Positions 1-64,000 of a stretch of 64,000 bases of DNA are shown piece by piece. The DNA lies in NCBI RefSeq assembly GCF_000429125.1, contig NZ_AUBG01000013.1, positions 124,001 to 188,000 on the forward strand, in the 5' to 3' direction. Positions within the stretch are counted from its first letter, which is position 1. Each line of letters starts with the position of its first letter. The translations under genes were made by a program, and so were the position numbers. The DNA is from Aequorivita capsosiphonis DSM 23843 (GTDB lineage: Bacteria > Bacteroidota > Bacteroidia > Flavobacteriales > Flavobacteriaceae). The notes under the pieces are model-generated. The model was not told the DNA's origin. It ran no database searches and was given only the letters and a program-made list of their open reading frames with translations.

Positions 1-965
1 AGGAATATGAACTTACTACGGAAGATTATTCTCTAGACGATTTTGTAGAAGACTTAAAAAAGAAAGGCTATCTGCGTGAAGAAATAAAAATAGATGGTAA
101 AAGTGGCCTTGCTATTACTGAAAAGACAGAAAGAGCAATTCGAAAACGCGCACTGGAACAAATCTTTGGAAAACTTCGAAAAAGTGGGGTAGGAAATCAT
201 AGAACAAAACAAACAGGTAGAGGAGATGAACAGGCCGGTGAGTTTCGGGATTACCGCTTTGGTGATTCCTTGGAACAGATATCGATGACCGAAAGTTTTA
301 AAAATGCCCAGATTAATCACGGAATGGGAGATTTTACACTTTCTGAAAATGATTTGGTGGTTGAGGAAACCATGTATAAAACCCAAATGAGTACGGTGTT
401 GATGATAGACATTAGCCACAGTATGATACTTTATGGGGAAGATAGAATTACACCTGCTAAAAAGGTGGCTATGGCACTTTCAGAATTTATAACTACACGT
501 TATCCGAAAGACACTTTGGATATACTAGTTTTTGGAAACGATGCTTGGCCTATAAAAATAAAGGATTTACCTTATTTAAATGTCGGTCCTTATCATACCA
601 ATACTGTTGCCGGACTTCAATTGGCAATGGATTTATTGCGACGAAAACGAAACACCAACAAACAAATTTTTATGATTACCGATGGCAAGCCCAGCTGTGT
701 AAGGCTTCCCGATGGTCGCTATTATAAAAACAGCAACGGCTTGGATAGTTATATTGTAAATAAATGCTATTCAATGGCCTCGCAAGCTAGAAAACTGCAT
801 ATTCCCATTACAACCTTTATGATTGCCGAAGATCCTTATTTAATGCAGTTTATTGAACATTTTACTGCTGCAAACCAAGGAAAAGCATTTTATACAGGAT
901 TGAAAGGATTGGGGGAAATGATTTTTAGTGATTATGAAACGAATCGTCGTAAACGCATTCGGTAA
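1..965 (+). CDS. VWA-domain protein, 5' end outside window
   Basis: Partial gene: the frame is open from base 3 without a stop, so the true start lies before the window and the TTG at 270 is internal. The C-terminal half is a von Willebrand factor A domain with a readable MIDAS: DISHS at 408-422 and TDGK at 678-689 carry the metal-binding Asp and Ser residues. The basic N-terminal part (bases 3-270) is not recognised. VWA proteins of this kind usually pair with MoxR or magnesium-chelatase-type AAA+ ATPases, and one lies downstream at 1528 on the same strand. Probably a cytoplasmic partner that couples the ATPase to a client; the client is unknown. Confidence 0.88.
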   Translation, partial: EYELTTEDYSLDDFVEDLKKKGYLREEIKIDGKSGLAITEKTERAIRKRALEQIFGKLRKSGVGNHRTKQTGRGDEQAGEFRDYRFGDSLEQISMTESFKNAQINHGMGDFTLSENDLVVEETMYKTQMSTVLMIDISHSMILYGEDRITPAKKVAMALSEFITTRYPKDTLDILVFGNDAWPIKIKDLPYLNVGPYHTNTVAGLQLAMDLLRRKRNTNKQIFMITDGKPSCVRLPDGRYYKNSNGLDSYIVNKCYSMASQARKLHIPITTFMIAEDPYLMQFIEHFTAANQGKAFYTGLKGLGEMIFSDYETNRRKRIR

Positions 966-970
966 TGGTA

Positions 971-1018
971 GGGACAGGTCGCGACCTGTCCGTACGCTGG
1001 GTCGCGACCTGTCCGTAC
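971..1018. repeat. Palindromic dispersed repeat (GTCGCGAC core)
   Basis: Bases 972-991 form a perfect 20-bp palindrome centred on GTCGCGAC. The 19-mer at 977-995 is repeated exactly at 1000-1018. It lies just after the VWA stop codon. The GC-rich text stands out from the AT-rich surroundings and looks like a dispersed intergenic element rather than a terminator, because no T-tract follows. Confidence 0.75.
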
Positions 1019-1058
1019 TACGTATTTGTGGTTAAAATAATAAAAGAGGAAAAAGGAT

Positions 1059-1093
1059 AGAGTAAAGAATAAAGAGAAAAGAGTAAAGAAAAA
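1059..1093. repeat. Heptamer array, purine-rich (5 units)
   Basis: Five consecutive 7-base units (AGAGTAA, AGAATAA, AGAGAAA, AGAGTAA, AGAAAAA) sit upstream of the four-helix-bundle gene. Its approximate reverse complement occurs just after that gene at 1489-1516, so the gene is bracketed by inverted arrays. Confidence 0.7.
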
Positions 1094-1128
1094 TCTGTAA
1101 TAGTTATTAATCCTTAAACTCACAAATT

Positions 1129-1488
1129 ATGACATTGAAACACAATTACAAAAACCTCAAAATTTGGAAGAAAGCTTTGAATATTGCATTTGATACTTCG
1201 GACATCTTAGAAACATTCCCTAAATCGGAACAGTATAATTTAACATCCCAAATGAGTCGATGTTCAATCTCTGCACCAAGTAATATTGCTGAGGGATCGG
1301 CAAGAACAGACAAATCGTTTAATCATTTTCTAGATATCTCCATGGAATCATCTTATGAATTAAGCACACAACTTTTGATTGCACATCACAAAAAATATAT
1401 TAATGATGAAGAGTTAGAAAAGTTGGAAGACACAATTACCGAATGGCAAATGATGACATCCGGTTTTCAAAAAACCTTACTGAAATAG
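1129..1488 (+). CDS. Four-helix-bundle protein (S23/IVS type)
   Basis: 119 aa, all helical, matching the four-helix-bundle family first found in 23S rRNA intervening sequences. The diagnostic block SQMSRCSISAPSNIAEGSAR lies at about residues 41-60 and is shared, with few changes, by the second copy at 18967-19329. No enzymatic motif is visible; the family is thought to bind nucleic acid or protein, and its role outside rRNA is unknown. It interrupts the VWA-ATPase pair and is bracketed by a purine-rich heptamer array (1059-1093) and a pyrimidine-rich one (1489-1516). That context suggests an inserted module rather than a functional member of the pair. Confidence 0.9.
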   Translation: MTLKHNYKNLKIWKKALNIAFDTSDILETFPKSEQYNLTSQMSRCSISAPSNIAEGSARTDKSFNHFLDISMESSYELSTQLLIAHHKKYINDEELEKLEDTITEWQMMTSGFQKTLLK

Positions 1489-1516
1489 TCTTTCTTCTTT
1501 CTTCTTTTCTCTTATT
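1489..1516. repeat. Heptamer array, pyrimidine-rich (4 units)
   Basis: Units TCTTTCT, TCTTTCT, TCTTTTC and TCTTATT start at the base after the four-helix stop codon. Read on the other strand they resemble the array at 1059-1093, giving the gene imperfect inverted flanks. Confidence 0.65.
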
Positions 1517-1527
1517 ATCTAAAAAAC

Positions 1528-2991
1528 ATGAAAATAGAAAACATAAAAACATTCGGTGACCTCAAGAAATCAGGTTACGAACCAAAATCAATTAAAGAAG
1601 AATTACGCCGAAATTTGCTTCAAAAAATTATGAAGAAGGAAGCACCTTTCGTTGGTATTCATGGATATGAACTTACCGTAATCCCAGAACTGGAACGCGC
1701 AATTCTTTCAAAACATAACATCAATCTGCTAGGTTTACGCGGACAGGCAAAAACGAGATTGGCTAGACAAATGGTTGGACTTTTAGATGAATATATTCCA
1801 GTGGTTGAAGGAAGTGAGATTAACGATGATCCTTTTAGTCCAATTTCCAGATACGCCAAAAATTTAATGGAGGAAGAAGGAGATAACACTCCAATTAGTT
1901 GGTTGCACCGCGATGATCGTTTTTCGGAAAAACTTGCAACTCCAGATGTTACTGTGGCTGATATAATTGGTGATGTAGATCCTATAAAAGCGGCTAATTT
2001 AAAATTGACTTATGCCGATGATCGCGTAATTCACTTCGGAATGATTCCGCGAAGTAATCGTTGTATTTTTGTGATAAATGAGCTTCCGGATTTACAACCG
2101 CGAATTCAAGTGGCACTTTTTAATATTCTACAGGAAGGGGATGTTCAAATTAGAGGTTTTGCCGTGCGCTTACCTTTGGATATTCAATTTGTTTTTACTG
2201 CAAATCCTGAAGATTACACCAACCGCGGAAGTATCGTTACGCCATTAAAAGATAGAATAGGCTCACAGATTTTAACGCATTACCCCGAAAATATAGAAAC
2301 GGCACGCACTATAACTGAACAGGAAACTGCGGGAGCAATTAAATCTAAGTCTAATATTTATGTGCCAGATCTCGCAAAAGATATATTAGAACAAATAAGT
2401 TTTGAAGCGCGTGAAAATGACTTTATTGATGCCAAAAGTGGTGTAAGTGCAAGGTTGAGTATCACAGCTTTTGAAAATTTATTGAGTACAGCCGAAAGAA
2501 GAGCCTTGCAAAATGAAGAGGAAAAGACTTCTATTAGACTGGGCGATTTTATTGGAATTATTCCTTCCATCACTGGGAAAATAGAATTAGTTTATGAAGG
2601 GGAACAGGAAGGTGTAAACCAAGTTGCGCAACAATTAATCGTTGATGCGGTGAACACTACTTTTAAGGAAATATTTCCTAAAATAGAGAAACTGACAAAA
2701 CAAGGTGATCCTGATCCGTATTCTGAAATTGTATCTTGGTTTTTTGAAGAAAATGATTTTGAATTACTAGATTCATATTCAAACGAAGAATATAGAAAGG
2801 AGTTGGATAGAATTATTCCTTTGCAACAATTAATTGATAAATATCAACCTGAAACTTCAAAAGAAGATGCTTATTTTCTAAAAGAAGTTATTTTATGGGG
2901 ATTGGCAGCAAACAATAAATTAAGTAAATTCAGTTTAGGGAACGGCCTTCACTTTAAAGATGTTTACGGTAGCTACATTAGCGGACTGTAA
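1528..2991 (+). CDS. MoxR/magnesium-chelatase-like AAA+ ATPase
   Basis: 487 aa. The Walker A loop GLRGQAKTRL is at about residues 68-77. The Walker B strand is FVINELPDL at about 180-188, with Asn-Glu instead of the usual Asp-Glu. The sensor region FVFTANPEDYTNRG and the arginine-rich PLKDRIG follow. The layout matches ATPases of the magnesium-chelatase BchI/MoxR branch, which remodel partner complexes through a VWA protein. That partner is encoded at 1-965, separated by an apparently inserted four-helix gene. No chlorophyll or cobalamin genes are nearby, so a chelatase role is unlikely. Followed by a strong bidirectional terminator. Confidence 0.88.
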   Translation: MKIENIKTFGDLKKSGYEPKSIKEELRRNLLQKIMKKEAPFVGIHGYELTVIPELERAILSKHNINLLGLRGQAKTRLARQMVGLLDEYIPVVEGSEINDDPFSPISRYAKNLMEEEGDNTPISWLHRDDRFSEKLATPDVTVADIIGDVDPIKAANLKLTYADDRVIHFGMIPRSNRCIFVINELPDLQPRIQVALFNILQEGDVQIRGFAVRLPLDIQFVFTANPEDYTNRGSIVTPLKDRIGSQILTHYPENIETARTITEQETAGAIKSKSNIYVPDLAKDILEQISFEARENDFIDAKSGVSARLSITAFENLLSTAERRALQNEEEKTSIRLGDFIGIIPSITGKIELVYEGEQEGVNQVAQQLIVDAVNTTFKEIFPKIEKLTKQGDPDPYSEIVSWFFEENDFELLDSYSNEEYRKELDRIIPLQQLIDKYQPETSKEDAYFLKEVILWGLAANNKLSKFSLGNGLHFKDVYGSYISGL

Positions 2992-3006
2992 ACTTTATAT
3001 AAATAG

Positions 3007-3043
3007 AAAAACCGTCTTGTACAATCAATACAAGACGGTTTTT
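3007..3043. terminator. Bidirectional intrinsic terminator
   Basis: A 15-bp perfect stem (3007-3021 with 3029-3043) and a 7-nt loop, with A-tract and T-tract arms. It lies between the convergent AAA+ ATPase gene (+) and LysM gene (-), so it can end transcription from both sides. Confidence 0.9.
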
Positions 3044-3069
3044 CTATTTTCAATACTATATTTCTATAA

Positions 3070-3450
3070 TTATGAAATATTTGGAATCACCAATTCATCA
3101 CCTGGATGAATAACGTCTGCTGATTTCAATTTTCCTTTGTTGGCTTCAAAAATAGTGTTGTACTTATTTGCGTCTCCATAGTAATGCTTGGCGATTTTAC
3201 TTAAGGATTCACCGCTTTTAACTGTGTGATGTGCATAGGCAGAAGTGTCTTCTACTTTTATATCAGCCATTATATCTGTTGGATTTTCGCCTCCAACTTT
3301 CTTGATTTCATCCCAAATCAGATTTTTATCATATTGGTTCTTTGCAGTTCCATGAATTTTCAGCTGTCCATTTTCCTCTTTTACATCACCATTTTTGATG
3401 TTCAATTTTTCACCTAGATCCAGAACGCTCTGGTATTTTGACTTGATCAT
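3070..3450 (-). CDS. BON-like/LysM peptidoglycan-binding protein
   Basis: 126 aa from the ATG at 3450. The frame stays open further upstream, but those 20 residues look unlike the family. A BON-like segment (about residues 15-65) precedes a C-terminal LysM domain (about 74-124: HHTVKSGESLSKIAKHYYG...IHPGDELVIP), which binds N-acetylglucosamine-containing glycans. The two-domain layout and length match the E. coli Kbp/YgaU family, reported as a potassium-binding protein. No signal peptide is visible. Single gene, convergent with the ATPase upstream. Confidence 0.88.
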   Translation of the reverse strand: MIKSKYQSVLDLGEKLNIKNGDVKEENGQLKIHGTAKNQYDKNLIWDEIKKVGGENPTDIMADIKVEDTSAYAHHTVKSGESLSKIAKHYYGDANKYNTIFEANKGKLKSADVIHPGDELVIPNIS

Positions 3451-3619
3451 TTTATATTTTTTTAGATTAGTTTTTAAAGATAATAGAATTTCACAATATA
3501 AATTTACCATTTAGAAAAATTTATAATTTAACCCAAGTATGTGATTATAAAACACAAAAAATGTGAATAATTTAACAATAACTGAATTAACGTTAATAAA
3601 TATTTTGATACAGTTAGAA

Positions 3620-3627
3620 TATCTTTG
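3620..3627 (+). promoter_or_regulatory. Bacteroidetes -7 box TATCTTTG
   Basis: TATCTTTG fits the TAnnTTTG consensus for the main sigma factor of this phylum and lies 27 bases before the fasciclin start. No convincing -33 TTG at the usual distance was seen. Confidence 0.6.
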
Positions 3628-3654
3628 TTCTAAATAATAAATCAACTATAAACT

Positions 3655-4284
3655 ATGAAACTAAAAACAATTGTAATGTCAATGGCAGTAGTAGCAATGC
3701 TTTTTGCTAGCTGTAACGACTCAAAAAAGAAAGAAGAAGCGCAGGCTCAAGCTGAACAAATGCGAATGCAGCGTGAGAGTGATTCTTTAATGAAATTAGA
3801 TGAAGAAAATAAAGGTAGAATGGCAGATATGGAAGCCAATTCAATTGCTGCTAAAGCAATGGGCAATTCTGATCTTTCTACTTTGGTGGGTGCACTTCAA
3901 GCTGCAGATTTAGCCGATACCTTTAAAGGTGAAGGAGAATACACTGTTTTTGCTCCAACAAATGAAGCTTTCAGCAAAGTTCCAAAAGCAACATTGGATA
4001 ACTTGATGAAACCAGAAAATAAGGAGAAATTGCAAGCTTTGCTTAAGTATCACGTTCTTCAAGGAAAAATGAATTCCACTGATGTTCTTGCAAAAATAAA
4101 AGATGCAGGAGGAAAATTAGACGTAACTACTTTAAATGGTGAGGTTTTAACCTTGTCTGAAAAAGATGGTAAAGTAATGGTGAAAGATGCTAAAGGAAAT
4201 ACAGCTACTGTAACTGGTGCTGATATGGACGCATCCAACGGTGTTGTACACACAATCGATAAAGTGTTGATGCCAAAAATGTAA
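3655..4284 (+). CDS. Fasciclin-domain lipoprotein
   Basis: 209 aa. The signal peptide ends in a lipobox with Cys20 (LFASC), so the protein is probably lipid-anchored. A charged, Gln/Glu/Met-rich helical linker (about 22-60) leads to one fasciclin (FAS1) domain at about 63-209, with the characteristic YTVFAPTNEAF and the C-terminal NGVVHTIDKVLMP. FAS1 domains mediate adhesion to cells or matrix. It is a single-gene unit with its own -7 box (3620) and a terminator at 4307-4332. Confidence 0.93.
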   Translation: MKLKTIVMSMAVVAMLFASCNDSKKKEEAQAQAEQMRMQRESDSLMKLDEENKGRMADMEANSIAAKAMGNSDLSTLVGALQAADLADTFKGEGEYTVFAPTNEAFSKVPKATLDNLMKPENKEKLQALLKYHVLQGKMNSTDVLAKIKDAGGKLDVTTLNGEVLTLSEKDGKVMVKDAKGNTATVTGADMDASNGVVHTIDKVLMPKM

Positions 4285-4306
4285 TTTACATTTTTCAATA
4301 GAAAAT

Positions 4307-4332
4307 AAAGCTCCAGAAATGGGGCTTTTTTT
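4307..4332 (+). terminator. Intrinsic terminator after fasciclin gene
   Basis: Stem AAAGCTCC (4307-4314) with GGGGCTTT (4321-4328), one G-T wobble, a 6-nt loop and a run of T. It overlaps the stop codon of the convergent ABC ATPase gene. Confidence 0.75.
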
Positions 4333-5002
4333 ATGATGAATTTTTACTGAGATAATTATGGTTTTTCAAGTCTTCCATGTTTGTTATACTGAAACCTTTT
4401 CCACCTTTGATAATTAGGTTCTTGGTGGTTATGTCTAGAACGTCATGATAATAATGGTCGGTTATCAAAATTCCTTTTTTCGATTTTAGTTCCTTTAGAA
4501 ACCTCTTAATCTCAATTTTGTATAAGGGTTCGATCATGGAGAATGGTTCGTCAAACATCAAAAATGGGTGATCGAGATTTCCAATTAGTAAAACTTCAAA
4601 ATAGCGCAATTCTCCCGCGGATAATTCTCCCACTTGATTAGCTGTGATTTTGGCAATTTGCGAATCGTAAAAAATGGCATCCTGCTTTTCTCCATCTGAG
4701 AAATAAATGGGGATTATATCTCGCACCTTCAAATTCTTCGGAAGCATTGAATTTTGCGGAAGATAACCTATGAGTTTTTTTGAGATAATTTCCGAAGATC
4801 TTATCGGTACATTATCTATTGAAACCGAAATGGAATCTGCCTTTACAGTTCCAAACAACATCTTCAATAAGGTTGACTTTCCGCTTCCGTTTCTTCCGAA
4901 AACACCTAATATTTCACCCGTAGATAAACTGAAAGCAATTTCTTCAATTACTTTCAGTTTACCAAAACTCTTGGTGGCGCTATGTAATTGTAAGGTTGCC
5001 AA
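4331..5002 (-). CDS. ABC transporter ATP-binding protein (orphan)
   Basis: 223 aa. Walker A GRNGSGKST (about 36-44), signature LSAGE (usually LSGGQ), Walker B FLMFDEPF, and the switch His in LITDHYY. The D-loop reads SMIEP instead of the common SxLD. The start is a TTG at 5002; the frame is closed by a stop just upstream and the first ATG falls inside Walker A, so TTG is the only workable start. The start lies 23 bases inside the upstream membrane-protein gene, which points to translational coupling. No typical ABC permease is present; the 102-aa protein may be the membrane partner. Substrate unknown. Confidence 0.88.
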   Translation of the reverse strand: MATLQLHSATKSFGKLKVIEEIAFSLSTGEILGVFGRNGSGKSTLLKMLFGTVKADSISVSIDNVPIRSSEIISKKLIGYLPQNSMLPKNLKVRDIIPIYFSDGEKQDAIFYDSQIAKITANQVGELSAGELRYFEVLLIGNLDHPFLMFDEPFSMIEPLYKIEIKRFLKELKSKKGILITDHYYHDVLDITTKNLIIKGGKGFSITNMEDLKNHNYLSKNSS

Positions 5003-5288
5003 TAAAAAATTTTACGATTAGAACTAAAATTCCGAAGAATGGAATTCCCAACAAAAGGTTTATTAAAAAGGAAACTCCCATTAATTTTAAACGGGTTAAG
5101 CCTAAGTTATAATAAAAATAAAACTGTTCCTTATAAACAATTCTAAATCCCAACATTCCAATAAATGGTCCTATGGTTGCAAAAAGCAGTACGGCCCACA
5201 GCAAACCTCCAAATGTAATGCAGGCCAGCGAAAATGCAGCAATAAACGGAAAAATGCTTTTATAAAACTGCCATTGGGCTCGGTACAT
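4980..5288 (-). CDS. Small membrane protein coupled to ABC ATPase
   Basis: 102 aa with about three hydrophobic helices (residues 11-33, 34-52 and 70-95) separated by an aromatic, charged loop (KEQFYFYYNLGLTRLKL). No known domain recognised. It overlaps the following ATPase gene by 23 bases, so the two are almost certainly co-expressed and may form a complex. Too small for a classical permease but big enough for a membrane anchor. Confidence 0.75.
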   Translation of the reverse strand: MYRAQWQFYKSIFPFIAAFSLACITFGGLLWAVLLFATIGPFIGMLGFRIVYKEQFYFYYNLGLTRLKLMGVSFLINLLLGIPFFGILVLIVKFFIGNLTIT

Positions 5289-5307
5289 TTTTTAAAGTTA
5301 GTGTTAT

Positions 5308-8300
5308 TTATTGACAGCTACATCCGCCATCCATAAATCCGTGGGTTTCTTGATGCCAAGGAAAGGCTTGATTGTATTTTTCCATCTCCCAGAAAAAAGG
5401 AAGGCGCTCTTTTGGGTTATTACCAATTTCATTCATAGTTTCGGTATCGTATAACCTCCCATTAATCATCACCATTTCTATGCTTAAGGTGTTTTCTATA
5501 TCTTCTAAGGGATTTTCATCCATCACTATTAAATCTGCAAGTTTCCCCACTTTTAAAGAGCCGATATCATTTCCGGCACCAATATATTCGGCAGAATTGA
5601 TTGTCGCGGCTTTTAGCGCCTCCAAACTACTCATTCCACCTTGTTGTAACATCCAGGTTTCCCAATGCGCTCCCAAACCTTGTAATTGGCCGTGAGCTCC
5701 CATGTTTACCTTCACTCCAGCATCTTGTAAAGATTTTACGGTTCTAGAAACTAACTTGTGGCCGTTGTCATATTCTTCGGCTGGAACTTTTACTCTATGA
5801 CGAGAGCGACTATCAATAATACTGCGCGGGGTAAATGTGAGCAGCTTTTCATTTTCCCAAACATTGTCTCTTTCATAAAAGTAAATTTCGCCGTTCATTC
5901 CACCATAGTTTACAATTAGAGTAGGAGTATAGCCAGAATTGCTTTTGCCCCAAACTTCCAAAATATCTTTGTAAACCGGTGCAACGGGTATGTTGTGTTC
6001 AATGCCTGTGTGGCCATCGATAACCTCGGTTATATTATGATAAAAAGTTGAACCGCCTTCGGGCACTACGTTTATTTCAAGTTCGCGCGCTGCTTGTAAA
6101 ATTTGTTGACGCTGCTCTCTTCGCGGTTGGTTATAACTCTTTACGCTTTTTGCACCAAAAGCTTTTGTTCTTCTAATGCTGCTTCGGGCGTCTTCAAGGT
6201 TGTTGATTACAGCTTTAAAATCACCTTCTGCGCCATAAAGTATAAATCCAGTGGAAAATAATCGCGGCCCAACTAATTGTCCGCTTTTTTGAAGTTCAGA
6301 TAACGTGAAAACCGTTTCGGTATTGGCTGAGGGATCGTGAGAAGTTGTTACTCCAAACGCTAAATTTGCCATAAACGGCCAGTATTGTTGCGATGGCAAA
6401 CCGTATCTAAATGCGCCAACGTGAGCGTGCGCATCAACCATTCCCGGCATAATGGTTTTTCCTTTACCATCATAAACTGTTGTTCCTGAAGGAATGGAAA
6501 TATCATCCATATTCCCAACTGCCTCAATCTTACTTTCGTTTATAAGAATGGTACCGTTTTCAATAACCTTATCATTTTCCATAGTGATGATACGCGCATT
6601 GGTAAAGGCAATTCTTCCCGAAGGCTTATCAACCGGTGCGGTCAAGCCAATTTTTATTCCATCTAATTTTACTTCGGAAACTTTTTCTGGGGAATCTTTT
6701 AAGAAGGTAAAACTGTTTTTCAACTCATTGCTGAAATATTCGTCGCCCAAAGTCCACATTAATTTTTTACTATTTGGAGCCCAATGGATATTAATTCCGG
6801 CATCTTTTGCAAGTTCTGAAACGGGAACGGATTTGCTGTTGTTATCTAAGTTTACAGTTTGACCATTCATTACCAACGGAGCAACAAAAAGTTTATGAAG
6901 ATTGGTAAATGCGATCCAATTGTTATCTGGACTTGGGATAAGTCTATTTGCATATTTTGAAGTGATATGAACTTTTTCATCTTCCCCTTCACGATTTACG
7001 CTTATCAATTTTTTCTCTAAAGCACCAAAATAAGTGCCGCCCAATTGTAGAAATATTCGTTGGCCGTCTTTGCTAAATAGTGGGTATTCGCCTTCTTCGG
7101 TAACAAATTTTTCATTTTTACCAGAAGAATCCATTATGTAGATTCCCTTGTTTTTGGTGTAAGTAAAACCTTGATCGGTATTTCCGCCTTCTTTCATATA
7201 GGCGATATGATTCCCATCCTGCGAATAAGAAGGCATTCTATAAATTCCTTTTTCCGAAGTGAGTTTTACAGCTGTTCCACCTGCAGCTGGAATTTTAAAT
7301 ATGGCACCTTTTTCCAGATCATTCCAGGTAACATAGACTATATCATTTCCATTGGGTGAAAATGCAGGCTCGAACTCAAAATCGGAAGTTTCAGTCAATC
7401 TTTGTGGTTCCCCATTGGGCAATGTTTTTTTGTATAAATTTCCAAGCGCACTAAAAACAATATACTTTCCGTCTGGAGAGGTTGCCGTGTGGCGAATCAT
7501 TTTTGGAGTAAAAGTTTCGGTTTCAATTTTATTGTTGAAATGAACGGTTTCTGCTAAATCGATATTTACATCAGCCGTAAACGGAATGTTTGTTACAGCT
7601 AGCGTATTTATATCAATTTTGTTGATTTTTCCGCCGCTCCAAAAAACGATTTCTTTGCTATTCGGCATCCAGCTAAAGTTTGGATAAACCCCGAAAATGG
7701 CCCAAGCTTCTTGCTGATCCTTGTTTAAAGCATCGTAAATTGGCCATTCCTTCCCCGTTTCCAAATCTTGGATAAAGAGTACACTTTTGGTTCGCACGCG
7801 CTTAACGAACGCCAACTTTTTACCATCGCGAGAAAGCGTTGGTCTTGCAGCTCCTCCAGGGCCACCAGTTATTGTTTTGGTTTCGCCAGTTTCAAAATCG
7901 TAACGTTTAACAACGTAAATCTGGCTGTTTGGATCTTTGTTATACTGAAAATTTCCACCTGGGTACATATCTTCACTGTAATAAACATATTTTCCGTCGG
8001 GAGAAGTAAAAGGTTCATTTACATCTTGTTGGTCGTTTTTGCGCTTTGTGATTTGAAGTCCGGTACCGCCAGTAATATGATATTGCCAAATTTCACCCGC
8101 ACCTAAACTTCTGCCAGATGAAAAGTGTTTACGCACTAAAAGATAATTGCCATCTGCGCTCCAAACAGCGTTGTTCAATAATCTGAAATCCTCCTTGGTT
8201 ACTTGTTTGGCATCGGTTCCATCTAGATTCATTGTCCAGATATTATCGCCACCTCCAGCATCGCTGGTAAATGATATTTTAGAACCGTCAGGGCTAAAAC

Positions 8301-8595
8301 GTGGTTGAACTTCAAAGGGAATTCCGGAACGAATCACTTTCGCTTTCCCTCCCGAAATAGGCAGACTGTAAATATCACCCACCATATCAAAAACTATGGT
8401 TTCCCCATCAGGACTCACGTCAAGATTCATCCAAGTACCTTCATCTGTGGTAAAGGAATGTGTTTTATAATTGAAGTCTTTTCCGGGATTGGCAACTTCC
8501 CATTTTGTTTCTTCTTTTTTATTTTTTTTGTTCTTTTTTTGAGCTGTAAGCGTTGTGGTAAAGACCAAAATGGCCAACATAGATAGTATTCTCAT
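5308..8595 (-). CDS. Secreted PD40 beta-propeller/amidohydrolase fusion
   Basis: 1095 aa. The signal peptide (about 1-18) is followed by a very basic segment. Residues about 50-640 hold repeated TolB/PD40-type blades (SPDG...I.F, for example SPDGKYVYYS and SPDGKYIVFS), forming one or two propellers. A metal-dependent amidohydrolase domain covers about 660-1060, with the HxH motif DAHAHVG near residue 720 and the closing GKLADLIVMDENPL. Substrate unknown; similar fusions are common in Bacteroidetes and are assigned to amide or peptide hydrolysis. It ends in a Cys-containing tail (GGCSCQ). First of a run of minus-strand exported enzymes. Confidence 0.92.
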   Translation of the reverse strand: MRILSMLAILVFTTTLTAQKKNKKNKKEETKWEVANPGKDFNYKTHSFTTDEGTWMNLDVSPDGETIVFDMVGDIYSLPISGGKAKVIRSGIPFEVQPRFSPDGSKISFTSDAGGGDNIWTMNLDGTDAKQVTKEDFRLLNNAVWSADGNYLLVRKHFSSGRSLGAGEIWQYHITGGTGLQITKRKNDQQDVNEPFTSPDGKYVYYSEDMYPGGNFQYNKDPNSQIYVVKRYDFETGETKTITGGPGGAARPTLSRDGKKLAFVKRVRTKSVLFIQDLETGKEWPIYDALNKDQQEAWAIFGVYPNFSWMPNSKEIVFWSGGKINKIDINTLAVTNIPFTADVNIDLAETVHFNNKIETETFTPKMIRHTATSPDGKYIVFSALGNLYKKTLPNGEPQRLTETSDFEFEPAFSPNGNDIVYVTWNDLEKGAIFKIPAAGGTAVKLTSEKGIYRMPSYSQDGNHIAYMKEGGNTDQGFTYTKNKGIYIMDSSGKNEKFVTEEGEYPLFSKDGQRIFLQLGGTYFGALEKKLISVNREGEDEKVHITSKYANRLIPSPDNNWIAFTNLHKLFVAPLVMNGQTVNLDNNSKSVPVSELAKDAGINIHWAPNSKKLMWTLGDEYFSNELKNSFTFLKDSPEKVSEVKLDGIKIGLTAPVDKPSGRIAFTNARIITMENDKVIENGTILINESKIEAVGNMDDISIPSGTTVYDGKGKTIMPGMVDAHAHVGAFRYGLPSQQYWPFMANLAFGVTTSHDPSANTETVFTLSELQKSGQLVGPRLFSTGFILYGAEGDFKAVINNLEDARSSIRRTKAFGAKSVKSYNQPRREQRQQILQAARELEINVVPEGGSTFYHNITEVIDGHTGIEHNIPVAPVYKDILEVWGKSNSGYTPTLIVNYGGMNGEIYFYERDNVWENEKLLTFTPRSIIDSRSRHRVKVPAEEYDNGHKLVSRTVKSLQDAGVKVNMGAHGQLQGLGAHWETWMLQQGGMSSLEALKAATINSAEYIGAGNDIGSLKVGKLADLIVMDENPLEDIENTLSIEMVMINGRLYDTETMNEIGNNPKERLPFFWEMEKYNQAFPWHQETHGFMDGGCSCQ

Positions 8596-8658
8596 AATAG
8601 TAGTTAGAATTGATATATTTGATACGTTTTAGTTGAAATGGTAATATGAGCTTTCTGA

Positions 8659-10284
8659 TTACTTCATCTTTTCCTCATTCACATAAAAATCTTTCTTTAT
8701 CTCAACGATTTTTATTGGGGATTTAAGTTTTTTGGTTTTCCATTCTGCAGTTGGATTAATCCAAACTTCTTCGCCATTTATAATTGCAATAACAGGCATT
8801 TCAAAACCTTTGACAATGTTGACATAGCGGAATTTCAAGATGTTCTCTTTATATGAATATTCTACTTTTGGAATCATTACAGTACGTAGATATTGATTCC
8901 AAAATGCTGTGAGATCCATTCCGCTTTTATCGCTTATGTAATTTTCAATCTGTTCCGTTGTGACGTTTTGATGGTAAAACTCTTTATTCAAACCTCGTAG
9001 AATTTGTCGCCATTTTTCATCATCTGCGATTAATTGACGAATTGTATGAAGAATATTAGCGCCCTTATAATACATATCTGAACCACCGGATTTGTTGACG
9101 TTGTAGTTTCCAATGATTATAGGTTTATCATTTACAACATTATTGCGAACCCCTAAAACATATTCTGACGAGGCTTTTTTTCCGAAGAAATAATCCACGT
9201 ATAGGTTTTCAGAATAACTGGTGAAGCCTTCGTGAATCCACATATCAGCCACATCCGTATTGGTAATATTATTGGCAAACCATTCGTGTCCACTTTCGTG
9301 GATGATGATAAAATCGAACTTCATTCCCCAGCCAGAGCCAGAAACGTCTTTACCCAAATAGCCGTTTTCAAAGTTGTTGCCGTAGGTTACGCTGCTTTGA
9401 TGCTCCATTCCCAAATAGGGAACTTCCACAAGTTTATAGCCGTCTTCGTAAAAAGGGTAGGGGCCAAACCAATATTCAAAGGCCTCCATCATCATCGGGG
9501 CTTGTTTAAACTGCTCTCTTGCCTTGGCTTCGTTTTCGCGAAGAACGTAATAATCCATATCCAAGATTCCCTTTTCGCCTTTGTATTTATCTCCAAAATG
9601 TACATAATCACCAATGCTCAGGTTGACTCCGTAACTGTTGATTGGGTTTTTCACTTCCCAAACCCAGGTTTTTGAATCTTTGTTTTCAATTACTTCCTTT
9701 AAACGACCGTTACTCACGTCCATTAAGTCTTTTGGTGTTGTTACAGAAATAGTAACCCCATTATCTGCCTCTTCGGAAGGATGGTCCTTTAACGGCCACC
9801 AAACGCTGGCGCCAATACCCTGGTTGGAATTTGCAATAAAATCTTTGCCATTGCTATCTTTGGTCCAAGTGAAACCACCGTCCCAAGGTGGCCGAACGGC
9901 TTCTCTCGGTTTTCCTGAAAAATAGATTGTAATTCTGTTTTCTCTTCCTATTTCTTGTTTTTCCTGAAGTTTTACAAAGTGCACATTTCCTTCTGAAGTA
10001 TAGTGAAGTTCTTCTCCATCCTGAAGAATTTTGTCAATCTTCATCGGACTTTGAAGATCGATTTGCATAATGTTATTAGGTTTTAAAACTTCGTAGGTTA
10101 TCGTATTACTTCCTTCAATAGATTTTTCGGAAGCATTTGGCGTTACGTTTAAATCGTAGTGAAGTACATTCCACCAAGCACGTTCAGGGGTAATGCTTCC
10201 ACGAAGTGTATCAGCGCGGGTGAATTCTTGGGCTGACAATTTTATACTTATCAGAACTAGGAAAAAGATTAGGACTTTTTTCAT
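8659..10284 (-). CDS. M1-family zinc metallopeptidase
   Basis: 541 aa with signal peptide (cleavage near ...LSAQ, residue 19). The catalytic zinc motif HESGHEW at about 329-335, with the third ligand Glu in WIHEGFTSY about 19 residues on, is the gluzincin M1 arrangement. The exopeptidase GAMEN motif is replaced by LGMEHQ. The protein is shorter than full aminopeptidase N and lacks the long C-terminal helical domain, as do many Bacteroidetes M1 proteins. Probable periplasmic or surface aminopeptidase, next to an M28 peptidase. Confidence 0.94.
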   Translation of the reverse strand: MKKVLIFFLVLISIKLSAQEFTRADTLRGSITPERAWWNVLHYDLNVTPNASEKSIEGSNTITYEVLKPNNIMQIDLQSPMKIDKILQDGEELHYTSEGNVHFVKLQEKQEIGRENRITIYFSGKPREAVRPPWDGGFTWTKDSNGKDFIANSNQGIGASVWWPLKDHPSEEADNGVTISVTTPKDLMDVSNGRLKEVIENKDSKTWVWEVKNPINSYGVNLSIGDYVHFGDKYKGEKGILDMDYYVLRENEAKAREQFKQAPMMMEAFEYWFGPYPFYEDGYKLVEVPYLGMEHQSSVTYGNNFENGYLGKDVSGSGWGMKFDFIIIHESGHEWFANNITNTDVADMWIHEGFTSYSENLYVDYFFGKKASSEYVLGVRNNVVNDKPIIIGNYNVNKSGGSDMYYKGANILHTIRQLIADDEKWRQILRGLNKEFYHQNVTTEQIENYISDKSGMDLTAFWNQYLRTVMIPKVEYSYKENILKFRYVNIVKGFEMPVIAIINGEEVWINPTAEWKTKKLKSPIKIVEIKKDFYVNEEKMK

Positions 10285-10335
10285 TAATTTAATTTTAAAT
10301 AATAGAGAAATCTGATTGCTATTCTATCTGTTATA

Positions 10336-10363
10336 ATTCCTCCTTTAGGGGTTAGGGGGCTCT
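10336..10363. repeat. Short G-rich dispersed repeat
   Basis: AGGGG and AGGGGG runs around TTAGG between the M1 and M28 genes (read on the other strand, CCCCCTAACCCCTAAAGGAGG). This text is not coding and resembles a common intergenic element of flavobacteria. Confidence 0.45.
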
Positions 10364-10369
10364 AAACAC

Positions 10370-11710
10370 TCAATTGGGAAACGCGACTACACTTTCAAAA
10401 CCATCTTTTCCTACGGAAGCGATGCCAAAAAAGAAGTTGTCTATTACTATTCCTTCTAATGTAAATTCTGAAACATCGCCTACATAACGACTATAATCCC
10501 AAGTAGGAGAGGTGGTGTCTCGCCAATATATTTTATAAGCTGTTGCGCCATCTACTTTGTCCCATTTTAGTTTTACAGATGGTTCTACAATACCGCCGAT
10601 GCTTACATTTTTAGGAGCAGGAGGTGCCCAAGCAATACTCGCCAGGTTAATTGCGTTTACGGCGGTGAGTTTTGCGGCGTAACCAAAATTCACAAACTTC
10701 AATTTATCACCGTATTCCACACCATCTTCAGTACGAATATCTTGATGTTGATGGTTGTAATCTTCGTGAGCTTCCATAATTCGGATTCCGGCCCAACCAA
10801 GATCATTAAACGGACGGTGATGACCACCACGCCCGAAACGATCTAAACGATAAATCATCATTGGGTTCATTTCAGGCATATAGGTTTTTGTGGTTTTGTA
10901 AACGTAACGAGCCAATTGGCGTGAAATACCATCTACTTCGCCGCCATAAAATCTGCGCAACTGTCGTTCTTTTTCGGTTTCTGTAGGAGGAACAGGTTCA
11001 CTAAAGATTCTAAAATCACGGTTGCTAATTATCCCATCTAGGCCTTTGATGTTTCCGATCATATCATTATTGAAAACGCCAATAATTTCCCAAGCATTCT
11101 TTTTCGCAAATTCTGCGAAACCTTTTCCGCCGAAAAGACCTTGCTCTTCCCCACTCAATCCTAAATAAACGATACTGGTTTCAAAGGTGTATTTAGAAAG
11201 AACCCGCGCTGCCTCGATTGCGCCTGCCATCCCGCTTGCATTATCGTTGGCTCCGGGAGCATCTTTAGTGAAGTCACTGCCATCACTGTTTCGGGAATCG
11301 ATATCCCCACTCATAATAATGTAGCGATTGGGATATTTTGTTCCTATCTGAACCGCTGCAACGTTCACGATCCAAGTATCCTTCGGAATACGGTCGTTGC
11401 CTTCTGCCTTGACCAAATCTTTTTGATAAAAAACATTTAGGCAGTTGTTACAATCCTTGGAAATATTCTCAAACTCATTTTTAATCCATCTTCGCGCCGC
11501 GCCGATACCACGAATATTACTGATGGTATCACTAAAAGTGTTACGTGTTCCAAAATTGGCAAGTCTTGTTATATCTTTCTCAATCCTTTTAGAAGAGACT
11601 GAATCAATAATATCATATAACTGCCCCTCTGATAGACTGATCTTTTGATTTGTTTGCGCAAAAACTGATATAGAAGTACTTAAAGCAAAAAACAGAATAA
11701 GACTTTTCAT
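10370..11710 (-). CDS. Secreted M28-family metallopeptidase
   Basis: 446 aa with signal peptide (about 1-18). The zinc-ligand series of M28 aminopeptidases is visible: the GDIDSR segment, PGANDNASG (bridging Asp), SGEEQGLFG (catalytic Glu-Glu) and FNNDMIG. The C-terminal ~90 residues (from about 355, after WAPPAPKNV) look like a fibronectin type III domain. Probably releases N-terminal residues from peptides outside the cytoplasm, with the M1 enzyme next door. Start supported by the signal peptide at the first ATG. Confidence 0.93.
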   Translation of the reverse strand: MKSLILFFALSTSISVFAQTNQKISLSEGQLYDIIDSVSSKRIEKDITRLANFGTRNTFSDTISNIRGIGAARRWIKNEFENISKDCNNCLNVFYQKDLVKAEGNDRIPKDTWIVNVAAVQIGTKYPNRYIIMSGDIDSRNSDGSDFTKDAPGANDNASGMAGAIEAARVLSKYTFETSIVYLGLSGEEQGLFGGKGFAEFAKKNAWEIIGVFNNDMIGNIKGLDGIISNRDFRIFSEPVPPTETEKERQLRRFYGGEVDGISRQLARYVYKTTKTYMPEMNPMMIYRLDRFGRGGHHRPFNDLGWAGIRIMEAHEDYNHQHQDIRTEDGVEYGDKLKFVNFGYAAKLTAVNAINLASIAWAPPAPKNVSIGGIVEPSVKLKWDKVDGATAYKIYWRDTTSPTWDYSRYVGDVSEFTLEGIVIDNFFFGIASVGKDGFESVVAFPN

Positions 11711-11806
11711 TAGAGGGAAATTTTATTTAAAAGTACCAAAAAAGCAAGGAGAAAGAGCTATAAGCTTGTAAAACCTTACAGGAAGAAAATTTTTATAATG
11801 AAATTC

Positions 11807-12673
11807 TTACTGGATTTCTGCTACCACGGCCAGCTTTTTACCGTTAGGACTAATTGCCATTCGGCTAATATTTTTGACTCCATACTCTTCAATGGAGGCA
11901 ACTCTGTTCCACTCAGAATCGCCGAGTGTGTCATACAGATAAAGCCTGCTGCCGCTTCCAACTAATATTTGGGTGTCATTGAGCCAAACATAATCCTGGA
12001 TCCCAATGGGCAATTCCGTTACAAAATAGCTTTCATAGGAATTCATGTCTAAAAGATAGAGGTCTAAATTCCCTTCCTCGTTTGCCAAGGAATAGCTCAT
12101 ATAATTGGTTTTAGGAACTTTCTGAAGCGATCTGCCAGCATTATAAAATATCGTATCTGTAGATTTTGAAGGTAAATCAATCATTACCAAATCCATTTTA
12201 TCTCCATTTAAAACTGTTGCGAGCATTTTTTCGTCATTGTAAAAAGCAAAATAAGCCACTTGCAGATCTTTAATAAGTTCTGTTGAATTTCCTGTTCCAG
12301 TATTGTACTGATACAATCTTTGCATTCCATTAGGGTCGAGACGAACAGCCGCCACATCACTTTTCGAGGGAAATTTTTGAGGAGAATACTCACCGCCTTT
12401 TGTTTTTGAATTAACCCATTTTTGGTGCTTAGAAGTTAAATTATATTCTGAAATATCTGTCTGACCGTCGTTGTTACCGGCAAAAATTACAGTTTCGTTC
12501 GAAATAAAGGAAGGCTGATTGTCATAACCTTTATTGTTTGAAATATTCCGAGCGTTCATAAGTTCAAGACCTCCGTAAGCTGGTGAAATATCAAAAACAA
12601 ATACTTCGGTGTTTTCTTGGGCAAAGGTAAAAGTGGTTGTGAAAATAATAAATAGGAAAAGGAGCTTTTTCAT
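11807..12673 (-). CDS. Secreted PD40/WD40-like propeller protein
   Basis: 288 aa. Signal peptide MKKLLFLFIIFTTTFTFAQ, then PD40/DPP-IV-N-like blades, with phrases such as NNDGQTDISEYN and the closing SRMAISPNGKKLAVVAE. No catalytic domain: a stand-alone small propeller, probably a periplasmic binding module. Own -7 box upstream. Confidence 0.8.
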   Translation of the reverse strand: MKKLLFLFIIFTTTFTFAQENTEVFVFDISPAYGGLELMNARNISNNKGYDNQPSFISNETVIFAGNNDGQTDISEYNLTSKHQKWVNSKTKGGEYSPQKFPSKSDVAAVRLDPNGMQRLYQYNTGTGNSTELIKDLQVAYFAFYNDEKMLATVLNGDKMDLVMIDLPSKSTDTIFYNAGRSLQKVPKTNYMSYSLANEEGNLDLYLLDMNSYESYFVTELPIGIQDYVWLNDTQILVGSGSRLYLYDTLGDSEWNRVASIEEYGVKNISRMAISPNGKKLAVVAEIQ

Positions 12674-12691
12674 AATAATTCAATTTTCCTT

Positions 12692-12699
12692 CAAAAATA
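12692..12699 (-). promoter_or_regulatory. -7 box TATTTTTG for the propeller gene
   Basis: On the minus strand TATTTTTG (TAnnTTTG consensus) lies 19 bases before the ATG at 12673. Confidence 0.5.
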
Positions 12700-12743
12700 G
12701 CAAACTCTGCGCCATAATTTACAGTATTCAGTTTTTTGGTGAT

Positions 12744-12778
12744 CAGAAATCAGTTATCAGTGTTCAGTAATCAGTGAC
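12744..12778. repeat. Heptamer array CAGTNNN (5 units)
   Basis: Five consecutive 7-mers: CAGAAAT, CAGTTAT, CAGTGTT, CAGTAAT, CAGTGAC. Non-coding, between two divergent-content minus-strand genes; further degenerate units continue to about 12792. Confidence 0.7.
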
Positions 12779-12827
12779 AGTTTTCAGTGATCGAGAATTG
12801 AGGGGTTGAATTACCAATATAAGATCT

Positions 12828-12848
12828 ACAAGGTTTTGGAAACTTTGT
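12828..12848. repeat. Degenerate ACAAGGTTT/AAACTTTGT hairpin
   Basis: 9-bp stem (one G-T wobble) with a 3-nt loop, downstream of the MG2/plug gene. It is related in sequence to the longer hairpin at 15557-15593 but lacks a T-tract. Confidence 0.5.
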
Positions 12849-12874
12849 TGAAGAGATGGTGTCATAAAATCTAA

Positions 12875-15382
12875 TTATTCTACTTCAAGAAATGAAGTGG
12901 CGTGAATGGGAACTCCTTTATCGGTGATTCCTTCAATTTTTATTTGGTATGTGCCTTTCTCATCGCTTGTGTAAAAAGTCACTTCTGCGTTTTTGTATCC
13001 TTGTGTTTTCACATTAGGTTTCCAAAACAGCGTTGAGCGTTTGTCTATCTTACTTCTGTTTCTATCAACTAATGAATAATCTGGGGCGTAAAATTCGCGC
13101 GCTGAATAAAAACCTTCAGATTTAAAGTTTATAGAACCTGGTTTTTTGTCAGTGATATTTGTTTTATTTCTAGAACCTTGTTTTGTATATATTGCGATAA
13201 TTCCTTGGGCCTTTAAACCATAAGCGGCAGAAGAGTGACCAGTATTCCTAATATCTATAAAGTCAATATCTGCAGGTTGAACAGATCGTGCAGCCTTCAA
13301 TTCAACCTCTACATCATCTAAATAAATTGTAGGTTTCATACCTCTAAGGTTAATTTCAACTTCTTCAATACTAAGTATTTTGTCAAAAGGGTCCTTTTTT
13401 TGGTCTAAAGTGGCTCTTCCAGTTCTAATGCCTGGCACATTTATTATTAAATCCATAAAAGAGCTAGCTCCCATTTCCCCCATCTCACTTACTACGATGC
13501 GGTGCGAAGGCTCAAACGAGCGTGTTCTTTTATCTCTTTTAATTTCCTTTTTATCTTCTTCGGTTTCAAGTTTTCCTTTAAGCAGAACTTCATCCAATTT
13601 CTCTATGTCATCGTTAAATTCAAAATCACGAAAAATATTACTTTTTGATTTCTTTTTATAGACTTGAACATTGGCAATATCATTTTCAAACTCAAAAGTA
13701 CTGGCTATTCTATCTGGTATTATAGTTGGTTTTTCTTTCGGTTTATCTAAAACAATGTTTGTATCACTAAAATCTGGATTTTCTGAAGTTAAGTCTTTTC
13801 CGGCTTGTAGAAAAACATCAATCGTATCCTGAAATATAAATGGGCCATACATAAAATGACCGTAGTTATCAGTCTTTTTTGCTTCTTGGTAGAAACCTTT
13901 TTTTCTAAAAGTAAGCTTAGTCTCGCTAATTTTGTTCTGAAATGGTGATTTGGAATTCAATGTATTGCCACTTATGTAAATGCCATCTTCTGGTTTAAAT
14001 TCCTGTGTGGTTCTATTCTCCAAAAACTCTTGCCAAGTAAAACGACTCCAACCGTGAGTAAGCATAATCAAATCTAATTGTTGATCTTTCTTGATTGTAT
14101 CGTCATTTATAAAAAAGTAATTCGGACTTTTAATTTCTCCCCTTAAATCTGAGCTTAGCAATAGATAGGTTTTTATATTTTCGGAATTGGGATTCGGTTT
14201 GATTAAGTCAGTATCTGTTATGGAAAGTGAAAAGGTTCCGGAAACCAATCGACCCGATTTTTCCTTTACTTCAATCTCTAAGTTCACACGATCCCGCAAA
14301 GATGTTTTAAACCCATTGGTTTTATTGACCGAAACAGAAATGTCCTCGTCTTTATTAATATATACTAATCTTTCTGCTACGGGTTTTTCAGACTGGTTAA
14401 AAAGAACAATATCCAAAACCCCTGCGATTAATTGTTCTTTGGGAATTTTCAATACTGAAGTATTTGTGTTTTTATCAAACAAATAATCAAAAGCTGCCAA
14501 ACCTCTTTGTTGACCGATGATCAAGGTATTCTTTAATCCGTCTTTTTGATTTGTAGTGACGTTTATAACTAAGTCTTTTTCTGTTAGCACTGTATTTAAA
14601 ACATAGCCTTCTAAAAGTGGATTGGGTAAAGAATAAAGGATATGTTCTTCTTTAGAGCTAATAACTGCACGATATTCCTTGCCTGCCTCAGGTTTTATAT
14701 AGAAGGAATCTAGTCCAAATTCTTGTGTTTTAAATTCTGTGATTTTATTTCCTTCGGTGTCTTCTATAATACCAGAAATAGAACCGGAATTTAGATCGGC
14801 ATCTTTTATTTTTACAGCTACTTTATTATTGAGACCGGCAACTAAATAACCTCCTTCTGGATAAAAACCAATATCGGGTAACACCAAGTTTTCCTCTGTT
14901 TTAGGGTTTTTATCGCTGCTATCACCTGCATTTTCAGAATTAAGACTGAAAACGGGAAGCTCTTTCTTAAAAAAATAATCTCTTGGTTGGTTGCGCATGT
15001 AATTGGTATATGCCCTCAAAAGATAGTTTCCTTCTTGCAAACCCGTGGGTAATTTAAAATCACCTTGAACACTCAATGATTCTACGAACAGTTTTCGCAT
15101 GGCAATTATTTTATCTTTTTCGTTTATAAGCTCCACATACACAATTTTGCTTTTATCGCTTTTAGTGTGGGTAACTCCATTAATTAGATACGTGTTAAAC
15201 CAAATATTTTCTCCAGCAGTGTAGTATGGTTTGTCTGTTTGTATGTATATTTTTTCAGGATAGTTTTCGGTAGTGTATTCTTTTAGTTTATTTAAAATTA
15301 AAACCTTCAACCCCGATGTGTTTTTTATAGTAAAAGCCATCCCCACAGAAGCGATTAATGCTATAAGAATAAACTTTTTCAT
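12875..15382 (-). CDS. Exported MG2-like/TonB-plug protein
   Basis: 835 aa with signal peptide. Residues about 40-150 (KIYIQTDKPYYTAGENIWFNTY...) match the MG2 domain of alpha-2-macroglobulins. Near the C-terminus (about 640-740) is a TonB-dependent receptor plug-like domain: SFMDLIINVPGI, LRGMKPTIYLDDVEV and SAAYGLKAQGIIAIYT. There is no beta-barrel after the plug, so it is not itself a transporter. This architecture recurs in Bacteroidetes and its function is unsettled; envelope or protease-related roles are plausible given the neighbouring peptidases. Confidence 0.85.
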   Translation of the reverse strand: MKKFILIALIASVGMAFTIKNTSGLKVLILNKLKEYTTENYPEKIYIQTDKPYYTAGENIWFNTYLINGVTHTKSDKSKIVYVELINEKDKIIAMRKLFVESLSVQGDFKLPTGLQEGNYLLRAYTNYMRNQPRDYFFKKELPVFSLNSENAGDSSDKNPKTEENLVLPDIGFYPEGGYLVAGLNNKVAVKIKDADLNSGSISGIIEDTEGNKITEFKTQEFGLDSFYIKPEAGKEYRAVISSKEEHILYSLPNPLLEGYVLNTVLTEKDLVINVTTNQKDGLKNTLIIGQQRGLAAFDYLFDKNTNTSVLKIPKEQLIAGVLDIVLFNQSEKPVAERLVYINKDEDISVSVNKTNGFKTSLRDRVNLEIEVKEKSGRLVSGTFSLSITDTDLIKPNPNSENIKTYLLLSSDLRGEIKSPNYFFINDDTIKKDQQLDLIMLTHGWSRFTWQEFLENRTTQEFKPEDGIYISGNTLNSKSPFQNKISETKLTFRKKGFYQEAKKTDNYGHFMYGPFIFQDTIDVFLQAGKDLTSENPDFSDTNIVLDKPKEKPTIIPDRIASTFEFENDIANVQVYKKKSKSNIFRDFEFNDDIEKLDEVLLKGKLETEEDKKEIKRDKRTRSFEPSHRIVVSEMGEMGASSFMDLIINVPGIRTGRATLDQKKDPFDKILSIEEVEINLRGMKPTIYLDDVEVELKAARSVQPADIDFIDIRNTGHSSAAYGLKAQGIIAIYTKQGSRNKTNITDKKPGSINFKSEGFYSAREFYAPDYSLVDRNRSKIDKRSTLFWKPNVKTQGYKNAEVTFYTSDEKGTYQIKIEGITDKGVPIHATSFLEVE

Positions 15383-15556
15383 AAACCTTAACTTTTATAA
15401 GTAACATAAATATAGACATTCTTCCGAAGAATCTGAATAGTTTCTTAAGGTTTGGTTTTTAAAATGATCCAGTAGGGTTTTTATTCTCAGGCAATTAAAA
15501 TGAAAGAAATGGTTTTACTAAGAATAGTATTGAATACTTAAATTTATTCTAAAAAA

Positions 15557-15593
15557 AAAGACCTTACAGGTTTTTGAAACTTGTAAGGTCTTT
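15557..15593. terminator. Long hairpin, terminator of the fad operon
   Basis: 17-bp stem (15557-15573 with 15577-15593, one G-T wobble) and a 3-nt loop. On the minus strand it is followed by a run of T, so it should end the fadE transcript just after its stop codon (15619). Confidence 0.85.
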
Positions 15594-15618
15594 AATTTGA
15601 AAACGTTGTATCTATTAT

Positions 15619-17421
15619 TTAGAAAGGATACTTATTTTCAGCTATAACTTTATGTGCAACAACTCTTCTCAATTCACCAATATTTGGCATATTTTGATAT
15701 TTGGTGAAACGTTTTAGTCCCATCAACATACCGCGTTGTTCGTCTCCTTCAGCGAAAGATAGAATTGCTTCTTTCGCTTTTACAGTAATAATATCTACTG
15801 CGTGATAAAGATATAATTGCGACATTGCTATCTGTTCCTTTTGAGTGTCTTCGCCATAACGTTTTGCATTCTTTTCAGTTCGCAGGATTGCACTTTCGGT
15901 CATATAGATTTCAATCAGGATATCTGCAGCCGCCATTAGTGTTTGCTGATGCTCTTCCAATTCAGTTCCATATTTTTGAACCGCACTTCCGGCAACCATC
16001 AAGAATACTTTTTTCAGTTTGGCAACCATCGCTTTTTCTTCGGAAAGCAATTCAGAGAAATCAGGAGTTTCAAAGGAAGGAATACCTAACAATTCTGAAG
16101 CTACGGCTTGCGCAGGATTCAATAGATCTACGTGACCTTTCATCGCTTTCTTCACCAGCATTCCAACGGCTAACATTCTGTTAATCTCGTTGGTTCCCTC
16201 ATAAATACGAGTGATTCGCGCATCTCTCCAAGCTGATTCCATAGGCGCTTCAGCACTATATCCCATTCCGCCATAAATCTGGATTCCTTCGTCGGTACAA
16301 TGTTGGATGTCTTCAGAAACGGCCACTTTTAAAATTGAGCACTCAATAGCGTATTCTTCAACCCCTTTTAACTCTGCTTCTTGATGACTGTTACCAGCTT
16401 CTATACGAAGTGCGATTCTATCTTCAATATCTTTTCCTGCACGGTAGGAAGCACTTTCGTCCACATAGGCATTGGTTGCCATTTCGGCCAATTTGAGTTT
16501 AATAGCACCAAAAGATGAAATTGGCACATCAAATTGAATTCTTTCATTAGCGTATTCCACCGCTTTTGAAATTACCCTGCGTTGTCCATCCAGACCCGCA
16601 GCAGCAAGCTTAATTCGACCTACGTTTAAAGCATTCATCGCAATTTTAAAGCCTTCGCCTCGTTGGCCAAGCATATTTTCTACAGGAACTTTGGTGTCAC
16701 TAAAGAAAACCTGACGGGTAGAGGAGGAGTGGATACCGAGTTTCTTTTCTTCCTCGCCAAATGTGATTCCATTTGAAGAATCATTTTCAACGATAAATCC
16801 AGTGATGTTTTTGTCGTCTTCAATTCTCGCAAAAACAATGAAGGTATTACAGAATCCTGCATTAGAAATCCACATTTTTTGTCCGTTGATAGCGTATGTT
16901 TTTCCATCTTCGGAAAGCGCAGCCTTAGTTTTCCCGCTATTTGCATCACTTCCGGCACCTGGCTCGGTTAAAGCATAAGCACCAATCCACTCGCCCGTTG
17001 CCAATTTTGGTACATATTTTTGTTTCTGCTCTTCAGTTCCATATAAAGTGATTGGCATAGTTCCAATTCCTGTATGTGCGCCAAAAGCCGTAGCTACAGA
17101 GCCACTAGCTCCTGAAATATAGTCACATACCAACATAGTGGTTACGAAACCCATTGCTAAACCGCCATATTCCTCTGGCACGGCCGTTCCAAGCAAGCCC
17201 ATTTCACCTGCTTTTTGCATTATCTCTTCGGTAAGCGCATAATCGTGTTGCTCAAAGCGCTCTTTAAGCGGCCAGATTTCACGATCTACAAATTCCTTTA
17301 CAGAATCACGCATCATTTTTTGCTCCTCGGAAAAATCCTCGGGAGTAAATACATCTTCGGCTTTTGTTTCCTTAACCAAGAATTGGCCTCCGCGAAGAAG
17401 TTCATTATTTTTTGTTTCCAT
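15619..17421 (-). CDS. fadE: Acyl-CoA dehydrogenase (FadE type)
   Basis: 600 aa, FAD-dependent; oxidises acyl-CoA to trans-2-enoyl-CoA, the first step of beta-oxidation. The acyl-CoA dehydrogenase core shows YALTEPGAGSDANSG (FAD/substrate loop), MWISNAGF and the C-terminal signature YGGMGYSAEAPMESAWRDARITRIYEGTNEI. In this signature the ends are conserved and the catalytic Glu is the one in IYEGTNE. A further ~160-residue helical extension gives the ~600-aa length of B. subtilis FadE and of VLCAD-like enzymes. Last gene of the operon; a REP-like repeat fills the spacer to fadA. Confidence 0.95.
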   Translation of the reverse strand: METKNNELLRGGQFLVKETKAEDVFTPEDFSEEQKMMRDSVKEFVDREIWPLKERFEQHDYALTEEIMQKAGEMGLLGTAVPEEYGGLAMGFVTTMLVCDYISGASGSVATAFGAHTGIGTMPITLYGTEEQKQKYVPKLATGEWIGAYALTEPGAGSDANSGKTKAALSEDGKTYAINGQKMWISNAGFCNTFIVFARIEDDKNITGFIVENDSSNGITFGEEEKKLGIHSSSTRQVFFSDTKVPVENMLGQRGEGFKIAMNALNVGRIKLAAAGLDGQRRVISKAVEYANERIQFDVPISSFGAIKLKLAEMATNAYVDESASYRAGKDIEDRIALRIEAGNSHQEAELKGVEEYAIECSILKVAVSEDIQHCTDEGIQIYGGMGYSAEAPMESAWRDARITRIYEGTNEINRMLAVGMLVKKAMKGHVDLLNPAQAVASELLGIPSFETPDFSELLSEEKAMVAKLKKVFLMVAGSAVQKYGTELEEHQQTLMAAADILIEIYMTESAILRTEKNAKRYGEDTQKEQIAMSQLYLYHAVDIITVKAKEAILSFAEGDEQRGMLMGLKRFTKYQNMPNIGELRRVVAHKVIAENKYPF

Positions 17422-17437
17422 AATGTTATTGTTGAAT

Positions 17438-17645
17438 TGACATACGACTTAAAAAGCTTGCGCTTTTTTGACTTACGACGTACGACTAGATTTATATATT
17501 TATTATTATTTTATTCGTTGTTTTGAGGTACGACTTAAAAAGTTTGCGCTTTTTTGATTTACGATTTACGACTGTTTTTTCAAAAAGTTTAAAATTCAAT
17601 CGTACGTCGTAAGTCAATTTGCGATAGCAAACTAGTCGTAAGTCC
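17438..17645. repeat. REP-like element R1 in fadA-fadE spacer
   Basis: Two direct half-units (17438-17487 and 17525-17572) share ACGACTTAAAAAG.TTGCGC followed by TACGA words. An inverted half-unit follows (17600-17645, CGTACGTCGTAAGTC then TTGCGATAGCAA). Each half has an internal hairpin; the outer heptamers (GACTTAC, GACGTAC) pair with the inverted half. Relatives occupy the other two spacers around the four-helix gene. Confidence 0.8.
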
Positions 17646-17655
17646 TTTTACGAAA

Positions 17656-18846
17656 TTATTTTAAAAACTCATAAACCCCAGCAGCTCCTTGCCCGGTACC
17701 AACACACATCGTTACCATTCCATATTTTCCTTGAAGGTTTCTTTTGCGCATTTCATCAAAAAGCTGAACGGAAAGTTTTGTTCCAGTACATCCTAAAGGG
17801 TGACCCATTGCGATTGCACCTCCGTTAACGTTTACCAGTTCCTTGTCGAGACCAAGTCCGCGGATTACGGCTAAGGATTGTGAAGCGAAGGCCTCATTCA
17901 ATTCTATAAGCTCCATTTGGTCTTGCTTTAATCCTGCTTGTTTCAATGCTTTTGGAATTGCGTGCATTGGTCCAATACCCATAATTTTTGGCTCCACACC
18001 AACAGCGGCATAACTTACTAAACGCGCTATCGGTTCAAGATTTAATTCCTTAACCATTTCTTCACTCATAATAACTGAAAACGCTGCGCCATCACTCATT
18101 TGTGATGAGTTTCCAGCAGTAACGCTTCCGCCATTAGCGAATACGGGACGCAGTTTTGAAAGGGCTTCTATATTTGTTCCCTTTCTAGGACCTTCATCTT
18201 TAGTTACGGTATATTTTTCGGTAACTTTTTTGCCTTCATCATTCACATAGGTACGCTCAACATCAATAGGTACAATTTGATCTTGAAAACGATTTTCGTC
18301 TTGTGCTTTTAATGCACGCATCTGACTTGTATATGCGAATTCATCCTGATCTTCACGCGAAACCTTGTACTTGTTGGCAACTGCTTCCGCAGTTAACCCC
18401 ATATTCCAGTAATAATCTTCGTGACCTTCTTTAGCCAACTTATAATCTGGTACGGGTTTATAACCTCCCATAGGGATATAACTCATGCTTTCGGCACCTC
18501 CGGCGATAATGCAATCTGCCATTCCACTTTGGATTTTTGCCGTAGCTATGGAAATTGTTTCCAATCCCGAGGCGCAATAACGGTTTACCGTCATTCCGGG
18601 AATTTCTACAGTATCGAGACTCATCAAGGAAATCAGTCGCCCCATATTCAAACCTTGTTCGGCCTCGGGCATGGCGTTTCCAACGATAACATCATCAATT
18701 CGTTTTTGGTCGAGCTGCGGCAACTCCTTTAAAATATATTTAATGGTTTCCGCAGCCAACTCATCAGAGCGTTTAAAGCGGAAAACTCCTCGTGGGGCTT
18801 TACCGACAGCTGTTCTGTATGCTTTTACTATATATGCTGTTTTCAT
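17656..18846 (-). CDS. fadA: Acetyl-CoA C-acyltransferase (thiolase)
   Basis: 396 aa. 3-ketoacyl-CoA thiolase of the thiolase I/II fold. The nucleophile is Cys91 in NRYCASGLE; GGAIAMGHPLGCTG carries the catalytic His and CVGTGQGAAG the second Cys, all near their usual positions. Catalyses the last, thiolytic step of beta-oxidation. It lies between the four-helix gene and fadE in a same-strand operon, matching the fadNAE order of B. subtilis apart from the inserted gene. ATG start at 18846. Confidence 0.96.
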   Translation of the reverse strand: MKTAYIVKAYRTAVGKAPRGVFRFKRSDELAAETIKYILKELPQLDQKRIDDVIVGNAMPEAEQGLNMGRLISLMSLDTVEIPGMTVNRYCASGLETISIATAKIQSGMADCIIAGGAESMSYIPMGGYKPVPDYKLAKEGHEDYYWNMGLTAEAVANKYKVSREDQDEFAYTSQMRALKAQDENRFQDQIVPIDVERTYVNDEGKKVTEKYTVTKDEGPRKGTNIEALSKLRPVFANGGSVTAGNSSQMSDGAAFSVIMSEEMVKELNLEPIARLVSYAAVGVEPKIMGIGPMHAIPKALKQAGLKQDQMELIELNEAFASQSLAVIRGLGLDKELVNVNGGAIAMGHPLGCTGTKLSVQLFDEMRKRNLQGKYGMVTMCVGTGQGAAGVYEFLK

Positions 18847-18849
18847 AAT

Positions 18850-18960
18850 GTGCGATTTTTGACGTATGACTGAAAACCTTCGGTTTTTGACTTACGACCT
18901 ACGACAAAATGAAAAAGGGGTCGTAGGTCATTTTGCCAAAGGCAAAATCGTCGTAGGTCT
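18850..18960. repeat. REP-like element R2
   Basis: Heptamers GACTTAC, GACCTAC and GACAAAA (18889-18909), followed by the inverted GTCGTAGGTC (twice) around a TTTTGCCAAAGGCAAAA hairpin (18931-18947). It fills the spacer between the four-helix gene and fadA. Confidence 0.8.
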
Positions 18961-18966
18961 TTTTTT

Positions 18967-19329
18967 TTAAATTGTTAAACTGTTTATAAATCGTGTTATC
19001 ATTCCTTGAATCCGTTGAATTTTATTTTCCAAATGCTTAAAAGTTTCTTCTGAAATATAATCTATTTCAAAAGCAATAATTAATTGCGTTTCCCACTCAA
19101 AAGCTGAGCCTAAAGCTGTTTCAAGATATGTTTTAAAATGTTTATCTGTTCCTCTTGCAGTACCTTCTGCAATATTCGAGGGAATTGAAACTGAACATCG
19201 TTGCATTTGGCTACTCAAACCATACATCTCAGATTTTGGAAATATTTTGGTAGTTGCATAGGTATCTTTAGCTATTTCAATCCCTTCTTTCCAAATTGTC
19301 ATTTTTCTAAAATTATGATTTGCTCCCAT
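18967..19329 (-). CDS. Four-helix-bundle protein, second copy
   Basis: 120 aa of the same S23/IVS-type family as 1129-1488. The block SQMQRCSVSIPSNIAEGTAR differs from the first copy at few positions, but the remainder is diverged, so this is not a recent duplicate. It sits inside the fad operon between fadN and fadA, has no plausible metabolic role there, and is bracketed by REP-like elements R2 and R3. Start ATG at 19329. Confidence 0.92.
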   Translation of the reverse strand: MGANHNFRKMTIWKEGIEIAKDTYATTKIFPKSEMYGLSSQMQRCSVSIPSNIAEGTARGTDKHFKTYLETALGSAFEWETQLIIAFEIDYISEETFKHLENKIQRIQGMITRFINSLTI

Positions 19330-19357
19330 GGTTTATGTTTTTAATTTATAGTTAGAA

Positions 19358-19484
19358 ATTTGACATACGATTTAAAAAGCTGCGCTTTTTTGACATACGA
19401 CCTAAGATTTATCTTGAAATATTTAAAATTATTTTGTCGTAGGTCGTAAGTCAAATTGCGATAGCAATTTTGTCGTAAGTCATA
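19358..19484. repeat. REP-like element R3
   Basis: TGACATACGA, an AAAAAGC-TG-CGCTTTTTT-like hairpin and TGACATACGACCTA, followed by the inverted GTCGTAGGTCGTAAGTCAA and a TTGCGATAGCAA hairpin. It fills the fadN to four-helix spacer and shares words and layout with R1 and R2. Confidence 0.8.
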
Positions 19485-19489
19485 CTCAT

Positions 19490-21928
19490 TTAATTTCTAA
19501 GTGGTTTCCCCTTTTGAATCATATGCTGAAGTCTTTCCAAAGTCTTTCTCTCTCCAGTCAAGCTTAAAAAAGCTTCTCTTTCAAGGTCGAGCAAATATTG
19601 TTCGCTTACGTAGCTCGCTTCACTTAAATCGCCACCGGCCATAACGTAGGCAAGTTTATTTGCGATTTTCTTGTCGTGTTCACTGATGTAATTTCCAGCG
19701 ACCATCTGATCGGTTCCAACTAGGAACATTCCCAATGCTTGTTTTCCGAGCACTTTTACGTCCGTTCTTCTAATTGGTTTTGTATAACCTTGATCTGCCA
19801 TAAAACGCGCAGCAGCTTTGGCCGCGGCAATTTGTCTGTCTTGGTTTCCTATTACAATATCTTTCCCTGGTTGTAGAATTCCAGTGTCATAGGCTTCATA
19901 AGCCGAAGTGGAAACTTTTGCCATTCCAATCGTTAAGAAATACTCTTGAAGTCTGTTTAGCTCCACATCATCTTTTTTGAAGGAGTCACTTGCACGCATT
20001 GCCATTTCTTTTGAACCACCACCGCCGGGAATTACTCCAACGCCGAATTCCACGAGTCCGATATAAGTTTCAGCTGCAGCGATTACTCGGTCTGCGTGTA
20101 GTGAAAATTCACATCCACCACCTAAAGTCATTCCGTGAGGAGCGGCAATTACTGGAATTGAAGAATAACGAAGACGCATACTAGTGTCTTGGAAATACTT
20201 AACGGCAGCATTTAATTCTTCATATTCCTGTTCAACAGCCATCATAAATATCATTCCGATATTGGCACCAACAGAGAAATTTGTTCCTTGGTTACCGATT
20301 ACCAGACCATCGAAATCTTTTTCAGCAATATCAACTGCTTTATTAACTCCGGCCAAAACATCGCCACCAATAGCATTCATTTTACTAATGAACTCCACAT
20401 TTAAAATTCCATCGCCAAGATCTTCAACTACAACTCCTTTGTTTCTGAAGACTTCAGAAGTTTCGCGGATGTTGTTTAGAATAATAAAGGAATCCTGTCC
20501 TGAAATTTTTTTGTATTTTCCTTCTCCCTTCGCTGAAGCTTCGGAAGATGAAGACGGAATATCGTAGAAATAGGTGTTTCCTTCTTTTACAGTGTAGAAA
20601 GAATCAATCCCTGCTTCCAGCATTTCGTTTACCCAAGCTGCCGGTTCTTTCCCTAAATCTTTGATCAGTTCAATTCCCTTTTTAATGCCAACGGCATCCC
20701 AGATTTCGAAGGGGCCATTTTCCCAGCCGAAACCAGCTTTCATTGCATCGTCAATCTTGTAAAGCTCGTCTGTTATTTCAGGAATTCGTTTTGAAACGTA
20801 AGCGAACATTGCGCCGAAATTTTTTCGATAGAATTCGCCAGCTTTGTCTTCTCCTGCAATAAGAATTGGGAAACGGTCAGTTACTTTAGCAACCGATTTT
20901 GTTTTCTCCAATGTAGCAAAAGACGCTTTTTTGTTTTTTCTGTACTCTAAAGTATCGAGGTCCAAGGTTAAGATTTCACTTTTACCTTCGTCATCTTTTA
21001 TCTTTTTATAAAAACCTTGTCCGCTCTTGCTACCCAACCATTCGTTTTCCATTAAGGTATCCACGAATTTCGGAAGTTTAAAGATTTCGTGTTCCTCATC
21101 TTCAGGCGCGTTTTCATAGATTCCGTTAGCAACGTGAACTAATGTATCAAGTCCAACTACATCAACTGTTCTGAAGGTTGCAGATTTTGGTCGGCCAATT
21201 ACTGGACCTGTAAGTTTATCAACTTCTTCAACTGTCAATCCCATTTCCTTCACCTGATGAAAAAGACTTTGGATGCCGAAGATTCCGATTCTGTTTCCTA
21301 TAAATGCTGGTGTATCTTTAGCTACTACGGAAGTTTTTCCGAGGAATTTTTCACCGTAACCATTTAAGAAGTCTAATACTTCAGTTGAAGTTTTCGGACC
21401 AGGAATTATTTCAAAAAGTTTTAAATAACGGGGCGGATTAAAGAAGTGTGTTCCGCAGAAGTGTTTTTGGAAATCTTCACTACGACCTTCACTCATAAAC
21501 TTAATAGGAATCCCCGAAGTATTTGAAGTAATAAGTGTTCCCGGCTTTCTATGTTTATCCAGATTTTCAAAAACCTGTTTTTTAATATCTAAACGTTCTA
21601 CAACTACTTCAATAATCCAATCCGCAGTTTTTACTTTGGAAATATCATCTTCTAAGTTTCCTGTAGAAATTCGCTTCGCAAAATCCTTGTGATAAAGTGG
21701 AGCAGGGTTGCTTTTTATGGCTTTTTGCAAATCGGTATTTACAATTCGGTTTCTTACAGCTTTATCTTCAAGTGTAAGTCCCTTTTTCTTTTCGGCATCA
21801 TTAAGCTCTCGGGGAACAATATCGAGCAATAGCACTTCCACGCCAATATTGGCGAAATGGCAGGCTATCCCGCTTCCCATTATTCCGGAACCGATTACCG
21901 CTACTTTATTAATTCTTCTTTTTGACAT
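19490..21928 (-). CDS. fadN: 3-hydroxyacyl-CoA dehydrogenase/enoyl-CoA hydratase
   Basis: 812 aa bifunctional beta-oxidation enzyme. The NAD-binding 3-hydroxyacyl-CoA dehydrogenase half is N-terminal (GSGIMGSGIACHFA at about 13-26; catalytic-region HFFNPPRYLKLFE). The crotonase half is C-terminal (HGMTLGGGCEFSLHADRV for the oxyanion hole; VEFGVGVIPGGGG). This order is that of B. subtilis FadN, the reverse of E. coli FadB, and the length fits. Hydrates enoyl-CoA and oxidises the product to 3-ketoacyl-CoA for FadA. First structural gene after the MarR regulator. Confidence 0.95.
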   Translation of the reverse strand: MSKRRINKVAVIGSGIMGSGIACHFANIGVEVLLLDIVPRELNDAEKKKGLTLEDKAVRNRIVNTDLQKAIKSNPAPLYHKDFAKRISTGNLEDDISKVKTADWIIEVVVERLDIKKQVFENLDKHRKPGTLITSNTSGIPIKFMSEGRSEDFQKHFCGTHFFNPPRYLKLFEIIPGPKTSTEVLDFLNGYGEKFLGKTSVVAKDTPAFIGNRIGIFGIQSLFHQVKEMGLTVEEVDKLTGPVIGRPKSATFRTVDVVGLDTLVHVANGIYENAPEDEEHEIFKLPKFVDTLMENEWLGSKSGQGFYKKIKDDEGKSEILTLDLDTLEYRKNKKASFATLEKTKSVAKVTDRFPILIAGEDKAGEFYRKNFGAMFAYVSKRIPEITDELYKIDDAMKAGFGWENGPFEIWDAVGIKKGIELIKDLGKEPAAWVNEMLEAGIDSFYTVKEGNTYFYDIPSSSSEASAKGEGKYKKISGQDSFIILNNIRETSEVFRNKGVVVEDLGDGILNVEFISKMNAIGGDVLAGVNKAVDIAEKDFDGLVIGNQGTNFSVGANIGMIFMMAVEQEYEELNAAVKYFQDTSMRLRYSSIPVIAAPHGMTLGGGCEFSLHADRVIAAAETYIGLVEFGVGVIPGGGGSKEMAMRASDSFKKDDVELNRLQEYFLTIGMAKVSTSAYEAYDTGILQPGKDIVIGNQDRQIAAAKAAARFMADQGYTKPIRRTDVKVLGKQALGMFLVGTDQMVAGNYISEHDKKIANKLAYVMAGGDLSEASYVSEQYLLDLEREAFLSLTGERKTLERLQHMIQKGKPLRN

Positions 21929-21994
21929 CTGCTTTAATTATAAGTTATGAATTATGGATTCTAAATACCAGAAGCCCTAATTCTGAATTATTAT

Positions 21995-22038
<44 letters not shown>

Positions 22039-22042
22039 TTTT

Positions 22043-22495
22043 TTAATCTGAATCGTATACTTTCTTTGAATTGATCAACTCGTTGATAGTTTTTGCCACC
22101 TTTCTAAAGGTTTGCAGTTCTTCTTCGGAAACGTTTTTTTTCACTGCCTCGTCAAAACCCAATACTACGGTTTTTGAGAATTCTCGCATTTCCTTTCCAA
22201 AAGGTGTTAAATGGATTAAAACGCCACGTCCATCTTCTGGATTCGGTTTTCTTTCAATCAATCCCTTTTTTTCCATACTTTTTAAAGTTCTGGAAAGACT
22301 GGTTGCTTCCATTCCCATCTTGGGGCCTAGACCAGTGCTTGGGGTTCCTTCTTCCGGATCTATGCTTATAAGTGCAAATCCGGTGGCCATAGTGCTCCCT
22401 TTTTTACCAGCTTCTTCGTTATACATTTTTGTAACGCTCATCCAAGTGGAACGCAAAATATAATCTATGGTTTTCTCTTTTGGTTTTTCTTGCAT
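22043..22495 (-). CDS. MarR-family transcriptional regulator
   Basis: 150 aa from the ATG at 22495. A TTG at 22522 would add nine residues, but a -7 box (22520-22527) overlaps it, so the later ATG is preferred. Winged-helix MarR fold: helix-turn-helix with SLSRTLKSMEKKGLIERKPNPEDGRGVLI. First gene of the fad operon, so probably the regulator of beta-oxidation, analogous in role (not homologous) to FadR. The ligand may be an acyl-CoA; this is inferred. Confidence 0.9.
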   Translation of the reverse strand: MQEKPKEKTIDYILRSTWMSVTKMYNEEAGKKGSTMATGFALISIDPEEGTPSTGLGPKMGMEATSLSRTLKSMEKKGLIERKPNPEDGRGVLIHLTPFGKEMREFSKTVVLGFDEAVKKNVSEEELQTFRKVAKTINELINSKKVYDSD

Positions 22496-22519
22496 GAAAG
22501 ATTTGAAAAAGTCTAAACC

Positions 22520-22527
22520 CAAAGATA
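22520..22527 (-). promoter_or_regulatory. -7 box TATCTTTG of the marR-fad operon
   Basis: On the minus strand TATCTTTG lies 24 bases before the ATG at 22495. It fixes the start choice of the regulator and implies a short leader. The repeat at 22584-22758 lies directly upstream. Confidence 0.65.
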
Positions 22528-22583
22528 CAAAAATATATTATGCACGCATAGTATATTTGTTTGTTTTTTATAAAGAGTTGATT

Positions 22584-22758
22584 AGTGCCTCGATAAAATT
22601 TTGTAGTGCCTCGATACAATTTTATAAAGAGGAATTTTTAAATTAGTTTTTAACGGATTAGCACAAAATCACTCGGCAACCTTGCCTCGATACAATTTTG
22701 TGGATAGAGAGTAGGAGTATTGTTTTATACGTATTGGCACAAAATCACTCAGCAACCT
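22584..22758. repeat. 76-bp tandem repeat with conserved ends
   Basis: Units 22605-22680 and 22681-22756 have equal length and align without gaps. Both begin with TGCCTCGATACAATTTT and end with GCACAAAATCACTC.GCAAC; the centres have diverged. A third partial copy of the left box is at 22584-22603. The two end boxes are themselves imperfect inverted repeats (TGCC...ATTTTGT against ACAAAAT...GGCA). It lies upstream of the marR promoter. Confidence 0.85.
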
Positions 22759-22778
22759 CAGAGTTAGAGTTTTCTTAA

Positions 22779-23306
22779 TTATGGCTTCTTCGAATAATTT
22801 AATTTTCCATCAACTATGCTTGCTGGGGCGGTGTAGGGGTGTTCAGTTGCTTTATTTTCTCCCATAATATGCATTACTTCCCAGCCATCCACTTTTAGGG
22901 CATCAGAGATCATAGAGCGGTGACAACTCCACCAAACAGCTTCTGCGCACATAATGGCGGTTCTTTTTTCAGTGGCCAATTTTTTCAAAGTTTTTAATGC
23001 TTCTTGAAATTCGCTTGTTTCCATATAATCTGCATATCCTTTAAAGGAGTTGAGGCGCCACGCATCGTTCTTGGAATTTGGAACTACTTTTCTTCGACCG
23101 CCCAATTCCACCATATGTTTGTATTCAATCCCATTTTCTGGTATAGTAATTTCCATACTTTCTTTATTGAACTGTGGAAATTTTCGAGATCCCGGATAAT
23201 GGCGAACATCCACCAATAATTCAATATCGAAGGATTTCAGAAGTTGAAGAAATTCTTCCAAACTTCTAGTGGAATGTCCAATGGTCCAAATAGTGTTTGT
23301 ATTCAT
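22779..23306 (-). CDS. DUF488-family protein
   Basis: 175 aa. Opens with WTIGHSTRSLEEFLQLL and VDVRHYPGSRKFPQFN, the hallmark of DUF488, and later has CAEAVWWSCHRSMISDAL, the conserved CxE...CHR block. Molecular function is not established. Cytoplasmic. Stand-alone gene; a near-match -7 box (TATCTTTA on the minus strand) lies about 20 bases upstream. Confidence 0.9.
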   Translation of the reverse strand: MNTNTIWTIGHSTRSLEEFLQLLKSFDIELLVDVRHYPGSRKFPQFNKESMEITIPENGIEYKHMVELGGRRKVVPNSKNDAWRLNSFKGYADYMETSEFQEALKTLKKLATEKRTAIMCAEAVWWSCHRSMISDALKVDGWEVMHIMGENKATEHPYTAPASIVDGKLNYSKKP

Positions 23307-23426
23307 AGCAAAAAGTCGTGACTTAAAGATAAGGAACGCCGAAGCCTTTAAAAAACGCTAAAATGCATTTAACGCAACTTTAGTTAATAGGATAATTGCG
23401 TAGAACGATTTCTGCTAAAGGGGGTT

Positions 23427-24578
23427 CTACCAAGAAAAAGGTTGAAATCCGATTCCATACTCTATATAATCAGCTGAACCACCATCTAAAGTTTTTAAGC
23501 CTATTTGGGCAAATAGGTGTTTGGAAATATGATATCGCAGCGCAGGTCTCATAAAAAATGCTCCTTTTCCCTTATCGTCTCCTAAATATGTGCCTAGTTG
23601 CATTTTTACATCAAATTTAAAAAAGCTAAAAGCATATCCTGCGTGAATTGCCGGCAACCATCTATCTGAAGCTTTTCTATCGCGGAAACGGTTGTCATAG
23701 AAAAAATCTACCCCACCAGCTACACTATGCCTTTCATTAAATTGATGTTCATATTCCGCCAAACCCGTAAAGGTTCCCATAACAATATCTCTTCCAATTA
23801 AATCATCGTTTTGTGCGACGCCGCCAGCGATATAAATTGAAATAGAATTCCCCCTAGTCAAATCTGTGGGGGAGCGAAGAGGTCTTTTAAATCTTGCAGG
23901 TAAAACGTCATTGGTATAAGGATCATTATTTTCGAGTAATTGCGTTCTGTTGTAATTATAGCGCATCCCCAAGTTAAAACCATATAAATTAAGTCCGTTA
24001 TTGGGTTTGTAGGTTGAACCATTACTAAAATGTGTGAAATCCAGCCCGTATAAAATATCGACTTCCCGGGTCCACTTATAGGTAAATCCAAAGTTAAGAT
24101 TAAAATATACCGCCGCTCGCGCTCCAATAGCTTCGTTGAGCGGGTTTTCCTCAGAGTCATAAGGTTTCAATTTATAGGTAAGCCCCAGAGAAGGTTCAAT
24201 TGCAAAAATATTCCGTCGCTCCGGACTGGAAATAGGGAATCTTATAAACCCATAAATTGCATTTGGATTTCCGAATACTTCAGCGTTGTTTAAAAATCCG
24301 GAATAAAACCCAATTCCGTATGATGGATAGCTGTATCTACTGGCCCATCCCTCAGGGTCGGTAGGTTGCCAGCCCAATTTCACGGTAATTCCACCATAAC
24401 CATTATCAAGCAAGCCGCTGGCCGTCAATTTATTGTTGGATTTTAAAAAAGCTCCAAATTGGCCTTTAAACTCAATAAATTTAAACTTGTTTTTCAAATT
24501 AGTAGAAGATGAGATTTCATTTTGCCCAAAAGAAACAGTCGTGAACGTAGAAAGCAATAGTAGGAAGAAGAATCTCAT
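23427..24578 (-). CDS. PagL-like acyloxyacyl hydrolase, outer membrane
   Basis: 383 aa from the ATG at 24578; the longer frame to 24677 is rejected because a -7 box (24615-24622) lies inside it. Signal peptide ends ...VSFGQ. A beta-barrel with DFTHFSNGS, the His/Ser catalytic motif of the PagL lipid A deacylase family. The extra C-terminal ~140 residues are barrel-like and end in an aromatic residue (FQPFSW). Probably removes acyl chains from lipid A in the outer membrane, altering surface properties. Confidence 0.8.
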   Translation of the reverse strand: MRFFFLLLLSTFTTVSFGQNEISSSTNLKNKFKFIEFKGQFGAFLKSNNKLTASGLLDNGYGGITVKLGWQPTDPEGWASRYSYPSYGIGFYSGFLNNAEVFGNPNAIYGFIRFPISSPERRNIFAIEPSLGLTYKLKPYDSEENPLNEAIGARAAVYFNLNFGFTYKWTREVDILYGLDFTHFSNGSTYKPNNGLNLYGFNLGMRYNYNRTQLLENNDPYTNDVLPARFKRPLRSPTDLTRGNSISIYIAGGVAQNDDLIGRDIVMGTFTGLAEYEHQFNERHSVAGGVDFFYDNRFRDRKASDRWLPAIHAGYAFSFFKFDVKMQLGTYLGDDKGKGAFFMRPALRYHISKHLFAQIGLKTLDGGSADYIEYGIGFQPFSW

Positions 24579-24614
24579 TGGTTGTAATTTAGTGAGTAGA
24601 AGCAAAGACTGTAA

Positions 24615-24622
24615 CAAAGATA
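24615..24622 (-). promoter_or_regulatory. -7 box TATCTTTG of the PagL-like gene
   Basis: Minus-strand TATCTTTG 37 bases before the ATG at 24578; it decides the start of that gene. The rest of 24579-24889 holds only this and the box at 24821. Confidence 0.6.
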
Positions 24623-24820
24623 TTCTTTGTTGAATGATAGTGATAAAATACAAGGAAAATGTCTGTAATAATTTCATTTACTTTCAATAACGTTTAGAAA
24701 TAAAAGCGATTTGGATATTTTTAAAAGGCGGGAAGAGCACCGTTATCCGTAGATTTAGGTGCCAAATATAATTTAACAAAACTTTGCAAATTTTTAGTTC
24801 GCTTTACTCCGAACCAATCA

Positions 24821-24828
24821 TATCTTTG
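24821..24828 (+). promoter_or_regulatory. -7 box TATCTTTG
   Basis: Plus-strand TAnnTTTG match 62 bases before the start of the small secreted protein at 24890. Confidence 0.5.
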
Positions 24829-24889
24829 TACTTTAATTTGAAGCATATTGTTTAATTAGCATTTTTTAAAACCACTAAAACATTCAAAA

Positions 24890-25309
24890 ATGAAATCAAA
24901 ACACTTTCTTATAGCAAGCCTTCTTTTTTTACTGAGCTTAAATGTATTTGCCAGTGAAGCAACTATTGCCTTAGATATACACGACAAGGATGGCGAAATC
25001 TTCACAGCCAAGGATAAGGACTTTTTGCAGCAATGGCATTATAAACAAGTTTTGAAAATGAAAATAACCGAAAAGGATCGTGATGAATATTTTTCACGTC
25101 TGAATCAATTTACCTATAAAATGTCTCGCCTCGGATTACCTGAGTATCACTATACCGATGCAGAAAGAAAACACGAATTTGAAAGGTTGGTTGATAAATT
25201 GGATGCGGTTATGAAAAATACTTTAAGCCCGAGTAATTACATCATTCATCACAAAAGTTTTGATCGAATAGAAGATATTGTTTACGAAAAGAGAAACTGG
25301 GAAGAATAA
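24890..25309 (+). CDS. Small secreted protein of unknown function
   Basis: 139 aa with a clear signal peptide ending ...LNVFAS (about residue 22). The mature part is mostly charged helix, with no Cys pair and no family I recognise. Sequence composition is typical for a periplasmic protein. Own -7 box at 24821; followed by an unrelated HdeD gene. Confidence 0.75.
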   Translation: MKSKHFLIASLLFLLSLNVFASEATIALDIHDKDGEIFTAKDKDFLQQWHYKQVLKMKITEKDRDEYFSRLNQFTYKMSRLGLPEYHYTDAERKHEFERLVDKLDAVMKNTLSPSNYIIHHKSFDRIEDIVYEKRNWEE

Positions 25310-25503
25310 AACCCAATAAAAGTGGAAATAATTCCAACTTGATAAAAATCATACTTTAAGATATTAATAATGGCAATATTTGTATATGTAAGTATTTAAT
25401 AGACAGTTAAATAATAATTATAAAACTCGAAATTAGACTATTGTCATTACCACTAATTTAAGAAAAGAAAAACGAACTAACATTAAACTAAACTTTCAAG
25501 ATC

Positions 25504-26142
25504 ATGCAAAACTCATTTTTAAATTCAATCAAAAACACAATCAAGCATTGGTATATTCCGTTGCTAGTTGGTATTCTATTCGTAGTAGTAAGTATCGTGG
25601 TGTTTACTTCTCCAGTAAGTTCATTGCTTACATTATCAATCCTCTTCGCCCTTTCATTTTTATTCGGCGGACTTTCGGAAATCATTTTTTCCATAGCCAA
25701 CAGAAAGCAACTCGATAATTGGGGATGGTCTTTAGCTTTTGGAATTCTTACCTTTATTATAGGTACGTCACTAATAATGCACCCAGGACTTTCAATTAGT
25801 GTCTTGGCATTCTACGTTGGTTTTCTGCTTCTTTTTCGCTCTATTTCCTCTATCAGTTTCGCAATGGACCTTAAAAAGTACGGCAGTAAAAGTTGGGGTG
25901 GTTTGTTGATCTTCGGAATCTTGGGCGCAATAGTTTCGTTTGTTCTTATCTGGAATCCTGTATTCGCGGGGATGAGCGTTGTAATATTAGTTGCATTAAG
26001 CTTTCTCTTCGCGGGACTCTTCAGCATTTTTCTGTCATTTCAGTTAAGAAAAATACACAAATCCTCTAAAGAGATTTCTGCCAATTTGAAGGAACGTTAT
26101 AATGTTCTTATGGAAGAGATTCGAGAGGAACAGAATAGCTAG
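25504..26142 (+). CDS. HdeD/DUF308-family membrane protein
   Basis: 212 aa with about six hydrophobic helices in pairs, including the repeated phrases LSILFALSFLFGGLSEIIFS and VVILVALSFLFAGLFSIFLS typical of HdeD (DUF308). HdeD is linked to acid resistance at high cell density in enteric bacteria; in flavobacteria the role is unproven. The C-terminal ~30 residues form a charged cytoplasmic helix. Confidence 0.9.
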   Translation: MQNSFLNSIKNTIKHWYIPLLVGILFVVVSIVVFTSPVSSLLTLSILFALSFLFGGLSEIIFSIANRKQLDNWGWSLAFGILTFIIGTSLIMHPGLSISVLAFYVGFLLLFRSISSISFAMDLKKYGSKSWGGLLIFGILGAIVSFVLIWNPVFAGMSVVILVALSFLFAGLFSIFLSFQLRKIHKSSKEISANLKERYNVLMEEIREEQNS

Positions 26143-26299
26143 AAACAAGCATTTATTCCATGTCTAGAAATTTTGAAGCTTGACATAGCATTAAAGAAAG
26201 TAAGGAATTAGATTTCTTCTTAAAATTATATTTAGTCCTATTTCCTAAGTCTTTATTCTATAACAAAATACAGTATTAATAATCTCAATATAATTTAAT

Positions 26300-27091
26300 A
26301 TGAAAACAATCACTGAGTTATTCGATTTTAAAGGAAAAGTAATCATCATTTCCGGTGCCGCCGGTGCTATTGGAAGTGAAGCTTCTCGCTTCCTAAGTTC
26401 CTTAGGTGCTAACATTGTTATGGCCGATTTGGCAGAAGACAAAGTAAAAAACATTGCCACCGATATCGAAAAGGAAACCGGAAACGAAACTTTGGCTATG
26501 AAGGTTGACTTTACCGAAGAAAAGGAAATTGAGGAGTTGGTAAAAAAGGCAGTGGAGAAATTCGGAAAAATTTCCGCAGTCGTAAATAACGTGGGCTGGG
26601 GTGCGAATACACCACTTTTTGGATCTGATAGTCAAAAAATGATCGATGGCTATAAGCTCAACACCTTGAGTGCTTATAACCTGACAAAATTCTGTATGCC
26701 TTACCTAAAGAAAGAAAAAAATGCTTCGGTAGTATTTTCAGGATCTTCAGTGGGGATCACCCCTTCGCCTGAATTTATTGAATACAGTACCGCCAAAGCA
26801 GGACTTTTGAATATGGCCAGAAGTATGGCAGTGGCCTCGGGTCCTGAAGTGCGCTTCAATTCCCTAATTATTGGAACTGTGGACAATGGCGAATCTTCCA
26901 AAGAAGCGGGTTACACTCAAGAAATGCTCGACAATGTTGTGAAAGGTATTGTAATGAAAAGACGGGGCATGCCAGCTGATATTGCACAAGCAATGGCATT
27001 TTTACTGAGCGATGCCGCATCTTGGATTACAGGTGTTGAACTTACCGTAAATGGCGGTGGAGTTTATAAGAGCAAGATGCCAACTTCTTAA
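26300..27091 (+). CDS. SDR-family oxidoreductase
   Basis: 263 aa classical short-chain dehydrogenase. Cofactor loop SGAAGAIGSEA (TGxxxGxG type), NNVG after beta-4, active-site Ser (SGSSVG) and YSTAK for Tyr-xxx-Lys. The substrate loop is rich in Met and Gly. First gene of the accessory region; paralogous folds recur at 35442, 44618 and 58180, but sequences differ clearly. Substrate unknown, probably a secondary alcohol or ketone. Confidence 0.92.
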   Translation: MKTITELFDFKGKVIIISGAAGAIGSEASRFLSSLGANIVMADLAEDKVKNIATDIEKETGNETLAMKVDFTEEKEIEELVKKAVEKFGKISAVVNNVGWGANTPLFGSDSQKMIDGYKLNTLSAYNLTKFCMPYLKKEKNASVVFSGSSVGITPSPEFIEYSTAKAGLLNMARSMAVASGPEVRFNSLIIGTVDNGESSKEAGYTQEMLDNVVKGIVMKRRGMPADIAQAMAFLLSDAASWITGVELTVNGGGVYKSKMPTS

Positions 27092-27185
27092 ATGATTGAA
27101 GATTGTTGAATTTTTGATTTAGGATTTTAGAAGTAACTTGTGAGATCCATAATCATTCAGAAATCTGTAATTTTAAATCTAATAT

Positions 27186-28964
27186 ATCAAAGTTTCATTT
27201 AAAAATAGAACTCTAATTACAGTACCGGGCAAATACATTTTGCTTTGCTCGGTACTGTTTTTATGTACTCCTATATTAATGGCACAACAGACCCAAAAGG
27301 TAAACCCACAATTTGCCAATGGAAACTTTATTGACGATGTGCGCATTATTATCTTGGAAGGCAATGCAGAGATTGGTGTGAGCCAAGCGGAAATGGAAGA
27401 TTTCTATAAAGCCTTTTTTATCAAGCCCGGAACAACTTTTAATCCCTTGATTACCGATTTGGCCATCAGCCGAATTAAGCGAGAAGAAAATGTAGAGAAT
27501 GCCTATTACGAATTATACGAATCTGCCAGCGGTACAGGAACGGTGGGTCGTTCTGTTTGGCTTCAGATTTATGTGACGCTTACCGATGAAAAAGTAAAAA
27601 CACCAACGCGGAAAGGCATTTTTGTCTCTGAACACTATGATGATTTTCCGCTGCTTTACGAATCTGGTCAGGCGCAATTCAAGTTAATGATGAAGGGTGG
27701 CTTAGGATTTTACAACGATGTAAATCCGCTTTTTGCACAAGGAGAAGCGTTTACGCAGGGCAATCCCATAGCCGATGATCCGCCAGGAAAAGAAACCCGT
27801 TTTTGGTTGGAAACCTTTGTCGAACCCGGAATTTCTGGAATATCAAAACTGGGCAATTCCAATGTTTATTGGTATGGCGAGGTTTCAGCATTGGTTTCGG
27901 CAAGGAATACTACCGATATTTATTCTTCGGGAAGTACCGCACATATTGCTTTTGAAAGACTTTATGGCGGATTTTTAGTGACCGGGTTGGGCAAGAATAA
28001 AGATATTACCATCAACGCCAATTATGGACGAAATTTCTTTCAACTAAACGATGGTTTTCTATTTTCAAGATATTCGGGTTCTTCGAATGCTGGACCACGG
28101 GGAAGTGTTTATTCGTCTTCGCGGACTACTTATCAGAAAAACGGAAACCTTTCCATTCAATGGAAAAAATTCCGATTGTCGGGACATTTTGTAGAGCCAC
28201 AAGAATTGTTTCGGGATAAGCAGATCAATACCAATTACGCAATTGGTACTTTTAACTATAACAACAATAATAATTTGGATACGGGGATATCCTATATCCA
28301 AACCACGGGAGGACAGGCGAAATATGCAACGCCTGATGGCGCTATTCAGAAAAAAGGAATGTATGTGATCAATCCTAAGTTATGGATAAGCAATATTGCC
28401 GAAACGAGATTGTTTTTTAAGTCGGAATACGCCTACCAATCGCATACTTCCGAAGATATGAAGTCTTATGCTTGGTACGCGGGACTGGGATACAGTTTTA
28501 AAGATGTGAGTACTTCTCCCTCCGTTTATTACCGGTATGCTTTTATGAAAGGTGATAACGCCAATACCGAAACCTACGAACGCTTTGACTCTATGTTGAC
28601 TGGCGGCCTTGGAAATTGGGTGCAAGGCCTTAACTTTAGAAAAGTTTTAGGCAATGGCAATATTGTTTCTCATAGAATAGAGCTTACAAGTTGGGTAAGC
28701 AGAAAAATGTCTTTGTCCGTGGATTATTTTTATCTGCAGGCCAATCAGTTGAATAATTTGGGTGGATTGCCACCACTTTCAACCCTAAAAAACAAGGAAT
28801 TGGGGCACGAAGCTTCCGTTACTTTAAAAGGATTATTAAAAGATCATTTTACATTTTTGGGAGTTGTCTCGTATGGCATTCCGGGAAAAGGTCTGGAGGA
28901 AGTCTTTATAGAAAACACGCCAAATTGGTTAACGGTTCAAGCGGCCGTATTTATAAACTATTGA
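27186..28964 (+). CDS. Outer-membrane porin with POTRA-like N-terminus
   Basis: About 592 aa. The first standard start is TTG at 27240, but it gives a signal peptide lacking its basic part. Reading the same frame upstream from ATC 27186 gives a typical n-region (KVSFKNR) before the hydrophobic core ending ...LMAQ, so an ATG-to-ATC change or ATC initiation is possible. Mature residues about 20-110 resemble a POTRA domain; the rest is beta-barrel with aromatic/Gly-rich strands and ends VFINY. Likely a specific channel for the products handled by the neighbouring secreted enzymes. A MITE-like element follows the stop. Confidence 0.75.
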   Translation: MKVSFKNRTLITVPGKYILLCSVLFLCTPILMAQQTQKVNPQFANGNFIDDVRIIILEGNAEIGVSQAEMEDFYKAFFIKPGTTFNPLITDLAISRIKREENVENAYYELYESASGTGTVGRSVWLQIYVTLTDEKVKTPTRKGIFVSEHYDDFPLLYESGQAQFKLMMKGGLGFYNDVNPLFAQGEAFTQGNPIADDPPGKETRFWLETFVEPGISGISKLGNSNVYWYGEVSALVSARNTTDIYSSGSTAHIAFERLYGGFLVTGLGKNKDITINANYGRNFFQLNDGFLFSRYSGSSNAGPRGSVYSSSRTTYQKNGNLSIQWKKFRLSGHFVEPQELFRDKQINTNYAIGTFNYNNNNNLDTGISYIQTTGGQAKYATPDGAIQKKGMYVINPKLWISNIAETRLFFKSEYAYQSHTSEDMKSYAWYAGLGYSFKDVSTSPSVYYRYAFMKGDNANTETYERFDSMLTGGLGNWVQGLNFRKVLGNGNIVSHRIELTSWVSRKMSLSVDYFYLQANQLNNLGGLPPLSTLKNKELGHEASVTLKGLLKDHFTFLGVVSYGIPGKGLEEVFIENTPNWLTVQAAVFINY

Positions 28965-28970
28965 AAACCG

Positions 28971-29109
28971 TAGTGCATTTTGATGAATATCATTCAATTT
29001 TGGCAAAATTTCAAGTTTTTTGCCTCTTATCCTAAAGGAAGAACTTGAAATTTCATGGATATTCCCTTTATGGTTTAGGGCGAGAATCGATGAAATGTTC
29101 AAAATGCAC
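28971..29109. mobile_element. MITE-like element with terminal inverted repeats
   Basis: Terminal inverted repeats GTGCATTTTGA (28973-28983) and TCAAAATGCAC (29099-29109) match perfectly. A second perfect 12-bp inverted pair lies inside (29006-29017 with 29042-29053). The element is flanked by AACCG on both sides (28966-28970 and 29110-29114), like a 5-bp target duplication. It has no coding capacity and starts six bases after the porin stop. Confidence 0.6.
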
Positions 29110-29145
29110 AACCGATTATTAAACTAAATATATAGAAAAGAAAAT

Positions 29146-30645
29146 ATGACTTTACTAAAACGATCTCCGATTAAAACAAAGACAGTATTTGTACTGCCTA
29201 TATTATTACTCTTTATTAATATTCTTATGGCACAAGTAAAAAATCCTTACGCAGGCACAAAAACAGCATTTATGCACGACGATGCGCTATCTTCCGATGT
29301 ATTTACGGGCAAGGCGCCAACCGGCGATCTTAATTTTACATTTGAAACCAAAAAAGGCGCTGTTCCCACGCTGCTGATGGGAAGCGACGATTTGCTACAA
29401 GTTGTATGTGTTCGCAATGAAAGTACCGACGGCAGTATTAAACGAACTCCATATCTCTTATTGCTAAATCCGGAAACTATGGAAACCATAGCATCCTTTA
29501 AACTTCCCGCAGGTAGAGCGCTCAACAATATTTATGGGTATTTAAACGAAAACGATGAACTGCTGCTCGCCAATGGAAAGACCATTTATAGAATAGCCCA
29601 CAATCAAGCTGAAAACGGATGGGAATTTAAAATTAAAGAAGAATTTGTTTTAGGATCAGTTGCCGAAGATTTTGAATTTGTAGCTATTACCCCAGACTGG
29701 AAGGGAAATATTTGGTTTGCTTCCTATGATTCCCAAGCGGGATTTTTAAACCCAAAAACTGGAAAATTCAGCCTTATATCTTTATCCGATAGAAAAGATG
29801 AAATTGTTGCCAATTCCATTTCCAGTAGTCCGGCAGGGATTGCCATCGCTACCACACATTCATTATATGTCTTGCATTTAAAAAGCAAGCAACCCAAAAT
29901 TTTATGGCAAGCCGATTATGATCGTGGAAACCGTGTAAAACCAGGGAAATTAAGCTGGGGTACGGGGTCATCGCCAAGTTTTTTCGGCCCGAAAAAAGGC
30001 TATGAATATTTAACGATCCTCGATAGTGGCACGGAGGGAACACATCTCAATATTTACAATTCCAAAAACGGAAAATTAATTGCCAGCGAATTGGCTTTTG
30101 AGGGCGATGTAGAACAGGGAAGTGAGAATTCACCAATTGCCTTCGGAAATTCTGTAATAATTGCCAGTACATACGGCTTTGAATATCCGTCATCAAGCAT
30201 TGCCACGGATGAAGTTGGGGAATTAAAAAATGGCGTCCAACGTTTTGATGTGAACCAAAATGGAAAAGGTGCCAAATCAGTTTGGTTCAACAAGAACGTC
30301 CGCTCCACCAGTGTCCCAAAAATGGGCAAGGATTCAAAGCGCATACATTTTATCAATGAAGATGAAAATAAACAACAAGCCTATGCCGAATTGGATTTTG
30401 AAACCGGAAATCTGGTAAAAAAAGAAATTATTGAATTAGATCCCTACTCCGTTTTGCCCAATGCCAATCAGCTTACACAAGAAAAGAAAGAAGCTATGCT
30501 GGAACGAATTGGCAATCCTTTTAACGCGATGCAAATGGCAGGGCTTTTTGATGGAGAGGGTACTCTTTTTCAAGGTACGAAATTTGGATTGCTGAAAATT
30601 TCATCCGAAAATATTTCAAAAGAGGATGGAAAGGGAAATGAATGA
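29146..30645 (+). CDS. Secreted protein, probable beta-propeller
   Basis: 499 aa with a long-n-region signal peptide ending ...NILMAQ. The mature protein shows repeated strand-turn patterns (for example GSDDLLQVVCV, ENDELLLANGKTIYRIA, WKGNIWFASYD) consistent with a propeller, but no named family is recognised and no catalytic motif is clear. It lies between the porin and the sulfatase on the same strand, with a signal peptide of the same style as those genes, so it is probably exported for the same pathway. Confidence 0.7.
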   Translation: MTLLKRSPIKTKTVFVLPILLLFINILMAQVKNPYAGTKTAFMHDDALSSDVFTGKAPTGDLNFTFETKKGAVPTLLMGSDDLLQVVCVRNESTDGSIKRTPYLLLLNPETMETIASFKLPAGRALNNIYGYLNENDELLLANGKTIYRIAHNQAENGWEFKIKEEFVLGSVAEDFEFVAITPDWKGNIWFASYDSQAGFLNPKTGKFSLISLSDRKDEIVANSISSSPAGIAIATTHSLYVLHLKSKQPKILWQADYDRGNRVKPGKLSWGTGSSPSFFGPKKGYEYLTILDSGTEGTHLNIYNSKNGKLIASELAFEGDVEQGSENSPIAFGNSVIIASTYGFEYPSSSIATDEVGELKNGVQRFDVNQNGKGAKSVWFNKNVRSTSVPKMGKDSKRIHFINEDENKQQAYAELDFETGNLVKKEIIELDPYSVLPNANQLTQEKKEAMLERIGNPFNAMQMAGLFDGEGTLFQGTKFGLLKISSENISKEDGKGNE

Positions 30646-30705
30646 TTTCTCGGGAAACTATTTATCCATTTTAAAATCGACTATTAATCATTAAATAAAA
30701 AACTT

Positions 30706-30855
30706 ATGAAAACTATAAAAACAAGAACTATTGTAAACAGAATAACTGCTTTTCTAACTCCTAAAGGTCTTCGAAATGTGTCAGTAGAAAATAAAATTCT
30801 AATACCAGTGAAGATACAAGCTCTTGCAAATAATCATAAAAGATATTTCATATGA
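30706..30855 (+). CDS. Small ORF overlapping the sulfatase start (ATGA)
   Basis: 49 aa, basic and without hydrophobic helix. Its stop TGA (30853-30855) overlaps the sulfatase ATG (30852-30854) in an ATGA junction, a classic sign of translational coupling. A paralogue of 44 aa lies after the sulfatase at 32571-32705; 23 of 26 residues are identical from NRITAFLTPK to the Pro-Val-Lys that follows. The differences are G/A, V/I and E/D, and several codon changes are silent, which favours selection on protein sequence. No match to a known family is recalled. Confidence 0.6.
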   Translation: MKTIKTRTIVNRITAFLTPKGLRNVSVENKILIPVKIQALANNHKRYFI

Positions 30856-32336
30856 AAAAATTAAATGCCAATTTTCCGATTTCCAAATCATTTCCAACCT
30901 CGTTTCTTTTAATCTTATTACTCATTTCAACATTTAATCTTATGGCACAAGACGCTGATATAAAAAAAGCTGCAGAAGAGCGGCAAACAACTGAGGACAA
31001 AGGCCGGAAGCTTCTCTCAAAGGAATATCCAGAAGCTATGCAGGTTCTATCTGAGCGAACAACTTTCGGCGGGCCGGGCTCTAGCATGATCGCAAACAGA
31101 ATGCAGGATCGTTCGCCGGAACTTGTGACCGAAGCACGATCTAAGATGGAAGTCACCAATTATAGCGATGTTGCTGGGCGCGGTTTATGGCATATCCGAT
31201 TTCCATTTGTGAACGTTACGCTTGTCGAAACACCAAATGGATTAGTCCTTCTTGACAGTGGCTATGCCGCAATAGGGCAGGTGCTCGCCGATCTTATTCC
31301 AACTTTGTCGGACAAGCCTCTCCTGGCCATTGCGATATCCCATAGCCATGTCGACCATGCCTACGGCGCTTATGCTTTGCTGAAACGTTGGCCGGAAGCG
31401 GAGGTCATCACCACCCAAGCATATCTTGAAGAAGTTTCTGCCGATATCGAACTACGTGGTTCCCTCGCAAAGTACAACAATCAAGCGCTAGAAAATCAGT
31501 CGGATAACTCCAGCGTCCCTGCGCAGCCTACTCGTACTTTCCGCGATAAGCTGGATACGATAATCGGTGGCGAAAAATTTTCATTCGTTCATTCCCCAGG
31601 CGAAACCCAAGGACAGATGTGGGTTTGGTTGCCCGAACGTAAGGCAGTGACGACAGGCGATTTCTATCAGGGTTTTCTACCAAATACCGGCAATGGTAAA
31701 AGGCGCCAGCGCTACACAAAAGAATGGGTTGGTGCGTTGCGGGAAATGATCTCGCTGGAACCCGAGTATCTTCTTGGCATGCACGCCGCCGCAGTGACCG
31801 GAAAAGATGAAGTTGCCTCCGCTCTTGGGATTACGGCAGATGCGTTGGAATACATACGTGACTATACTATAGAACGATTAAATCGAGGATGGAGAAAGGA
31901 TCAGATCGCAGCGCGCATAGAATGGCCCGAACGTTTTGCGGAACATCCTTTGTTGAAAATACACTATAATCGCCCGGCAGACATCGCACGGATGGTCGCA
32001 AAGCGATATACAGGCTGGTGGGACGATATCCCGTCGCATTTTGCTCCACTCGAGTTCGACGCAGAGGCGGCGGAGGCTGTGAAATTAGCCGGTGGTGTAG
32101 AAGCTCTGGAAAAACGTGGTCGTGAACTTCTAAAAACCGATCCGGTTCTTGCCTCACGGCTTGCAGATTGGGCCTATTATGGCGCACCGAATAATCCGCA
32201 GGCTAAAAGATTGTTTATCGATGTTTATATGCAACGGATTGCTGCTGAGGACACGCCTTTGCAAGAAGCCACTGTTTATCTGTCAGCGGCAGCCCAAGCC
32301 CGTGCAGAACTGAAAGCTTTGGACGAAAAAAAGTGA
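30852..32336 (+). CDS. Alkylsulfatase-type MBL-fold hydrolase, exported
   Basis: 494 aa. Residues 1-34 form a signal peptide ending ...NLMAQ in the local style. A metallo-beta-lactamase domain follows, with HSHVDHAYG at about 164-172, SPGETQGQMWVW and GDFYQGFLP. The alkylsulfatase dimerisation domain comes next (LLGMHAAAVTGK..., GWWDDIPSHF). SdsA1/Bds1-type enzymes cleave alkyl sulfates to alcohol and sulfate with a binuclear zinc site. The coding body is visibly GC-richer, with GCG, CGC and CTG codons, than its first ~50 codons and neighbours. This suggests a transferred gene placed behind a local signal sequence. Confidence 0.88.
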   Translation: MKKLNANFPISKSFPTSFLLILLLISTFNLMAQDADIKKAAEERQTTEDKGRKLLSKEYPEAMQVLSERTTFGGPGSSMIANRMQDRSPELVTEARSKMEVTNYSDVAGRGLWHIRFPFVNVTLVETPNGLVLLDSGYAAIGQVLADLIPTLSDKPLLAIAISHSHVDHAYGAYALLKRWPEAEVITTQAYLEEVSADIELRGSLAKYNNQALENQSDNSSVPAQPTRTFRDKLDTIIGGEKFSFVHSPGETQGQMWVWLPERKAVTTGDFYQGFLPNTGNGKRRQRYTKEWVGALREMISLEPEYLLGMHAAAVTGKDEVASALGITADALEYIRDYTIERLNRGWRKDQIAARIEWPERFAEHPLLKIHYNRPADIARMVAKRYTGWWDDIPSHFAPLEFDAEAAEAVKLAGGVEALEKRGRELLKTDPVLASRLADWAYYGAPNNPQAKRLFIDVYMQRIAAEDTPLQEATVYLSAAAQARAELKALDEKK

Positions 32337-32349
32337 ATTAAATTAGAAC

Positions 32350-32443
32350 GGAAAAGGAAAGCGAGTTGTGAGATTCTTGCCGCTTTTGGGTCCAATGTGG
32401 TGGTTTCGAATTACAATCTGGAAGCTGCGGTAACCACCCAGTC
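32350..32443 (+). pseudogene. SDR gene fragment, frameshifted
   Basis: From 32361 the frame reads ASCEILAAFGSNVVVSNYNL, close to ACCEMLAAYGANVVVSDYNL of the SDR at 44618. The preceding GGA-AAA-GGA-AA (32350-32360) matches its GGIGK codons only after a one-base shift. Similarity stops near 32443. A decayed remnant of a second copy of that dehydrogenase. Confidence 0.8.
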
Positions 32444-32540
32444 ATCCCGACGTGGCGGATTGACACCCCCGCCTGGAATCATTTTTTTAAATCGACGAGG
32501 GGCAGGGCACCTTGAAAAAGGAGGGGAGCTTTAACCACAA
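32444..32540. repeat. Mosaic of GC-rich repeat fragments
   Basis: Contains GTCATCCCGACG, CACCCCCGCC and AGGGGCAGGGCACCTTG-AAAAAGGAGGGG, GC-rich words unlike the surrounding DNA and without an open frame. They look like joined fragments of dispersed flavobacterial intergenic repeats next to the SDR remnant. Confidence 0.4.
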
Positions 32541-32570
32541 TTTTTAATATAAAACCTAAGTAAAAAACAT

Positions 32571-32705
32571 ATGAAATCTTTAAAAACGACAAATTTGATA
32601 AACAGAATAACTGCTTTTCTAACTCCTAAAGCGCTTCGAAATGTGTCCATAGATAATAAAATTCTAATTCCTGTGAAGGCGGAGCATCCTCCATTTCGAG
32701 TTTAA
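32571..32705 (+). CDS. Small ORF, paralogue of 30706-30855
   Basis: 44 aa, same N-terminal and central sequence (NRITAFLTPKALRNVS and NKILIPVK) as the ORF before the sulfatase, with a different C-terminal tail (AEHPPFRV). It is not coupled to a downstream gene: the next start is 90 bases on. Nucleotide similarity extends a little upstream (AAAAAAC.TATGAAA), so the pair arose by a local duplication that brackets the sulfatase. Confidence 0.55.
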   Translation: MKSLKTTNLINRITAFLTPKALRNVSIDNKILIPVKAEHPPFRV

Positions 32706-32794
32706 AAATCAGCAATTCGCGGACAAAGTTTATTTCATTTGAAAACAGCTTAAAAAACGAATAAAAATCACAACCAACCAAAATAAACCTCATT

Positions 32795-33256
32795 ATGGAT
32801 GCACAAAAAAAATCAGAATTAGTAAAAGGCGCCGTCATTACCGGAGTCATTAATGCCGTCATCAACGGAGGGATTCAATATTTCTTTTTAAAGGACAAGG
32901 ACATAATTCCTATTTCCGTAGATTCAATTACCAACAATGAGCAAACAGTCTTGGGAACCGCGGTTATGCTTGCTATCACCTTGTCGATGATTCTTACTCT
33001 GGTTGCCTACTTCGGAATCAAAGAAGCAAAGGCACCATTTTTTCCAACAACTTTATGGTTAACCATAAAACACGGCTTTTTCACTTTTGGGGTCTTGACT
33101 TCTTTGGCGGTGCTTTGGCAAAAATATGTTGGAACCGTTGAGGTTTCTTTGGTCTCAGCATTAATTATTATTGGTGTTATTGCAGGTATCGTCTCTGGAA
33201 TTGTAAACTACCTTACTTTAAAGGAGAGTGTAATTGCTGAAGAAATAAAGGATTAA
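32795..33256 (+). CDS. Four-helix membrane protein, unknown
   Basis: 153 aa with four hydrophobic helices (about 12-30, 49-69, 88-107, 118-142) and charged ends. No family recognised. The opening MDAQKKSELVKGAVITG suggests a cytoplasmic N-terminus. Flanked upstream by repeat debris and downstream by an inverted repeat element, so its neighbours give little functional information. Confidence 0.75.
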   Translation: MDAQKKSELVKGAVITGVINAVINGGIQYFFLKDKDIIPISVDSITNNEQTVLGTAVMLAITLSMILTLVAYFGIKEAKAPFFPTTLWLTIKHGFFTFGVLTSLAVLWQKYVGTVEVSLVSALIIIGVIAGIVSGIVNYLTLKESVIAEEIKD

Positions 33257-33330
33257 GCTATAAAGCAAAACTATATCTTATTTCTCCCAATACTATTCTT
33301 TTATTTCTCTGCTAATTTACCAAATTAATG

Positions 33331-33513
33331 AGGAGGATTTATCTGATTATGTTTTTACCGCAAAGACGCCAAGAGCGCAGAGAAAGGTAGATTAAAATCT
33401 AATTTTTTACTTTTCAAAAATTAAAAATAAAATTGTGTTTAGAGGAAAAGAATATTAATAGAGGCTTTGCGTCCTCTGCGACTTTGCGGTGCAACCTAAA
33501 TAAATATCCTCCT
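33331..33513. repeat. Inverted repeat element (ACCGCAAAG type)
   Basis: Outer arms AGGAGGATTTAT (33331-33342) and AAATATCCTCCT (33502-33513), and inner arms starting ACCGCAAAGACGC (33357) and ending GACTTTGCGGT (33480-33490), form a large imperfect palindrome of about 183 bases. It fills the 33257-33601 gap. ACCGCAAAGACGC-type palindromes are widespread intergenic elements in Bacteroidetes. Confidence 0.75.
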
Positions 33514-33601
33514 TTGAACAGAGTATTAATTCTAAGTCCGCTGTGAATTATTACATAGATAAACATATTAGTATTATATCAACAAGATAAATTTTAAATA
33601 A

Positions 33602-35320
33602 ATGAAAAATCTATTATTTACATTAATAGTCTTAACTGTGGTTTCAAGCTGTAAAGAAAAGGAAAAAGAAATTCCGACTTCTTCCGAAGCTGCTGCACAG
33701 TTATTTTACAACGGCGAAATTCTTAGTATGCAGGCTGACAAGCCGGATTATTTGGAAGCTGTTGTGGAGCAAGACGGTAAAATTGTTTTTGTGGGAAGTA
33801 AAAAGTATGCCGCGACAAATTTTCCAAATGCCAAAATGATCGATCTTCAGGGGAAAACAATGTTACCCGGTTTTATCGATCCGCACAGTCATTTCGGAAT
33901 GGTTTCTAGTTCTATGGGGCAAGTGGATCTTAATTCCCCGCCAGTTGGGGAAGTTGCCAATATTGAAGATATAATGCAAAAAATGAAAAAGTATAAATCT
34001 GAAAATAATATTCCAGATGGGGAGTGGATTTTCGGTTGGGGTTATGATGAGAGTCAGTTAAAGGAGAAACGCCATCCCAACAAAAGGGAAATAGATGCGG
34101 TTTTACCGAATAACCCAGTTTATTTAGTGCATACAAGCGGCCATATGGGGGTAGCTAATTCCAAGGCTTTGGAAAAATTGAAGGTAACTTCGGAAACCAA
34201 AGATCCCGACGGAGGAACCATAGAACGTTTTCCAAACTCTAAAGAACCTTCGGGATTGGTGCAGGAAACAGCGATGTATCCGTTTATGGGAAATATGATG
34301 ATGATTTTACAAAAGAAACAAGAAGAGTTTTTTGATGCTACTCAAGATTATTACGCCAGTAATGGGATTACAACCGCCCAAGATGGAATGACAGACCGGA
34401 ATGCTATTGAGTTTTTTCAGTCGCAAGCGGATGCGGGAAAATTCAAAATAGATCTCATTACACTCGGTGGATATACCGAATTAGAAACCAATTTAAACGA
34501 TTCGCTTATCAATTGGAAAACATATGATAACCGATTTAAAGTTCAGGGTACAAAAATTATTGCAGACGGTTCTCCTCAAGGAAAAACGGCCTTTTTTACC
34601 GAAGCTTTTTTAACTCCAGTACCCGGTTGCGAAAGTGATTGCAAAGGACTTCCCAGCTTGACCCAGGAAACGCTGAATGATTTATTTGTATTGGCCTATA
34701 AAAACGACAATCAACTTTTTATACACAGCAATGGTGACGCTTCCATTGATATGATTATCGCCGCCCACGAAAATGCTTGTGAAAAGTTAAACCAGCATTT
34801 GGATAAAGACAGAAGAACTATTGTAATCCATTCCCAGTTTGTTAGACCGGATCAGCTGGAAATCTATAAGAAATATAATATGGAACCTTCGTTTTTTACA
34901 AATCACGCTTATTTTTGGGGCGATGTGCACGTAGAAAATTTAGGTGAAAAGCGCGCCTTCTTCCTTAGTCCCATTGCTTCCGCAGATAAATTGAGTCTAA
35001 AATATACCAATCATTCGGATGCAACCGTTACACCAATCGATCCATTATTTACAGTTTGGTCGGCCGTAAATCGCGTGTCCAGAACAGGAAAAACCATTGG
35101 GCCAGATGAAAAAGCAACGCCATATCAAGCTTTAAAAGCAATAACGAGTCACGCCGCTTATGAGTTTTTTGAAGAAGAAACCAAAGGCAGCCTAAGCTTA
35201 GGGAAATTAGCCGATTTCGTTATTTTGGATCAGAACCCGCTTTTAGTTGATCCAATGAAAATCAAGGATATTAAAGTAGTGGAAACTATCAAAGAGGGGA
35301 AAAGCATATTTAAACTATAA
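33602..35320 (+). CDS. YtcJ-like amidohydrolase lipoprotein
   Basis: 572 aa. Signal peptide with lipobox VVSSC (Cys near residue 17). Amidohydrolase-3 family (YtcJ/NfdA type): the metal-binding HxH in DPHSHFGM at about 95-97, later HTSGHMGVAN, IHSNGDASIDM, VIHSQFV and the closing LGKLADFVILDQNPL. Relatives include N-substituted formamide deformylase; the substrate here is unknown. The 3' third has a decayed copy at 36490-36832. A strong terminator follows. Confidence 0.92.
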   Translation: MKNLLFTLIVLTVVSSCKEKEKEIPTSSEAAAQLFYNGEILSMQADKPDYLEAVVEQDGKIVFVGSKKYAATNFPNAKMIDLQGKTMLPGFIDPHSHFGMVSSSMGQVDLNSPPVGEVANIEDIMQKMKKYKSENNIPDGEWIFGWGYDESQLKEKRHPNKREIDAVLPNNPVYLVHTSGHMGVANSKALEKLKVTSETKDPDGGTIERFPNSKEPSGLVQETAMYPFMGNMMMILQKKQEEFFDATQDYYASNGITTAQDGMTDRNAIEFFQSQADAGKFKIDLITLGGYTELETNLNDSLINWKTYDNRFKVQGTKIIADGSPQGKTAFFTEAFLTPVPGCESDCKGLPSLTQETLNDLFVLAYKNDNQLFIHSNGDASIDMIIAAHENACEKLNQHLDKDRRTIVIHSQFVRPDQLEIYKKYNMEPSFFTNHAYFWGDVHVENLGEKRAFFLSPIASADKLSLKYTNHSDATVTPIDPLFTVWSAVNRVSRTGKTIGPDEKATPYQALKAITSHAAYEFFEEETKGSLSLGKLADFVILDQNPLLVDPMKIKDIKVVETIKEGKSIFKL

Positions 35321-35372
35321 ATTATGCACTTCTTATAAAGTTTTTTAAGCGAGCAAAATTGTTCAGAAATAT

Positions 35373-35416
35373 AAAATGTTCTTTTTCGTAACAATATTTA
35401 CGAAAAAGAACATTTT
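35373..35416. terminator. Bidirectional terminator, 19-bp stem
   Basis: Perfect 19-bp stem (35373-35391 with 35398-35416) and 6-nt loop, with A- and T-tracts on the two sides. Lies between the convergent amidohydrolase (+) and SDR (-) genes. Confidence 0.92.
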
Positions 35417-35441
35417 TTCATTCTACTAAGGTTCGGGCAAA

Positions 35442-36182
35442 TTAGGTTGCCATAATTCCGCCGTCTGAAATAAACTCTGACCCAGTTGAATAGCTCGATT
35501 TATCTGATGCCAAAAAAGCTACTAGGTTTGCAACTTCTTCTGCTTCGCCTATACGCTTCATCGGAATTCTTTCAACATAGTTCTGTACGGTATCTTTAAT
35601 ATCATCCGCTTCTATTCCGGGGGTCTTAATTGCACCCGGATGGACAGAATTAACACGAATATTATATTCCGCATACTCTTGGGCCACTGCTTTTGTTAGT
35701 CCGGTAGCAGCAAATTTGGATGCATTATAAATTGAATTTCCAGCCGTACCACGCAGTCCTTCAAGTGAAGAAATATTAACAATGGATCCACCCCCAGCTT
35801 TTTTCATAGATGACAAGATTTTTTGCATTCCGTGAAAGTTGCCAAAAAGGTTTACATCTAGAAGCTTTTGTAAATCTTCTGCTTTAAATTCTATAAATGG
35901 TTTCATAATATCGATTCCCGCATTATTAACAAGTACATCGACCGGGCCAAAAACAGATTCAGCTACTTTGATTGCTTCTTCCCAAGAACCAGCATCGGTA
36001 ACATCAAGCTTCACAAATGTAGTGTTGGCACCAAGTTCTTTGGCAAGTGCTTCTCCTTTTTCCTCTAAAATATCTGTAATAATAACTTTTGCACCTTCTT
36101 CGTTTAGTTTACGTACATGCGCAGCGCCCATTCCTTGTGCACCGCCCGTTACCATAGCAACTTTATTTTCTAACAATTTCAT
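35442..36182 (-). CDS. SDR oxidoreductase, 3-alpha/20-beta-HSD-like
   Basis: 246 aa classical SDR: TGGAQGMGAAH (cofactor loop), NNAG, active-site NISSLEG and YNASKFAATG. The phrases MKKAGGGSIVNISS, RVNSVHPGAIKTPG and SSYSTGSEFISDGG resemble 3-alpha(20-beta)-hydroxysteroid and cyclohexanol dehydrogenases, so an alicyclic or sterol-like alcohol is a fair guess. Only gene on the minus strand between 26 and 42 kb. A -7 box lies 211 bases upstream. Confidence 0.9.
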   Translation of the reverse strand: MKLLENKVAMVTGGAQGMGAAHVRKLNEEGAKVIITDILEEKGEALAKELGANTTFVKLDVTDAGSWEEAIKVAESVFGPVDVLVNNAGIDIMKPFIEFKAEDLQKLLDVNLFGNFHGMQKILSSMKKAGGGSIVNISSLEGLRGTAGNSIYNASKFAATGLTKAVAQEYAEYNIRVNSVHPGAIKTPGIEADDIKDTVQNYVERIPMKRIGEAEEVANLVAFLASDKSSYSTGSEFISDGGIMAT

Positions 36183-36392
36183 AATATTTAATTTTTCTAA
36201 TTATTTACATTTATCTATATATATTAAACCAGCACATTCTTTCAGAAGTTAAATGTGCTCACCAGAAGATACCTACTTCATTTTATTTTTTTTAGTCAAT
36301 TAACCAACTCAAACCGGTTTTTTATCAAGGAACTAAACAAAAAATTGAAATCCGAACCCACTATTAAATTATGATTAAAAACCTCTTTATCC

Positions 36393-36400
36393 CAAAGATA
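36393..36400 (-). promoter_or_regulatory. -7 box TATCTTTG upstream of SDR
   Basis: Minus-strand TAnnTTTG match, 211 bases before the SDR start at 36182, implying a long leader if used. Nothing else was recognised in 36183-36489. Confidence 0.4.
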
Positions 36401-36489
36401 GATAAAGTGAATTTGAGATTAATTTTTATAGCAAATATTTAGTCTTTCTTTATAATAACTTATTATTTAAATGAAAATGCGCTCAAAAA

Positions 36490-36832
36490 AACGTGAAAAC
36501 CGAGCATTCTTTCTTAGTCCAATCATTACGAAACAACCGTTAAGCCACTTGATCCGTTATTTACTGTTTGGTCAGCATTAAATCGCCTATTGAGAACTAC
36601 AAGAACCATTAGAGCAGACGAAAAATCGACATCTTATCAAGTTTTAAGGGCTATAAGGAGTCACACGACTTATTAGTTTTTTGAGGAAGAGGCCAAAGGC
36701 AGCCTAAGCTTAGGGAAATTGGCCGATTTCATTATTTTAGATAAGAATCCGCTTACTATCGATCCTATAAAAATCAAGGATATTAAAGTGGTAGAAACTA
36801 TCAAAGAGGGGGTGAGTATATATAAATTGTAA
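36490..36832 (+). pseudogene. 3' fragment of an amidohydrolase gene
   Basis: Closely matches the last ~380 bases of the amidohydrolase at 33602-35320 (for example the identical AAAGGCAGCCTAAGCTTAGG). It has about 37 bases deleted near 36530 and an in-frame TAG where the intact gene has GAG (TATTAGTTTTTT near 36672). It ends at the equivalent stop codon, 36830-36832. A decayed duplicate, not expressed as protein. Confidence 0.88.
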
Positions 36833-36849
36833 GAAGAGAAAAAGGAAAT

Positions 36850-36884
36850 TAGAAAGTGGAAAATAGAAAGTAGAAAGAGGAAAG
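36850..36884. repeat. Heptamer array TAGAAAG (5 units)
   Basis: TAGAAAG, TGGAAAA, TAGAAAG, TAGAAAG, AGGAAAG, followed by ATGTAC-GTTGTAC-GTC. Lies between two gene fragments. Confidence 0.7.
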
Positions 36885-36926
36885 ATGTACGTTGTACGTC
36901 CCTGATATAGGTTGACCACTTAAAGA

Positions 36927-37142
36927 GTGGAAAACTATGAAAGCAAATGTTCTGAAACCGCAGCAGAACTATCGGGCTTGGTGCAATCTATTGGTTATTT
37001 TTTGGCGGCCATCGGAGTATTTGTAGTTGGGCTTATTCAAGACCTTAACGAAGATTGGAATTATTCCTTAGGTTTAATGGCTTTAATAGCCTGTTATAAA
37101 CTTACCGTGGGCCTGCAAGCAGGGAAGGCACAGAAAGTGTAA
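36927..37142 (+). pseudogene. 3' fragment of an MFS (CynX/NimT-like) transporter
   Basis: 71 codons from GTG. From about residue 13 (AAELSGLVQSIGYFLAAIG) to the end it matches the last two membrane helices of CynX/NimT-type major facilitator transporters, which are normally about 400 aa; the other ten helices are missing. The DNA just before it carries a CCACT-TAAAG-AGTGG hairpin and GGTTGACC, resembling an insertion-sequence end, which may mark the breakpoint. Confidence 0.72.
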
Positions 37143-37367
37143 TTCATTCATTCTAATGTCGCTCGGTGAAAGTCTTTCAATTCCAATTCCAAATTTTACA
37201 CTTTCTTTAGCTATTAGTAAAAGGCTAATTCTTTAAATTTGAGAAAATGCCTTATTAAACGAATCGGGAACATCAGTTTTGCGTTCCTTGCTTAAATGCT
37301 TTAGCAGCTTTTTAATGCAAGTTTTTCAAGGATTAATCTTTTCGACAAACCCATAAAATTAAAGACT

Positions 37368-38723
37368 ATGAAAGAATATTCCGCTAGATCAAATTTTCCT
37401 AAAAAAATCAATTTTAAACACTCGAAGCTGTTTTTGCTTTTAGTGTTTTTTTCAACTGTACAACTTATGGCACAAGACAAAAAAGAATTTCTTTCCGCCA
37501 AGGAAAGCGAACCGAGCAATTTCGGTTGGATGCAAGGTTTTCCGCCGCTGGCCGATAAAACACTTCACACTTCCGATGGCTCGTTTTTTGAATTTCCGGC
37601 AATACGCTGGAGTGTCGTCCATATGCGCGAAATGCTTCCCACAATAAATGTTTCAAGAGGTTTGGGAGCGCCAAATCCTTTGGAATACAACTTGGATAAA
37701 AATATCGACGAACTGACTTTTACTCCGTGGAATTCCGATAAAAAAATGACTTGGGAAGAGTCCCTTTGGGAAAACTATACGGATGGAATGCTTATCCTTC
37801 ACAAAGGAAAAGTGGTTTACGAAAAATACTTTAGTGAACTTACCGAAAATGATGTTCACGGCGTAATGTCATTGACAAAATCTTTTAACGGAACTCTTGC
37901 TGCCATACTCGTTGCAGAAGGAAAAATCGACGAAAATAAATTGGTACCGACTTATGTTCCCGAACTTAAAAACTCAGCTTATGGCGATGCCACGGTGCGG
38001 GAAGTGATGGATATGACCAACGCCTTGGCATACAGTGAAGATTATGCCGATCCGAATGCCGATATCTGGGATTTTTCCGCTGCGGGAAGTCCGCTTCCAA
38101 AACCAAAAGATTACGAAGGTCCCGAAGGATATTATGAATATTTAGAAACGGTAAAAAAAGAAGGTAAACACGGAGAAGCTTTTGGCTATAAAACCGTAAA
38201 TGCAGATGCTTTGGGATGGATTATTTCAAAAGCAACTGGGAAATCGGTCAATGAATTGCTTTCAGAACGCATCTGGAGCAAACTTGGAATGGAGCAAGAC
38301 GCTTATTACCAAGTTGACGGCAAGGGAATTGCCTTTACCGGTGGTGGTTTTAATGCTGGAATGCGTGATTTAGGTCGTTTTGGCGAACTGCTTCGAAATC
38401 ACGGAAACTTGAATGGAGAGCAACTATTTCCGGCTCAAGCGGTAAAGGATATCGAGAAAGGAGGGAGCAAGCAAGCTTTTGAAAAATCGAATCACCCTGG
38501 ACTGAAAGGCTGGTCGTATAGAAATATGTGGTGGATTACTGAGAATAAAGATGGAGCCTATGCCGCTCGTGGCGTTCACGGACAGACCATTTATATAGAT
38601 CCAGCTGCCGAAATGGTTATCGTTCGTTTCGCTTCGCATCCCATAGCCGCAAATTCAGCGAATGACGCAACTTCCTTACCAGCTTATCAAGCGGTGGCGG
38701 ATTATTTGATGAGTAAAAAATAA
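37368..38723 (+). CDS. Exported NylB-like serine hydrolase 1
   Basis: 451 aa. Long-n-region signal peptide ending ...QLMAQ. Class C beta-lactamase/esterase fold: nucleophile Ser168 in SLTKS (SxxK) and Tyr in YSEDYADPNAD, the latter also seen in 6-aminohexanoate-dimer hydrolase NylB. The C-terminal WWITENKDGAYAARGVHGQTIYIDP holds the third conserved region. The family splits amides or esters, not necessarily beta-lactams. Tandem with a clear paralogue at 38765, and the mature proteins open almost identically (DKKEFLSAKESEPSNFGWM). A -7 box (TAAATTTG) is at 37234-37241. Confidence 0.9.
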   Translation: MKEYSARSNFPKKINFKHSKLFLLLVFFSTVQLMAQDKKEFLSAKESEPSNFGWMQGFPPLADKTLHTSDGSFFEFPAIRWSVVHMREMLPTINVSRGLGAPNPLEYNLDKNIDELTFTPWNSDKKMTWEESLWENYTDGMLILHKGKVVYEKYFSELTENDVHGVMSLTKSFNGTLAAILVAEGKIDENKLVPTYVPELKNSAYGDATVREVMDMTNALAYSEDYADPNADIWDFSAAGSPLPKPKDYEGPEGYYEYLETVKKEGKHGEAFGYKTVNADALGWIISKATGKSVNELLSERIWSKLGMEQDAYYQVDGKGIAFTGGGFNAGMRDLGRFGELLRNHGNLNGEQLFPAQAVKDIEKGGSKQAFEKSNHPGLKGWSYRNMWWITENKDGAYAARGVHGQTIYIDPAAEMVIVRFASHPIAANSANDATSLPAYQAVADYLMSKK

Positions 38724-38764
38724 TAGAAAAGAACGGAAGTTATAAATTTTTCAAAATCATTCTT

Positions 38765-40111
38765 ATGAAAAATATACTCTTACATAATAAAACCCCTCGT
38801 AGTTTAAGCGGCATATTTCTGCTGTTGATGTTACTTGCTAATACCGTAGAACTGATGGCTCAAGACAAAAAAGATTTTTTATCGGCAAAGGAAAGTGAAC
38901 CCAGTAATTTTGGATGGATGGCAGACTTCCCCCCTTCCAATGATAAAACCATAAGCGCCAAAGATGGTTCTTATCTTCATTTCCCTGAACTCAGATGGAG
39001 TGTTGTAAATATGCGGAAACTGATGCCTACAACGGAAGTTACACCGAAATTAGCACCACCACAAGCCTTTGACTATGCGCTGGATAAAAATATAGATTCG
39101 CTAACTTTTCTTCCTTGGGAAGCAAAGGAGAAGATGACTTGGAAAGAATCGCTTGCAAAAAACTACACCGACGGGATGCTCATTTTGCACGATGGGAAAA
39201 TAGTTTATGAAAATTATTTTAGCGCGATGGATGAGACCAAAGTTCACGCTGTGTTTTCGGTCACTAAATCTTTTGTGGGAACTTTGGCAGGAATTCTTAT
39301 TGCTGAAGGGAAATTGGATGAAACCAAAACCGCTTCCTTTTATGTTCCAGAGTTGAAGAACTCTGCTTTTGAAGATGCCACGGTGCGTCAGATATTAGAT
39401 ATGACTACATCCGTTGAATACAGTGAGGATTATGCTGATCCAGATGCTGAGGTTTGGGAGTTTTCCGATGCTGGAAATGCGTTGATCAAAGCTAAAGGCG
39501 ATAAAGAACCAGTTGGGTATTATGCCTTTTTGGAAACCGTAAAGAAAAAAGGACCTCACGGAAAAGCCTTTAAATATAAAACCGTAAATGCACAGGCTGC
39601 CGGCTGGATTATAACACGTGCTACCGGAAAATCCATTGCTGAATTGTTATCTGAAAGAATATGGAGCAAAATAGGGATGGAGCAGGAAGCTAATTTGATG
39701 GTCGATGCTAAAGGAATTCCATTTTCTGGAGGTGGTTTAAGTGCCGGACTTCGAGATTTAGCTCGTTTTGGAGAGTTGATGCGCAACAAAGGAAACTGGA
39801 AAGGAGAGCAGCTATTTCCTAAAGAAGTGGTGGAAACCATTATGAATGGTGCCAGCAAAGAAGATTTTGCAAAATCGGAACACCCCGGACTAAAAGGATG
39901 GTCTTATAAAAATTTATGGTGGATTACAGAAAATGAAGACGGTGCCTATGCAGCTCGTGGCATTTATGGCCAGACCATCTATATCGATCCGGCAGCCAAA
40001 ATGGTCATTGTACGACTGGCTTCATACCCCGTTGCTGCCAATGCTGCTAACGATGCTACTTCATTGCCGGCGTATCAAGCGGTTGCGGATTATTTGATGA
40101 AGAAAAAATAA
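38765..40111 (+). CDS. Exported NylB-like serine hydrolase 2
   Basis: 448 aa paralogue of the preceding gene, 41 bases downstream. Nucleophile Ser165 (SVTKS), YSEDYADPDAE, and WWITENEDGAYAARGIYGQ. Signal peptide ends ...ELMAQ. Coding identity is high at both ends and lower in the middle, where the substrate loop is (TPKLAPPQAFDYALDK against RGLGAPNPLEYNLDK), suggesting duplication followed by divergence in specificity. Same operon as the flavoprotein at 40151. Confidence 0.9.
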   Translation: MKNILLHNKTPRSLSGIFLLLMLLANTVELMAQDKKDFLSAKESEPSNFGWMADFPPSNDKTISAKDGSYLHFPELRWSVVNMRKLMPTTEVTPKLAPPQAFDYALDKNIDSLTFLPWEAKEKMTWKESLAKNYTDGMLILHDGKIVYENYFSAMDETKVHAVFSVTKSFVGTLAGILIAEGKLDETKTASFYVPELKNSAFEDATVRQILDMTTSVEYSEDYADPDAEVWEFSDAGNALIKAKGDKEPVGYYAFLETVKKKGPHGKAFKYKTVNAQAAGWIITRATGKSIAELLSERIWSKIGMEQEANLMVDAKGIPFSGGGLSAGLRDLARFGELMRNKGNWKGEQLFPKEVVETIMNGASKEDFAKSEHPGLKGWSYKNLWWITENEDGAYAARGIYGQTIYIDPAAKMVIVRLASYPVAANAANDATSLPAYQAVADYLMKKK

Positions 40112-40150
40112 TAACAGCAATCTAGATCTTTAAACTTAAAGTATTTATTG

Positions 40151-41782
40151 ATGAAAAAAGAAATAGCAATTGTTGGAGGCGGTATATCTGGATTGGTCTC
40201 TGCCTTCGAGCTTAGTGAGAATTCAGAATTGGATATTACTATAATTGAAGCCAGTGATTCCTGCGGCGGAAAAATGAAAGGCTATTTTAATAAGAAAACC
40301 AATCGGTTTGAAGAACATTCTATCCGCGCCTTGGGTTCTACCTATTTTGCGCTTTTTGATGTTTTTTATCGCGCAGGTATGTTGGATGTTTTAACCGCCG
40401 TAGATGAATACATTTTTTATGAAAGCAAATCGGGTAAAAAAGTCGCTATAGATCGTACCGAATCCATAAAGTTTGAAACATTTAAGGAGCTGGTTAGTAC
40501 TTTCGACTTATCCTTGACCGATATGATGAGTTTGGCGAAAAAAATTGCCCATCACGTTAATGCATCTGATGAGGAACGTGAAAAACAATCCCATCAAAAA
40601 GCAGGAGACGTTATCGGTATCGATGATTTTGATGAACATACGCGACAGTTTATCATCAACTGGTTTGGGATCCTTACGGGTGCGCGGATGGAAAGTAAGG
40701 CAGTGGATATTATGGACAGTTTCGTATTGATGTTTCTGCCGATGACCGAGAGTCCACAGCTGCCGCCGGGAAAACACTCAAAATCGTATTGCTTTAATCG
40801 GCCTACTTCGGAAGTGATTGAGCTATTGGTTAAAAAATTAGAAGAGCGTGGAGTAAAATTCAGCTATAATACTCGTTTTGAAAATATTGATCAAGATGCG
40901 GCTTCAAAAAAGATAAAACTCAAGACAACGGGTGAAATTTTAGAAAAAAATGAATTTGACGCGTGCATCATTGCGGTTCCACACGAAACAATGTGGAAAG
41001 TAGGTTTGCTAAAAGGGGTTAAAAAACCCTTTGATGATGAATGGTCATTTGGATCCCAGTTTCCTATGGCAGTTTTACCGGAAGCTTTGGTTCCTTTTAA
41101 AGGGAAATCCTATAATCTGAGTTTTGATGCGCCTTGGAACATTGTTTTTCAAATTCAGCATAAAGAAGGATTTTGGAAAGATGTGAATTTTTCAAAATCC
41201 AAACCTTATAATCTCTCTGCAACCTGTAGTTCCCCGTTTAATGAAGGTTCTCTTTATGGGAAACGATTTATGGAATGCACCCCCGAAGAAAGCCTACACG
41301 AAATTCTATTTCAATTGGGAATAACGGAGGAAGCAGAAAGAAAACCCCTTGTCGATAATGCTGTAGTTGATCCTATCTATCTAGAATATACGAAGGAATG
41401 GAAGCAACACGCAAATTTGGAAACGGCAGAACTGGGGATTCTCCAAAATAATGATCACAGGTGGGTAGATTTTTCACAAATTTACGTTCGCTCTGCGGAG
41501 GATAAAGAAATAGTGTCAAAAACGGAAATGGAAGGTGTTTATTTAGCTGGGGAAGTGGTTAGCGTTCCCGGAAGATGGAAAATACCAACGATGGAACAAG
41601 CATCTATGTCCGGAAAACAAGCCGCTCAGGAGGTATATCATTACTTAAAAATGGACAGGAAGGTAAATATGGAATATGCCACCTTATCCTCTACAAAAGG
41701 CTATAAACTAATGGAAGGAATTTTAGCTGGGCTTACTGCACTCTCTAAATTAATTCCTCATAAAAACAAAGAAAAAGAATAG
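40151..41782 (+). CDS. FAD-dependent oxidoreductase
   Basis: 543 aa from the ATG at 40151 (a TTG directly before it is in frame). Rossmann FAD motif IVGGGISGLVSAFEL at the N-terminus, then IIEASDSCGGKMKG, and a C-terminal FAD contact GVYLAGEVVSVPGRWKIPTMEQASMSG. This is the layout of the amine oxidase/phytoene desaturase superfamily, resembling hydroxysqualene dehydroxylase-like proteins rather than any defined enzyme. No signal peptide, so cytoplasmic. It follows the two hydrolases in one operon and probably acts on their product. Confidence 0.85.
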   Translation: MKKEIAIVGGGISGLVSAFELSENSELDITIIEASDSCGGKMKGYFNKKTNRFEEHSIRALGSTYFALFDVFYRAGMLDVLTAVDEYIFYESKSGKKVAIDRTESIKFETFKELVSTFDLSLTDMMSLAKKIAHHVNASDEEREKQSHQKAGDVIGIDDFDEHTRQFIINWFGILTGARMESKAVDIMDSFVLMFLPMTESPQLPPGKHSKSYCFNRPTSEVIELLVKKLEERGVKFSYNTRFENIDQDAASKKIKLKTTGEILEKNEFDACIIAVPHETMWKVGLLKGVKKPFDDEWSFGSQFPMAVLPEALVPFKGKSYNLSFDAPWNIVFQIQHKEGFWKDVNFSKSKPYNLSATCSSPFNEGSLYGKRFMECTPEESLHEILFQLGITEEAERKPLVDNAVVDPIYLEYTKEWKQHANLETAELGILQNNDHRWVDFSQIYVRSAEDKEIVSKTEMEGVYLAGEVVSVPGRWKIPTMEQASMSGKQAAQEVYHYLKMDRKVNMEYATLSSTKGYKLMEGILAGLTALSKLIPHKNKEKE

Positions 41783-41883
41783 GCAGCTGTCGATAATGTT
41801 TATCAAATCCTTAGATATCAATTGCACGACATAGCGATTTTGATCATCCAAGTTACTTTATAGCTTGAATATTTAATTTCAGC

Positions 41884-41990
41884 TTGCGTTAGGGATAGCA
41901 GTGGAAAGCCCACAGCGATCCCGATTTTTATCGGGGGAGCGAGGACTTGGAACGGATAGCCCGACCCGCTTTTCGCGGGTAACGCCCTAA
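41884..41990. repeat. Structured dispersed flavobacterial element
   Basis: Begins TTGCGTTAGGGATAGCAGTGG and ends GGGTAACGCCCTAA. GCGTTA (41886-41891) pairs with TAACGC (41980-41985). Inside are two hairpins: CCCGAT-TTTT-ATCGGG (41920-41935) and ACCCGC-GCGGGT (41964-41980). This text is familiar from many flavobacterial intergenic regions and may correspond to a described RNA motif (possibly Flavo-1), which I cannot confirm here. With the heptamer array it accounts for the gap 41783-42093. Confidence 0.65.
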
Positions 41991-42056
41991 AAATCATTAT
42001 TCTCACTTTAAAATATATTGCATTTTTAGGAAGTATAATTTTGTCTTACCGCTTAA

Positions 42057-42091
42057 GTCTCACATCTCACGTCTCACATCTCAAGTCTAAA
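42057..42091. repeat. Heptamer array GTCTCAC/ATCTCAC (5 units)
   Basis: GTCTCAC, ATCTCAC, GTCTCAC, ATCTCAA, GTCTAAA, ending just before the symporter stop codon. Confidence 0.8.
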
Positions 42092-42093
42092 AA

Positions 42094-44181
42094 TCAAGCT
42101 TTCCGAAACTTTTCACTTACATACAATTGTCCCTTTTTAAGTTTTTCTAGATAAGAATTCATATCTGCATAAATTTCAGGAGCTAGAATGTATAATCCAG
42201 CGATGTTTGGAAAGGACATTGCCAAAATCATCATATCGGCAAAGCTTAGCACGGCACCTAGACTTACGGAAGCTCCTAGCACCACAAAGCCTAAATACAT
42301 AAATTTGTATAGTAATTCTCCTTTTTTGCTTCGTCCGAATAAATACGTCCAAGAACGCATTCCGTAATAAGACCAAGAAACCATTGTGGAGAATGCAAAT
42401 AGAAACACGGCGATGGCTAGCACTACCGGAAACCACGAAACTACACTTCCAAAAGCAGCGGAAGTAAGTTCTACACCGCCCATACCGAGATTCCCTTCGT
42501 GTTTACCAGTAAAGATTAGGACTAAGGCGGTCATAGTACACACCACCATAGTATCGATAAAAGGTTCAACGATGGAGGTAAATCCATCGGCAATAGGATG
42601 ATTTGTTTTAGCCGGACTATGGGCAATTGCTGCGGAACCAACGCCGGCTTCACTTGAAAATGCAGCCCGTTGCAGACCAACAATCAACACTCCAATAAAC
42701 CCACCTTTTAATGCATCGGCAGAAAAGGCACCTTCAAAAATCGCTAAAAATGCACCTCCGATGCCTTCTATATTAGAACCAATAACAACCAAACAACCTA
42801 CGATATATAAGATTGCCATAACGGGCACAACTTTTTCGGTAACCTTGGCGATACTCTTTATTCCACCAATAATTACGATCCCAACAAGTGTTGCGAAGCC
42901 AATTCCGAACCAGAAACCTTGTCCTTGAAGAATAGGAATTTGTTCTGAAACTATCTTAAATGCCTGGTTTGATTGTAGCATATTTCCGCCACCAAAAGAG
43001 GCTCCTACACCTAAAATCGCAAAAAATGCGGCAAGGAATTTTCCTAAACGCTTAAGATTTCGTTTTTCAAGACCGTACCTCAAATAGTTCATCGGGCCAC
43101 CAAAAACACGTCCGTCTGCATCGATAAACCGATATTTCACACCCATGGCACATTCGGCAAATTTCATCGACATTCCAAAGAAACCGGCCATAAACATCCA
43201 AAATGTAGCCCCTGCACCTCCTAGGGAAATTGCCACGGCAACCCCGGCAATATTTCCTAAACCTACCGTTGCCGATACGGCTGTTGCCATAGCCTGAAAG
43301 TGCGTGATGCTTCCCGGCGCATTTGGATCATCATATTTTCCTCTTGCCAAATCAATGGAATGCCGAAACCCGCGAATATTGATAAACTTTAATCGAATAG
43401 TAAAGAAAATACTGCCCAAGATCAACCAAATAACAATAAAGGGAATGGTATTGGTCACCACTTCACCATTTGGATATAATAGAGGCTGGGGTTTTTTAAA
43501 ATCTACCCGACCCAGTTTAAGCTCTTCTGCTGAGGATGCCTTGGAGCTTGGGGTAATAAGTGTTCCTTCCGCAACTAAATGATGTAGTTTTCCGTCAAAG
43601 ATCGCGTGTAATACTGTTTCCTCTCCATCAATTTCAAGAAGTGCAATCTCTTGCTTTTCGGTTATCTGCGCTCCTTCTGGCACCAACCATTTTTTAAGTA
43701 GGTAGTTCTCGTGTTCCGTATCTGAATGTGGGGGAGCAATATCTTCGTGAGAAATATAGACTACTGGATCGTAAACACCGAGGGAAGCGAATGGATCCCA
43801 AAACAGAATAGCACCGAGAAAATCTACTGCAGGTTGTACATTGCTGTTAAAAACCTCTACGATGGATTCCGCTGGAATATTAAAAGACTCAGAGACGGTG
43901 TTTCCGTTGGCGTCGGTTACCGTTACCGAATGCTGCATCCCTTCAATTAAACCTGTGGAAACCTTAGATCTTAGAGATGTGGAAGTATTGCTCCATTTGT
44001 ATTGGTATGGAGATGTTCCGCCTACTACTTGTACTTGGGCGATTGCGTCATTGATTTCGGAAGAAGGGTTTTTTAATTCTAGATTGATGGATAATTCATC
44101 ATTGGAATTTCCATTGTTTTGAGCATTTGAAGTTGTTATTAGAATTAATGAAGTGAAGAGAAAAAATAGTGATTTGATCAT
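42094..44181 (-). CDS. Na+:alanine symporter with periplasmic extension
   Basis: 695 aa, longer than typical AGCS symporters (about 450-550). Residues about 250-690 form the AGCS transporter (ATAVSATVGLGNIAGVAVAI, GFFGMSMKFAECAMGVKYR, FSSEAGVGSAAIAHSPAKT). The N-terminal 250 residues are extra: a signal peptide, a SprB/PKD-like beta domain (GGTSPYQYKWSNTS... VTVTDANGN), then a biotinyl/lipoyl-like hammerhead fold (VPEGAQITEKQEIALLEIDG...) without the modifiable Lys. Probably imports alanine, glycine or a related amino acid with sodium. Upstream gap 44182-44617 holds a heptamer array and a -7 box. Confidence 0.9.
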   Translation of the reverse strand: MIKSLFFLFTSLILITTSNAQNNGNSNDELSINLELKNPSSEINDAIAQVQVVGGTSPYQYKWSNTSTSLRSKVSTGLIEGMQHSVTVTDANGNTVSESFNIPAESIVEVFNSNVQPAVDFLGAILFWDPFASLGVYDPVVYISHEDIAPPHSDTEHENYLLKKWLVPEGAQITEKQEIALLEIDGEETVLHAIFDGKLHHLVAEGTLITPSSKASSAEELKLGRVDFKKPQPLLYPNGEVVTNTIPFIVIWLILGSIFFTIRLKFINIRGFRHSIDLARGKYDDPNAPGSITHFQAMATAVSATVGLGNIAGVAVAISLGGAGATFWMFMAGFFGMSMKFAECAMGVKYRFIDADGRVFGGPMNYLRYGLEKRNLKRLGKFLAAFFAILGVGASFGGGNMLQSNQAFKIVSEQIPILQGQGFWFGIGFATLVGIVIIGGIKSIAKVTEKVVPVMAILYIVGCLVVIGSNIEGIGGAFLAIFEGAFSADALKGGFIGVLIVGLQRAAFSSEAGVGSAAIAHSPAKTNHPIADGFTSIVEPFIDTMVVCTMTALVLIFTGKHEGNLGMGGVELTSAAFGSVVSWFPVVLAIAVFLFAFSTMVSWSYYGMRSWTYLFGRSKKGELLYKFMYLGFVVLGASVSLGAVLSFADMMILAMSFPNIAGLYILAPEIYADMNSYLEKLKKGQLYVSEKFRKA

Positions 44182-44222
44182 TAAGGTTTACTGGGTTTTA
44201 TGAGATTAGATTAATCGTATCT

Positions 44223-44272
44223 GGGTAAGACTTAAGACCGTTGCGCTATTGGACGTAAGACGTAAGACTAAA
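44223..44272. repeat. REP-like element with heptamers GACGTAA
   Basis: GTAAGACTTAAGACCGTTGCGC followed by GACGTAA, GACGTAA, GACTAAA (44252-44272). Same vocabulary and order as R1-R3 in the fad operon but only a half-unit. Confidence 0.6.
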
Positions 44273-44577
44273 TGGCTACTCAATTAATGTTTTTTTGAAA
44301 TTATGTAGCCTGAATATTACTCCAAGTAGGAATGATACTAAAAGTATTGTTATAGACTATATTAAATAATTCACGAAAAATCGCAATTTAGCCATAAGTA
44401 GGAGTTCTCCAAAGCTATTTCTTTGTTTTCTTGTGTTTATCGCTATTGTTCTGGAAAAATTTAGTTGTAAATTCCTTGTTTTTCTCGCTTATTTTTAGCG
44501 CTATTATTAGATGTATTTAAGCTGTTAAATTATGTTTAAGATTAAGACGTCTCAACAGATTCCGTAGCTGGAAAGCT

Positions 44578-44585
44578 TACCTTTG
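44578..44585 (+). promoter_or_regulatory. -7 box TACCTTTG of the HdhA-like SDR
   Basis: TAnnTTTG match 33 bases before the ATG at 44618. Confidence 0.5.
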
Positions 44586-44617
44586 AGACTATTAGTAATT
44601 AAAACACACATCATATT

Positions 44618-45397
44618 ATGGATATCTCAAAACATTTTGATTTAAAAGGAAAAACGGCAGTAGTAACTGGCGGAGCAGGCGGAATAGGAAAAGCTTGCTG
44701 CGAGATGCTAGCTGCTTATGGAGCAAATGTCGTTGTTTCAGATTATAATCTGGATGCGGCTAAGGAAACTTCAAAAGCAATAAACGATAATGGCGGAACA
44801 TCAATCGCGATAGATTGTAATGTACTTGAAGACGATGCGCTTATTAATTTAGTAGATAAAACTGTTGAAAAATTTGGTAGCATCGAGATCTTAGTAAACA
44901 ACGTTGGTGGCGGTGGCGCAGGAAAAGAAAGTCCGTACGATATTGAGGTAGCCCAATTTAAAAAAGTCTTTGAAATGAACGTTTTTAGTATGTGGCGTCT
45001 TTGCCAATTAGTGGCTCCACATATGAAAAAAGCCGGTTACGGAAGTATTATCAATATGTCTTCAATGGCTTCCATTAACAAGAGTCCTGCTATTAGTGCT
45101 TATGCATCTTCAAAAGCAGCGATCAACCATATGACACGTAATTTGGCCTTTGATTATGGCCCAGATAATATCCGTATCAACGCCATCGGGCCTGGAGCAA
45201 CAAGAACACACGCGTTGAGTACTGTGCTTACTCCAGAATTGGAAAAAGCAATGCTAAAGCATACACCGATCCACAGACTTGGAGAAGCGGAAGATATTGC
45301 TGGCGCCGTATTATATTTTGCAGCACCAATTTCAAGCTGGACCAGTGGCCAAGTTATTTTTGTAAATGGCGGGGGAGAGCAGACTTTGGATATGTAG
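44618..45397 (+). CDS. SDR resembling 7-alpha-hydroxysteroid dehydrogenase
   Basis: 259 aa classical SDR: TGGAGGIGKAC, NNVGGGG, active-site MSSMAS and YASSKAAINH. The phrases VVVSDYNLDAA, NVFSMWRLCQLVAPHMKKAG, LTPELEKAMLKHTPIHRLG and SSWTSGQVIFVNGGG follow E. coli HdhA (7-alpha-hydroxysteroid dehydrogenase) closely along the whole length, so a sterol-like or alicyclic hydroxyl is a reasonable substrate. A decayed fragment of a close relative is at 32350-32443, so the gene has been copied within the region. Confidence 0.9.
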   Translation: MDISKHFDLKGKTAVVTGGAGGIGKACCEMLAAYGANVVVSDYNLDAAKETSKAINDNGGTSIAIDCNVLEDDALINLVDKTVEKFGSIEILVNNVGGGGAGKESPYDIEVAQFKKVFEMNVFSMWRLCQLVAPHMKKAGYGSIINMSSMASINKSPAISAYASSKAAINHMTRNLAFDYGPDNIRINAIGPGATRTHALSTVLTPELEKAMLKHTPIHRLGEAEDIAGAVLYFAAPISSWTSGQVIFVNGGGEQTLDM

Positions 45398-45403
45398 TGT
45401 AAA

Positions 45404-45534
45404 ATGGACATAAGACGATAGGACTTACAACTGGAGGACGTATGACATACGACATAAGAGAAATTTTAATGTTCCACGAGTCTTACATCCTCTAGTCCTA
45501 CGTCTTACGCGCTGCACTGAGCTTGTCGAAGTGT
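45404..45534. repeat. REP-like heptamers and GCACTGAGCTTGTCGAAGTG
   Basis: GACGTAT, GACATAC, GACATAA (45437-45457), with inverted CGTCTTACGC text near 45500. The well-known dispersed motif GCACTGAGCTTGTCGAAGTG follows at 45514-45533. Non-coding; with the terminator below and the leader at 45622 it accounts for the gap 45398-45782. Confidence 0.7.
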
Positions 45535-45555
45535 CCTTCCGTCTTACGTCATTTC

Positions 45556-45596
45556 AAAAGCTGTCTCGAAAGCAATTTTGGGATGGCTTTTTTTGT
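45556..45596 (+). terminator. Imperfect terminator after SDR
   Basis: AAAAGCTGTCTC and GGGATGGCTTTT can pair with two mismatches, followed by a T-run. Plausible end of the SDR transcript. Confidence 0.5.
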
Positions 45597-45621
45597 GGTT
45601 TGGCTTTTTCTCTTAAGTAAA

Positions 45622-45692
45622 ATTTTAATGGAATAAGGTTAATTGATATATTTGAAGGTAAGCTTGAAGCTTATTTCTACCCGGGAATTTTA
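45622..45692 (+). promoter_or_regulatory. Promoter-leader element, copy 1
   Basis: Contains GGAATAA.GTT, a -7 box TATATTTG (45647-45654), AAGCTTGAAGCTT and TCTACCC. The same ~70-base arrangement recurs at 52922-52993 before an unrelated gene. Upstream of the HD-domain gene at 45783. Confidence 0.6.
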
Positions 45693-45782
45693 TTGGAAAC
45701 TGAAAAATGAAAAACATACTTGCGATATATACTACATAAGGTTGGTTATATCTGTATGTTGCTCACAATACAAAAAAACACA

Positions 45783-46373
45783 ATGGTAACCGAAAAATTA
45801 TTAAAGCAAATTGATTTTATAAAAGAAATTGACAAAATAAAATATATTCAAAGACGAACAAAATTATTTAATAGTGACAGACAAGAAAATGATGCAGAAC
45901 ATAGTTGGCATTTAGCGATGATGGCAATTGTTTTAAGCGAACATTCAGATTATGAAATTGACTTATTAAAGGTCATAAAAATGGTCTTAATTCACGATAT
46001 AGTTGAAATAGATGCAGGAGACACGTTTATTTACGACCAAAATAAAAACCACGAAAATACTGAAGAAGAACTAAAAGCAGCCCAACGGATTTTTGGAATT
46101 TTACCAAAAGAGCAAGCAGAGGATTTTATCAAAATTTGGATTGAGTTTGAAGAAGGAATATCCAACGAAGCGAAATTTGCAAGGTCTATGGACAGACTTG
46201 AACCTTTGCTTCAGAATACATCAAATGATGGTGGAACTTGGAAAGAATTTGGAGTTAAATATCAAACAGTTTACGATAAGAAAAAAGTAATTAAAAATGG
46301 TTCGAAAAAATTATGGAAATTTGCCGAAAACCTAATCAATGATAGTGTCCAAAAAGGTATTTTAAAGAAATAA
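45783..46373 (+). CDS. HD-domain hydrolase (YfbR-like)
   Basis: 196 aa from the ATG at 45783; the frame is open 63 bases upstream but lacks family similarity there. HD motif: His in AEHSWHLAM, HD in LIHDIVEIDAGD, and a late Asp in MDRLEPLL. Typical of the 5'-deoxynucleotidase YfbR/HDDC2 group, which dephosphorylate deoxynucleoside monophosphates. First of a run of small same-strand accessory genes. Confidence 0.88.
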   Translation: MVTEKLLKQIDFIKEIDKIKYIQRRTKLFNSDRQENDAEHSWHLAMMAIVLSEHSDYEIDLLKVIKMVLIHDIVEIDAGDTFIYDQNKNHENTEEELKAAQRIFGILPKEQAEDFIKIWIEFEEGISNEAKFARSMDRLEPLLQNTSNDGGTWKEFGVKYQTVYDKKKVIKNGSKKLWKFAENLINDSVQKGILKK

Positions 46374-46402
46374 ATTATACTTAAAAACAATAACAGAAAA
46401 CA

Positions 46403-47155
46403 ATGAGAAAATTAGGAATCATTACAATGATTTTTGCAATTCTTTTAACGGGTTGTAACACGGACAAATCAAAAACGAAAATAGAAAACCCCGAATTCAC
46501 AAAAACCGAAGTGAAAACGGATACGCTTACAAAACATCTAAAACCGTTTAATCCAGAATTGCCTACAATAGGACTTTTAATGTATAACGGAGTTTTACAA
46601 AGCGAAGTAATCGCAACTTCCGATGTTTTCGCAAAACCGACAGAAGATGGAAATCAACTTTTTAACGTTATTTCAATAGCCGAAACTGATAATCCAATAA
46701 CAACGGAAGAAGGAATGCATTTCGTTCCAGATTATACTTTTGAGAATTGCCCAAAATTGACTGCTCTTTTTGTACCAAGTGCCTATGATATGTATGCTCA
46801 AGTCCATAACGAAAAGATTGTGAATTTTATAAAGGAAAAAAATAAAGAAACTAAATATACTGTGAGCAATTGTGCAGGAGCGCAACTAATCGGAAAATCG
46901 GGAATTGCGGACGGACACAAAATTGTTACGTGGATTGGTGGTGGCGAACAATTACAGAAAGATTATCCGAATTTAAAAGTGGAAGACGATAGTTTGGTAA
47001 CTTTTGTTGAGGACGGAAAATTCAGTTCCTCAAATGGAAATTTAGCGAGTTATATTTCTGCCTTGAATTTAGTGGAAAAAATGACAAGTCCTGATCATAG
47101 AAAATTTGTAGAAAGTTATCTATATCTCGACCGACTTCAAAACTGGAAAGAATAA
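46403..47155 (+). CDS. DJ-1/PfpI-family lipoprotein
   Basis: 250 aa. Lipobox ILLTGC (Cys18) and a charged linker, then a DJ-1/PfpI (class I glutamine amidotransferase-like) domain from about residue 55. The nucleophile-elbow Cys is in TVSNCAGAQLIG at about residue 156. The family is normally cytoplasmic; a lipid-anchored exported version is less usual. Function (glyoxalase, chaperone or regulator-like) cannot be decided. 29 bases after the HD gene. Confidence 0.88.
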   Translation: MRKLGIITMIFAILLTGCNTDKSKTKIENPEFTKTEVKTDTLTKHLKPFNPELPTIGLLMYNGVLQSEVIATSDVFAKPTEDGNQLFNVISIAETDNPITTEEGMHFVPDYTFENCPKLTALFVPSAYDMYAQVHNEKIVNFIKEKNKETKYTVSNCAGAQLIGKSGIADGHKIVTWIGGGEQLQKDYPNLKVEDDSLVTFVEDGKFSSSNGNLASYISALNLVEKMTSPDHRKFVESYLYLDRLQNWKE

Positions 47156-47172
47156 TTGAAGAATACGTACTG

Positions 47173-47198
47173 TGTGCAACACCGGTAACCGTTGCACA
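47173..47198. repeat. Hairpin TGTGCAAC...GTTGCACA
   Basis: Perfect 8-bp inverted arms (47173-47180 and 47191-47198) around ACCGGTAACC, directly after the PfpI gene. Resembles dispersed cassette-boundary text in this phylum, but no integron integrase or canonical attC was seen. Confidence 0.5.
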
Positions 47199-47229
47199 TC
47201 CCATAATTCCATAAATATCGATGCTATAT

Positions 47230-47256
47230 AAGCCGCTTTAAGCGGCTTTGTTTTTT
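47230..47256 (+). terminator. Intrinsic terminator
   Basis: AAGCCGCTT and AAGCGGCTT arms (47230-47238, 47240-47248) followed by GTTTTTT; ends the HD-PfpI transcript. Confidence 0.8.
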
Positions 47257-47395
47257 CCTCAGGCCAGAAAAATAGACAAGATTTGAGTTTTTTAAAAAGG
47301 ATGATCCATATTGATAGCCAGTCACTTTAGCCTAAAAAGACAAAACGATACTTTCCGCCTCGTTTTTTAGCCGTTTTTGGACGAACTTGGGATAA

Positions 47396-47872
47396 CTCCT
47401 GTCACCAGGTCTTGGAGCAGGAGACCAATTTTTATCGTTTATGGAGAATGAGCTTTTTCCTTTTGTCGAGCAAAATTATTCAGCTTCTAAAACTCGTTCC
47501 CTTGCGGGGAATTCAAGAGGCGGACTTTTAGTAATGTACTCTTTGCTTTATAAACCTGATTTGTTTAAAGGCCGGTTTTGTTTTAGTCCAGCATTTTGGA
47601 GAGAAGATAATTTAATTATAAAAAAGGTTTCTGATTTTCTTCATACAAACGAGAATTTGAACTCGTTTCTGTATTTGAGTATGGGAGACAAGGAAAATGA
47701 AAAAATGAAAAACGGATTTAATGAAATGACAAAAATCTTGAGTAAAAATGAAAATGACCAATTGGTATGGTATTCGGAATTTACCAAAAATGCCGACCAT
47801 CAAAATAATGCAGAAATATCAGCATCTGTTGGAATTGGAAAATGGGCGGAATATCTAAAAAGAGTGGAATAA
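47396..47872 (+). pseudogene. 5'-truncated putative esterase (Fes-like)
   Basis: The frame runs from 47396 after a TAA; homology-like text begins there (PGLGAGDQFLSF then MENELFPFVEQNY), before the first ATG at 47441. It has the nucleophile elbow GNSRGGL (GxSxGG) and a late His in NADHQNN, as in the enterochelin-esterase-like alpha/beta hydrolases. The N-terminal half of the domain and any signal peptide are missing, so it is probably inactive. Confidence 0.75.
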
Positions 47873-47939
47873 AAATAGTGCTTGTAACAAAGTTTCGGAT
47901 GAATCGTCCTTATTATAAACCAATTACAATCAAGCTCCA

Positions 47940-48344
47940 GTGTTAGAAAATCCAAAAGTAAACATCAAAATCAAACTCGCTGCATTGTGGGCTTCGGCAA
48001 CCTTTTGTTATTTATATGGAGACTATTTCGAGCTTTATACACCAGATAAAGTGAACAGTTTAATTACTGGTGTAAATGGTTTAGACAGTCCAACTAAGTT
48101 ATTAATAGCCTCAATAGTTCTGGCAATTCCTGCATTAATGGTTGGCGCATCTATAGTACTAAAACCAAAATTAAATCGGTTTTTAAATATTATTTTCGGA
48201 ACAGTATTTACCTTAATTATGTTATTTATAGCAGTAAATTCAATGACTGAATGGTATAGCTTTTATGTTTTTCTGGGATTTTTGGAAAGTATGATTACTG
48301 GTTTAATTGTCTGGTATGCCTGGAAATGGCAGAAAAAAAAGTAG
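47940..48344 (+). CDS. DUF6326-like membrane protein
   Basis: 134 aa from GTG 47940. Four hydrophobic helices (about 10-28, 52-72, 80-100, 105-126). The opening KVNIKIKLAALWASATFCYLYGDYF is characteristic of small bacterial membrane proteins I know as DUF6326. Function unknown. Part of the run of small accessory genes. Confidence 0.75.
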   Translation: MLENPKVNIKIKLAALWASATFCYLYGDYFELYTPDKVNSLITGVNGLDSPTKLLIASIVLAIPALMVGASIVLKPKLNRFLNIIFGTVFTLIMLFIAVNSMTEWYSFYVFLGFLESMITGLIVWYAWKWQKKK

Positions 48345-48456
48345 ACCAAAGTGAACTACAGCAATTGATTTAAATGGCGAGATTGGGTTAGATATATCCA
48401 CAAGTTGTTTAACATTTAAAAACAGCATTAAATTTTAAAATTCATAAATAAATTAG

Positions 48457-48933
48457 AAGTGTGAAACTCAAGAAAAAGTTTGTATTGGATATTTTGAAAA
48501 TGCAATTCGCATTTGGACAGCCTTTTTTATTCTTGTGTATGGAATTGCAAAAATTAGGCAATTTGAAGGCTCTAAATTACTTGACGTATCAATCAGAGAC
48601 GCGAGCAAATTTGAAATTATGTGGGCGTTTTTTGGAACCACAAGGGAATATCCTATTATAATTGGTAGTTTACAAATAATAGGCGCAATTTTATTGGTAT
48701 TCCGGAAAACAAAATTACTCGGAGCGCTGTTACTTACACCAATTTTCCTAAATATAATATTGCTAGATATATTATATGATATCCCATTTGGCGCATTATT
48801 AAATGCTTTGATTTATCAATGTGTATTTCTATTCGTAATCATTCAACAAAGAAAAAGAATAATCAAGACATTTAAAATATTGATGATTGAAAACGATAAA
48901 ATAATGTCCTATGACAATTTATTTTGGGATTAA
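48457..48933 (+). pseudogene. DoxX-like membrane protein, start broken
   Basis: The main frame encodes a four-helix membrane protein (YPIIIGSLQIIGAILLVF..., LLDILYDIPFGALLNALIY). It is open back to 48457 and includes a further helix (IRIWTAFFILVYGIAKI), but no ATG, GTG or TTG lies before that helix. The obvious start, GTG at 48461, is in another frame. Either a one-base shift near 48461-48490 broke the gene, or translation begins at GTG 48535 and loses half the first helix. Confidence 0.6.
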
Positions 48934-48968
48934 GTTTTCTAAATTTGAAATAATCAAAATGAAAAGAA

Positions 48969-49394
48969 ATGCTAAATCAAATTTATCCTTGTTTGTGGTT
49001 TGACGGAAAAGCACAGGAAGCAGCAAAATTTTATTGTTCGGTATTTAAAAACTCAAAAATTATATCGGACAACCAAACTGTAGTAATCTTCGAATTAAAC
49101 GCTAAGAAGTTTATGGGATTAAATGGAGGACCTCAATTCAAGTTTAACGAGGCTATATCTCTTGTAGTTGATTGCGAAACACAAGAAGAAATTGACCATC
49201 TATGGGAAAATTTAACTTCAGATGGTGGAAAAGAGGGAAATTGTGGTTGGTTAAAAGACAAATTCGGTGTTTCGTGGCAGATTGTTCCGACAATTTTACC
49301 AGAACTTTTAAGTAATCCCGAGAAAGCAAATAATGTGATGGAGGCTTATATGAAAATGCAAAAATTCGACATAGAGAAGCTAAAGAATGCGTAG
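48969..49394 (+). CDS. VOC-family protein (PhnB-like) 1
   Basis: 141 aa. Opens with QIYPCLWFDGKAQEAAKFYCSVFKNSKI and has FMGLNGGPQFKFNEAISLVV and GWLKDKFGVSWQIVP, matching the PhnB/3-demethylubiquinone-methyltransferase-like branch of the vicinal oxygen chelate fold. Cytoplasmic; often annotated as a glyoxalase or resistance protein without a proven reaction. Confidence 0.92.
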   Translation: MLNQIYPCLWFDGKAQEAAKFYCSVFKNSKIISDNQTVVIFELNAKKFMGLNGGPQFKFNEAISLVVDCETQEEIDHLWENLTSDGGKEGNCGWLKDKFGVSWQIVPTILPELLSNPEKANNVMEAYMKMQKFDIEKLKNA

Positions 49395-49532
49395 TCGCTA
49401 ATTACGAATGCTAAAGAATTTATTGAAACAAGAAGATTTTACTTGAATTTAAAGCAACAGTCGGAAAATCCAGTTAGCGAAAAGTTAAGTAAAATTAGTG
49501 TAAGTCTTTGTTAATATGATGTGACGAATGTA

Positions 49533-49595
49533 ATGGAAGCAAAAAACGAACGCCTAGCTAAAGTTGCCATGAAGTTAAAAAAATCTCGACGATGA
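49533..49595 (+). CDS. 20-codon mini-ORF coupled to VOC gene
   Basis: ATG at 49533 reads 20 codons, mostly charged (ending KLKKSRR), and its TGA overlaps the next ATG as ATGA (49592-49595). It may be a remnant of a larger gene or a leader that couples translation. No family recognised. Confidence 0.4.
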   Translation: MEAKNERLAKVAMKLKKSRR

Positions 49596-50008
49596 ACAAA
49601 ATCTATAATACCTACCGACCAGAAGGATTTGGAACTGTAAACGGATATTTATTCGTGGAAAACCCAAAAGAGTTAATTGGTTTTCTAAAGAACGCATTCT
49701 ATGCAGAAGAAATCAATCGTTCCACCAATCCAAAGAATGGCGACATTGCCAACGTAATTTTAAAAATTGGGGGTTCCTGCTTTATGATAAGTCAAGCAAG
49801 AGGACAATTTTTAAATATGCGTACTGCCTTTTATCTTTATGTAGCTGATGTTGATGAAATGCATAAAAGAGCGGTCGAAAATGGAGCGAAGGTTGAATTC
49901 GAACCAGCCGATATGGATTATGAAGATCGACAATCAGGAATAATAGACCCAAGCGGAAATTATTGGTGGATTTCAAAACGACTAGTAGAAAAAGACTATA
50001 ATAACTAG
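49592..50008 (+). CDS. VOC-family protein 2
   Basis: 138 aa. GTVNGYLFVENPKELIGFLKNAF, ISQARGQF and FYLYVADVDEMHKRAVENGA...DRQSGIIDPSGNYWWISKR define a single-chain vicinal oxygen chelate protein (PhnB/YdeM type) that should dimerise. Metal ligands are not certain. Its start overlaps the mini-ORF. Confidence 0.92.
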   Translation: MNKIYNTYRPEGFGTVNGYLFVENPKELIGFLKNAFYAEEINRSTNPKNGDIANVILKIGGSCFMISQARGQFLNMRTAFYLYVADVDEMHKRAVENGAKVEFEPADMDYEDRQSGIIDPSGNYWWISKRLVEKDYNN

Positions 50009-50353
50009 TAGCTTTAAACTAAGCTGAGCGGGAAATCCAAGTACCAAATTGAACATAAGGCTGCGGACATAAATAGAAACGAATCGCACGCATCACAGTT
50101 CTTAGGAGTGGAGTGGAAGTGCCGGTACTTATGGATCTTCCCGATTAAAAAGCAATACAGGCTATAATGGGCTTTTCACGATCTATCTTTCTAACCCACC
50201 TTTACATCAATTTAAACATTTCCTTATTTAGAATCGGCTTCAGTTATTCTTGGAATCGGGTTCACTTCAAACGAAAATCAATGTTCTCGTTTTAGATTGA
50301 ATAAAAACCCAAAACCTATCCCTTAATTATTCCAATAATTAGTTAAGTTAGCA
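50009..50353. other. Non-coding gap, nothing recognised
   Basis: No open frame of note, repeat family or RNA was seen here. The text has no clear relation to either neighbour. Confidence 0.5.
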
Positions 50354-50406
50354 ATCGAATTCTACAATTTCAATACTTTATAAAAAACTAACCCTTAGAA
50401 TTCGAT
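50354..50406 (+). promoter_or_regulatory. Inverted repeat in leader of T9SS protein
   Basis: Perfect 11-bp arms ATCGAATTCTA (50354-50364) and TAGAATTCGAT (50396-50406) around a 31-nt loop, ending 19 bases before the ATG at 50426. Could be an operator or a leader hairpin; no T-run follows. Confidence 0.45.
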
Positions 50407-50425
50407 AACAAAAAACCTAAATCTT

Positions 50426-51718
50426 ATGAAAACAAAAACTTTACTTTTTTTATTTGTGGTACTTATGTGCCTAAACTCCTCAGTCCTTACGGCGCAGTGG
50501 GAATCTACTGGATTCACCAAAGCCACCTGGGCATTAGCTAAAGCCGAAAATGGAAATTTAATTGCGGCAGATGATATGTATCCTGAATTGGGTGGAATTT
50601 ACCTTTCTCAAGATCAGGGAGATTCTTGGGTAAAAACCTCGGCAACAGATTATGCTTACACTGCTCATGTTGTAAAAGATGAAAGCATTTATATGGGCGG
50701 CGTTGAAGGTAATGTGGCTATTTCTCATGATAATGGGGAAACCTGGGCTAATGTCAACTTTGGCAACGTGCTCCCAGGATTAACGGTGGATGACCCTATT
50801 TATGCCATGGAATACCATAACGGACGGATTTATGCGTCTGTATTTAATTTTGGTGTTGTCTATAGCGAAGATGAAGGCGTCACGTGGAACCTTACTGACC
50901 AGGAATCTCTTTGGGATGTAGATAATCCGATAGACGGAGGTCAATGGACTTATAACTTGCATTCATACCATGACCAATTATATAATATTGGTGCATTTGG
51001 CATCTGGGTATATGACGAAACTGCAGATTTGTGGGCGCAGGTGGATGATAGATGGTATGGAAATAGTTCCCTTATAGTTGATGATGTCTTTTATGTTATT
51101 TACAATGCAGATGGCATTCCTGACGGGATTCGTTATACAACAGATTTTCAAAACTGGGAAGTTATGCCGCTTCCTGATGGTGCATCAACAAGTGTTCGAT
51201 TTATGGAATACTACCACGGTGCCTTTTTTATGGGCCATGTAAGTGAAGCTATTCTTTATACAGTAGATCAAGGAGCAACTTGGATTGAATATCGTGAAGA
51301 TTTTCCAGCTTTCGAGCCTATACCTGGACTTAATCTTTATGGTACTCCAATGAATTTGGTGTTTGACGGAGAAACTATGTATTGCGGTGTTTTTTCACCT
51401 ATTGACGGAGTTGGTGGGGTTTTTAAAGCCCCAGTGCCTGCAGAGCTAAATATAAACGAAATATCGGCCTCACTGCAGCCAGTTTTATATCCCAATCCAG
51501 CAAAAGACTTTGTAATGCTACAATTCCCACAAGATCAAGAAAATCAGGGGTCATTGAGAATTACTGATGCTTTGGGAAGAGTACAATACAATAAAACGAT
51601 CGGCAATGAGGAAAACAATACGATTTCTGTTTCTACGGAAACTTGGGCTTCCGGGGTTTACCTTTATAGCATTGTAACCGAAGGTTCTAAAGCCTCTGGG
51701 AAATTTATTGTTGAATAA
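50426..51718 (+). CDS. T9SS-exported BNR-repeat protein
   Basis: 430 aa. Signal peptide ends ...SVLTAQ. The body has four Asp-box/BNR turns (SQDQGDSW, SHDNGETW, SEDEGVTW, TVDQGATW) typical of sialidase- or sortilin-like propellers. Residues about 350-430 are a T9SS type A sorting domain: LYPNPAKDFVMLQF, ITDALGR, and SGVYLYSI...GKFIVE. It should be secreted by the type IX system and attached or released at the surface. No catalytic residues are identified, so binding is as likely as hydrolysis. Confidence 0.92.
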   Translation: MKTKTLLFLFVVLMCLNSSVLTAQWESTGFTKATWALAKAENGNLIAADDMYPELGGIYLSQDQGDSWVKTSATDYAYTAHVVKDESIYMGGVEGNVAISHDNGETWANVNFGNVLPGLTVDDPIYAMEYHNGRIYASVFNFGVVYSEDEGVTWNLTDQESLWDVDNPIDGGQWTYNLHSYHDQLYNIGAFGIWVYDETADLWAQVDDRWYGNSSLIVDDVFYVIYNADGIPDGIRYTTDFQNWEVMPLPDGASTSVRFMEYYHGAFFMGHVSEAILYTVDQGATWIEYREDFPAFEPIPGLNLYGTPMNLVFDGETMYCGVFSPIDGVGGVFKAPVPAELNINEISASLQPVLYPNPAKDFVMLQFPQDQENQGSLRITDALGRVQYNKTIGNEENNTISVSTETWASGVYLYSIVTEGSKASGKFIVE

Positions 51719-51794
51719 GTGCAATTACAAAATTAGGTTGAACTTGAAAGGGAAAAACAACTCTTTTCATTTTTAATTTCTACCATTATATTTA

Positions 51795-51834
51795 AAAGCT
51801 TACAGATTTAGAAATAAATTTGTGAGCTTTTTTT
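51795..51834 (+). terminator. Intrinsic terminator after T9SS gene
   Basis: 15-bp stem (51795-51809 with 51816-51830, two wobbles), 6-nt loop, T-run to 51834. Confidence 0.85.
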
Positions 51835-51921
51835 ACTCCAACCTATCTTTTAATTTCACAGAATAAAACGCTTGTCTCTCTAAAAGTCTTAATATTGTCA
51901 GCTTCAATTTAATTAAACAAG

Positions 51922-52824
51922 ATGAAGCAAATTCTCCAGAATAAAATCTTTCTACTTATCATTATCTCCATCACTTGGGGATCATCCTTCATTCTGATAA
52001 AAAAGACGTTGCCGGTTTTTGATCCGTATCAGATTGGTGCATTTCGCGCTGGACTTTCAGGGTTGCTTTTAGCCTTTATTGGATTTCCGGCCATGCGGAG
52101 AATGACTAAGAAGGATATTTTTTGGATTGCCTTATCTGGCTTGTTCGGTAATTTTTTAGTTGTTTTTATCTTTCCTTATGCACAACGGGAAGTGAGCAGT
52201 TCCTTGGCAGGGATTATCAATGCGTTGGACCCTATTTTTACTTTGATATTAGGGGTGCTTCTTTTTGGAATACGAAGTAAAACCATTCAATATCTCGGGG
52301 CTGTAATTGGTTTTGTGGGAGCTTTGATTTTGGTGTACACATCAGATTCAGATAGTAGCGAGAGTCATTATTTTTACACGGTATTATTGATTATTGGTTC
52401 TGCATTATACGCCGTTTCCGCACTAATTATTGAAAAGAAATTGATGCATATAAAATCAACAGAATTGGCGAGTTCCATATATGCCATCTGGATGATCCCA
52501 TCGCTTATAATCTTATTGTTCTCAGGCTTCTTTACTGAAATTGATTATTCCCAAACAGAAACGCTTGAATCTTTAGGCTATTTAGTTTTCCTAACCGTGG
52601 TTAGTACCACTTTGGTCATGTTTCTGTTTTTTAAACTTGTTCAAGATACTTCGGCAGTCTTTGCCAGTACAATTTCACTTTTAATTCCTGTGATAGCTGT
52701 TTTTTGGGGAATATTAGATGGGGAAATATTTACGCTTTGGTATGCGCTTGGTGGCATTTTAGTTTTAATTGGTGTTTACTTTATTCAGGAAAAGAAGAAG
52801 GAGCGAAGCATAAAGTTGAAATAA
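51922..52824 (+). CDS. EamA/DMT-family transporter 1
   Basis: 300 aa with ten predicted helices in two EamA repeats (WGSSFILIKKTLPVFDPYQIGAFRAGLSG..., YALGGILVLIGVYFI). Drug/metabolite transporters usually export amino acids, metabolites or toxic compounds. A clear paralogue lies at 59228; the two share most of the first repeat. The genes between them (53139-58998) may have been inserted between the duplicates. Confidence 0.93.
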   Translation: MKQILQNKIFLLIIISITWGSSFILIKKTLPVFDPYQIGAFRAGLSGLLLAFIGFPAMRRMTKKDIFWIALSGLFGNFLVVFIFPYAQREVSSSLAGIINALDPIFTLILGVLLFGIRSKTIQYLGAVIGFVGALILVYTSDSDSSESHYFYTVLLIIGSALYAVSALIIEKKLMHIKSTELASSIYAIWMIPSLIILLFSGFFTEIDYSQTETLESLGYLVFLTVVSTTLVMFLFFKLVQDTSAVFASTISLLIPVIAVFWGILDGEIFTLWYALGGILVLIGVYFIQEKKKERSIKLK

Positions 52825-52921
52825 GAAAATTGAAATACGAATTGTATCAACTCAATTTCGCTTTCTAAAGTCTAAAAAAATATTTAATGAGCCCAATAGG
52901 TCTTAAATTATCAAGAAAAAT

Positions 52922-52993
52922 ATTTTAAGGAATAAAGTTTTTTAATATATTTGAATTAAAGCTTTATGCTTCAGTCTCCCCAGTTAATTTAAC
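52922..52993 (+). promoter_or_regulatory. Promoter-leader element, copy 2
   Basis: Matches 45622-45692: ATTTTAA.GGAATAA.GTT, -7 box TATATTTG (52946-52953), AAAGCTTTATGCTT, TCTCCCC. Lies in the 52825-53138 gap upstream of the coiled-coil protein; nothing else recognised there. Confidence 0.6.
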
Positions 52994-53138
52994 TTTCTCT
53001 CCGCTTTTTGCTGTTGAGGTGAGTTTTCTTAAGAATTTTGAAAAATTTTTCACCGAAATTATGTAGCATGGATAGAATTAAATTCCTCCATGTTGTGAAG
53101 GTACCTCTAGCTTTATCAAACAATAAAAAATGTTCATT

Positions 53139-53921
53139 ATGAAAAATAGTCTGATATTGTTAGTAATATTGAACCTCTTCTGTAATTATGTATTTGGTCA
53201 AAATAAGAAAGAACTTCGATCAACTGTTTTAAGACTTCAAGCAGATTCAACATCACTAACGAATAAGTATAAGGAAAATACCGCAACAATCTCAAGTCTT
53301 ACTGTAGAGGTTTCGGAGGGTAAAGATTTAAATACGCAGCTCAAAACACAGCTAGCAGATTTAACATTAGATTATGATGCAACCAAGACCAAGCTAACCG
53401 ACTCCATAGTTGCTTTAACAGATTCTAATAATATATTAAGAATGAAATTGGATTCCTTGAGTCGTTTTGCTAGAATCAATCATTTTGTAAAAACATTTTA
53501 TACTTCCTTAGAACTATCTGACGAAGAAAATTTAAGACAATATGAGGAAGGCTATTTCAAGTTTGATCTTGAGAATTTCAACTCACTGGTCAGTAATAAT
53601 GCGAGGTACAGTAAAGAACGAGTTAAAAACCTTTCTAGTGATAAATCTCATAACAAGTATTTCATTATGTTGGAAAGTATAGAAGAAATAAAGTTTAGTT
53701 TAAATAAAATATTGGTCAAAACCAGAGTTATGTATTCTGGAGATGATATGGGGCTATTTTACAATGAAGAGCAACTAACCTTGCGAGAAAACAAAGGTTT
53801 ATTAAAACTAACAGACTGGGTGGATTTAGATTTGTATAAAATGATGCCTACCATAGAAACGAGTGTTGAAAACGTCACCAGAGAAGATTTTTATAAATGG
53901 ATAGATAATGTAGGAAAGTAG
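53139..53921 (+). CDS. Exported coiled-coil protein, unknown
   Basis: 260 aa from the ATG at 53139 (an in-frame ATG at 53130 adds three residues). Signal peptide ends ...YVFGQ. Residues about 22-108 form a Leu/Ser/Thr-rich coiled coil; the C-terminal ~150 residues look globular (LESIEEIKFSLNKILVKTRVMYSGDD..., LTDWVDLDLYKM) and recall SnoaL-like or DUF4440-like folds, without a firm match. Probably periplasmic. Confidence 0.75.
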   Translation: MKNSLILLVILNLFCNYVFGQNKKELRSTVLRLQADSTSLTNKYKENTATISSLTVEVSEGKDLNTQLKTQLADLTLDYDATKTKLTDSIVALTDSNNILRMKLDSLSRFARINHFVKTFYTSLELSDEENLRQYEEGYFKFDLENFNSLVSNNARYSKERVKNLSSDKSHNKYFIMLESIEEIKFSLNKILVKTRVMYSGDDMGLFYNEEQLTLRENKGLLKLTDWVDLDLYKMMPTIETSVENVTREDFYKWIDNVGK

Positions 53922-54208
53922 GATTGTAAAGTTACTAACCAAAAAACCTAAACAACATTAAATAATTTGGTTACCCAAACACTTGTTTCATTATTTTAAA
54001 ATAGGTTTTCTTAGCATCGGCAAATTATCCTTTAACTGCTGAAAGAGGCACTTCCAAACCAGCATTTTCACTGAGTTAATGAATTACGAATTAACAAAAG
54101 ATTACTACCAAACAGGTTCGTATCCATCCGAACTGTGCTTAATTTTGCTTAACAATCTCAAACATTCCTTGATCATATTGATTTTTGGTTTGTTTAAAAT
54201 AAAAAACT

Positions 54209-55156
54209 ATGAAAAATAATAACTCTATTTTAATGATCTTGGTAATTGCCTTATTGGGAATTACAAGCTTAACTGCACAAAACACCAAAGATTACGGACA
54301 TCGCTATGATCCACCTTGGGACGTATTAACTCATGAAGGAACCCAGTTTATTGGTTACGGAATTGACAACGCCCCAGATTTCCACGGAAATGTAAACAAT
54401 CCAGACTTGGTAGTTTTCTTTGCAGGAAACCAATATATGGCGGTTCCAGAGCTTTTGGAAGCATTTAAAAAAGCAAACCCGAAATACCAACGCGTATTTG
54501 CAGAAACCATTCCTCCAGGAATAGAGGAACGACAAATGAAAACCGGAAAGTTGGTTTTAGGAAATATGATTATCGATTTAAAACCCGATGTTATCACTGC
54601 CGGAAAGGGGAGTATAGTTGCTAAGGAAAAGGAAGGGATGTTTACCAAAACCGCAGCCTATGCCCAAAATAAATTGGCAATCATGGTTAAAAAAGGAAAT
54701 CCGCTTAATATAAAAGACTTGAAGGACCTAGAAAGACCCGATGTTTTAGTAAGTATGCCAAACCCAGAGTGGGAGGGGATAGGAGCCCGTATTATTAATG
54801 CATACGAAAATACTGGCGGAGAAAAATTGTCTAACGCCATTATGAACGACAAAGTGAGTAAGGGAACTACATATCTTACAACAATACACCACCGTCAAAC
54901 TCCTATGCGCATTATGTATGATGAGTCTAATGCCGGTCCAGTTTGGTATAGTGAGGCATTTTATCATTCCGAAATGACCAATCACCCTATCGATATGGTA
55001 ACTTTACCAGATGATATTAATGTTCAGGCAACTTACGTAGCCGGAAGAATGAAAAATGCTCCAAATCCTGCAGCTGCAGATGCGTTTATGGATTTCTTGG
55101 TTTCTCCAAAGGCTAAGGAAATTTATAAAAAATATGGGTTTACAACTATTGAATAG
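54209..55156 (+). CDS. Orphan periplasmic substrate-binding protein
   Basis: 315 aa. Signal peptide ends ...SLTAQ. A type 2 periplasmic binding fold of the ModA-like kind: VFFAGNQYMAVPELLEAFKKANP, DVITAGKGSI, AAYAQNKLAIMVKKGNPLNIKDLKDL, VAGRMKNAPNPAAADAFMDFLVS. The ligand is probably an oxyanion or small anion. No ABC permease or ATPase is adjacent; instead an outer-membrane porin starts five bases after its stop. First of four same-strand genes (to 58094) that look like one operon. Confidence 0.87.
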   Translation: MKNNNSILMILVIALLGITSLTAQNTKDYGHRYDPPWDVLTHEGTQFIGYGIDNAPDFHGNVNNPDLVVFFAGNQYMAVPELLEAFKKANPKYQRVFAETIPPGIEERQMKTGKLVLGNMIIDLKPDVITAGKGSIVAKEKEGMFTKTAAYAQNKLAIMVKKGNPLNIKDLKDLERPDVLVSMPNPEWEGIGARIINAYENTGGEKLSNAIMNDKVSKGTTYLTTIHHRQTPMRIMYDESNAGPVWYSEAFYHSEMTNHPIDMVTLPDDINVQATYVAGRMKNAPNPAAADAFMDFLVSPKAKEIYKKYGFTTIE

Positions 55157-55161
55157 GCTAA

Positions 55162-56373
55162 ATGAATTATAAAACGACAGCCTTTAAAAACATACTGGTT
55201 TTGTCTCTACTTTTTTTTTCCATGGTTGGATATGGACAAAAAGTAGATTCTACCGGTATGGAACCAATAACGCGCCAATCTCTTGAAAACGCTCTTAAAG
55301 GAGGGTTTTTGATTGATAATATCAAAGGAATAGACCTTAAATTAGGAGGCCATTTACAAGCCGACGTCATTTTTGACACACATAAAACAGGAAGTACGGT
55401 TTTCTTTAAACCATCGCAAATAGTTGTTCCTTCAGAATCTTATCCAAACACGCTATTTAATATTAAAGATTCTCGCGTGAGAATTACGGCATTAAACACT
55501 GGAAAAGAATTTGATAAGCATCTTAAAGTCTTGTTGGAAGTAGATTTCCGTAATCAAGGCAATGCCCCTAGAATTCGACATGCTTGGTTGGAAGTTGGCA
55601 AATTTGGAATTGGTCAAACTTGGAGTAATATTATAGATACCGATGCTTTTCCGAATATAATCTTGAATACGGGTGGTCCCAATTCATTTTCGGTAGATCG
55701 CGCTGTTCAATTTAGATATACTGAAAAATTTGGTGACGATGTTTTCTCTATTGCAATTGAAGATCATCAGCCTAATGTAAGCGTACCCGATACTTGGGAT
55801 GCGCGACAAGTGTTTCCAAATCTAACTGCGGGTTTTAAAAAGACATTTGGCAAAAACCATATTCGGATTGCAGCTCTGTTAAACCCAATTGACTATAACA
55901 GTGAATTGCAGCCTAATAAGCTTAAAACTAAACTTGGATATGCGACCAGCCTAACCGGAAAATTTAAAGTGGGTAAGGACAACATTAAGTTGCACGCTAC
56001 TTACGGTTCAGGTTATAGCGGTTATATTGAAGACTTTAATAAGGTAAACAATGAAGCAGTTGTAATAGATGGTAATTTGGAAACTGTAGATCTGTTTGCG
56101 GGTTGGATATTTTACGAACATCCGTGGAGCGACAGGATATCCTCTACTTTGGGTTACGGGCTAAACGATTTGGGCCTAAATTCAAGGGATGCGGATCAGT
56201 CCATTGATAAAACCCATATGGGAATCTTAGCGCTTCAGTATCAACCATTAAATCAGTTCAAATTAGTGTTGGAGGGTATTTATGGGCGACGAGAAAATTA
56301 TGCAGTCAATGACCTTCCGAAACAAGCGGGCGATGATGTAAGGATTCAGTTTACAACCCTGTTCGTCTTTTAG
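55162..56373 (+). CDS. DcaP-like outer-membrane porin
   Basis: 403 aa. Signal peptide ends ...VGYGQ; a helical segment (about 30-55) precedes a beta-barrel (LKLGGHLQADVIFD..., RIRHAWLEVGKFGIGQTWSN...) that ends in Phe (TTLFVF). The sequence pattern is that of DcaP-type trimeric porins, reported to take up negatively charged solutes. Starting five bases after the binding-protein gene, it probably supplies that protein's ligand. Confidence 0.85.
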   Translation: MNYKTTAFKNILVLSLLFFSMVGYGQKVDSTGMEPITRQSLENALKGGFLIDNIKGIDLKLGGHLQADVIFDTHKTGSTVFFKPSQIVVPSESYPNTLFNIKDSRVRITALNTGKEFDKHLKVLLEVDFRNQGNAPRIRHAWLEVGKFGIGQTWSNIIDTDAFPNIILNTGGPNSFSVDRAVQFRYTEKFGDDVFSIAIEDHQPNVSVPDTWDARQVFPNLTAGFKKTFGKNHIRIAALLNPIDYNSELQPNKLKTKLGYATSLTGKFKVGKDNIKLHATYGSGYSGYIEDFNKVNNEAVVIDGNLETVDLFAGWIFYEHPWSDRISSTLGYGLNDLGLNSRDADQSIDKTHMGILALQYQPLNQFKLVLEGIYGRRENYAVNDLPKQAGDDVRIQFTTLFVF

Positions 56374-56387
56374 AAATAAACCTTAAA

Positions 56388-56430
56388 AATTCACATTCTT
56401 TTTGATGTTTTATTAACCTGAATGTGAATT
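56388..56430 (+). promoter_or_regulatory. Intra-operon hairpin before dsrE-like gene
   Basis: Perfect 11-bp arms (AATTCACATTC at 56388-56398, GAATGTGAATT at 56420-56430) with a 21-nt loop and no T-run; 20 bases before the next ATG. Could modulate mRNA stability or translation. Confidence 0.45.
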
Positions 56431-56449
56431 CAATTAAAACTAAAATAAG

Positions 56450-56989
56450 ATGAAACAATTAATAGCTATTTCAATTTTCGCATTACTTATGGCAACAGGA
56501 TTTACAGGATATTCACAAGATTGGCAAACTCCAGTTATAGATGGATATGGAAGAATTAAGGATTTTAAAGATGCCGAAGTGCAGCCTGATTCTGCGGCTA
56601 CCTACAAAATTCTGTACCACATAACTGCAGATAAGCATAAAGATGCCGTTAATGTGGACCTTTGGCACATTGCAAGACAAATAAACCTTTTGGGTATTTC
56701 TGGCGTGCCTAAGGAGAACGTTCATATTGTTGCGGTGGTAAGTGGACCAGCAACTCCTATGGTAATGTCTGATGAGGCCTATCAGAAAAAATTTAAGGAG
56801 TTAAATCCCAATACAGATATTATTCAGAAGCTTTCAAGCTATGGTGTTGATATTGAAGTATGCGGGCAAGCCTTGGCAGAATTTGAAATAGATCATAAAA
56901 CCGACGTCAACAAAAACGTAAAATTCACACTCTCTGCCTTGATTGATATACCTACGTATCAAATGCAAGGATATACAGTTATGTTTTAG
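56450..56989 (+). CDS. Exported DsrE-family protein
   Basis: 179 aa. Signal peptide ends ...GYSQ. DsrE/YchN-like sulfurtransferase fold: YKILYHITADKHKDAVNVDLWHIARQINLL at the first strand-helix and the conserved Cys in VDIEVCGQALAEF at about residue 140. DsrE-like proteins bind or relay sulfane sulfur through that Cys; an exported form beside a thiosulfate-dehydrogenase-like cytochrome suggests periplasmic sulfur handling. That role is inferred. Confidence 0.85.
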   Translation: MKQLIAISIFALLMATGFTGYSQDWQTPVIDGYGRIKDFKDAEVQPDSAATYKILYHITADKHKDAVNVDLWHIARQINLLGISGVPKENVHIVAVVSGPATPMVMSDEAYQKKFKELNPNTDIIQKLSSYGVDIEVCGQALAEFEIDHKTDVNKNVKFTLSALIDIPTYQMQGYTVMF

Positions 56990-57062
56990 ACCATTTTTAA
57001 CTTTTAATAGGTATATTTCACAATGCTAACTTGATATTCTAAACTCTCTTTTATCCCTAAAT

Positions 57063-58094
57063 ATGAAAAAATTTAAATTCCTAACCAAGCGATTGGCGGT
57101 CCTCTTTTCAGTTGGCATTGGTTTGATTGTCCTAGTTTTTATTGTCTTACAATATTTTATTAGCAATCCCGATGCTTTAAAATCCAAAGAAGCTTTGGCC
57201 AAAGATTGGGAGCCTAGAAATGTTGAGGAGGATTTGGAAACTACATTTATTACACCTGAAGTAAGGTATGGTTATGAGGTATTAACCGAAACCCAAAAAT
57301 ACCTTGGGCCACAAGCTGAAAAACCTGAAATGCGTTTATCAGGAAATAACTTGAAATGCACTAGTTGTCATTTGGAAGCAGGTAATCTTGCGGGATCAGG
57401 TTCATGGGCAGGGGTTACACAGCGATATCCTTCTTTTAGAGGGCGTTCCAATGCCATGGGAACCATAGAAGATAGAATAAACGGTTGTATGGAACGCAGT
57501 ATGAATGGAGAAATGCTAGAACATAAGTCTAAAGAAATGAGAGGAATGGTCGCTTATATGGAGTGGTTAAGCGAAGGCATCCCGAAAGATAGAGTAAAGG
57601 AAATTTCAGGATTCACCCATGTGGAAATTCCTGATGTTGCCGTAGATTTAAAGAAAGGGAAGGATGTATTTACAAAACACTGTGTGCAATGTCATCAAGA
57701 AGATGGACAAGGCGTAAAGTTTGACGATTTCAAAGAAGGATATCAATATCCACCACTTTGGGGTGACGACACTTTTAATGACGGTGCAGGTATGCACAGA
57801 GTAATAACAGCTGCTCAGTTTATAAAGGCAAATATGCCTTATTTATTGGCAACTAGGGACAGTCCCGTGCTTACAGATGAGGAAGCTTATAATGTAGCGG
57901 GATATATCAATAGCTTTAAGCGTCCAGAGAAAGCCAATAAGGAAAATGATTTTCCGGATAAAAAACTAAAACCGGTCTCCACACCTTATGGACCTTGGGC
58001 AGACGATTTTTCGGCGGAGCAACATCAATTTGGTCCTTTTCCACCAATTATCGCGTATTATAAAGAGAAATACGATATTAAAAAAACGAAATAA
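57063..58094 (+). CDS. TsdA-type dihaem cytochrome c
   Basis: 343 aa with an N-terminal membrane anchor (about 11-33). Two haem sites: CTSCH (99-103) and CVQCH (207-211). Between them the block RINGCMERSMNG places Cys142 39 residues after the first haem His, the spacing expected for the Cys axial ligand of thiosulfate dehydrogenase TsdA. FIKANMPY (253-260) offers Lys/Met ligands for haem 2. TsdA interconverts thiosulfate and tetrathionate. Last gene of the sulfur cluster; a terminator follows. Confidence 0.88.
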   Translation: MKKFKFLTKRLAVLFSVGIGLIVLVFIVLQYFISNPDALKSKEALAKDWEPRNVEEDLETTFITPEVRYGYEVLTETQKYLGPQAEKPEMRLSGNNLKCTSCHLEAGNLAGSGSWAGVTQRYPSFRGRSNAMGTIEDRINGCMERSMNGEMLEHKSKEMRGMVAYMEWLSEGIPKDRVKEISGFTHVEIPDVAVDLKKGKDVFTKHCVQCHQEDGQGVKFDDFKEGYQYPPLWGDDTFNDGAGMHRVITAAQFIKANMPYLLATRDSPVLTDEEAYNVAGYINSFKRPEKANKENDFPDKKLKPVSTPYGPWADDFSAEQHQFGPFPPIIAYYKEKYDIKKTK

Positions 58095-58121
58095 GGCTGC
58101 GTGAAAATTAACGTTAACAAG

Positions 58122-58152
58122 AAATAGCGAGGTTCGATCCTCGCTATTTTTT
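58122..58152. terminator. Bidirectional intrinsic terminator
   Basis: 11-bp stem AAATAGCGAGG/CCTCGCTATTT (58122-58132, 58139-58149), 6-nt loop, T-run; between the convergent cytochrome (+) and SDR (-) genes. Confidence 0.9.
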
Positions 58153-58179
58153 TATTTACACACTATCAAAAAACCCTAT

Positions 58180-58998
58180 TTACGATGCTTTTTTCAACAA
58201 TTGGGTTACGATTCCACCATCAATCAAAATATCACTTCCCGTTATAAACTGAGCTTTATGGCTGATAAGAAACTTAACCACTTCAGCAATATCTTCTGGG
58301 GTTCCATTTCTTCCCAGTGGAGTAAGCTGTTTCATCATATTCATTCTTTCCGGATGCTCTTCCGCAGCCTTAATACCCATAGGCGTCATAATTACACCTG
58401 GAGAGACAGAGACGATTCGCGCTCCTTTTTGTCCAAACCTAAATGCGTTTTTCTTGAGTAACAATAGCACGCCTCGCTTGGCAAAGTTGTACATGATATC
58501 AGCATCGTCATTGACGAATTTGGCTACAGTTGAAAAGGAACTTTCAGCTTGTGGGTTTAGTAACGCATCATCATATTCTGGATTCGCTGGAATGGTATGC
58601 CCCATAATAGAAGAAAACAATACCAAGACAGAATCTTTTGTCGCTACTTTATAAAATGCATCAATAATAATATCGGTTCCAACTAGATCAATATCGAATA
58701 CTTTTTTAATGTTTTGTGCACTGCCGCTTACTCCAGCTGTATGAATAAGTCCTCCGAAATTTCCTTGTTTTATAGAGAACTCCATGAGTTTTGCTACATC
58801 ATCTTTTTTGGTAATGTCGCAAGCAATCCCGACGGCGTCAAAACCTTCTGAAGTTAATTTTTCTACCGCTTTTGTAACATCTTGAGTTGCATAGTCGGTC
58901 AAAACCAGTTTATAATCTTTTAGGACCTGCGCACAAGCCGTGCCTATTCCACCTGCACCGCCTATTATTACCATTGTTTTTTTCTTTGTTGTTGCCAT
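58180..58998 (-). CDS. SDR-family oxidoreductase
   Basis: 272 aa. GGAGGIGTACAQVL cofactor loop and DG/GG tail, but the active-site region is unusual. After SSIMGH comes a long insert (about 145-185) before YNFAKRGVLLLLKK, so the Tyr-xxx-Lys pair is YNFAK. Similar long SDRs occur in steroid-degrading actinobacteria. Substrate unknown. It is convergent with the sulfur cluster and not part of it. Confidence 0.87.
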   Translation of the reverse strand: MATTKKKTMVIIGGAGGIGTACAQVLKDYKLVLTDYATQDVTKAVEKLTSEGFDAVGIACDITKKDDVAKLMEFSIKQGNFGGLIHTAGVSGSAQNIKKVFDIDLVGTDIIIDAFYKVATKDSVLVLFSSIMGHTIPANPEYDDALLNPQAESSFSTVAKFVNDDADIMYNFAKRGVLLLLKKNAFRFGQKGARIVSVSPGVIMTPMGIKAAEEHPERMNMMKQLTPLGRNGTPEDIAEVVKFLISHKAQFITGSDILIDGGIVTQLLKKAS

Positions 58999-59212
58999 CT
59001 TGTTATGTTTTTAAACTGTTCCACATATTTTCAAACTTATAACTTAATGATTAAATAAATGCTGACTTATATCACTATATAATAGATTTTTAAGATGTCT
59101 TATATAATTAAGGACTTAAAGTTGTAAAACCTAAAAGAATTCATTTTAAACCTTCGGGTTTGAAGGAAATAAATAATTGATAGCGAATACAATCTCCTCA
59201 AGGAATTGCGTC

Positions 59213-59220
59213 TATCTTTG
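59213..59220 (+). promoter_or_regulatory. -7 box TATCTTTG of EamA transporter 2
   Basis: Eight bases before the ATG at 59228, implying an almost leaderless transcript; it rules out the in-frame TTG at 59177 as start. Confidence 0.55.
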
Positions 59221-59227
59221 CAAGCTT

Positions 59228-60127
59228 ATGGGAAAACTTTTTGAAAACCGTTGGATTCTTCTAATTATATTAGCCCTTACTTGGGGCAGTTCTTTTATCT
59301 TGATAAAAAAGTCCTTACTCGTTTTTACGCCTTATCAAATTGGTGCTTTTCGGGTTGCGATTTCTGGACTTATCTTATGTTATATTGGATTTCCAGCGAT
59401 TCGTAAAATGTCAAAGAAAACGCTGTTTTGGGTTGCTTTAACGGGTTTCTTCGGAAATTTTTTACCGATGTATCTGTTTCCTATCGCACAAACGCGGGTT
59501 AGCAGCTCTCTTGCCGGAATTCTTGATTCGCTGGTGCCAGTGTTTGTATTGGTTCTCGGCTTTTTCTTATTCGGAATAAAGAGCAAATGGCTTCAGTTTT
59601 TTGGCGCTATCATTGGTTTTGCCGGCGCGGCCTTGTTGATGTATTTTTCCGAAGCAACTTCCGAAGAATCAAAAATAGGTTATGCGCTTTTAGTGGTTTT
59701 GGCTACTGCTTTTTACGCATTGGCGGCCTTGATTATTAAACAAAAATTGCAGCATGTGCCTTCTCTTAAGCTTTCGGGGGCTGTTTTCTCCATCTGGATG
59801 ATTCCATCATTATTAATTTTGATATTTACTGGTTTCTTTACCAATCTTCAGAATACACCCGAAACTTGGGAGTCGCTTGGGTTTTTAAGCATCCTATCAG
59901 TTGTGGGAACTGCTATTGCCATTGTATTGTATTATAAATTGATTCAAAATACAACTCCTGTTTTTGCAAGTACAGTTACTTATTTGATGCCGTTAGTGGC
60001 AGTAGTCTGGGGACTATTAGACGGGGAAAAATTTAGCTTTTGGTATGTGATTGGCGGATTGCTTATCTTGTGGGGAATTTATTTAATACGCGAAAAGAAG
60101 AAAAATATTAAACTAGTGGCGCGATGA
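59228..60127 (+). CDS. EamA/DMT-family transporter 2
   Basis: 299 aa from the ATG at 59228. Two EamA repeats, ten helices; paralogue of 51922-52824 (LTWGSSFILIKKSLLVFTPYQIGAFRVAISG, VFASTVTYLMPLVAVVWGLLDGE). Exporter of unknown small molecules. Followed by mscS-like and lysR-like genes on the same strand. Confidence 0.93.
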   Translation: MGKLFENRWILLIILALTWGSSFILIKKSLLVFTPYQIGAFRVAISGLILCYIGFPAIRKMSKKTLFWVALTGFFGNFLPMYLFPIAQTRVSSSLAGILDSLVPVFVLVLGFFLFGIKSKWLQFFGAIIGFAGAALLMYFSEATSEESKIGYALLVVLATAFYALAALIIKQKLQHVPSLKLSGAVFSIWMIPSLLILIFTGFFTNLQNTPETWESLGFLSILSVVGTAIAIVLYYKLIQNTTPVFASTVTYLMPLVAVVWGLLDGEKFSFWYVIGGLLILWGIYLIREKKKNIKLVAR

Positions 60128-60171
60128 TTATCCATTTTTAAAAACAGCCACTAAAGAATGAAAAATAGATT

Positions 60172-61290
60172 ATGATTGAATTTTTTGAAACATATAAAAC
60201 ACAGTTTCTTTATGCACTTTTGATTGTGGGAGTTGTGATTGTAATGCGCGGTTTAACCACTATTCTCCATAAATGGTTAATCCGGCAAGAGCAAAAGAAA
60301 TTCCCGGGCACTGAGCCAAAGACCGTTAATTTGGTAAAACGGATTTTAAATTCCCTTTGGTTGGTATTGGGTGCAATGGCACTAATCTTCTTGTTTTTTG
60401 GGGAGGCATACGACGAGTTTCGAGAGGATTTTAGACTCGTTCTTTATTTAGGAATCGTAGCAGTTATTACCATTGTAGTTGCTTCCTCAGTAAATATTTG
60501 GTTTAGAAGAAGTGTTGAACGGAAAATGACTGAAGGTGAAGATCCAACCACCTATAAATTTTTACGATATGTAGCCGTATTTGCAGCTTATGCCACAGGA
60601 GCATTAATAGCCCTCTTGGCATTTCCTTCATTAAAAGGAGTTGCGCAGACTGCTTTAGGTGGGGCGGGAGTATTAGCCTTGATTGCAGGTGTGGCTTCAC
60701 AGGAAGCCTTGGCAAACCTAGTTGGTGGGGTTTTTATTATTTCCTTTAAACCCTTTAAAATCGGCGATATTATAAAGGTCGCGGACAATATGGTTGGCAC
60801 GGTTACCGATATCACTTTAAGGCATACCGTTCTTCGGAATTTTGAAAACAAAAGAATCGTTATTCCGAACGCTATTATGAATAAGGAAAAACTGATCAAC
60901 TATAATTTGGACGAATTAAAAATCTGTGAGCGTATTGAAATCAATATCACGTATGATAGCGATTTGGATTTAGCAAAAGTAATAATGAGAGAGGAATGTG
61001 AAAAACATCCGCTTATTATTGACAATCGTTCCGCCACAGATATATTGAATGGCAAGCCAAAAGTGCGGGTTTCACTTATTTCTATAAATGATTATTCCGT
61101 AACAGTTAGAGCGTGGACGTGGGCCAAAAACTATGATGATTCGTTTGATATGCGATGCGATTTATTGGAAAGCATCAAAAAACGTTTTGACAGGGAAGGA
61201 GTAGCACTTCCATTTCCGTCTAGAACTGTGGTGATGAACAAAAAACAGAATTCGATTTTTACGGAAGAGGAAGCCAATACTGAGGATTGA
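60172..61290 (+). CDS. MscS-family mechanosensitive channel
   Basis: 372 aa. Three N-terminal helices and the pore helix region ALGGAGVLALIAGVASQEALANLVGGVFIISFKPFKIGD, the MscS signature, followed by the cytoplasmic beta-domain (VGTVTDITLRHTVLRNFENKRIVIPNAIM). Releases solutes on hypo-osmotic shock. The 90-aa C-terminal domain fits the MscS cage. Confidence 0.94.
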   Translation: MIEFFETYKTQFLYALLIVGVVIVMRGLTTILHKWLIRQEQKKFPGTEPKTVNLVKRILNSLWLVLGAMALIFLFFGEAYDEFREDFRLVLYLGIVAVITIVVASSVNIWFRRSVERKMTEGEDPTTYKFLRYVAVFAAYATGALIALLAFPSLKGVAQTALGGAGVLALIAGVASQEALANLVGGVFIISFKPFKIGDIIKVADNMVGTVTDITLRHTVLRNFENKRIVIPNAIMNKEKLINYNLDELKICERIEINITYDSDLDLAKVIMREECEKHPLIIDNRSATDILNGKPKVRVSLISINDYSVTVRAWTWAKNYDDSFDMRCDLLESIKKRFDREGVALPFPSRTVVMNKKQNSIFTEEEANTED

Positions 61291-61322
61291 TATTTAAAAA
61301 TCACAAACTATAAATAGAATTA

Positions 61323-62219
61323 ATGGATTTTAGGCTAAAAGTATTTAAAACGGTTGCCGAACAACTGAGTTTTACAAAGGCTTCAAAATTATTGTTTATT
61401 TCGCAGCCCGCGGTTACAAAACATATCAATGAGCTTGAAAAGCAATACGGGAAAGCACTTTTTAACCGTCTTGGGAATTCGATAACTTTGACGCCGGAAG
61501 GAGAGATATTCCTCGATTATGCTACTAGAATAATTGAATTGTACACCAAGCTAGAGCAGGAGTTTATGGAAAGCGATAAACAGCTGCCAAAAGCAATCAG
61601 TCTTGCCGCCAGCACTACCATTGCCCAGTATATTTTACCGTCCTTGCTATCGAAATTTAAGGTGGTTTATCCAGATACTTCAATAACGCTAATTAACCAA
61701 AATTCAGAAAAGATTGAATCCTTAGTACTTCAAAAAGAAACCGATCTTGGTCTTTCCGAAGGAACCACTCACAACCCTAAACTGCATTACGATTCTTTTA
61801 TTAAAGATGAAATAGTGCTCGCTACGCGAATTGAAAATAAATATATACAAAAGGAAGAGGTTAGTCTAGATCAGCTTAAAACACTTCCAATCGTAATCCG
61901 TGAAGTTGGTTCTGGAACTAAAAATATTATCGAGAATTCATTGAAAGATGCCGGGTTGAATCTTCGAGAAATGAACGTTCAAATCCAATTGGGAAGTACA
62001 GAAAGCATTAAAAACTACCTCTTAGCTTCAGACTCATATGCGTTTCTTTCAATACATTCCATAGCTAAGGAGCTTAAGAATCATAGCCTTAAGATTGTAG
62101 AAGTGGAAGGTTTAAATATTGAACGTACATTTCAATTTGTGAGTCTACACGGCGATTATGATAAAACCGCCGAACGCCTTAAAAGCTTCTTTGTCTCCCA
62201 TTATAACCTAATGGAATAA
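61323..62219 (+). CDS. LysR-family regulator
   Basis: 298 aa. N-terminal winged helix (FKTVAEQLSFTKASKLLFISQPAVTKHINELE) and a periplasmic-binding-like effector domain. It starts 33 bases after mscS and precedes the YeiH-type exporter on the same strand with a 74-base gap, so it probably controls that exporter, as YeiE does near yeiH in enterobacteria. Effector unknown; sulfite or a related anion is a reasonable guess from the pairing. Confidence 0.93.
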   Translation: MDFRLKVFKTVAEQLSFTKASKLLFISQPAVTKHINELEKQYGKALFNRLGNSITLTPEGEIFLDYATRIIELYTKLEQEFMESDKQLPKAISLAASTTIAQYILPSLLSKFKVVYPDTSITLINQNSEKIESLVLQKETDLGLSEGTTHNPKLHYDSFIKDEIVLATRIENKYIQKEEVSLDQLKTLPIVIREVGSGTKNIIENSLKDAGLNLREMNVQIQLGSTESIKNYLLASDSYAFLSIHSIAKELKNHSLKIVEVEGLNIERTFQFVSLHGDYDKTAERLKSFFVSHYNLME

Positions 62220-62293
62220 AGCATAACAAATTGTGATGAAAATTATCCCTGAAAACATCGGAGATTTGCAGTGTAAAACAAAAACACATTACG

Positions 62294-63235
62294 ATGAAAA
62301 ATAACGGCAATAACAAAAACACTATAATAAAAGTAATCTTTATCCTTGCGATGGTGCTTTGTGTCTCGGGTTATGTAAGCAGCCCTGTAGCTTTGGTAGG
62401 TGGGTTTCTCTTCTCTTATTTTTTAGGACACCCATTCTTGTCGCTCAATAGTAAAGCGGTTAACTGGCTTTTAAAAATTGCCGTTGTCGGCCTGGGTTTT
62501 GGAATGAATTTGGTTGAAACCCTCCATGCAGGGAAAGACGGATTTGTATTAACGGTCTTCTCAATAATCGCTACCTTGGTTTTGGGATATTTCTTGGGAA
62601 AATTATTAAAGATGGATCGAAAAGGAAGCCATCTTATCAGCTCGGGAACTGCTATATGTGGTGGAAGTGCCATTGCTGCCGTTGCCCCTGTAATCAACGC
62701 TTCGGAAAAGGATATATCTATTTCACTTGGAGTTATTTTTCTTTTAAACTCAATTGCGCTTATCGTCTTTCCACCGCTTGGGCATTTATTTGGCCTTAGC
62801 CAGCATCAATTCGGACTTTGGTGTGCCATTGCCATTCACGATACGAGTTCCGTGGTAGGAGCTGCCTATACTTTTGGGGAGGAAGCATTAAAAGTGGCCA
62901 CAACAGTAAAACTTGCAAGAGCACTTTGGATTATTCCACTTTCAATTCTTTCAGTATTTCTTTTTAAAGGAAAAGGGAAGAGTGTAAAAATTCCATATTT
63001 TATTTTCCTTTTTATCCTAGCGATCATAATGAATAGTTATCTACCTATTCCTAAGATGATAACTACAGGAATCACAAGTATTTCGAAATCCTTATTGGTG
63101 CTTACCTTGTTTTTGATTGGTGCCGGGCTTTCAGTTGATAAAATAAAATCGGCTGGTTGGAAACCAATGATTTTGGGAATATCGCTTTGGGTGTTTATCT
63201 CCATAAGTTCAATTCTGGTTATTATGTCACTTTAA
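62294..63235 (+). CDS. YeiH-family (UPF0324) putative anion exporter
   Basis: 313 aa with about ten helices and the conserved SSGTAICGGSAIAAVAPVI and AIHDTSSVVGAAYTFGEEAL. YeiH proteins are annotated as putative sulfate or sulfite exporters. With the LysR neighbour and the TsdA/DsrE cluster 4 kb upstream it fits a sulfur-anion theme. Confidence 0.92.
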   Translation: MKNNGNNKNTIIKVIFILAMVLCVSGYVSSPVALVGGFLFSYFLGHPFLSLNSKAVNWLLKIAVVGLGFGMNLVETLHAGKDGFVLTVFSIIATLVLGYFLGKLLKMDRKGSHLISSGTAICGGSAIAAVAPVINASEKDISISLGVIFLLNSIALIVFPPLGHLFGLSQHQFGLWCAIAIHDTSSVVGAAYTFGEEALKVATTVKLARALWIIPLSILSVFLFKGKGKSVKIPYFIFLFILAIIMNSYLPIPKMITTGITSISKSLLVLTLFLIGAGLSVDKIKSAGWKPMILGISLWVFISISSILVIMSL

Positions 63236-63256
63236 AAAAATCCAAGTATTAAAAAT

Positions 63257-63290
63257 ATAGCCGTCCAAAGAATTTAGGACGGCTATTTTA
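63257..63290. terminator. Intrinsic terminator
   Basis: ATAGCCGTCC/GGACGGCTAT stem (63257-63266, 63277-63286) with T-run; between the convergent YeiH (+) and NDH-2 (-) genes. Confidence 0.9.
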
Positions 63291-63376
63291 TTAAAGCCTA
63301 TTTATGAAGAAACGTCGAGACTTCACAGAAGTTTCGCTAAAGCAGTATAGACTTTTAGACTGCATTGAGATTGCTG

Positions 63377-64000
63377 TTAAACAGGTATTTCTATAAGCTC
63401 CTTTATAGGTTGTTCATAAGTAGAACAGGATTCACATTTAGTACGATCGGTAATTAATCGTACACCTCTTTTATAGGTGAAATAATTCCAAATCCATTCA
63501 ACGAAAACTCGCGTTCTGTTTCGGAAACCAATTAAGGTAAGTACGTGAATAAACGACCAGAGCATCCAAGCAAAAAAACCACTGAATTTTAGTCCTCTAA
63601 TGTCTGCCACAGCTTTAGCGCGGCCTATCGTTGCCATTGTTCCCTTATCGGTGTATTCAAATTTGGCTTTGACATTTCTTTTCCCTTCTTTAGCGATGAG
63701 TTTTCCAACAAATTTTCCTTGTTGGGTAGCAACCGGAGCTAAGGCGGGGAGAGGCATATTGTTTTTGTCCTTTATATGGGATGAATCTCCAATAATAAAA
63801 ATATCAGGATATTGAGGGATACTCAAATCGGGTTTTACAAGTACGCGGCCAGACCGATCTTGTTCCACGTTTAAAGAATCCAATAGGGAGGAAGCCTTAA
63901 TACCAGCCGCCCAAATAATATTGGGAGTTTCAATAGAGCCAACTTTAAGATGGACCTTGTTTTTTTCTATATTGGTTACAGGGGTATTCAATAATACCTT
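63377..64000 (-). CDS. Type II NADH dehydrogenase, 5' end outside window
   Basis: C-terminal 208 residues; the frame is open to the window end, so the TTG at 63991 is internal. It shows IIWAAGIKASSLLDSL, the second FAD contact YPDIFIIGDSSHIKD, ALAPVATQQGKFVGK and the membrane-binding C-terminal helix region SGFFAWMLWSFIHVLTLIGFRNR typical of NDH-2. Oxidises NADH and reduces quinone without pumping protons. The tail has a CESC motif. Confidence 0.9.
   Translation of the reverse strand, partial: KVLLNTPVTNIEKNKVHLKVGSIETPNIIWAAGIKASSLLDSLNVEQDRSGRVLVKPDLSIPQYPDIFIIGDSSHIKDKNNMPLPALAPVATQQGKFVGKLIAKEGKRNVKAKFEYTDKGTMATIGRAKAVADIRGLKFSGFFAWMLWSFIHVLTLIGFRNRTRVFVEWIWNYFTYKRGVRLITDRTKCESCSTYEQPIKELIEIPV

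Follow-up and report, generated by a model that had tools for sequence, protein, structure and literature searches.

Heptamer arrays of Aequorivita as probable marks of small intergenic elements related to rRNA intervening sequences

Many of the period-7 arrays in the DNA of Aequorivita capsosiphonis DSM 23843 probably point to a family of small elements located between genes, apparently mobile and related to rRNA intervening sequences (IVSs); we put the probability of this reading at about 0.7. The elements are referred to here as IVP elements, after the intervening-sequence protein (IVP) gene. Such a family is the best explanation of the common period, because the arrays form paired arms round IVP genes, their words are bound to IVP lineages and their presence is patchy. 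The DNA analyzed, termed the window, comprises 64,000 nucleotides (contig NZ_AUBG01000013.1, positions 124,001 to 188,000).

Results

Arrays and elements of the window

An earlier note had listed eleven short arrays of period 7 in the window, with unrelated words. TRF analysis gave this period for seven of them (1059, 1489, 12744, 22001, 36850, 42057 and 44252). The other four (17470, 18889, 19436 and 45437) fall under the TRF score, yet contain the 17-base GACNTANGACNTANGAC. The list stands to this extent, with the reservation that the unbroken array amounts to only 2.4 copies at five sites (17470, 18889, 19436, 44252 and 45437). There are fewer distinct words than the note had assumed, about five: the five sites just named have in common the degenerate word GACNTAN, in either orientation, CTACTTT (22001) and TAGAAAG (36850) are one word, being rotations of each other's reverse complement, and the 1059 and 1489 arrays match when one is inverted. 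A GA core shared by the words, suspected by eye, was not retained. The pairs 1059/1489 and 18889/19436 are the paired ends of two elements, with one gene inside each (Table 1). Searches of the window gave no Rfam match and no tRNA gene.

Table 1. Arrays, arms and IVP genes identified in the window (positions are those of the window; the fourth column gives the array position used in the earlier note).
Feature	Position	Strand	Array	Evidence
Upstream arm of element 1, word AAAGARN	1043..1093	+	1059	TRF, period 7
IVP gene of element 1 (23S rRNA-intervening sequence protein / four helix bundle protein)	1129..1488	+		PF05635 E 5.3e-30; TIGR02436 E 5.6e-28
Downstream arm of element 1, inverted	1489..1513	-	1489	TRF; inverted match
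Solo array, CAGTNAT	12739..12792	+	12744	TRF; no inverted partner found
IVP-less inverted element, GACNTAN arms	17439..17644	.	17470	10-mer 17439, 17-mer 17470-17486, inverted 10-mers 17606, 17635
Left GACNTAN arm of element 2	18861..18959	.	18889	10-mer 18861, 17-mer 18889-18905, inverted 10-mers 18920, 18950
IVP gene of element 2	18967..19329	-		PF05635 E 3.7e-37; TIGR02436 E 4.4e-35; PDB 2gsc_A E 1.2e-19
Right GACNTAN arm of element 2	19392..19481	.	19436	10-mer 19392, inverted 17-mer 19436-19452, inverted 10-mer 19472
Solo perfect array, TTTCTAC x5.6	21998..22036	+	22001	TRF; inverted-partner test
Solo array, word of 21998-22036 on the opposite strand	36834..36883	+	36850	TRF
Solo array, GTCTCAC	42055..42088	+	42057	TRF; no partner found
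Single GACNTAN arm	44229..44268	+	44252	10-mer 44229, 17-mer 44252-44268
IVP-less inverted GACNTAN element	45407..45550	.	45437	Forward motifs 45407, 45437, 45444; inverted 45480, 45495, 45541

The two arms of element 2 match in inverted orientation with a score of 28. For element 1, the inverted match of the upstream arm towards 1489 reached 17 (random maximum 15), and that of the downstream arm towards 1043-1093 reached 13 (random maximum 11). Terminal inverted repeats in the manner of gene-less MITE copies were found at 17439-17644 (self-inverted score 22, shuffle maximum 18) and 45407-45550. No inverted partner was detected within 700 bases of the single arm 44229..44268 (score 7, random maximum 8), and the inverted score of the solo array 36834..36883 (12) was below the random maximum of 15.

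A GACNTAN arm is not a row of exact copies, but a 17-mer with free positions, preceded at 11 of 20 sites by a 10-mer, usually at 15 or 23 bases. Small hairpins between the GACNTAN blocks were noticed by eye.

Period 7 in intergenic DNA

Periodic segments were sought in the window and in twenty further 20-kb stretches of the A. capsosiphonis genome, which together amount to 464 kb with 63,895 intergenic bases. At a score of at least 10, the intergenic DNA contains 31 period-7 segments, compared to 1.0 in dinucleotide shuffles, while periods 5, 6, 8 and 9 gave 2, 3, 3 and 0 segments, respectively. The enrichment of period 7 over 6 and 8 that the earlier note had proposed to look for is therefore present. 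Periods 14 and 21 were also high, and are read as harmonics of 7. The twenty stretches without the window hold 25 period-7 segments (0.7 in shuffles), and 400 kb of coding DNA holds 4. Among 19 other genomes, no period-7 array was found in 23.7 kb, a small sample, from nine that lack IVP genes, and six were found in 44.1 kb from ten IVP-rich genomes, all in two of the ten (p = 0.096 for the comparison).

Perfect solo arrays are common in the genome sample, and long perfect arrays are mostly solo: a strict inverted-partner test, from which arrays lying 700 bases or less from the end of a stretch were left out, was passed by only 5 of 37. The sampled arrays, solo or not, were also compared with the arms, after those belonging to elements 1 and 2 of the window had been set aside: 22 of 29 array words occurred exactly among 294 arm words, compared to 12.9 expected with shuffled letters (maximum 20 over 500 shuffles); GTCTCAC of 42055..42088 is one that occurs among them. 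With one mismatch allowed there was no discrimination (29 versus 28.9 expected).

Inverted arms around IVP genes

PF05635 matches number 11 in the A. capsosiphonis genome and 317 in 28 genomes of the genus, with none in 14 control genomes. Seven of the eight A. capsosiphonis IVP genes scored for arms reached a score of 16, and the eighth reached 15. In a set of 85 full IVP ORFs with 250-base flanks (ORFs defined by a simple longest-ORF rule; 95 before removal of partial ORFs, identical proteins and short flanks), an inverted arm score of at least 16 was obtained for 62 and a direct one for 16. The controls gave 2 of 81 with a shuffled partner and 15 of 226 for control ORFs, which include neighbors of IVP genes.

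In an enlarged set with 160-base flanks, matching inverted arms were present at 98 of 141 IVP genes (genus 79/98, phylum-wide 12/29, plasmids 6/13, other 1/1), compared to 4 of 141 with a shuffled partner. The arms of 43 genes, among them 17 of the 29 phylum-wide and 7 of the 13 plasmid genes, were below the threshold. The phylum-wide count depends on the flank length, being 13 of 29 with 250-base and 12 of 29 with 160-base flanks. The loci of both sets are best-scoring, listed or syntenic matches and not a random draw, and orthologous copies are included. Many elements are such copies, and relatedness inflates the arm counts.

IMG/VR virus contigs, added later, gave inverted arms at 23 of 27 loci and at 46 of 702 mismatched partners; four of the original 31 loci were dropped as identical to kept ones, and the 27 still include some near-identical arms (L307/L308, L309-L311). 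Phage records searched for IVP gave no match. On plasmids, with 250-base flanks, 8 of 14 IVP loci read (of 21 hits) reached 16, the direct match being stronger in one. Cyanobacterial plasmid IVP genes located between heptamer arrays had these in inverted orientation at 7 of 13 such loci read (score of at least 16), with GTAGGGA, GGTGACA, GGGAAAA and others as arm words.

Arm word and period follow the IVP lineage

Both the arm word and its period (7 or 8) follow the lineage of the IVP protein. Among 105 armed elements, the period was 7 in 72, 8 in 20 and 6 in one, with none in 12; shuffled arms had no period in 100 of 105 cases. Mapped on the IVP tree, which was built quickly from 122 columns and leaves open 39 of its 102 inner branches, the period changes 6 times, compared to a mean of 18.4 and a minimum of 14 in 300 label shuffles. 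Elements of period 7 and of period 8 coexist within one genome.

The words were compared between elements without matching outer flanks, i.e. at different sites (judged by blastn with at most 350 bases beyond the arms, with pairs of at least 65% identity listed and inspected). The two elements shared a word in 23 of 34 pairs whose proteins are at least 70% identical, 5 of 42 at 60-70%, 15 of 245 at 50-60% and 17 of 4,992 below 50%. At 50% identity or more this amounts to 43 of 321 pairs, against a maximum of 19 in 2000 permutations of the arms, and one IVP lineage with one word is found at different sites. The earlier note was right in not expecting the decay of one element to produce different words of a common period.

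Close IVP proteins sometimes have different arm words. GACNTAN copy number showed no clear relation to the presence of a GACNTAN-type IVP of at least 70% identity (p = 0.072); three genomes without such an IVP have 38, 39 and 52 GACNTAN hits, and the one with 39 has a shortened copy.

The same sites in related genomes

At the site of gene 1129..1488, 4 of 27 genus genomes contain an IVP gene, one contains arms alone, seven have a 3-base spacer and 15 have other spacers of 28-118 bases. The same-site copies are in G007 (with an internal stop), G008 and G025; the gene is absent in the other 23 genomes read. Of 21 genomes, 11 match IVP at the site of 17439..17644. Between genes gB and gD, where 11 of 21 genomes have an IVP gene, nine of the ten IVP-less spacers are more self-inverted than all 20 of their shuffles; between gA and gB, the self-inversion of two IVP-bearing spacers (G008 and G015) does not exceed that of shuffles. 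Relatives carry different words, or 9-10 bases, at the site of 21998..22036, and the number of exact TTCCTAA copies between gD and gE varies between 3.3 and 10.6 among five genomes, with an interrupted run in a sixth. Relatives thus vary in word, copy number or element presence, as the earlier note had suggested checking. Since presence, absence and different elements occur at the same sites, the elements appear to be mobile. The empty sites are too diverged for target duplications to be read at the junctions, and no transposase gene lies between the arms.

Discussion

An IVP element would consist of two inverted arms of degenerate 7-base (in some lineages 8-base) words that enclose either one IVP gene (PF05635) of about 120 codons, for a four-helix-bundle protein, or only a short loop. 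The protein may recognize the words in the arms that flank its gene, and such recognition would keep both arms alike while the words drift between lineages. The mover presumably acts in trans. Copies with arms only, single arms and solo arrays would be derivatives in which copy number then shifts by slippage, so that partnerless arrays may represent remnants modified in this way. A broader proposal can be put forward only tentatively, with the odds somewhat against it: IVP proteins would be readers of a 7- or 8-base code that drifts, each lineage recognizing the word repeated in its own arms, gene and arms would form a self-recognizing mobile unit, and the heptamer arrays of cyanobacteria, Bacteroidota and proteobacteria would be its footprints.

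The strongest alternative, though an unlikely one, is slippage of the polymerase, mostly in steps of 7 bases: any seed word would grow, and the length of DNA that the polymerase grips would determine the period (an idea of Mrazek and co-workers 2007, as quoted in passages of PMC4679880 and PMC4692102). The dominance of period 7 over 5, 6, 8 and 9, the same-site variation of TTCCTAA and the abundance of perfect solo arrays agree with it, and slippage, to which the earlier note had pointed, very likely does alter copy numbers. Alone, it leaves unexplained the inverted pairs round one gene family and the lineage-bound words; nor does it fit the free positions in the 17-mer and frequent 10-mer of GACNTAN arms, or the lack of period-7 arrays in the small sample from nine IVP-less genomes. 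A single genome-wide 7-base copying process, also suggested earlier, is set aside because period-7 and period-8 lineages coexist and track the IVP tree. Nothing points to a template-driven enzyme: reverse transcriptase, rejected as the mover, had no match in 19 of the 28 genus genomes, and two of these 19 contain 21 IVP matches each.

It is less probable still that the elements act as RNA, the arm stem being cut by RNase III in the transcript and its structure keeping the arms alike. Own arms do form more stable stems than shuffled partners (median -50.1 versus -31.5 kcal/mol), and PMC4990558 describes excision of the Coxiella IVS by RNase III. However, transitions between arms in the sense RNA were G-U-compatible in 133 cases and incompatible in 169 (binomial p = 0.044, in the wrong direction), beside 509 transversions. 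Selection for a sense-RNA hairpin was rejected in view of this lack of a G-U bias.

There is little to recommend the view that a Y1 (RAYT) transposase moves the arms, as sites of the REP or IS200/IS605 kind, and that the IVP gene merely travels with them. The hairpins between GACNTAN blocks and the Y1 matches in 19 of 28 genus genomes are in its favor, but the arms are heptad rows and not single hairpins. A search for the Y1 family gave no match in nine of the 28 genomes; G006, with 17 IVP matches, is one of the nine, and three of the nine are less than 90% complete. A Y1/RAYT mover was rejected on these grounds. Least probable of all are host regulatory sites (post-transcriptional or transcription-factor; cf. 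MacGregor on TAACTGA) with IVP genes as mere neighbors, since relatives have another word, an IVP insertion or no array at all between the same two genes and the word tracks the IVP lineage, even though the arrays are intergenic, fixed though degenerate motifs like GACNTAN hint at recognition, and in one Beggiatoaceae genome most TAACTGA arrays stand directly before start codons (PMC4679880).

Mobile IVP elements remain our preferred reading. Heptamer arrays have been noted in bacteria since about 1990, and were put down to slippage, regulation or G-quadruplexes. A link with IVP elements gives the arrays a testable origin and makes the protein testable too, with a candidate substrate. The protein is common and without known function according to passages of PMC4990558. 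If it does read its own arm word, the IVPs would be a small family of proteins that read nucleic acid in steps of 7 or 8 bases and differ naturally in specificity. Annotation gains in any case: arrays beside genes for a "four helix bundle protein" should be described as one element together with the gene.

Several known systems resemble IVP elements in part. MITEs and foldback transposons have inverted ends and gene-less copies, and the ends of foldback transposons consist of tandem short repeats. IVP elements share inverted ends and gene-less copies with them, but contain no transposase and differ in arm sequence from one element to another. As for Avd of diversity-generating retroelements, the 1129-1488 protein is weakly similar to it, below both curated cut-offs (bAvd 23.4 bits, cut-off 40; DivGenRetAVD 23.9, cut-off 80), the 18967-19329 protein has no match to either profile, and reverse transcriptase matches occur in 9 of 28 genus genomes.

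According to passages of PMC4990558, S23p of the 23S rRNA IVSs of Coxiella and Leptospira belongs to the same protein family, and IVSs have inverted terminal repeats and were called selfish, perhaps mobile elements; the Coxiella IVS also carries tandem heptamers (GACAGAT) before the S23p gene, in numbers varying by strain. The window elements likewise have inverted ends, and both their genes match PF05635 and TIGR02436 above the cut-off. Unlike rRNA IVSs, they are located between protein genes, with no Rfam match and no insertion in 23S or 16S rRNA, and the family comprises several PF05635 genes per genome, lineage-specific words and gene-less copies.

The heptamer repeats of cyanobacteria are named STRRs, and such intergenic tandem arrays are present in the Aequorivita genome sample. 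The likeness to them drawn in the earlier note is apt, as cyanobacterial plasmid IVP genes are also placed between heptamer arrays. Three heptanucleotides are described for Calothrix (passages of PMC4692102), and Aequorivita sublithincola is listed with TAACTGA and other heptamer arrays (passages of PMC4679880). These arrays of 7-base words are intergenic, like those of the window; in those passages they are tied to no gene family, unlike the present ones, which border IVP genes, including those of cyanobacterial plasmids. A search of the PMC4692102 text for "S23" and "four helix" gave no hit. The Xanthomonas GGGAATC and Nostoc GGGGA(C/T)T heptamers share period 7 and a mostly intergenic location with the window arrays and differ in being discussed as G-quadruplex formers, and two Xanthomonas genomes have 70 and 75 cases of nearby array pairs in opposite orientation (passages of PMC4692102). 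The best PDB match of the window IVP is XCC0516 of X. campestris (2gsc).

Period 7 in intergenic DNA

The earlier note had described 11 arrays of the window, from array 1059 to array 45437 (named by window position), as sharing a 7-base period while being built of unrelated words. The common period was upheld, but the words are not unrelated, since about five of them, rather than eleven, are in use. TRF listed period 7 for seven of the 11 arrays, and the remaining four contain the 17-base motif GACNTANGACNTANGAC. The word GACNTAN is common, in either orientation, to five window sites, arrays 22001 and 36850 have one word between them, and array 1059 gives an inverted match to array 1489.

The period was then examined in a sample of the same genome composed of the window and twenty 20-kb stretches (464 kb, including 63,895 intergenic bases). 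The intergenic DNA of this sample contained 31 period-7 segments with a score of 10 or more, compared to 1.0 in dinucleotide shuffles. The enrichment over periods 6 and 8, proposed as a check in the earlier note, was evident (31 segments versus 3 and 3); period 5 gave two segments and period 9 none, while periods 14 and 21 are harmonics of period 7. Four period-7 segments were detected in 400 kb of coding DNA. The twenty stretches without the window yielded 25 segments, compared to 0.7 in shuffles. According to PMC4679880, heptamer arrays in the genus Aequorivita have already been published; the closest named relatives of a window protein also belong to this genus (3 of 4 loci). The array density of the A. 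capsosiphonis genome (25 in 54.7 kb of intergenic DNA) far exceeds that of most of 19 other Bacteroidota genomes sampled; a genome of the same family (G080) contained 5 arrays in 5.0 kb.

The shared period is real, and the reading that fits it best is that it marks IVP elements, in which a gene encoding a 23S rRNA-intervening sequence protein (IVP; PF05635), or a short loop, is placed between two inverted arms, i.e. rows of degenerate 7-base (in some lineages 8-base) words. The arms of gene-bearing elements account for two of the about five words of the window, and one of these two words also forms the arms of gene-less elements.

IVP genes identified in the window and their flanking arrays
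Feature	Position	Protein family	Flanks
IVP gene, element 1	1129-1488	PF05635, TIGR02436	arrays 1059 and 1489
IVP gene, element 2	18967-19329	PF05635, TIGR02436	arrays 18889 and 19436

A 19-base palindromic stretch (45515-45533), which we take to resemble a REP-like motif, is located inside the right arm of the element at 45407-45550. Two copies of a 21-base unit, TAGTGCCTCGATAAAATTTTG, with 95% matches, are present at 22583-22623; no heptamer build is visible in them.

IVP genes and their inverted arms

Syntenic sites in 20 relatives contained inverted array pairs around a small ORF or a short loop, or lacked arrays; the small ORF encodes an IVP (PF05635, TIGR02436). The A. capsosiphonis genome has 11 PF05635 matches and 14 control genomes have none. 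Such matches were found in all 28 genomes of the genus (5 to 21 each, 317 in total), and at least one was present in 75 of 99 Bacteroidota genomes (A. capsosiphonis counted). The 11 matches are flanked by short-period arrays, mostly inverted by eye, whose word differs at most of the IVP genes. Three of them (L107, L114 and L115) carry an internal stop codon, yet have arrays on both sides; those of the broken gene L114 appear direct.

The arms were scored by aligning the 250 bases upstream of the ORF with the 250 downstream bases in reverse complement (threshold 16). This threshold was reached by 62 of 85 full IVP ORFs, and by 16 of the 85 in direct orientation, compared to 2/81 shuffled partners and 15/226 other ORFs of 90-200 codons. 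Seven of the eight A. capsosiphonis IVPs scored reached 16; the other, L106, whose upstream unit is 8 bases long, scored 15. In an enlarged set, matching inverted arms were found at 98 of 141 IVP genes (shuffled partners, 4/141): 79/98 from the genus, 12/29 phylum-wide, 6/13 from plasmids and 1/1 other. IMG/VR contigs fetched later had arms in 23 of 27 cases (mismatched pairs, 46/702), and the best period was 7 in 24 of the 27, with 22 of these at least 8 above shuffles.

Of 21 plasmid matches, 14 were read (13 cyanobacterial, one from Azospirillum), and eight of them reached 16 with 250-base flanks; for one of the eight, L181, the direct match exceeds the inverted one. Their arm words include GTAGGGA, GGTGACA, GGGAAAA and GGGTGTA. 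By annotation, IVP genes lie among CRISPR genes on three cyanobacterial plasmids (L178:883-1251, L181:895-1254 and L188:898-1254), in the order cas6-IVP-cas4 in Anabaena sp. 90 and Pseudanabaena galeata plasmids, and cas10-IVP-cmr3 in a Picosynechococcus PCC 7003 plasmid.

IVP-family proteins are also encoded by the intervening sequences (IVS) of rRNA, whose ends are likewise inverted, and the Coxiella IVS carries GACAGAT heptamers, in strain-variable number, upstream of its gene (PMC4990558). A solo array (one without an inverted partner) in the A. capsosiphonis sample (L046:14250-14300) likewise consists of GACAGAT repeats, and the GACNGAK-type arms of the Azospirillum plasmid IVP (L177) come near this Coxiella word. 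In Xanthomonas, 70 and 75 inverted heptamer pairs are given for two genomes in PMC4692102. A literature search with few subscription journals in its range showed no paper that links heptamer arrays outside rRNA to IVP genes.

Occupied and empty sites

For element 1 of the window, the site was readable in 27 of 28 genomes. It contains an IVP with similar arms in 4/27 (the G007 copy with an internal stop), arms only in 1/27 (G004), a 3-base spacer in 7/27 and other spacers, of 28-118 bases, in 15/27. The spacer between neighbouring genes gB and gD has an IVP match in 11 of 21 genomes, and nine of the 10 IVP-less spacers are self-inverted beyond all 20 shuffles. Between gA and gB, an IVP match is present in 11 genomes (some broken or shortened); five of six IVP-less spacers of 84-284 bases exceed all shuffles, and four genomes have only 29-32 bases. 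The self-inversion of the IVP-bearing gA-gB spacers of G008 and G015 was not above shuffles. At the compared sites, the junctions have diverged beyond the readability of any target duplication. Two gB-gD spacers, L093 (G019) and L102 (G023), contain a GC-rich self-inverted piece of the CTCCCCCAAAGGGGGAG type, unlike heptad arms.

Solo arrays

A strict inverted-partner test was applied where a sampled array had 700 bases on either side of it (37 arrays); just five passed, and the long perfect arrays of this sample are mostly solo. When array words were compared with arm words, leaving aside the arrays of window elements 1 and 2, 22 of 29 matched exactly (12.9 expected, maximum 20 in 500 letter shuffles); with one mismatch allowed, the test did not discriminate. 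The solo arrays may have been derived from IVP elements. Among 19 other genomes, nine without IVP had 0 period-7 arrays in 23.7 kb and ten rich in IVP had 6 in 44.1 kb, all in two of the ten (p 0.096), and the number of GACNTAN copies did not clearly depend on a GACNTAN-type IVP of at least 70% identity (p 0.072). Slippage very likely changes the copy number of arrays. At one site, TTCCTAA is present in 3.3, 3.6, 4.6, 7.7 and 10.6 exact copies in five genomes and as an interrupted run in a sixth.

Words, periods and protein lineage

The dominant period of 105 armed elements was 7 in 72, 8 in 20 and 6 in one, with none in 12; shuffled arms had no dominant period in 100 of 105 cases. On the IVP tree, the 7/8 label (given for 92 rows) changes six times, compared to an average of 18.4 (minimum 14) in 300 label shuffles. 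Word sharing, counted only for pairs without matching outer flanks, was observed in 23/34 pairs with at least 70% protein identity, 5/42 at 60-70%, 15/245 at 50-60% and 17/4,992 below 50%. The 43 sharing pairs with at least 50% identity compare with at most 19 across 2000 arm permutations. As clear examples of word sharing, GACNTAN IVPs occupy two neighbouring sites (both in G027), and AGTATTG IVPs two loci with different flanks. Some close protein pairs have differing words, which indicates that word change can outpace protein change.

Joint inheritance of gene and arms is sufficient for this pattern, which alone is no proof of recognition. Since word and period track the IVP protein, this protein is the most evident candidate reader of the arm words, and what it would read is a testable question. 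The two arms of one element have the same word but differ in its free positions. Arm differences comprise 133 transitions compatible with G-U pairing in sense RNA versus 169 that are not, and 509 transversions, so that G-U pairs are not favoured. With the word kept, the free positions variable and no G-U preference, the arms look, from their sequence, more like targets of word-by-word recognition than a selected stem.

The GACNTAN arms are not mere copies. The 30 loci read represent 20 distinct sites by our own grouping; at 11 of these an extra 10-mer precedes the 17-mer, mostly at 15 or 23 bases, and at eight an inverted motif is found up to 300 bases further on.
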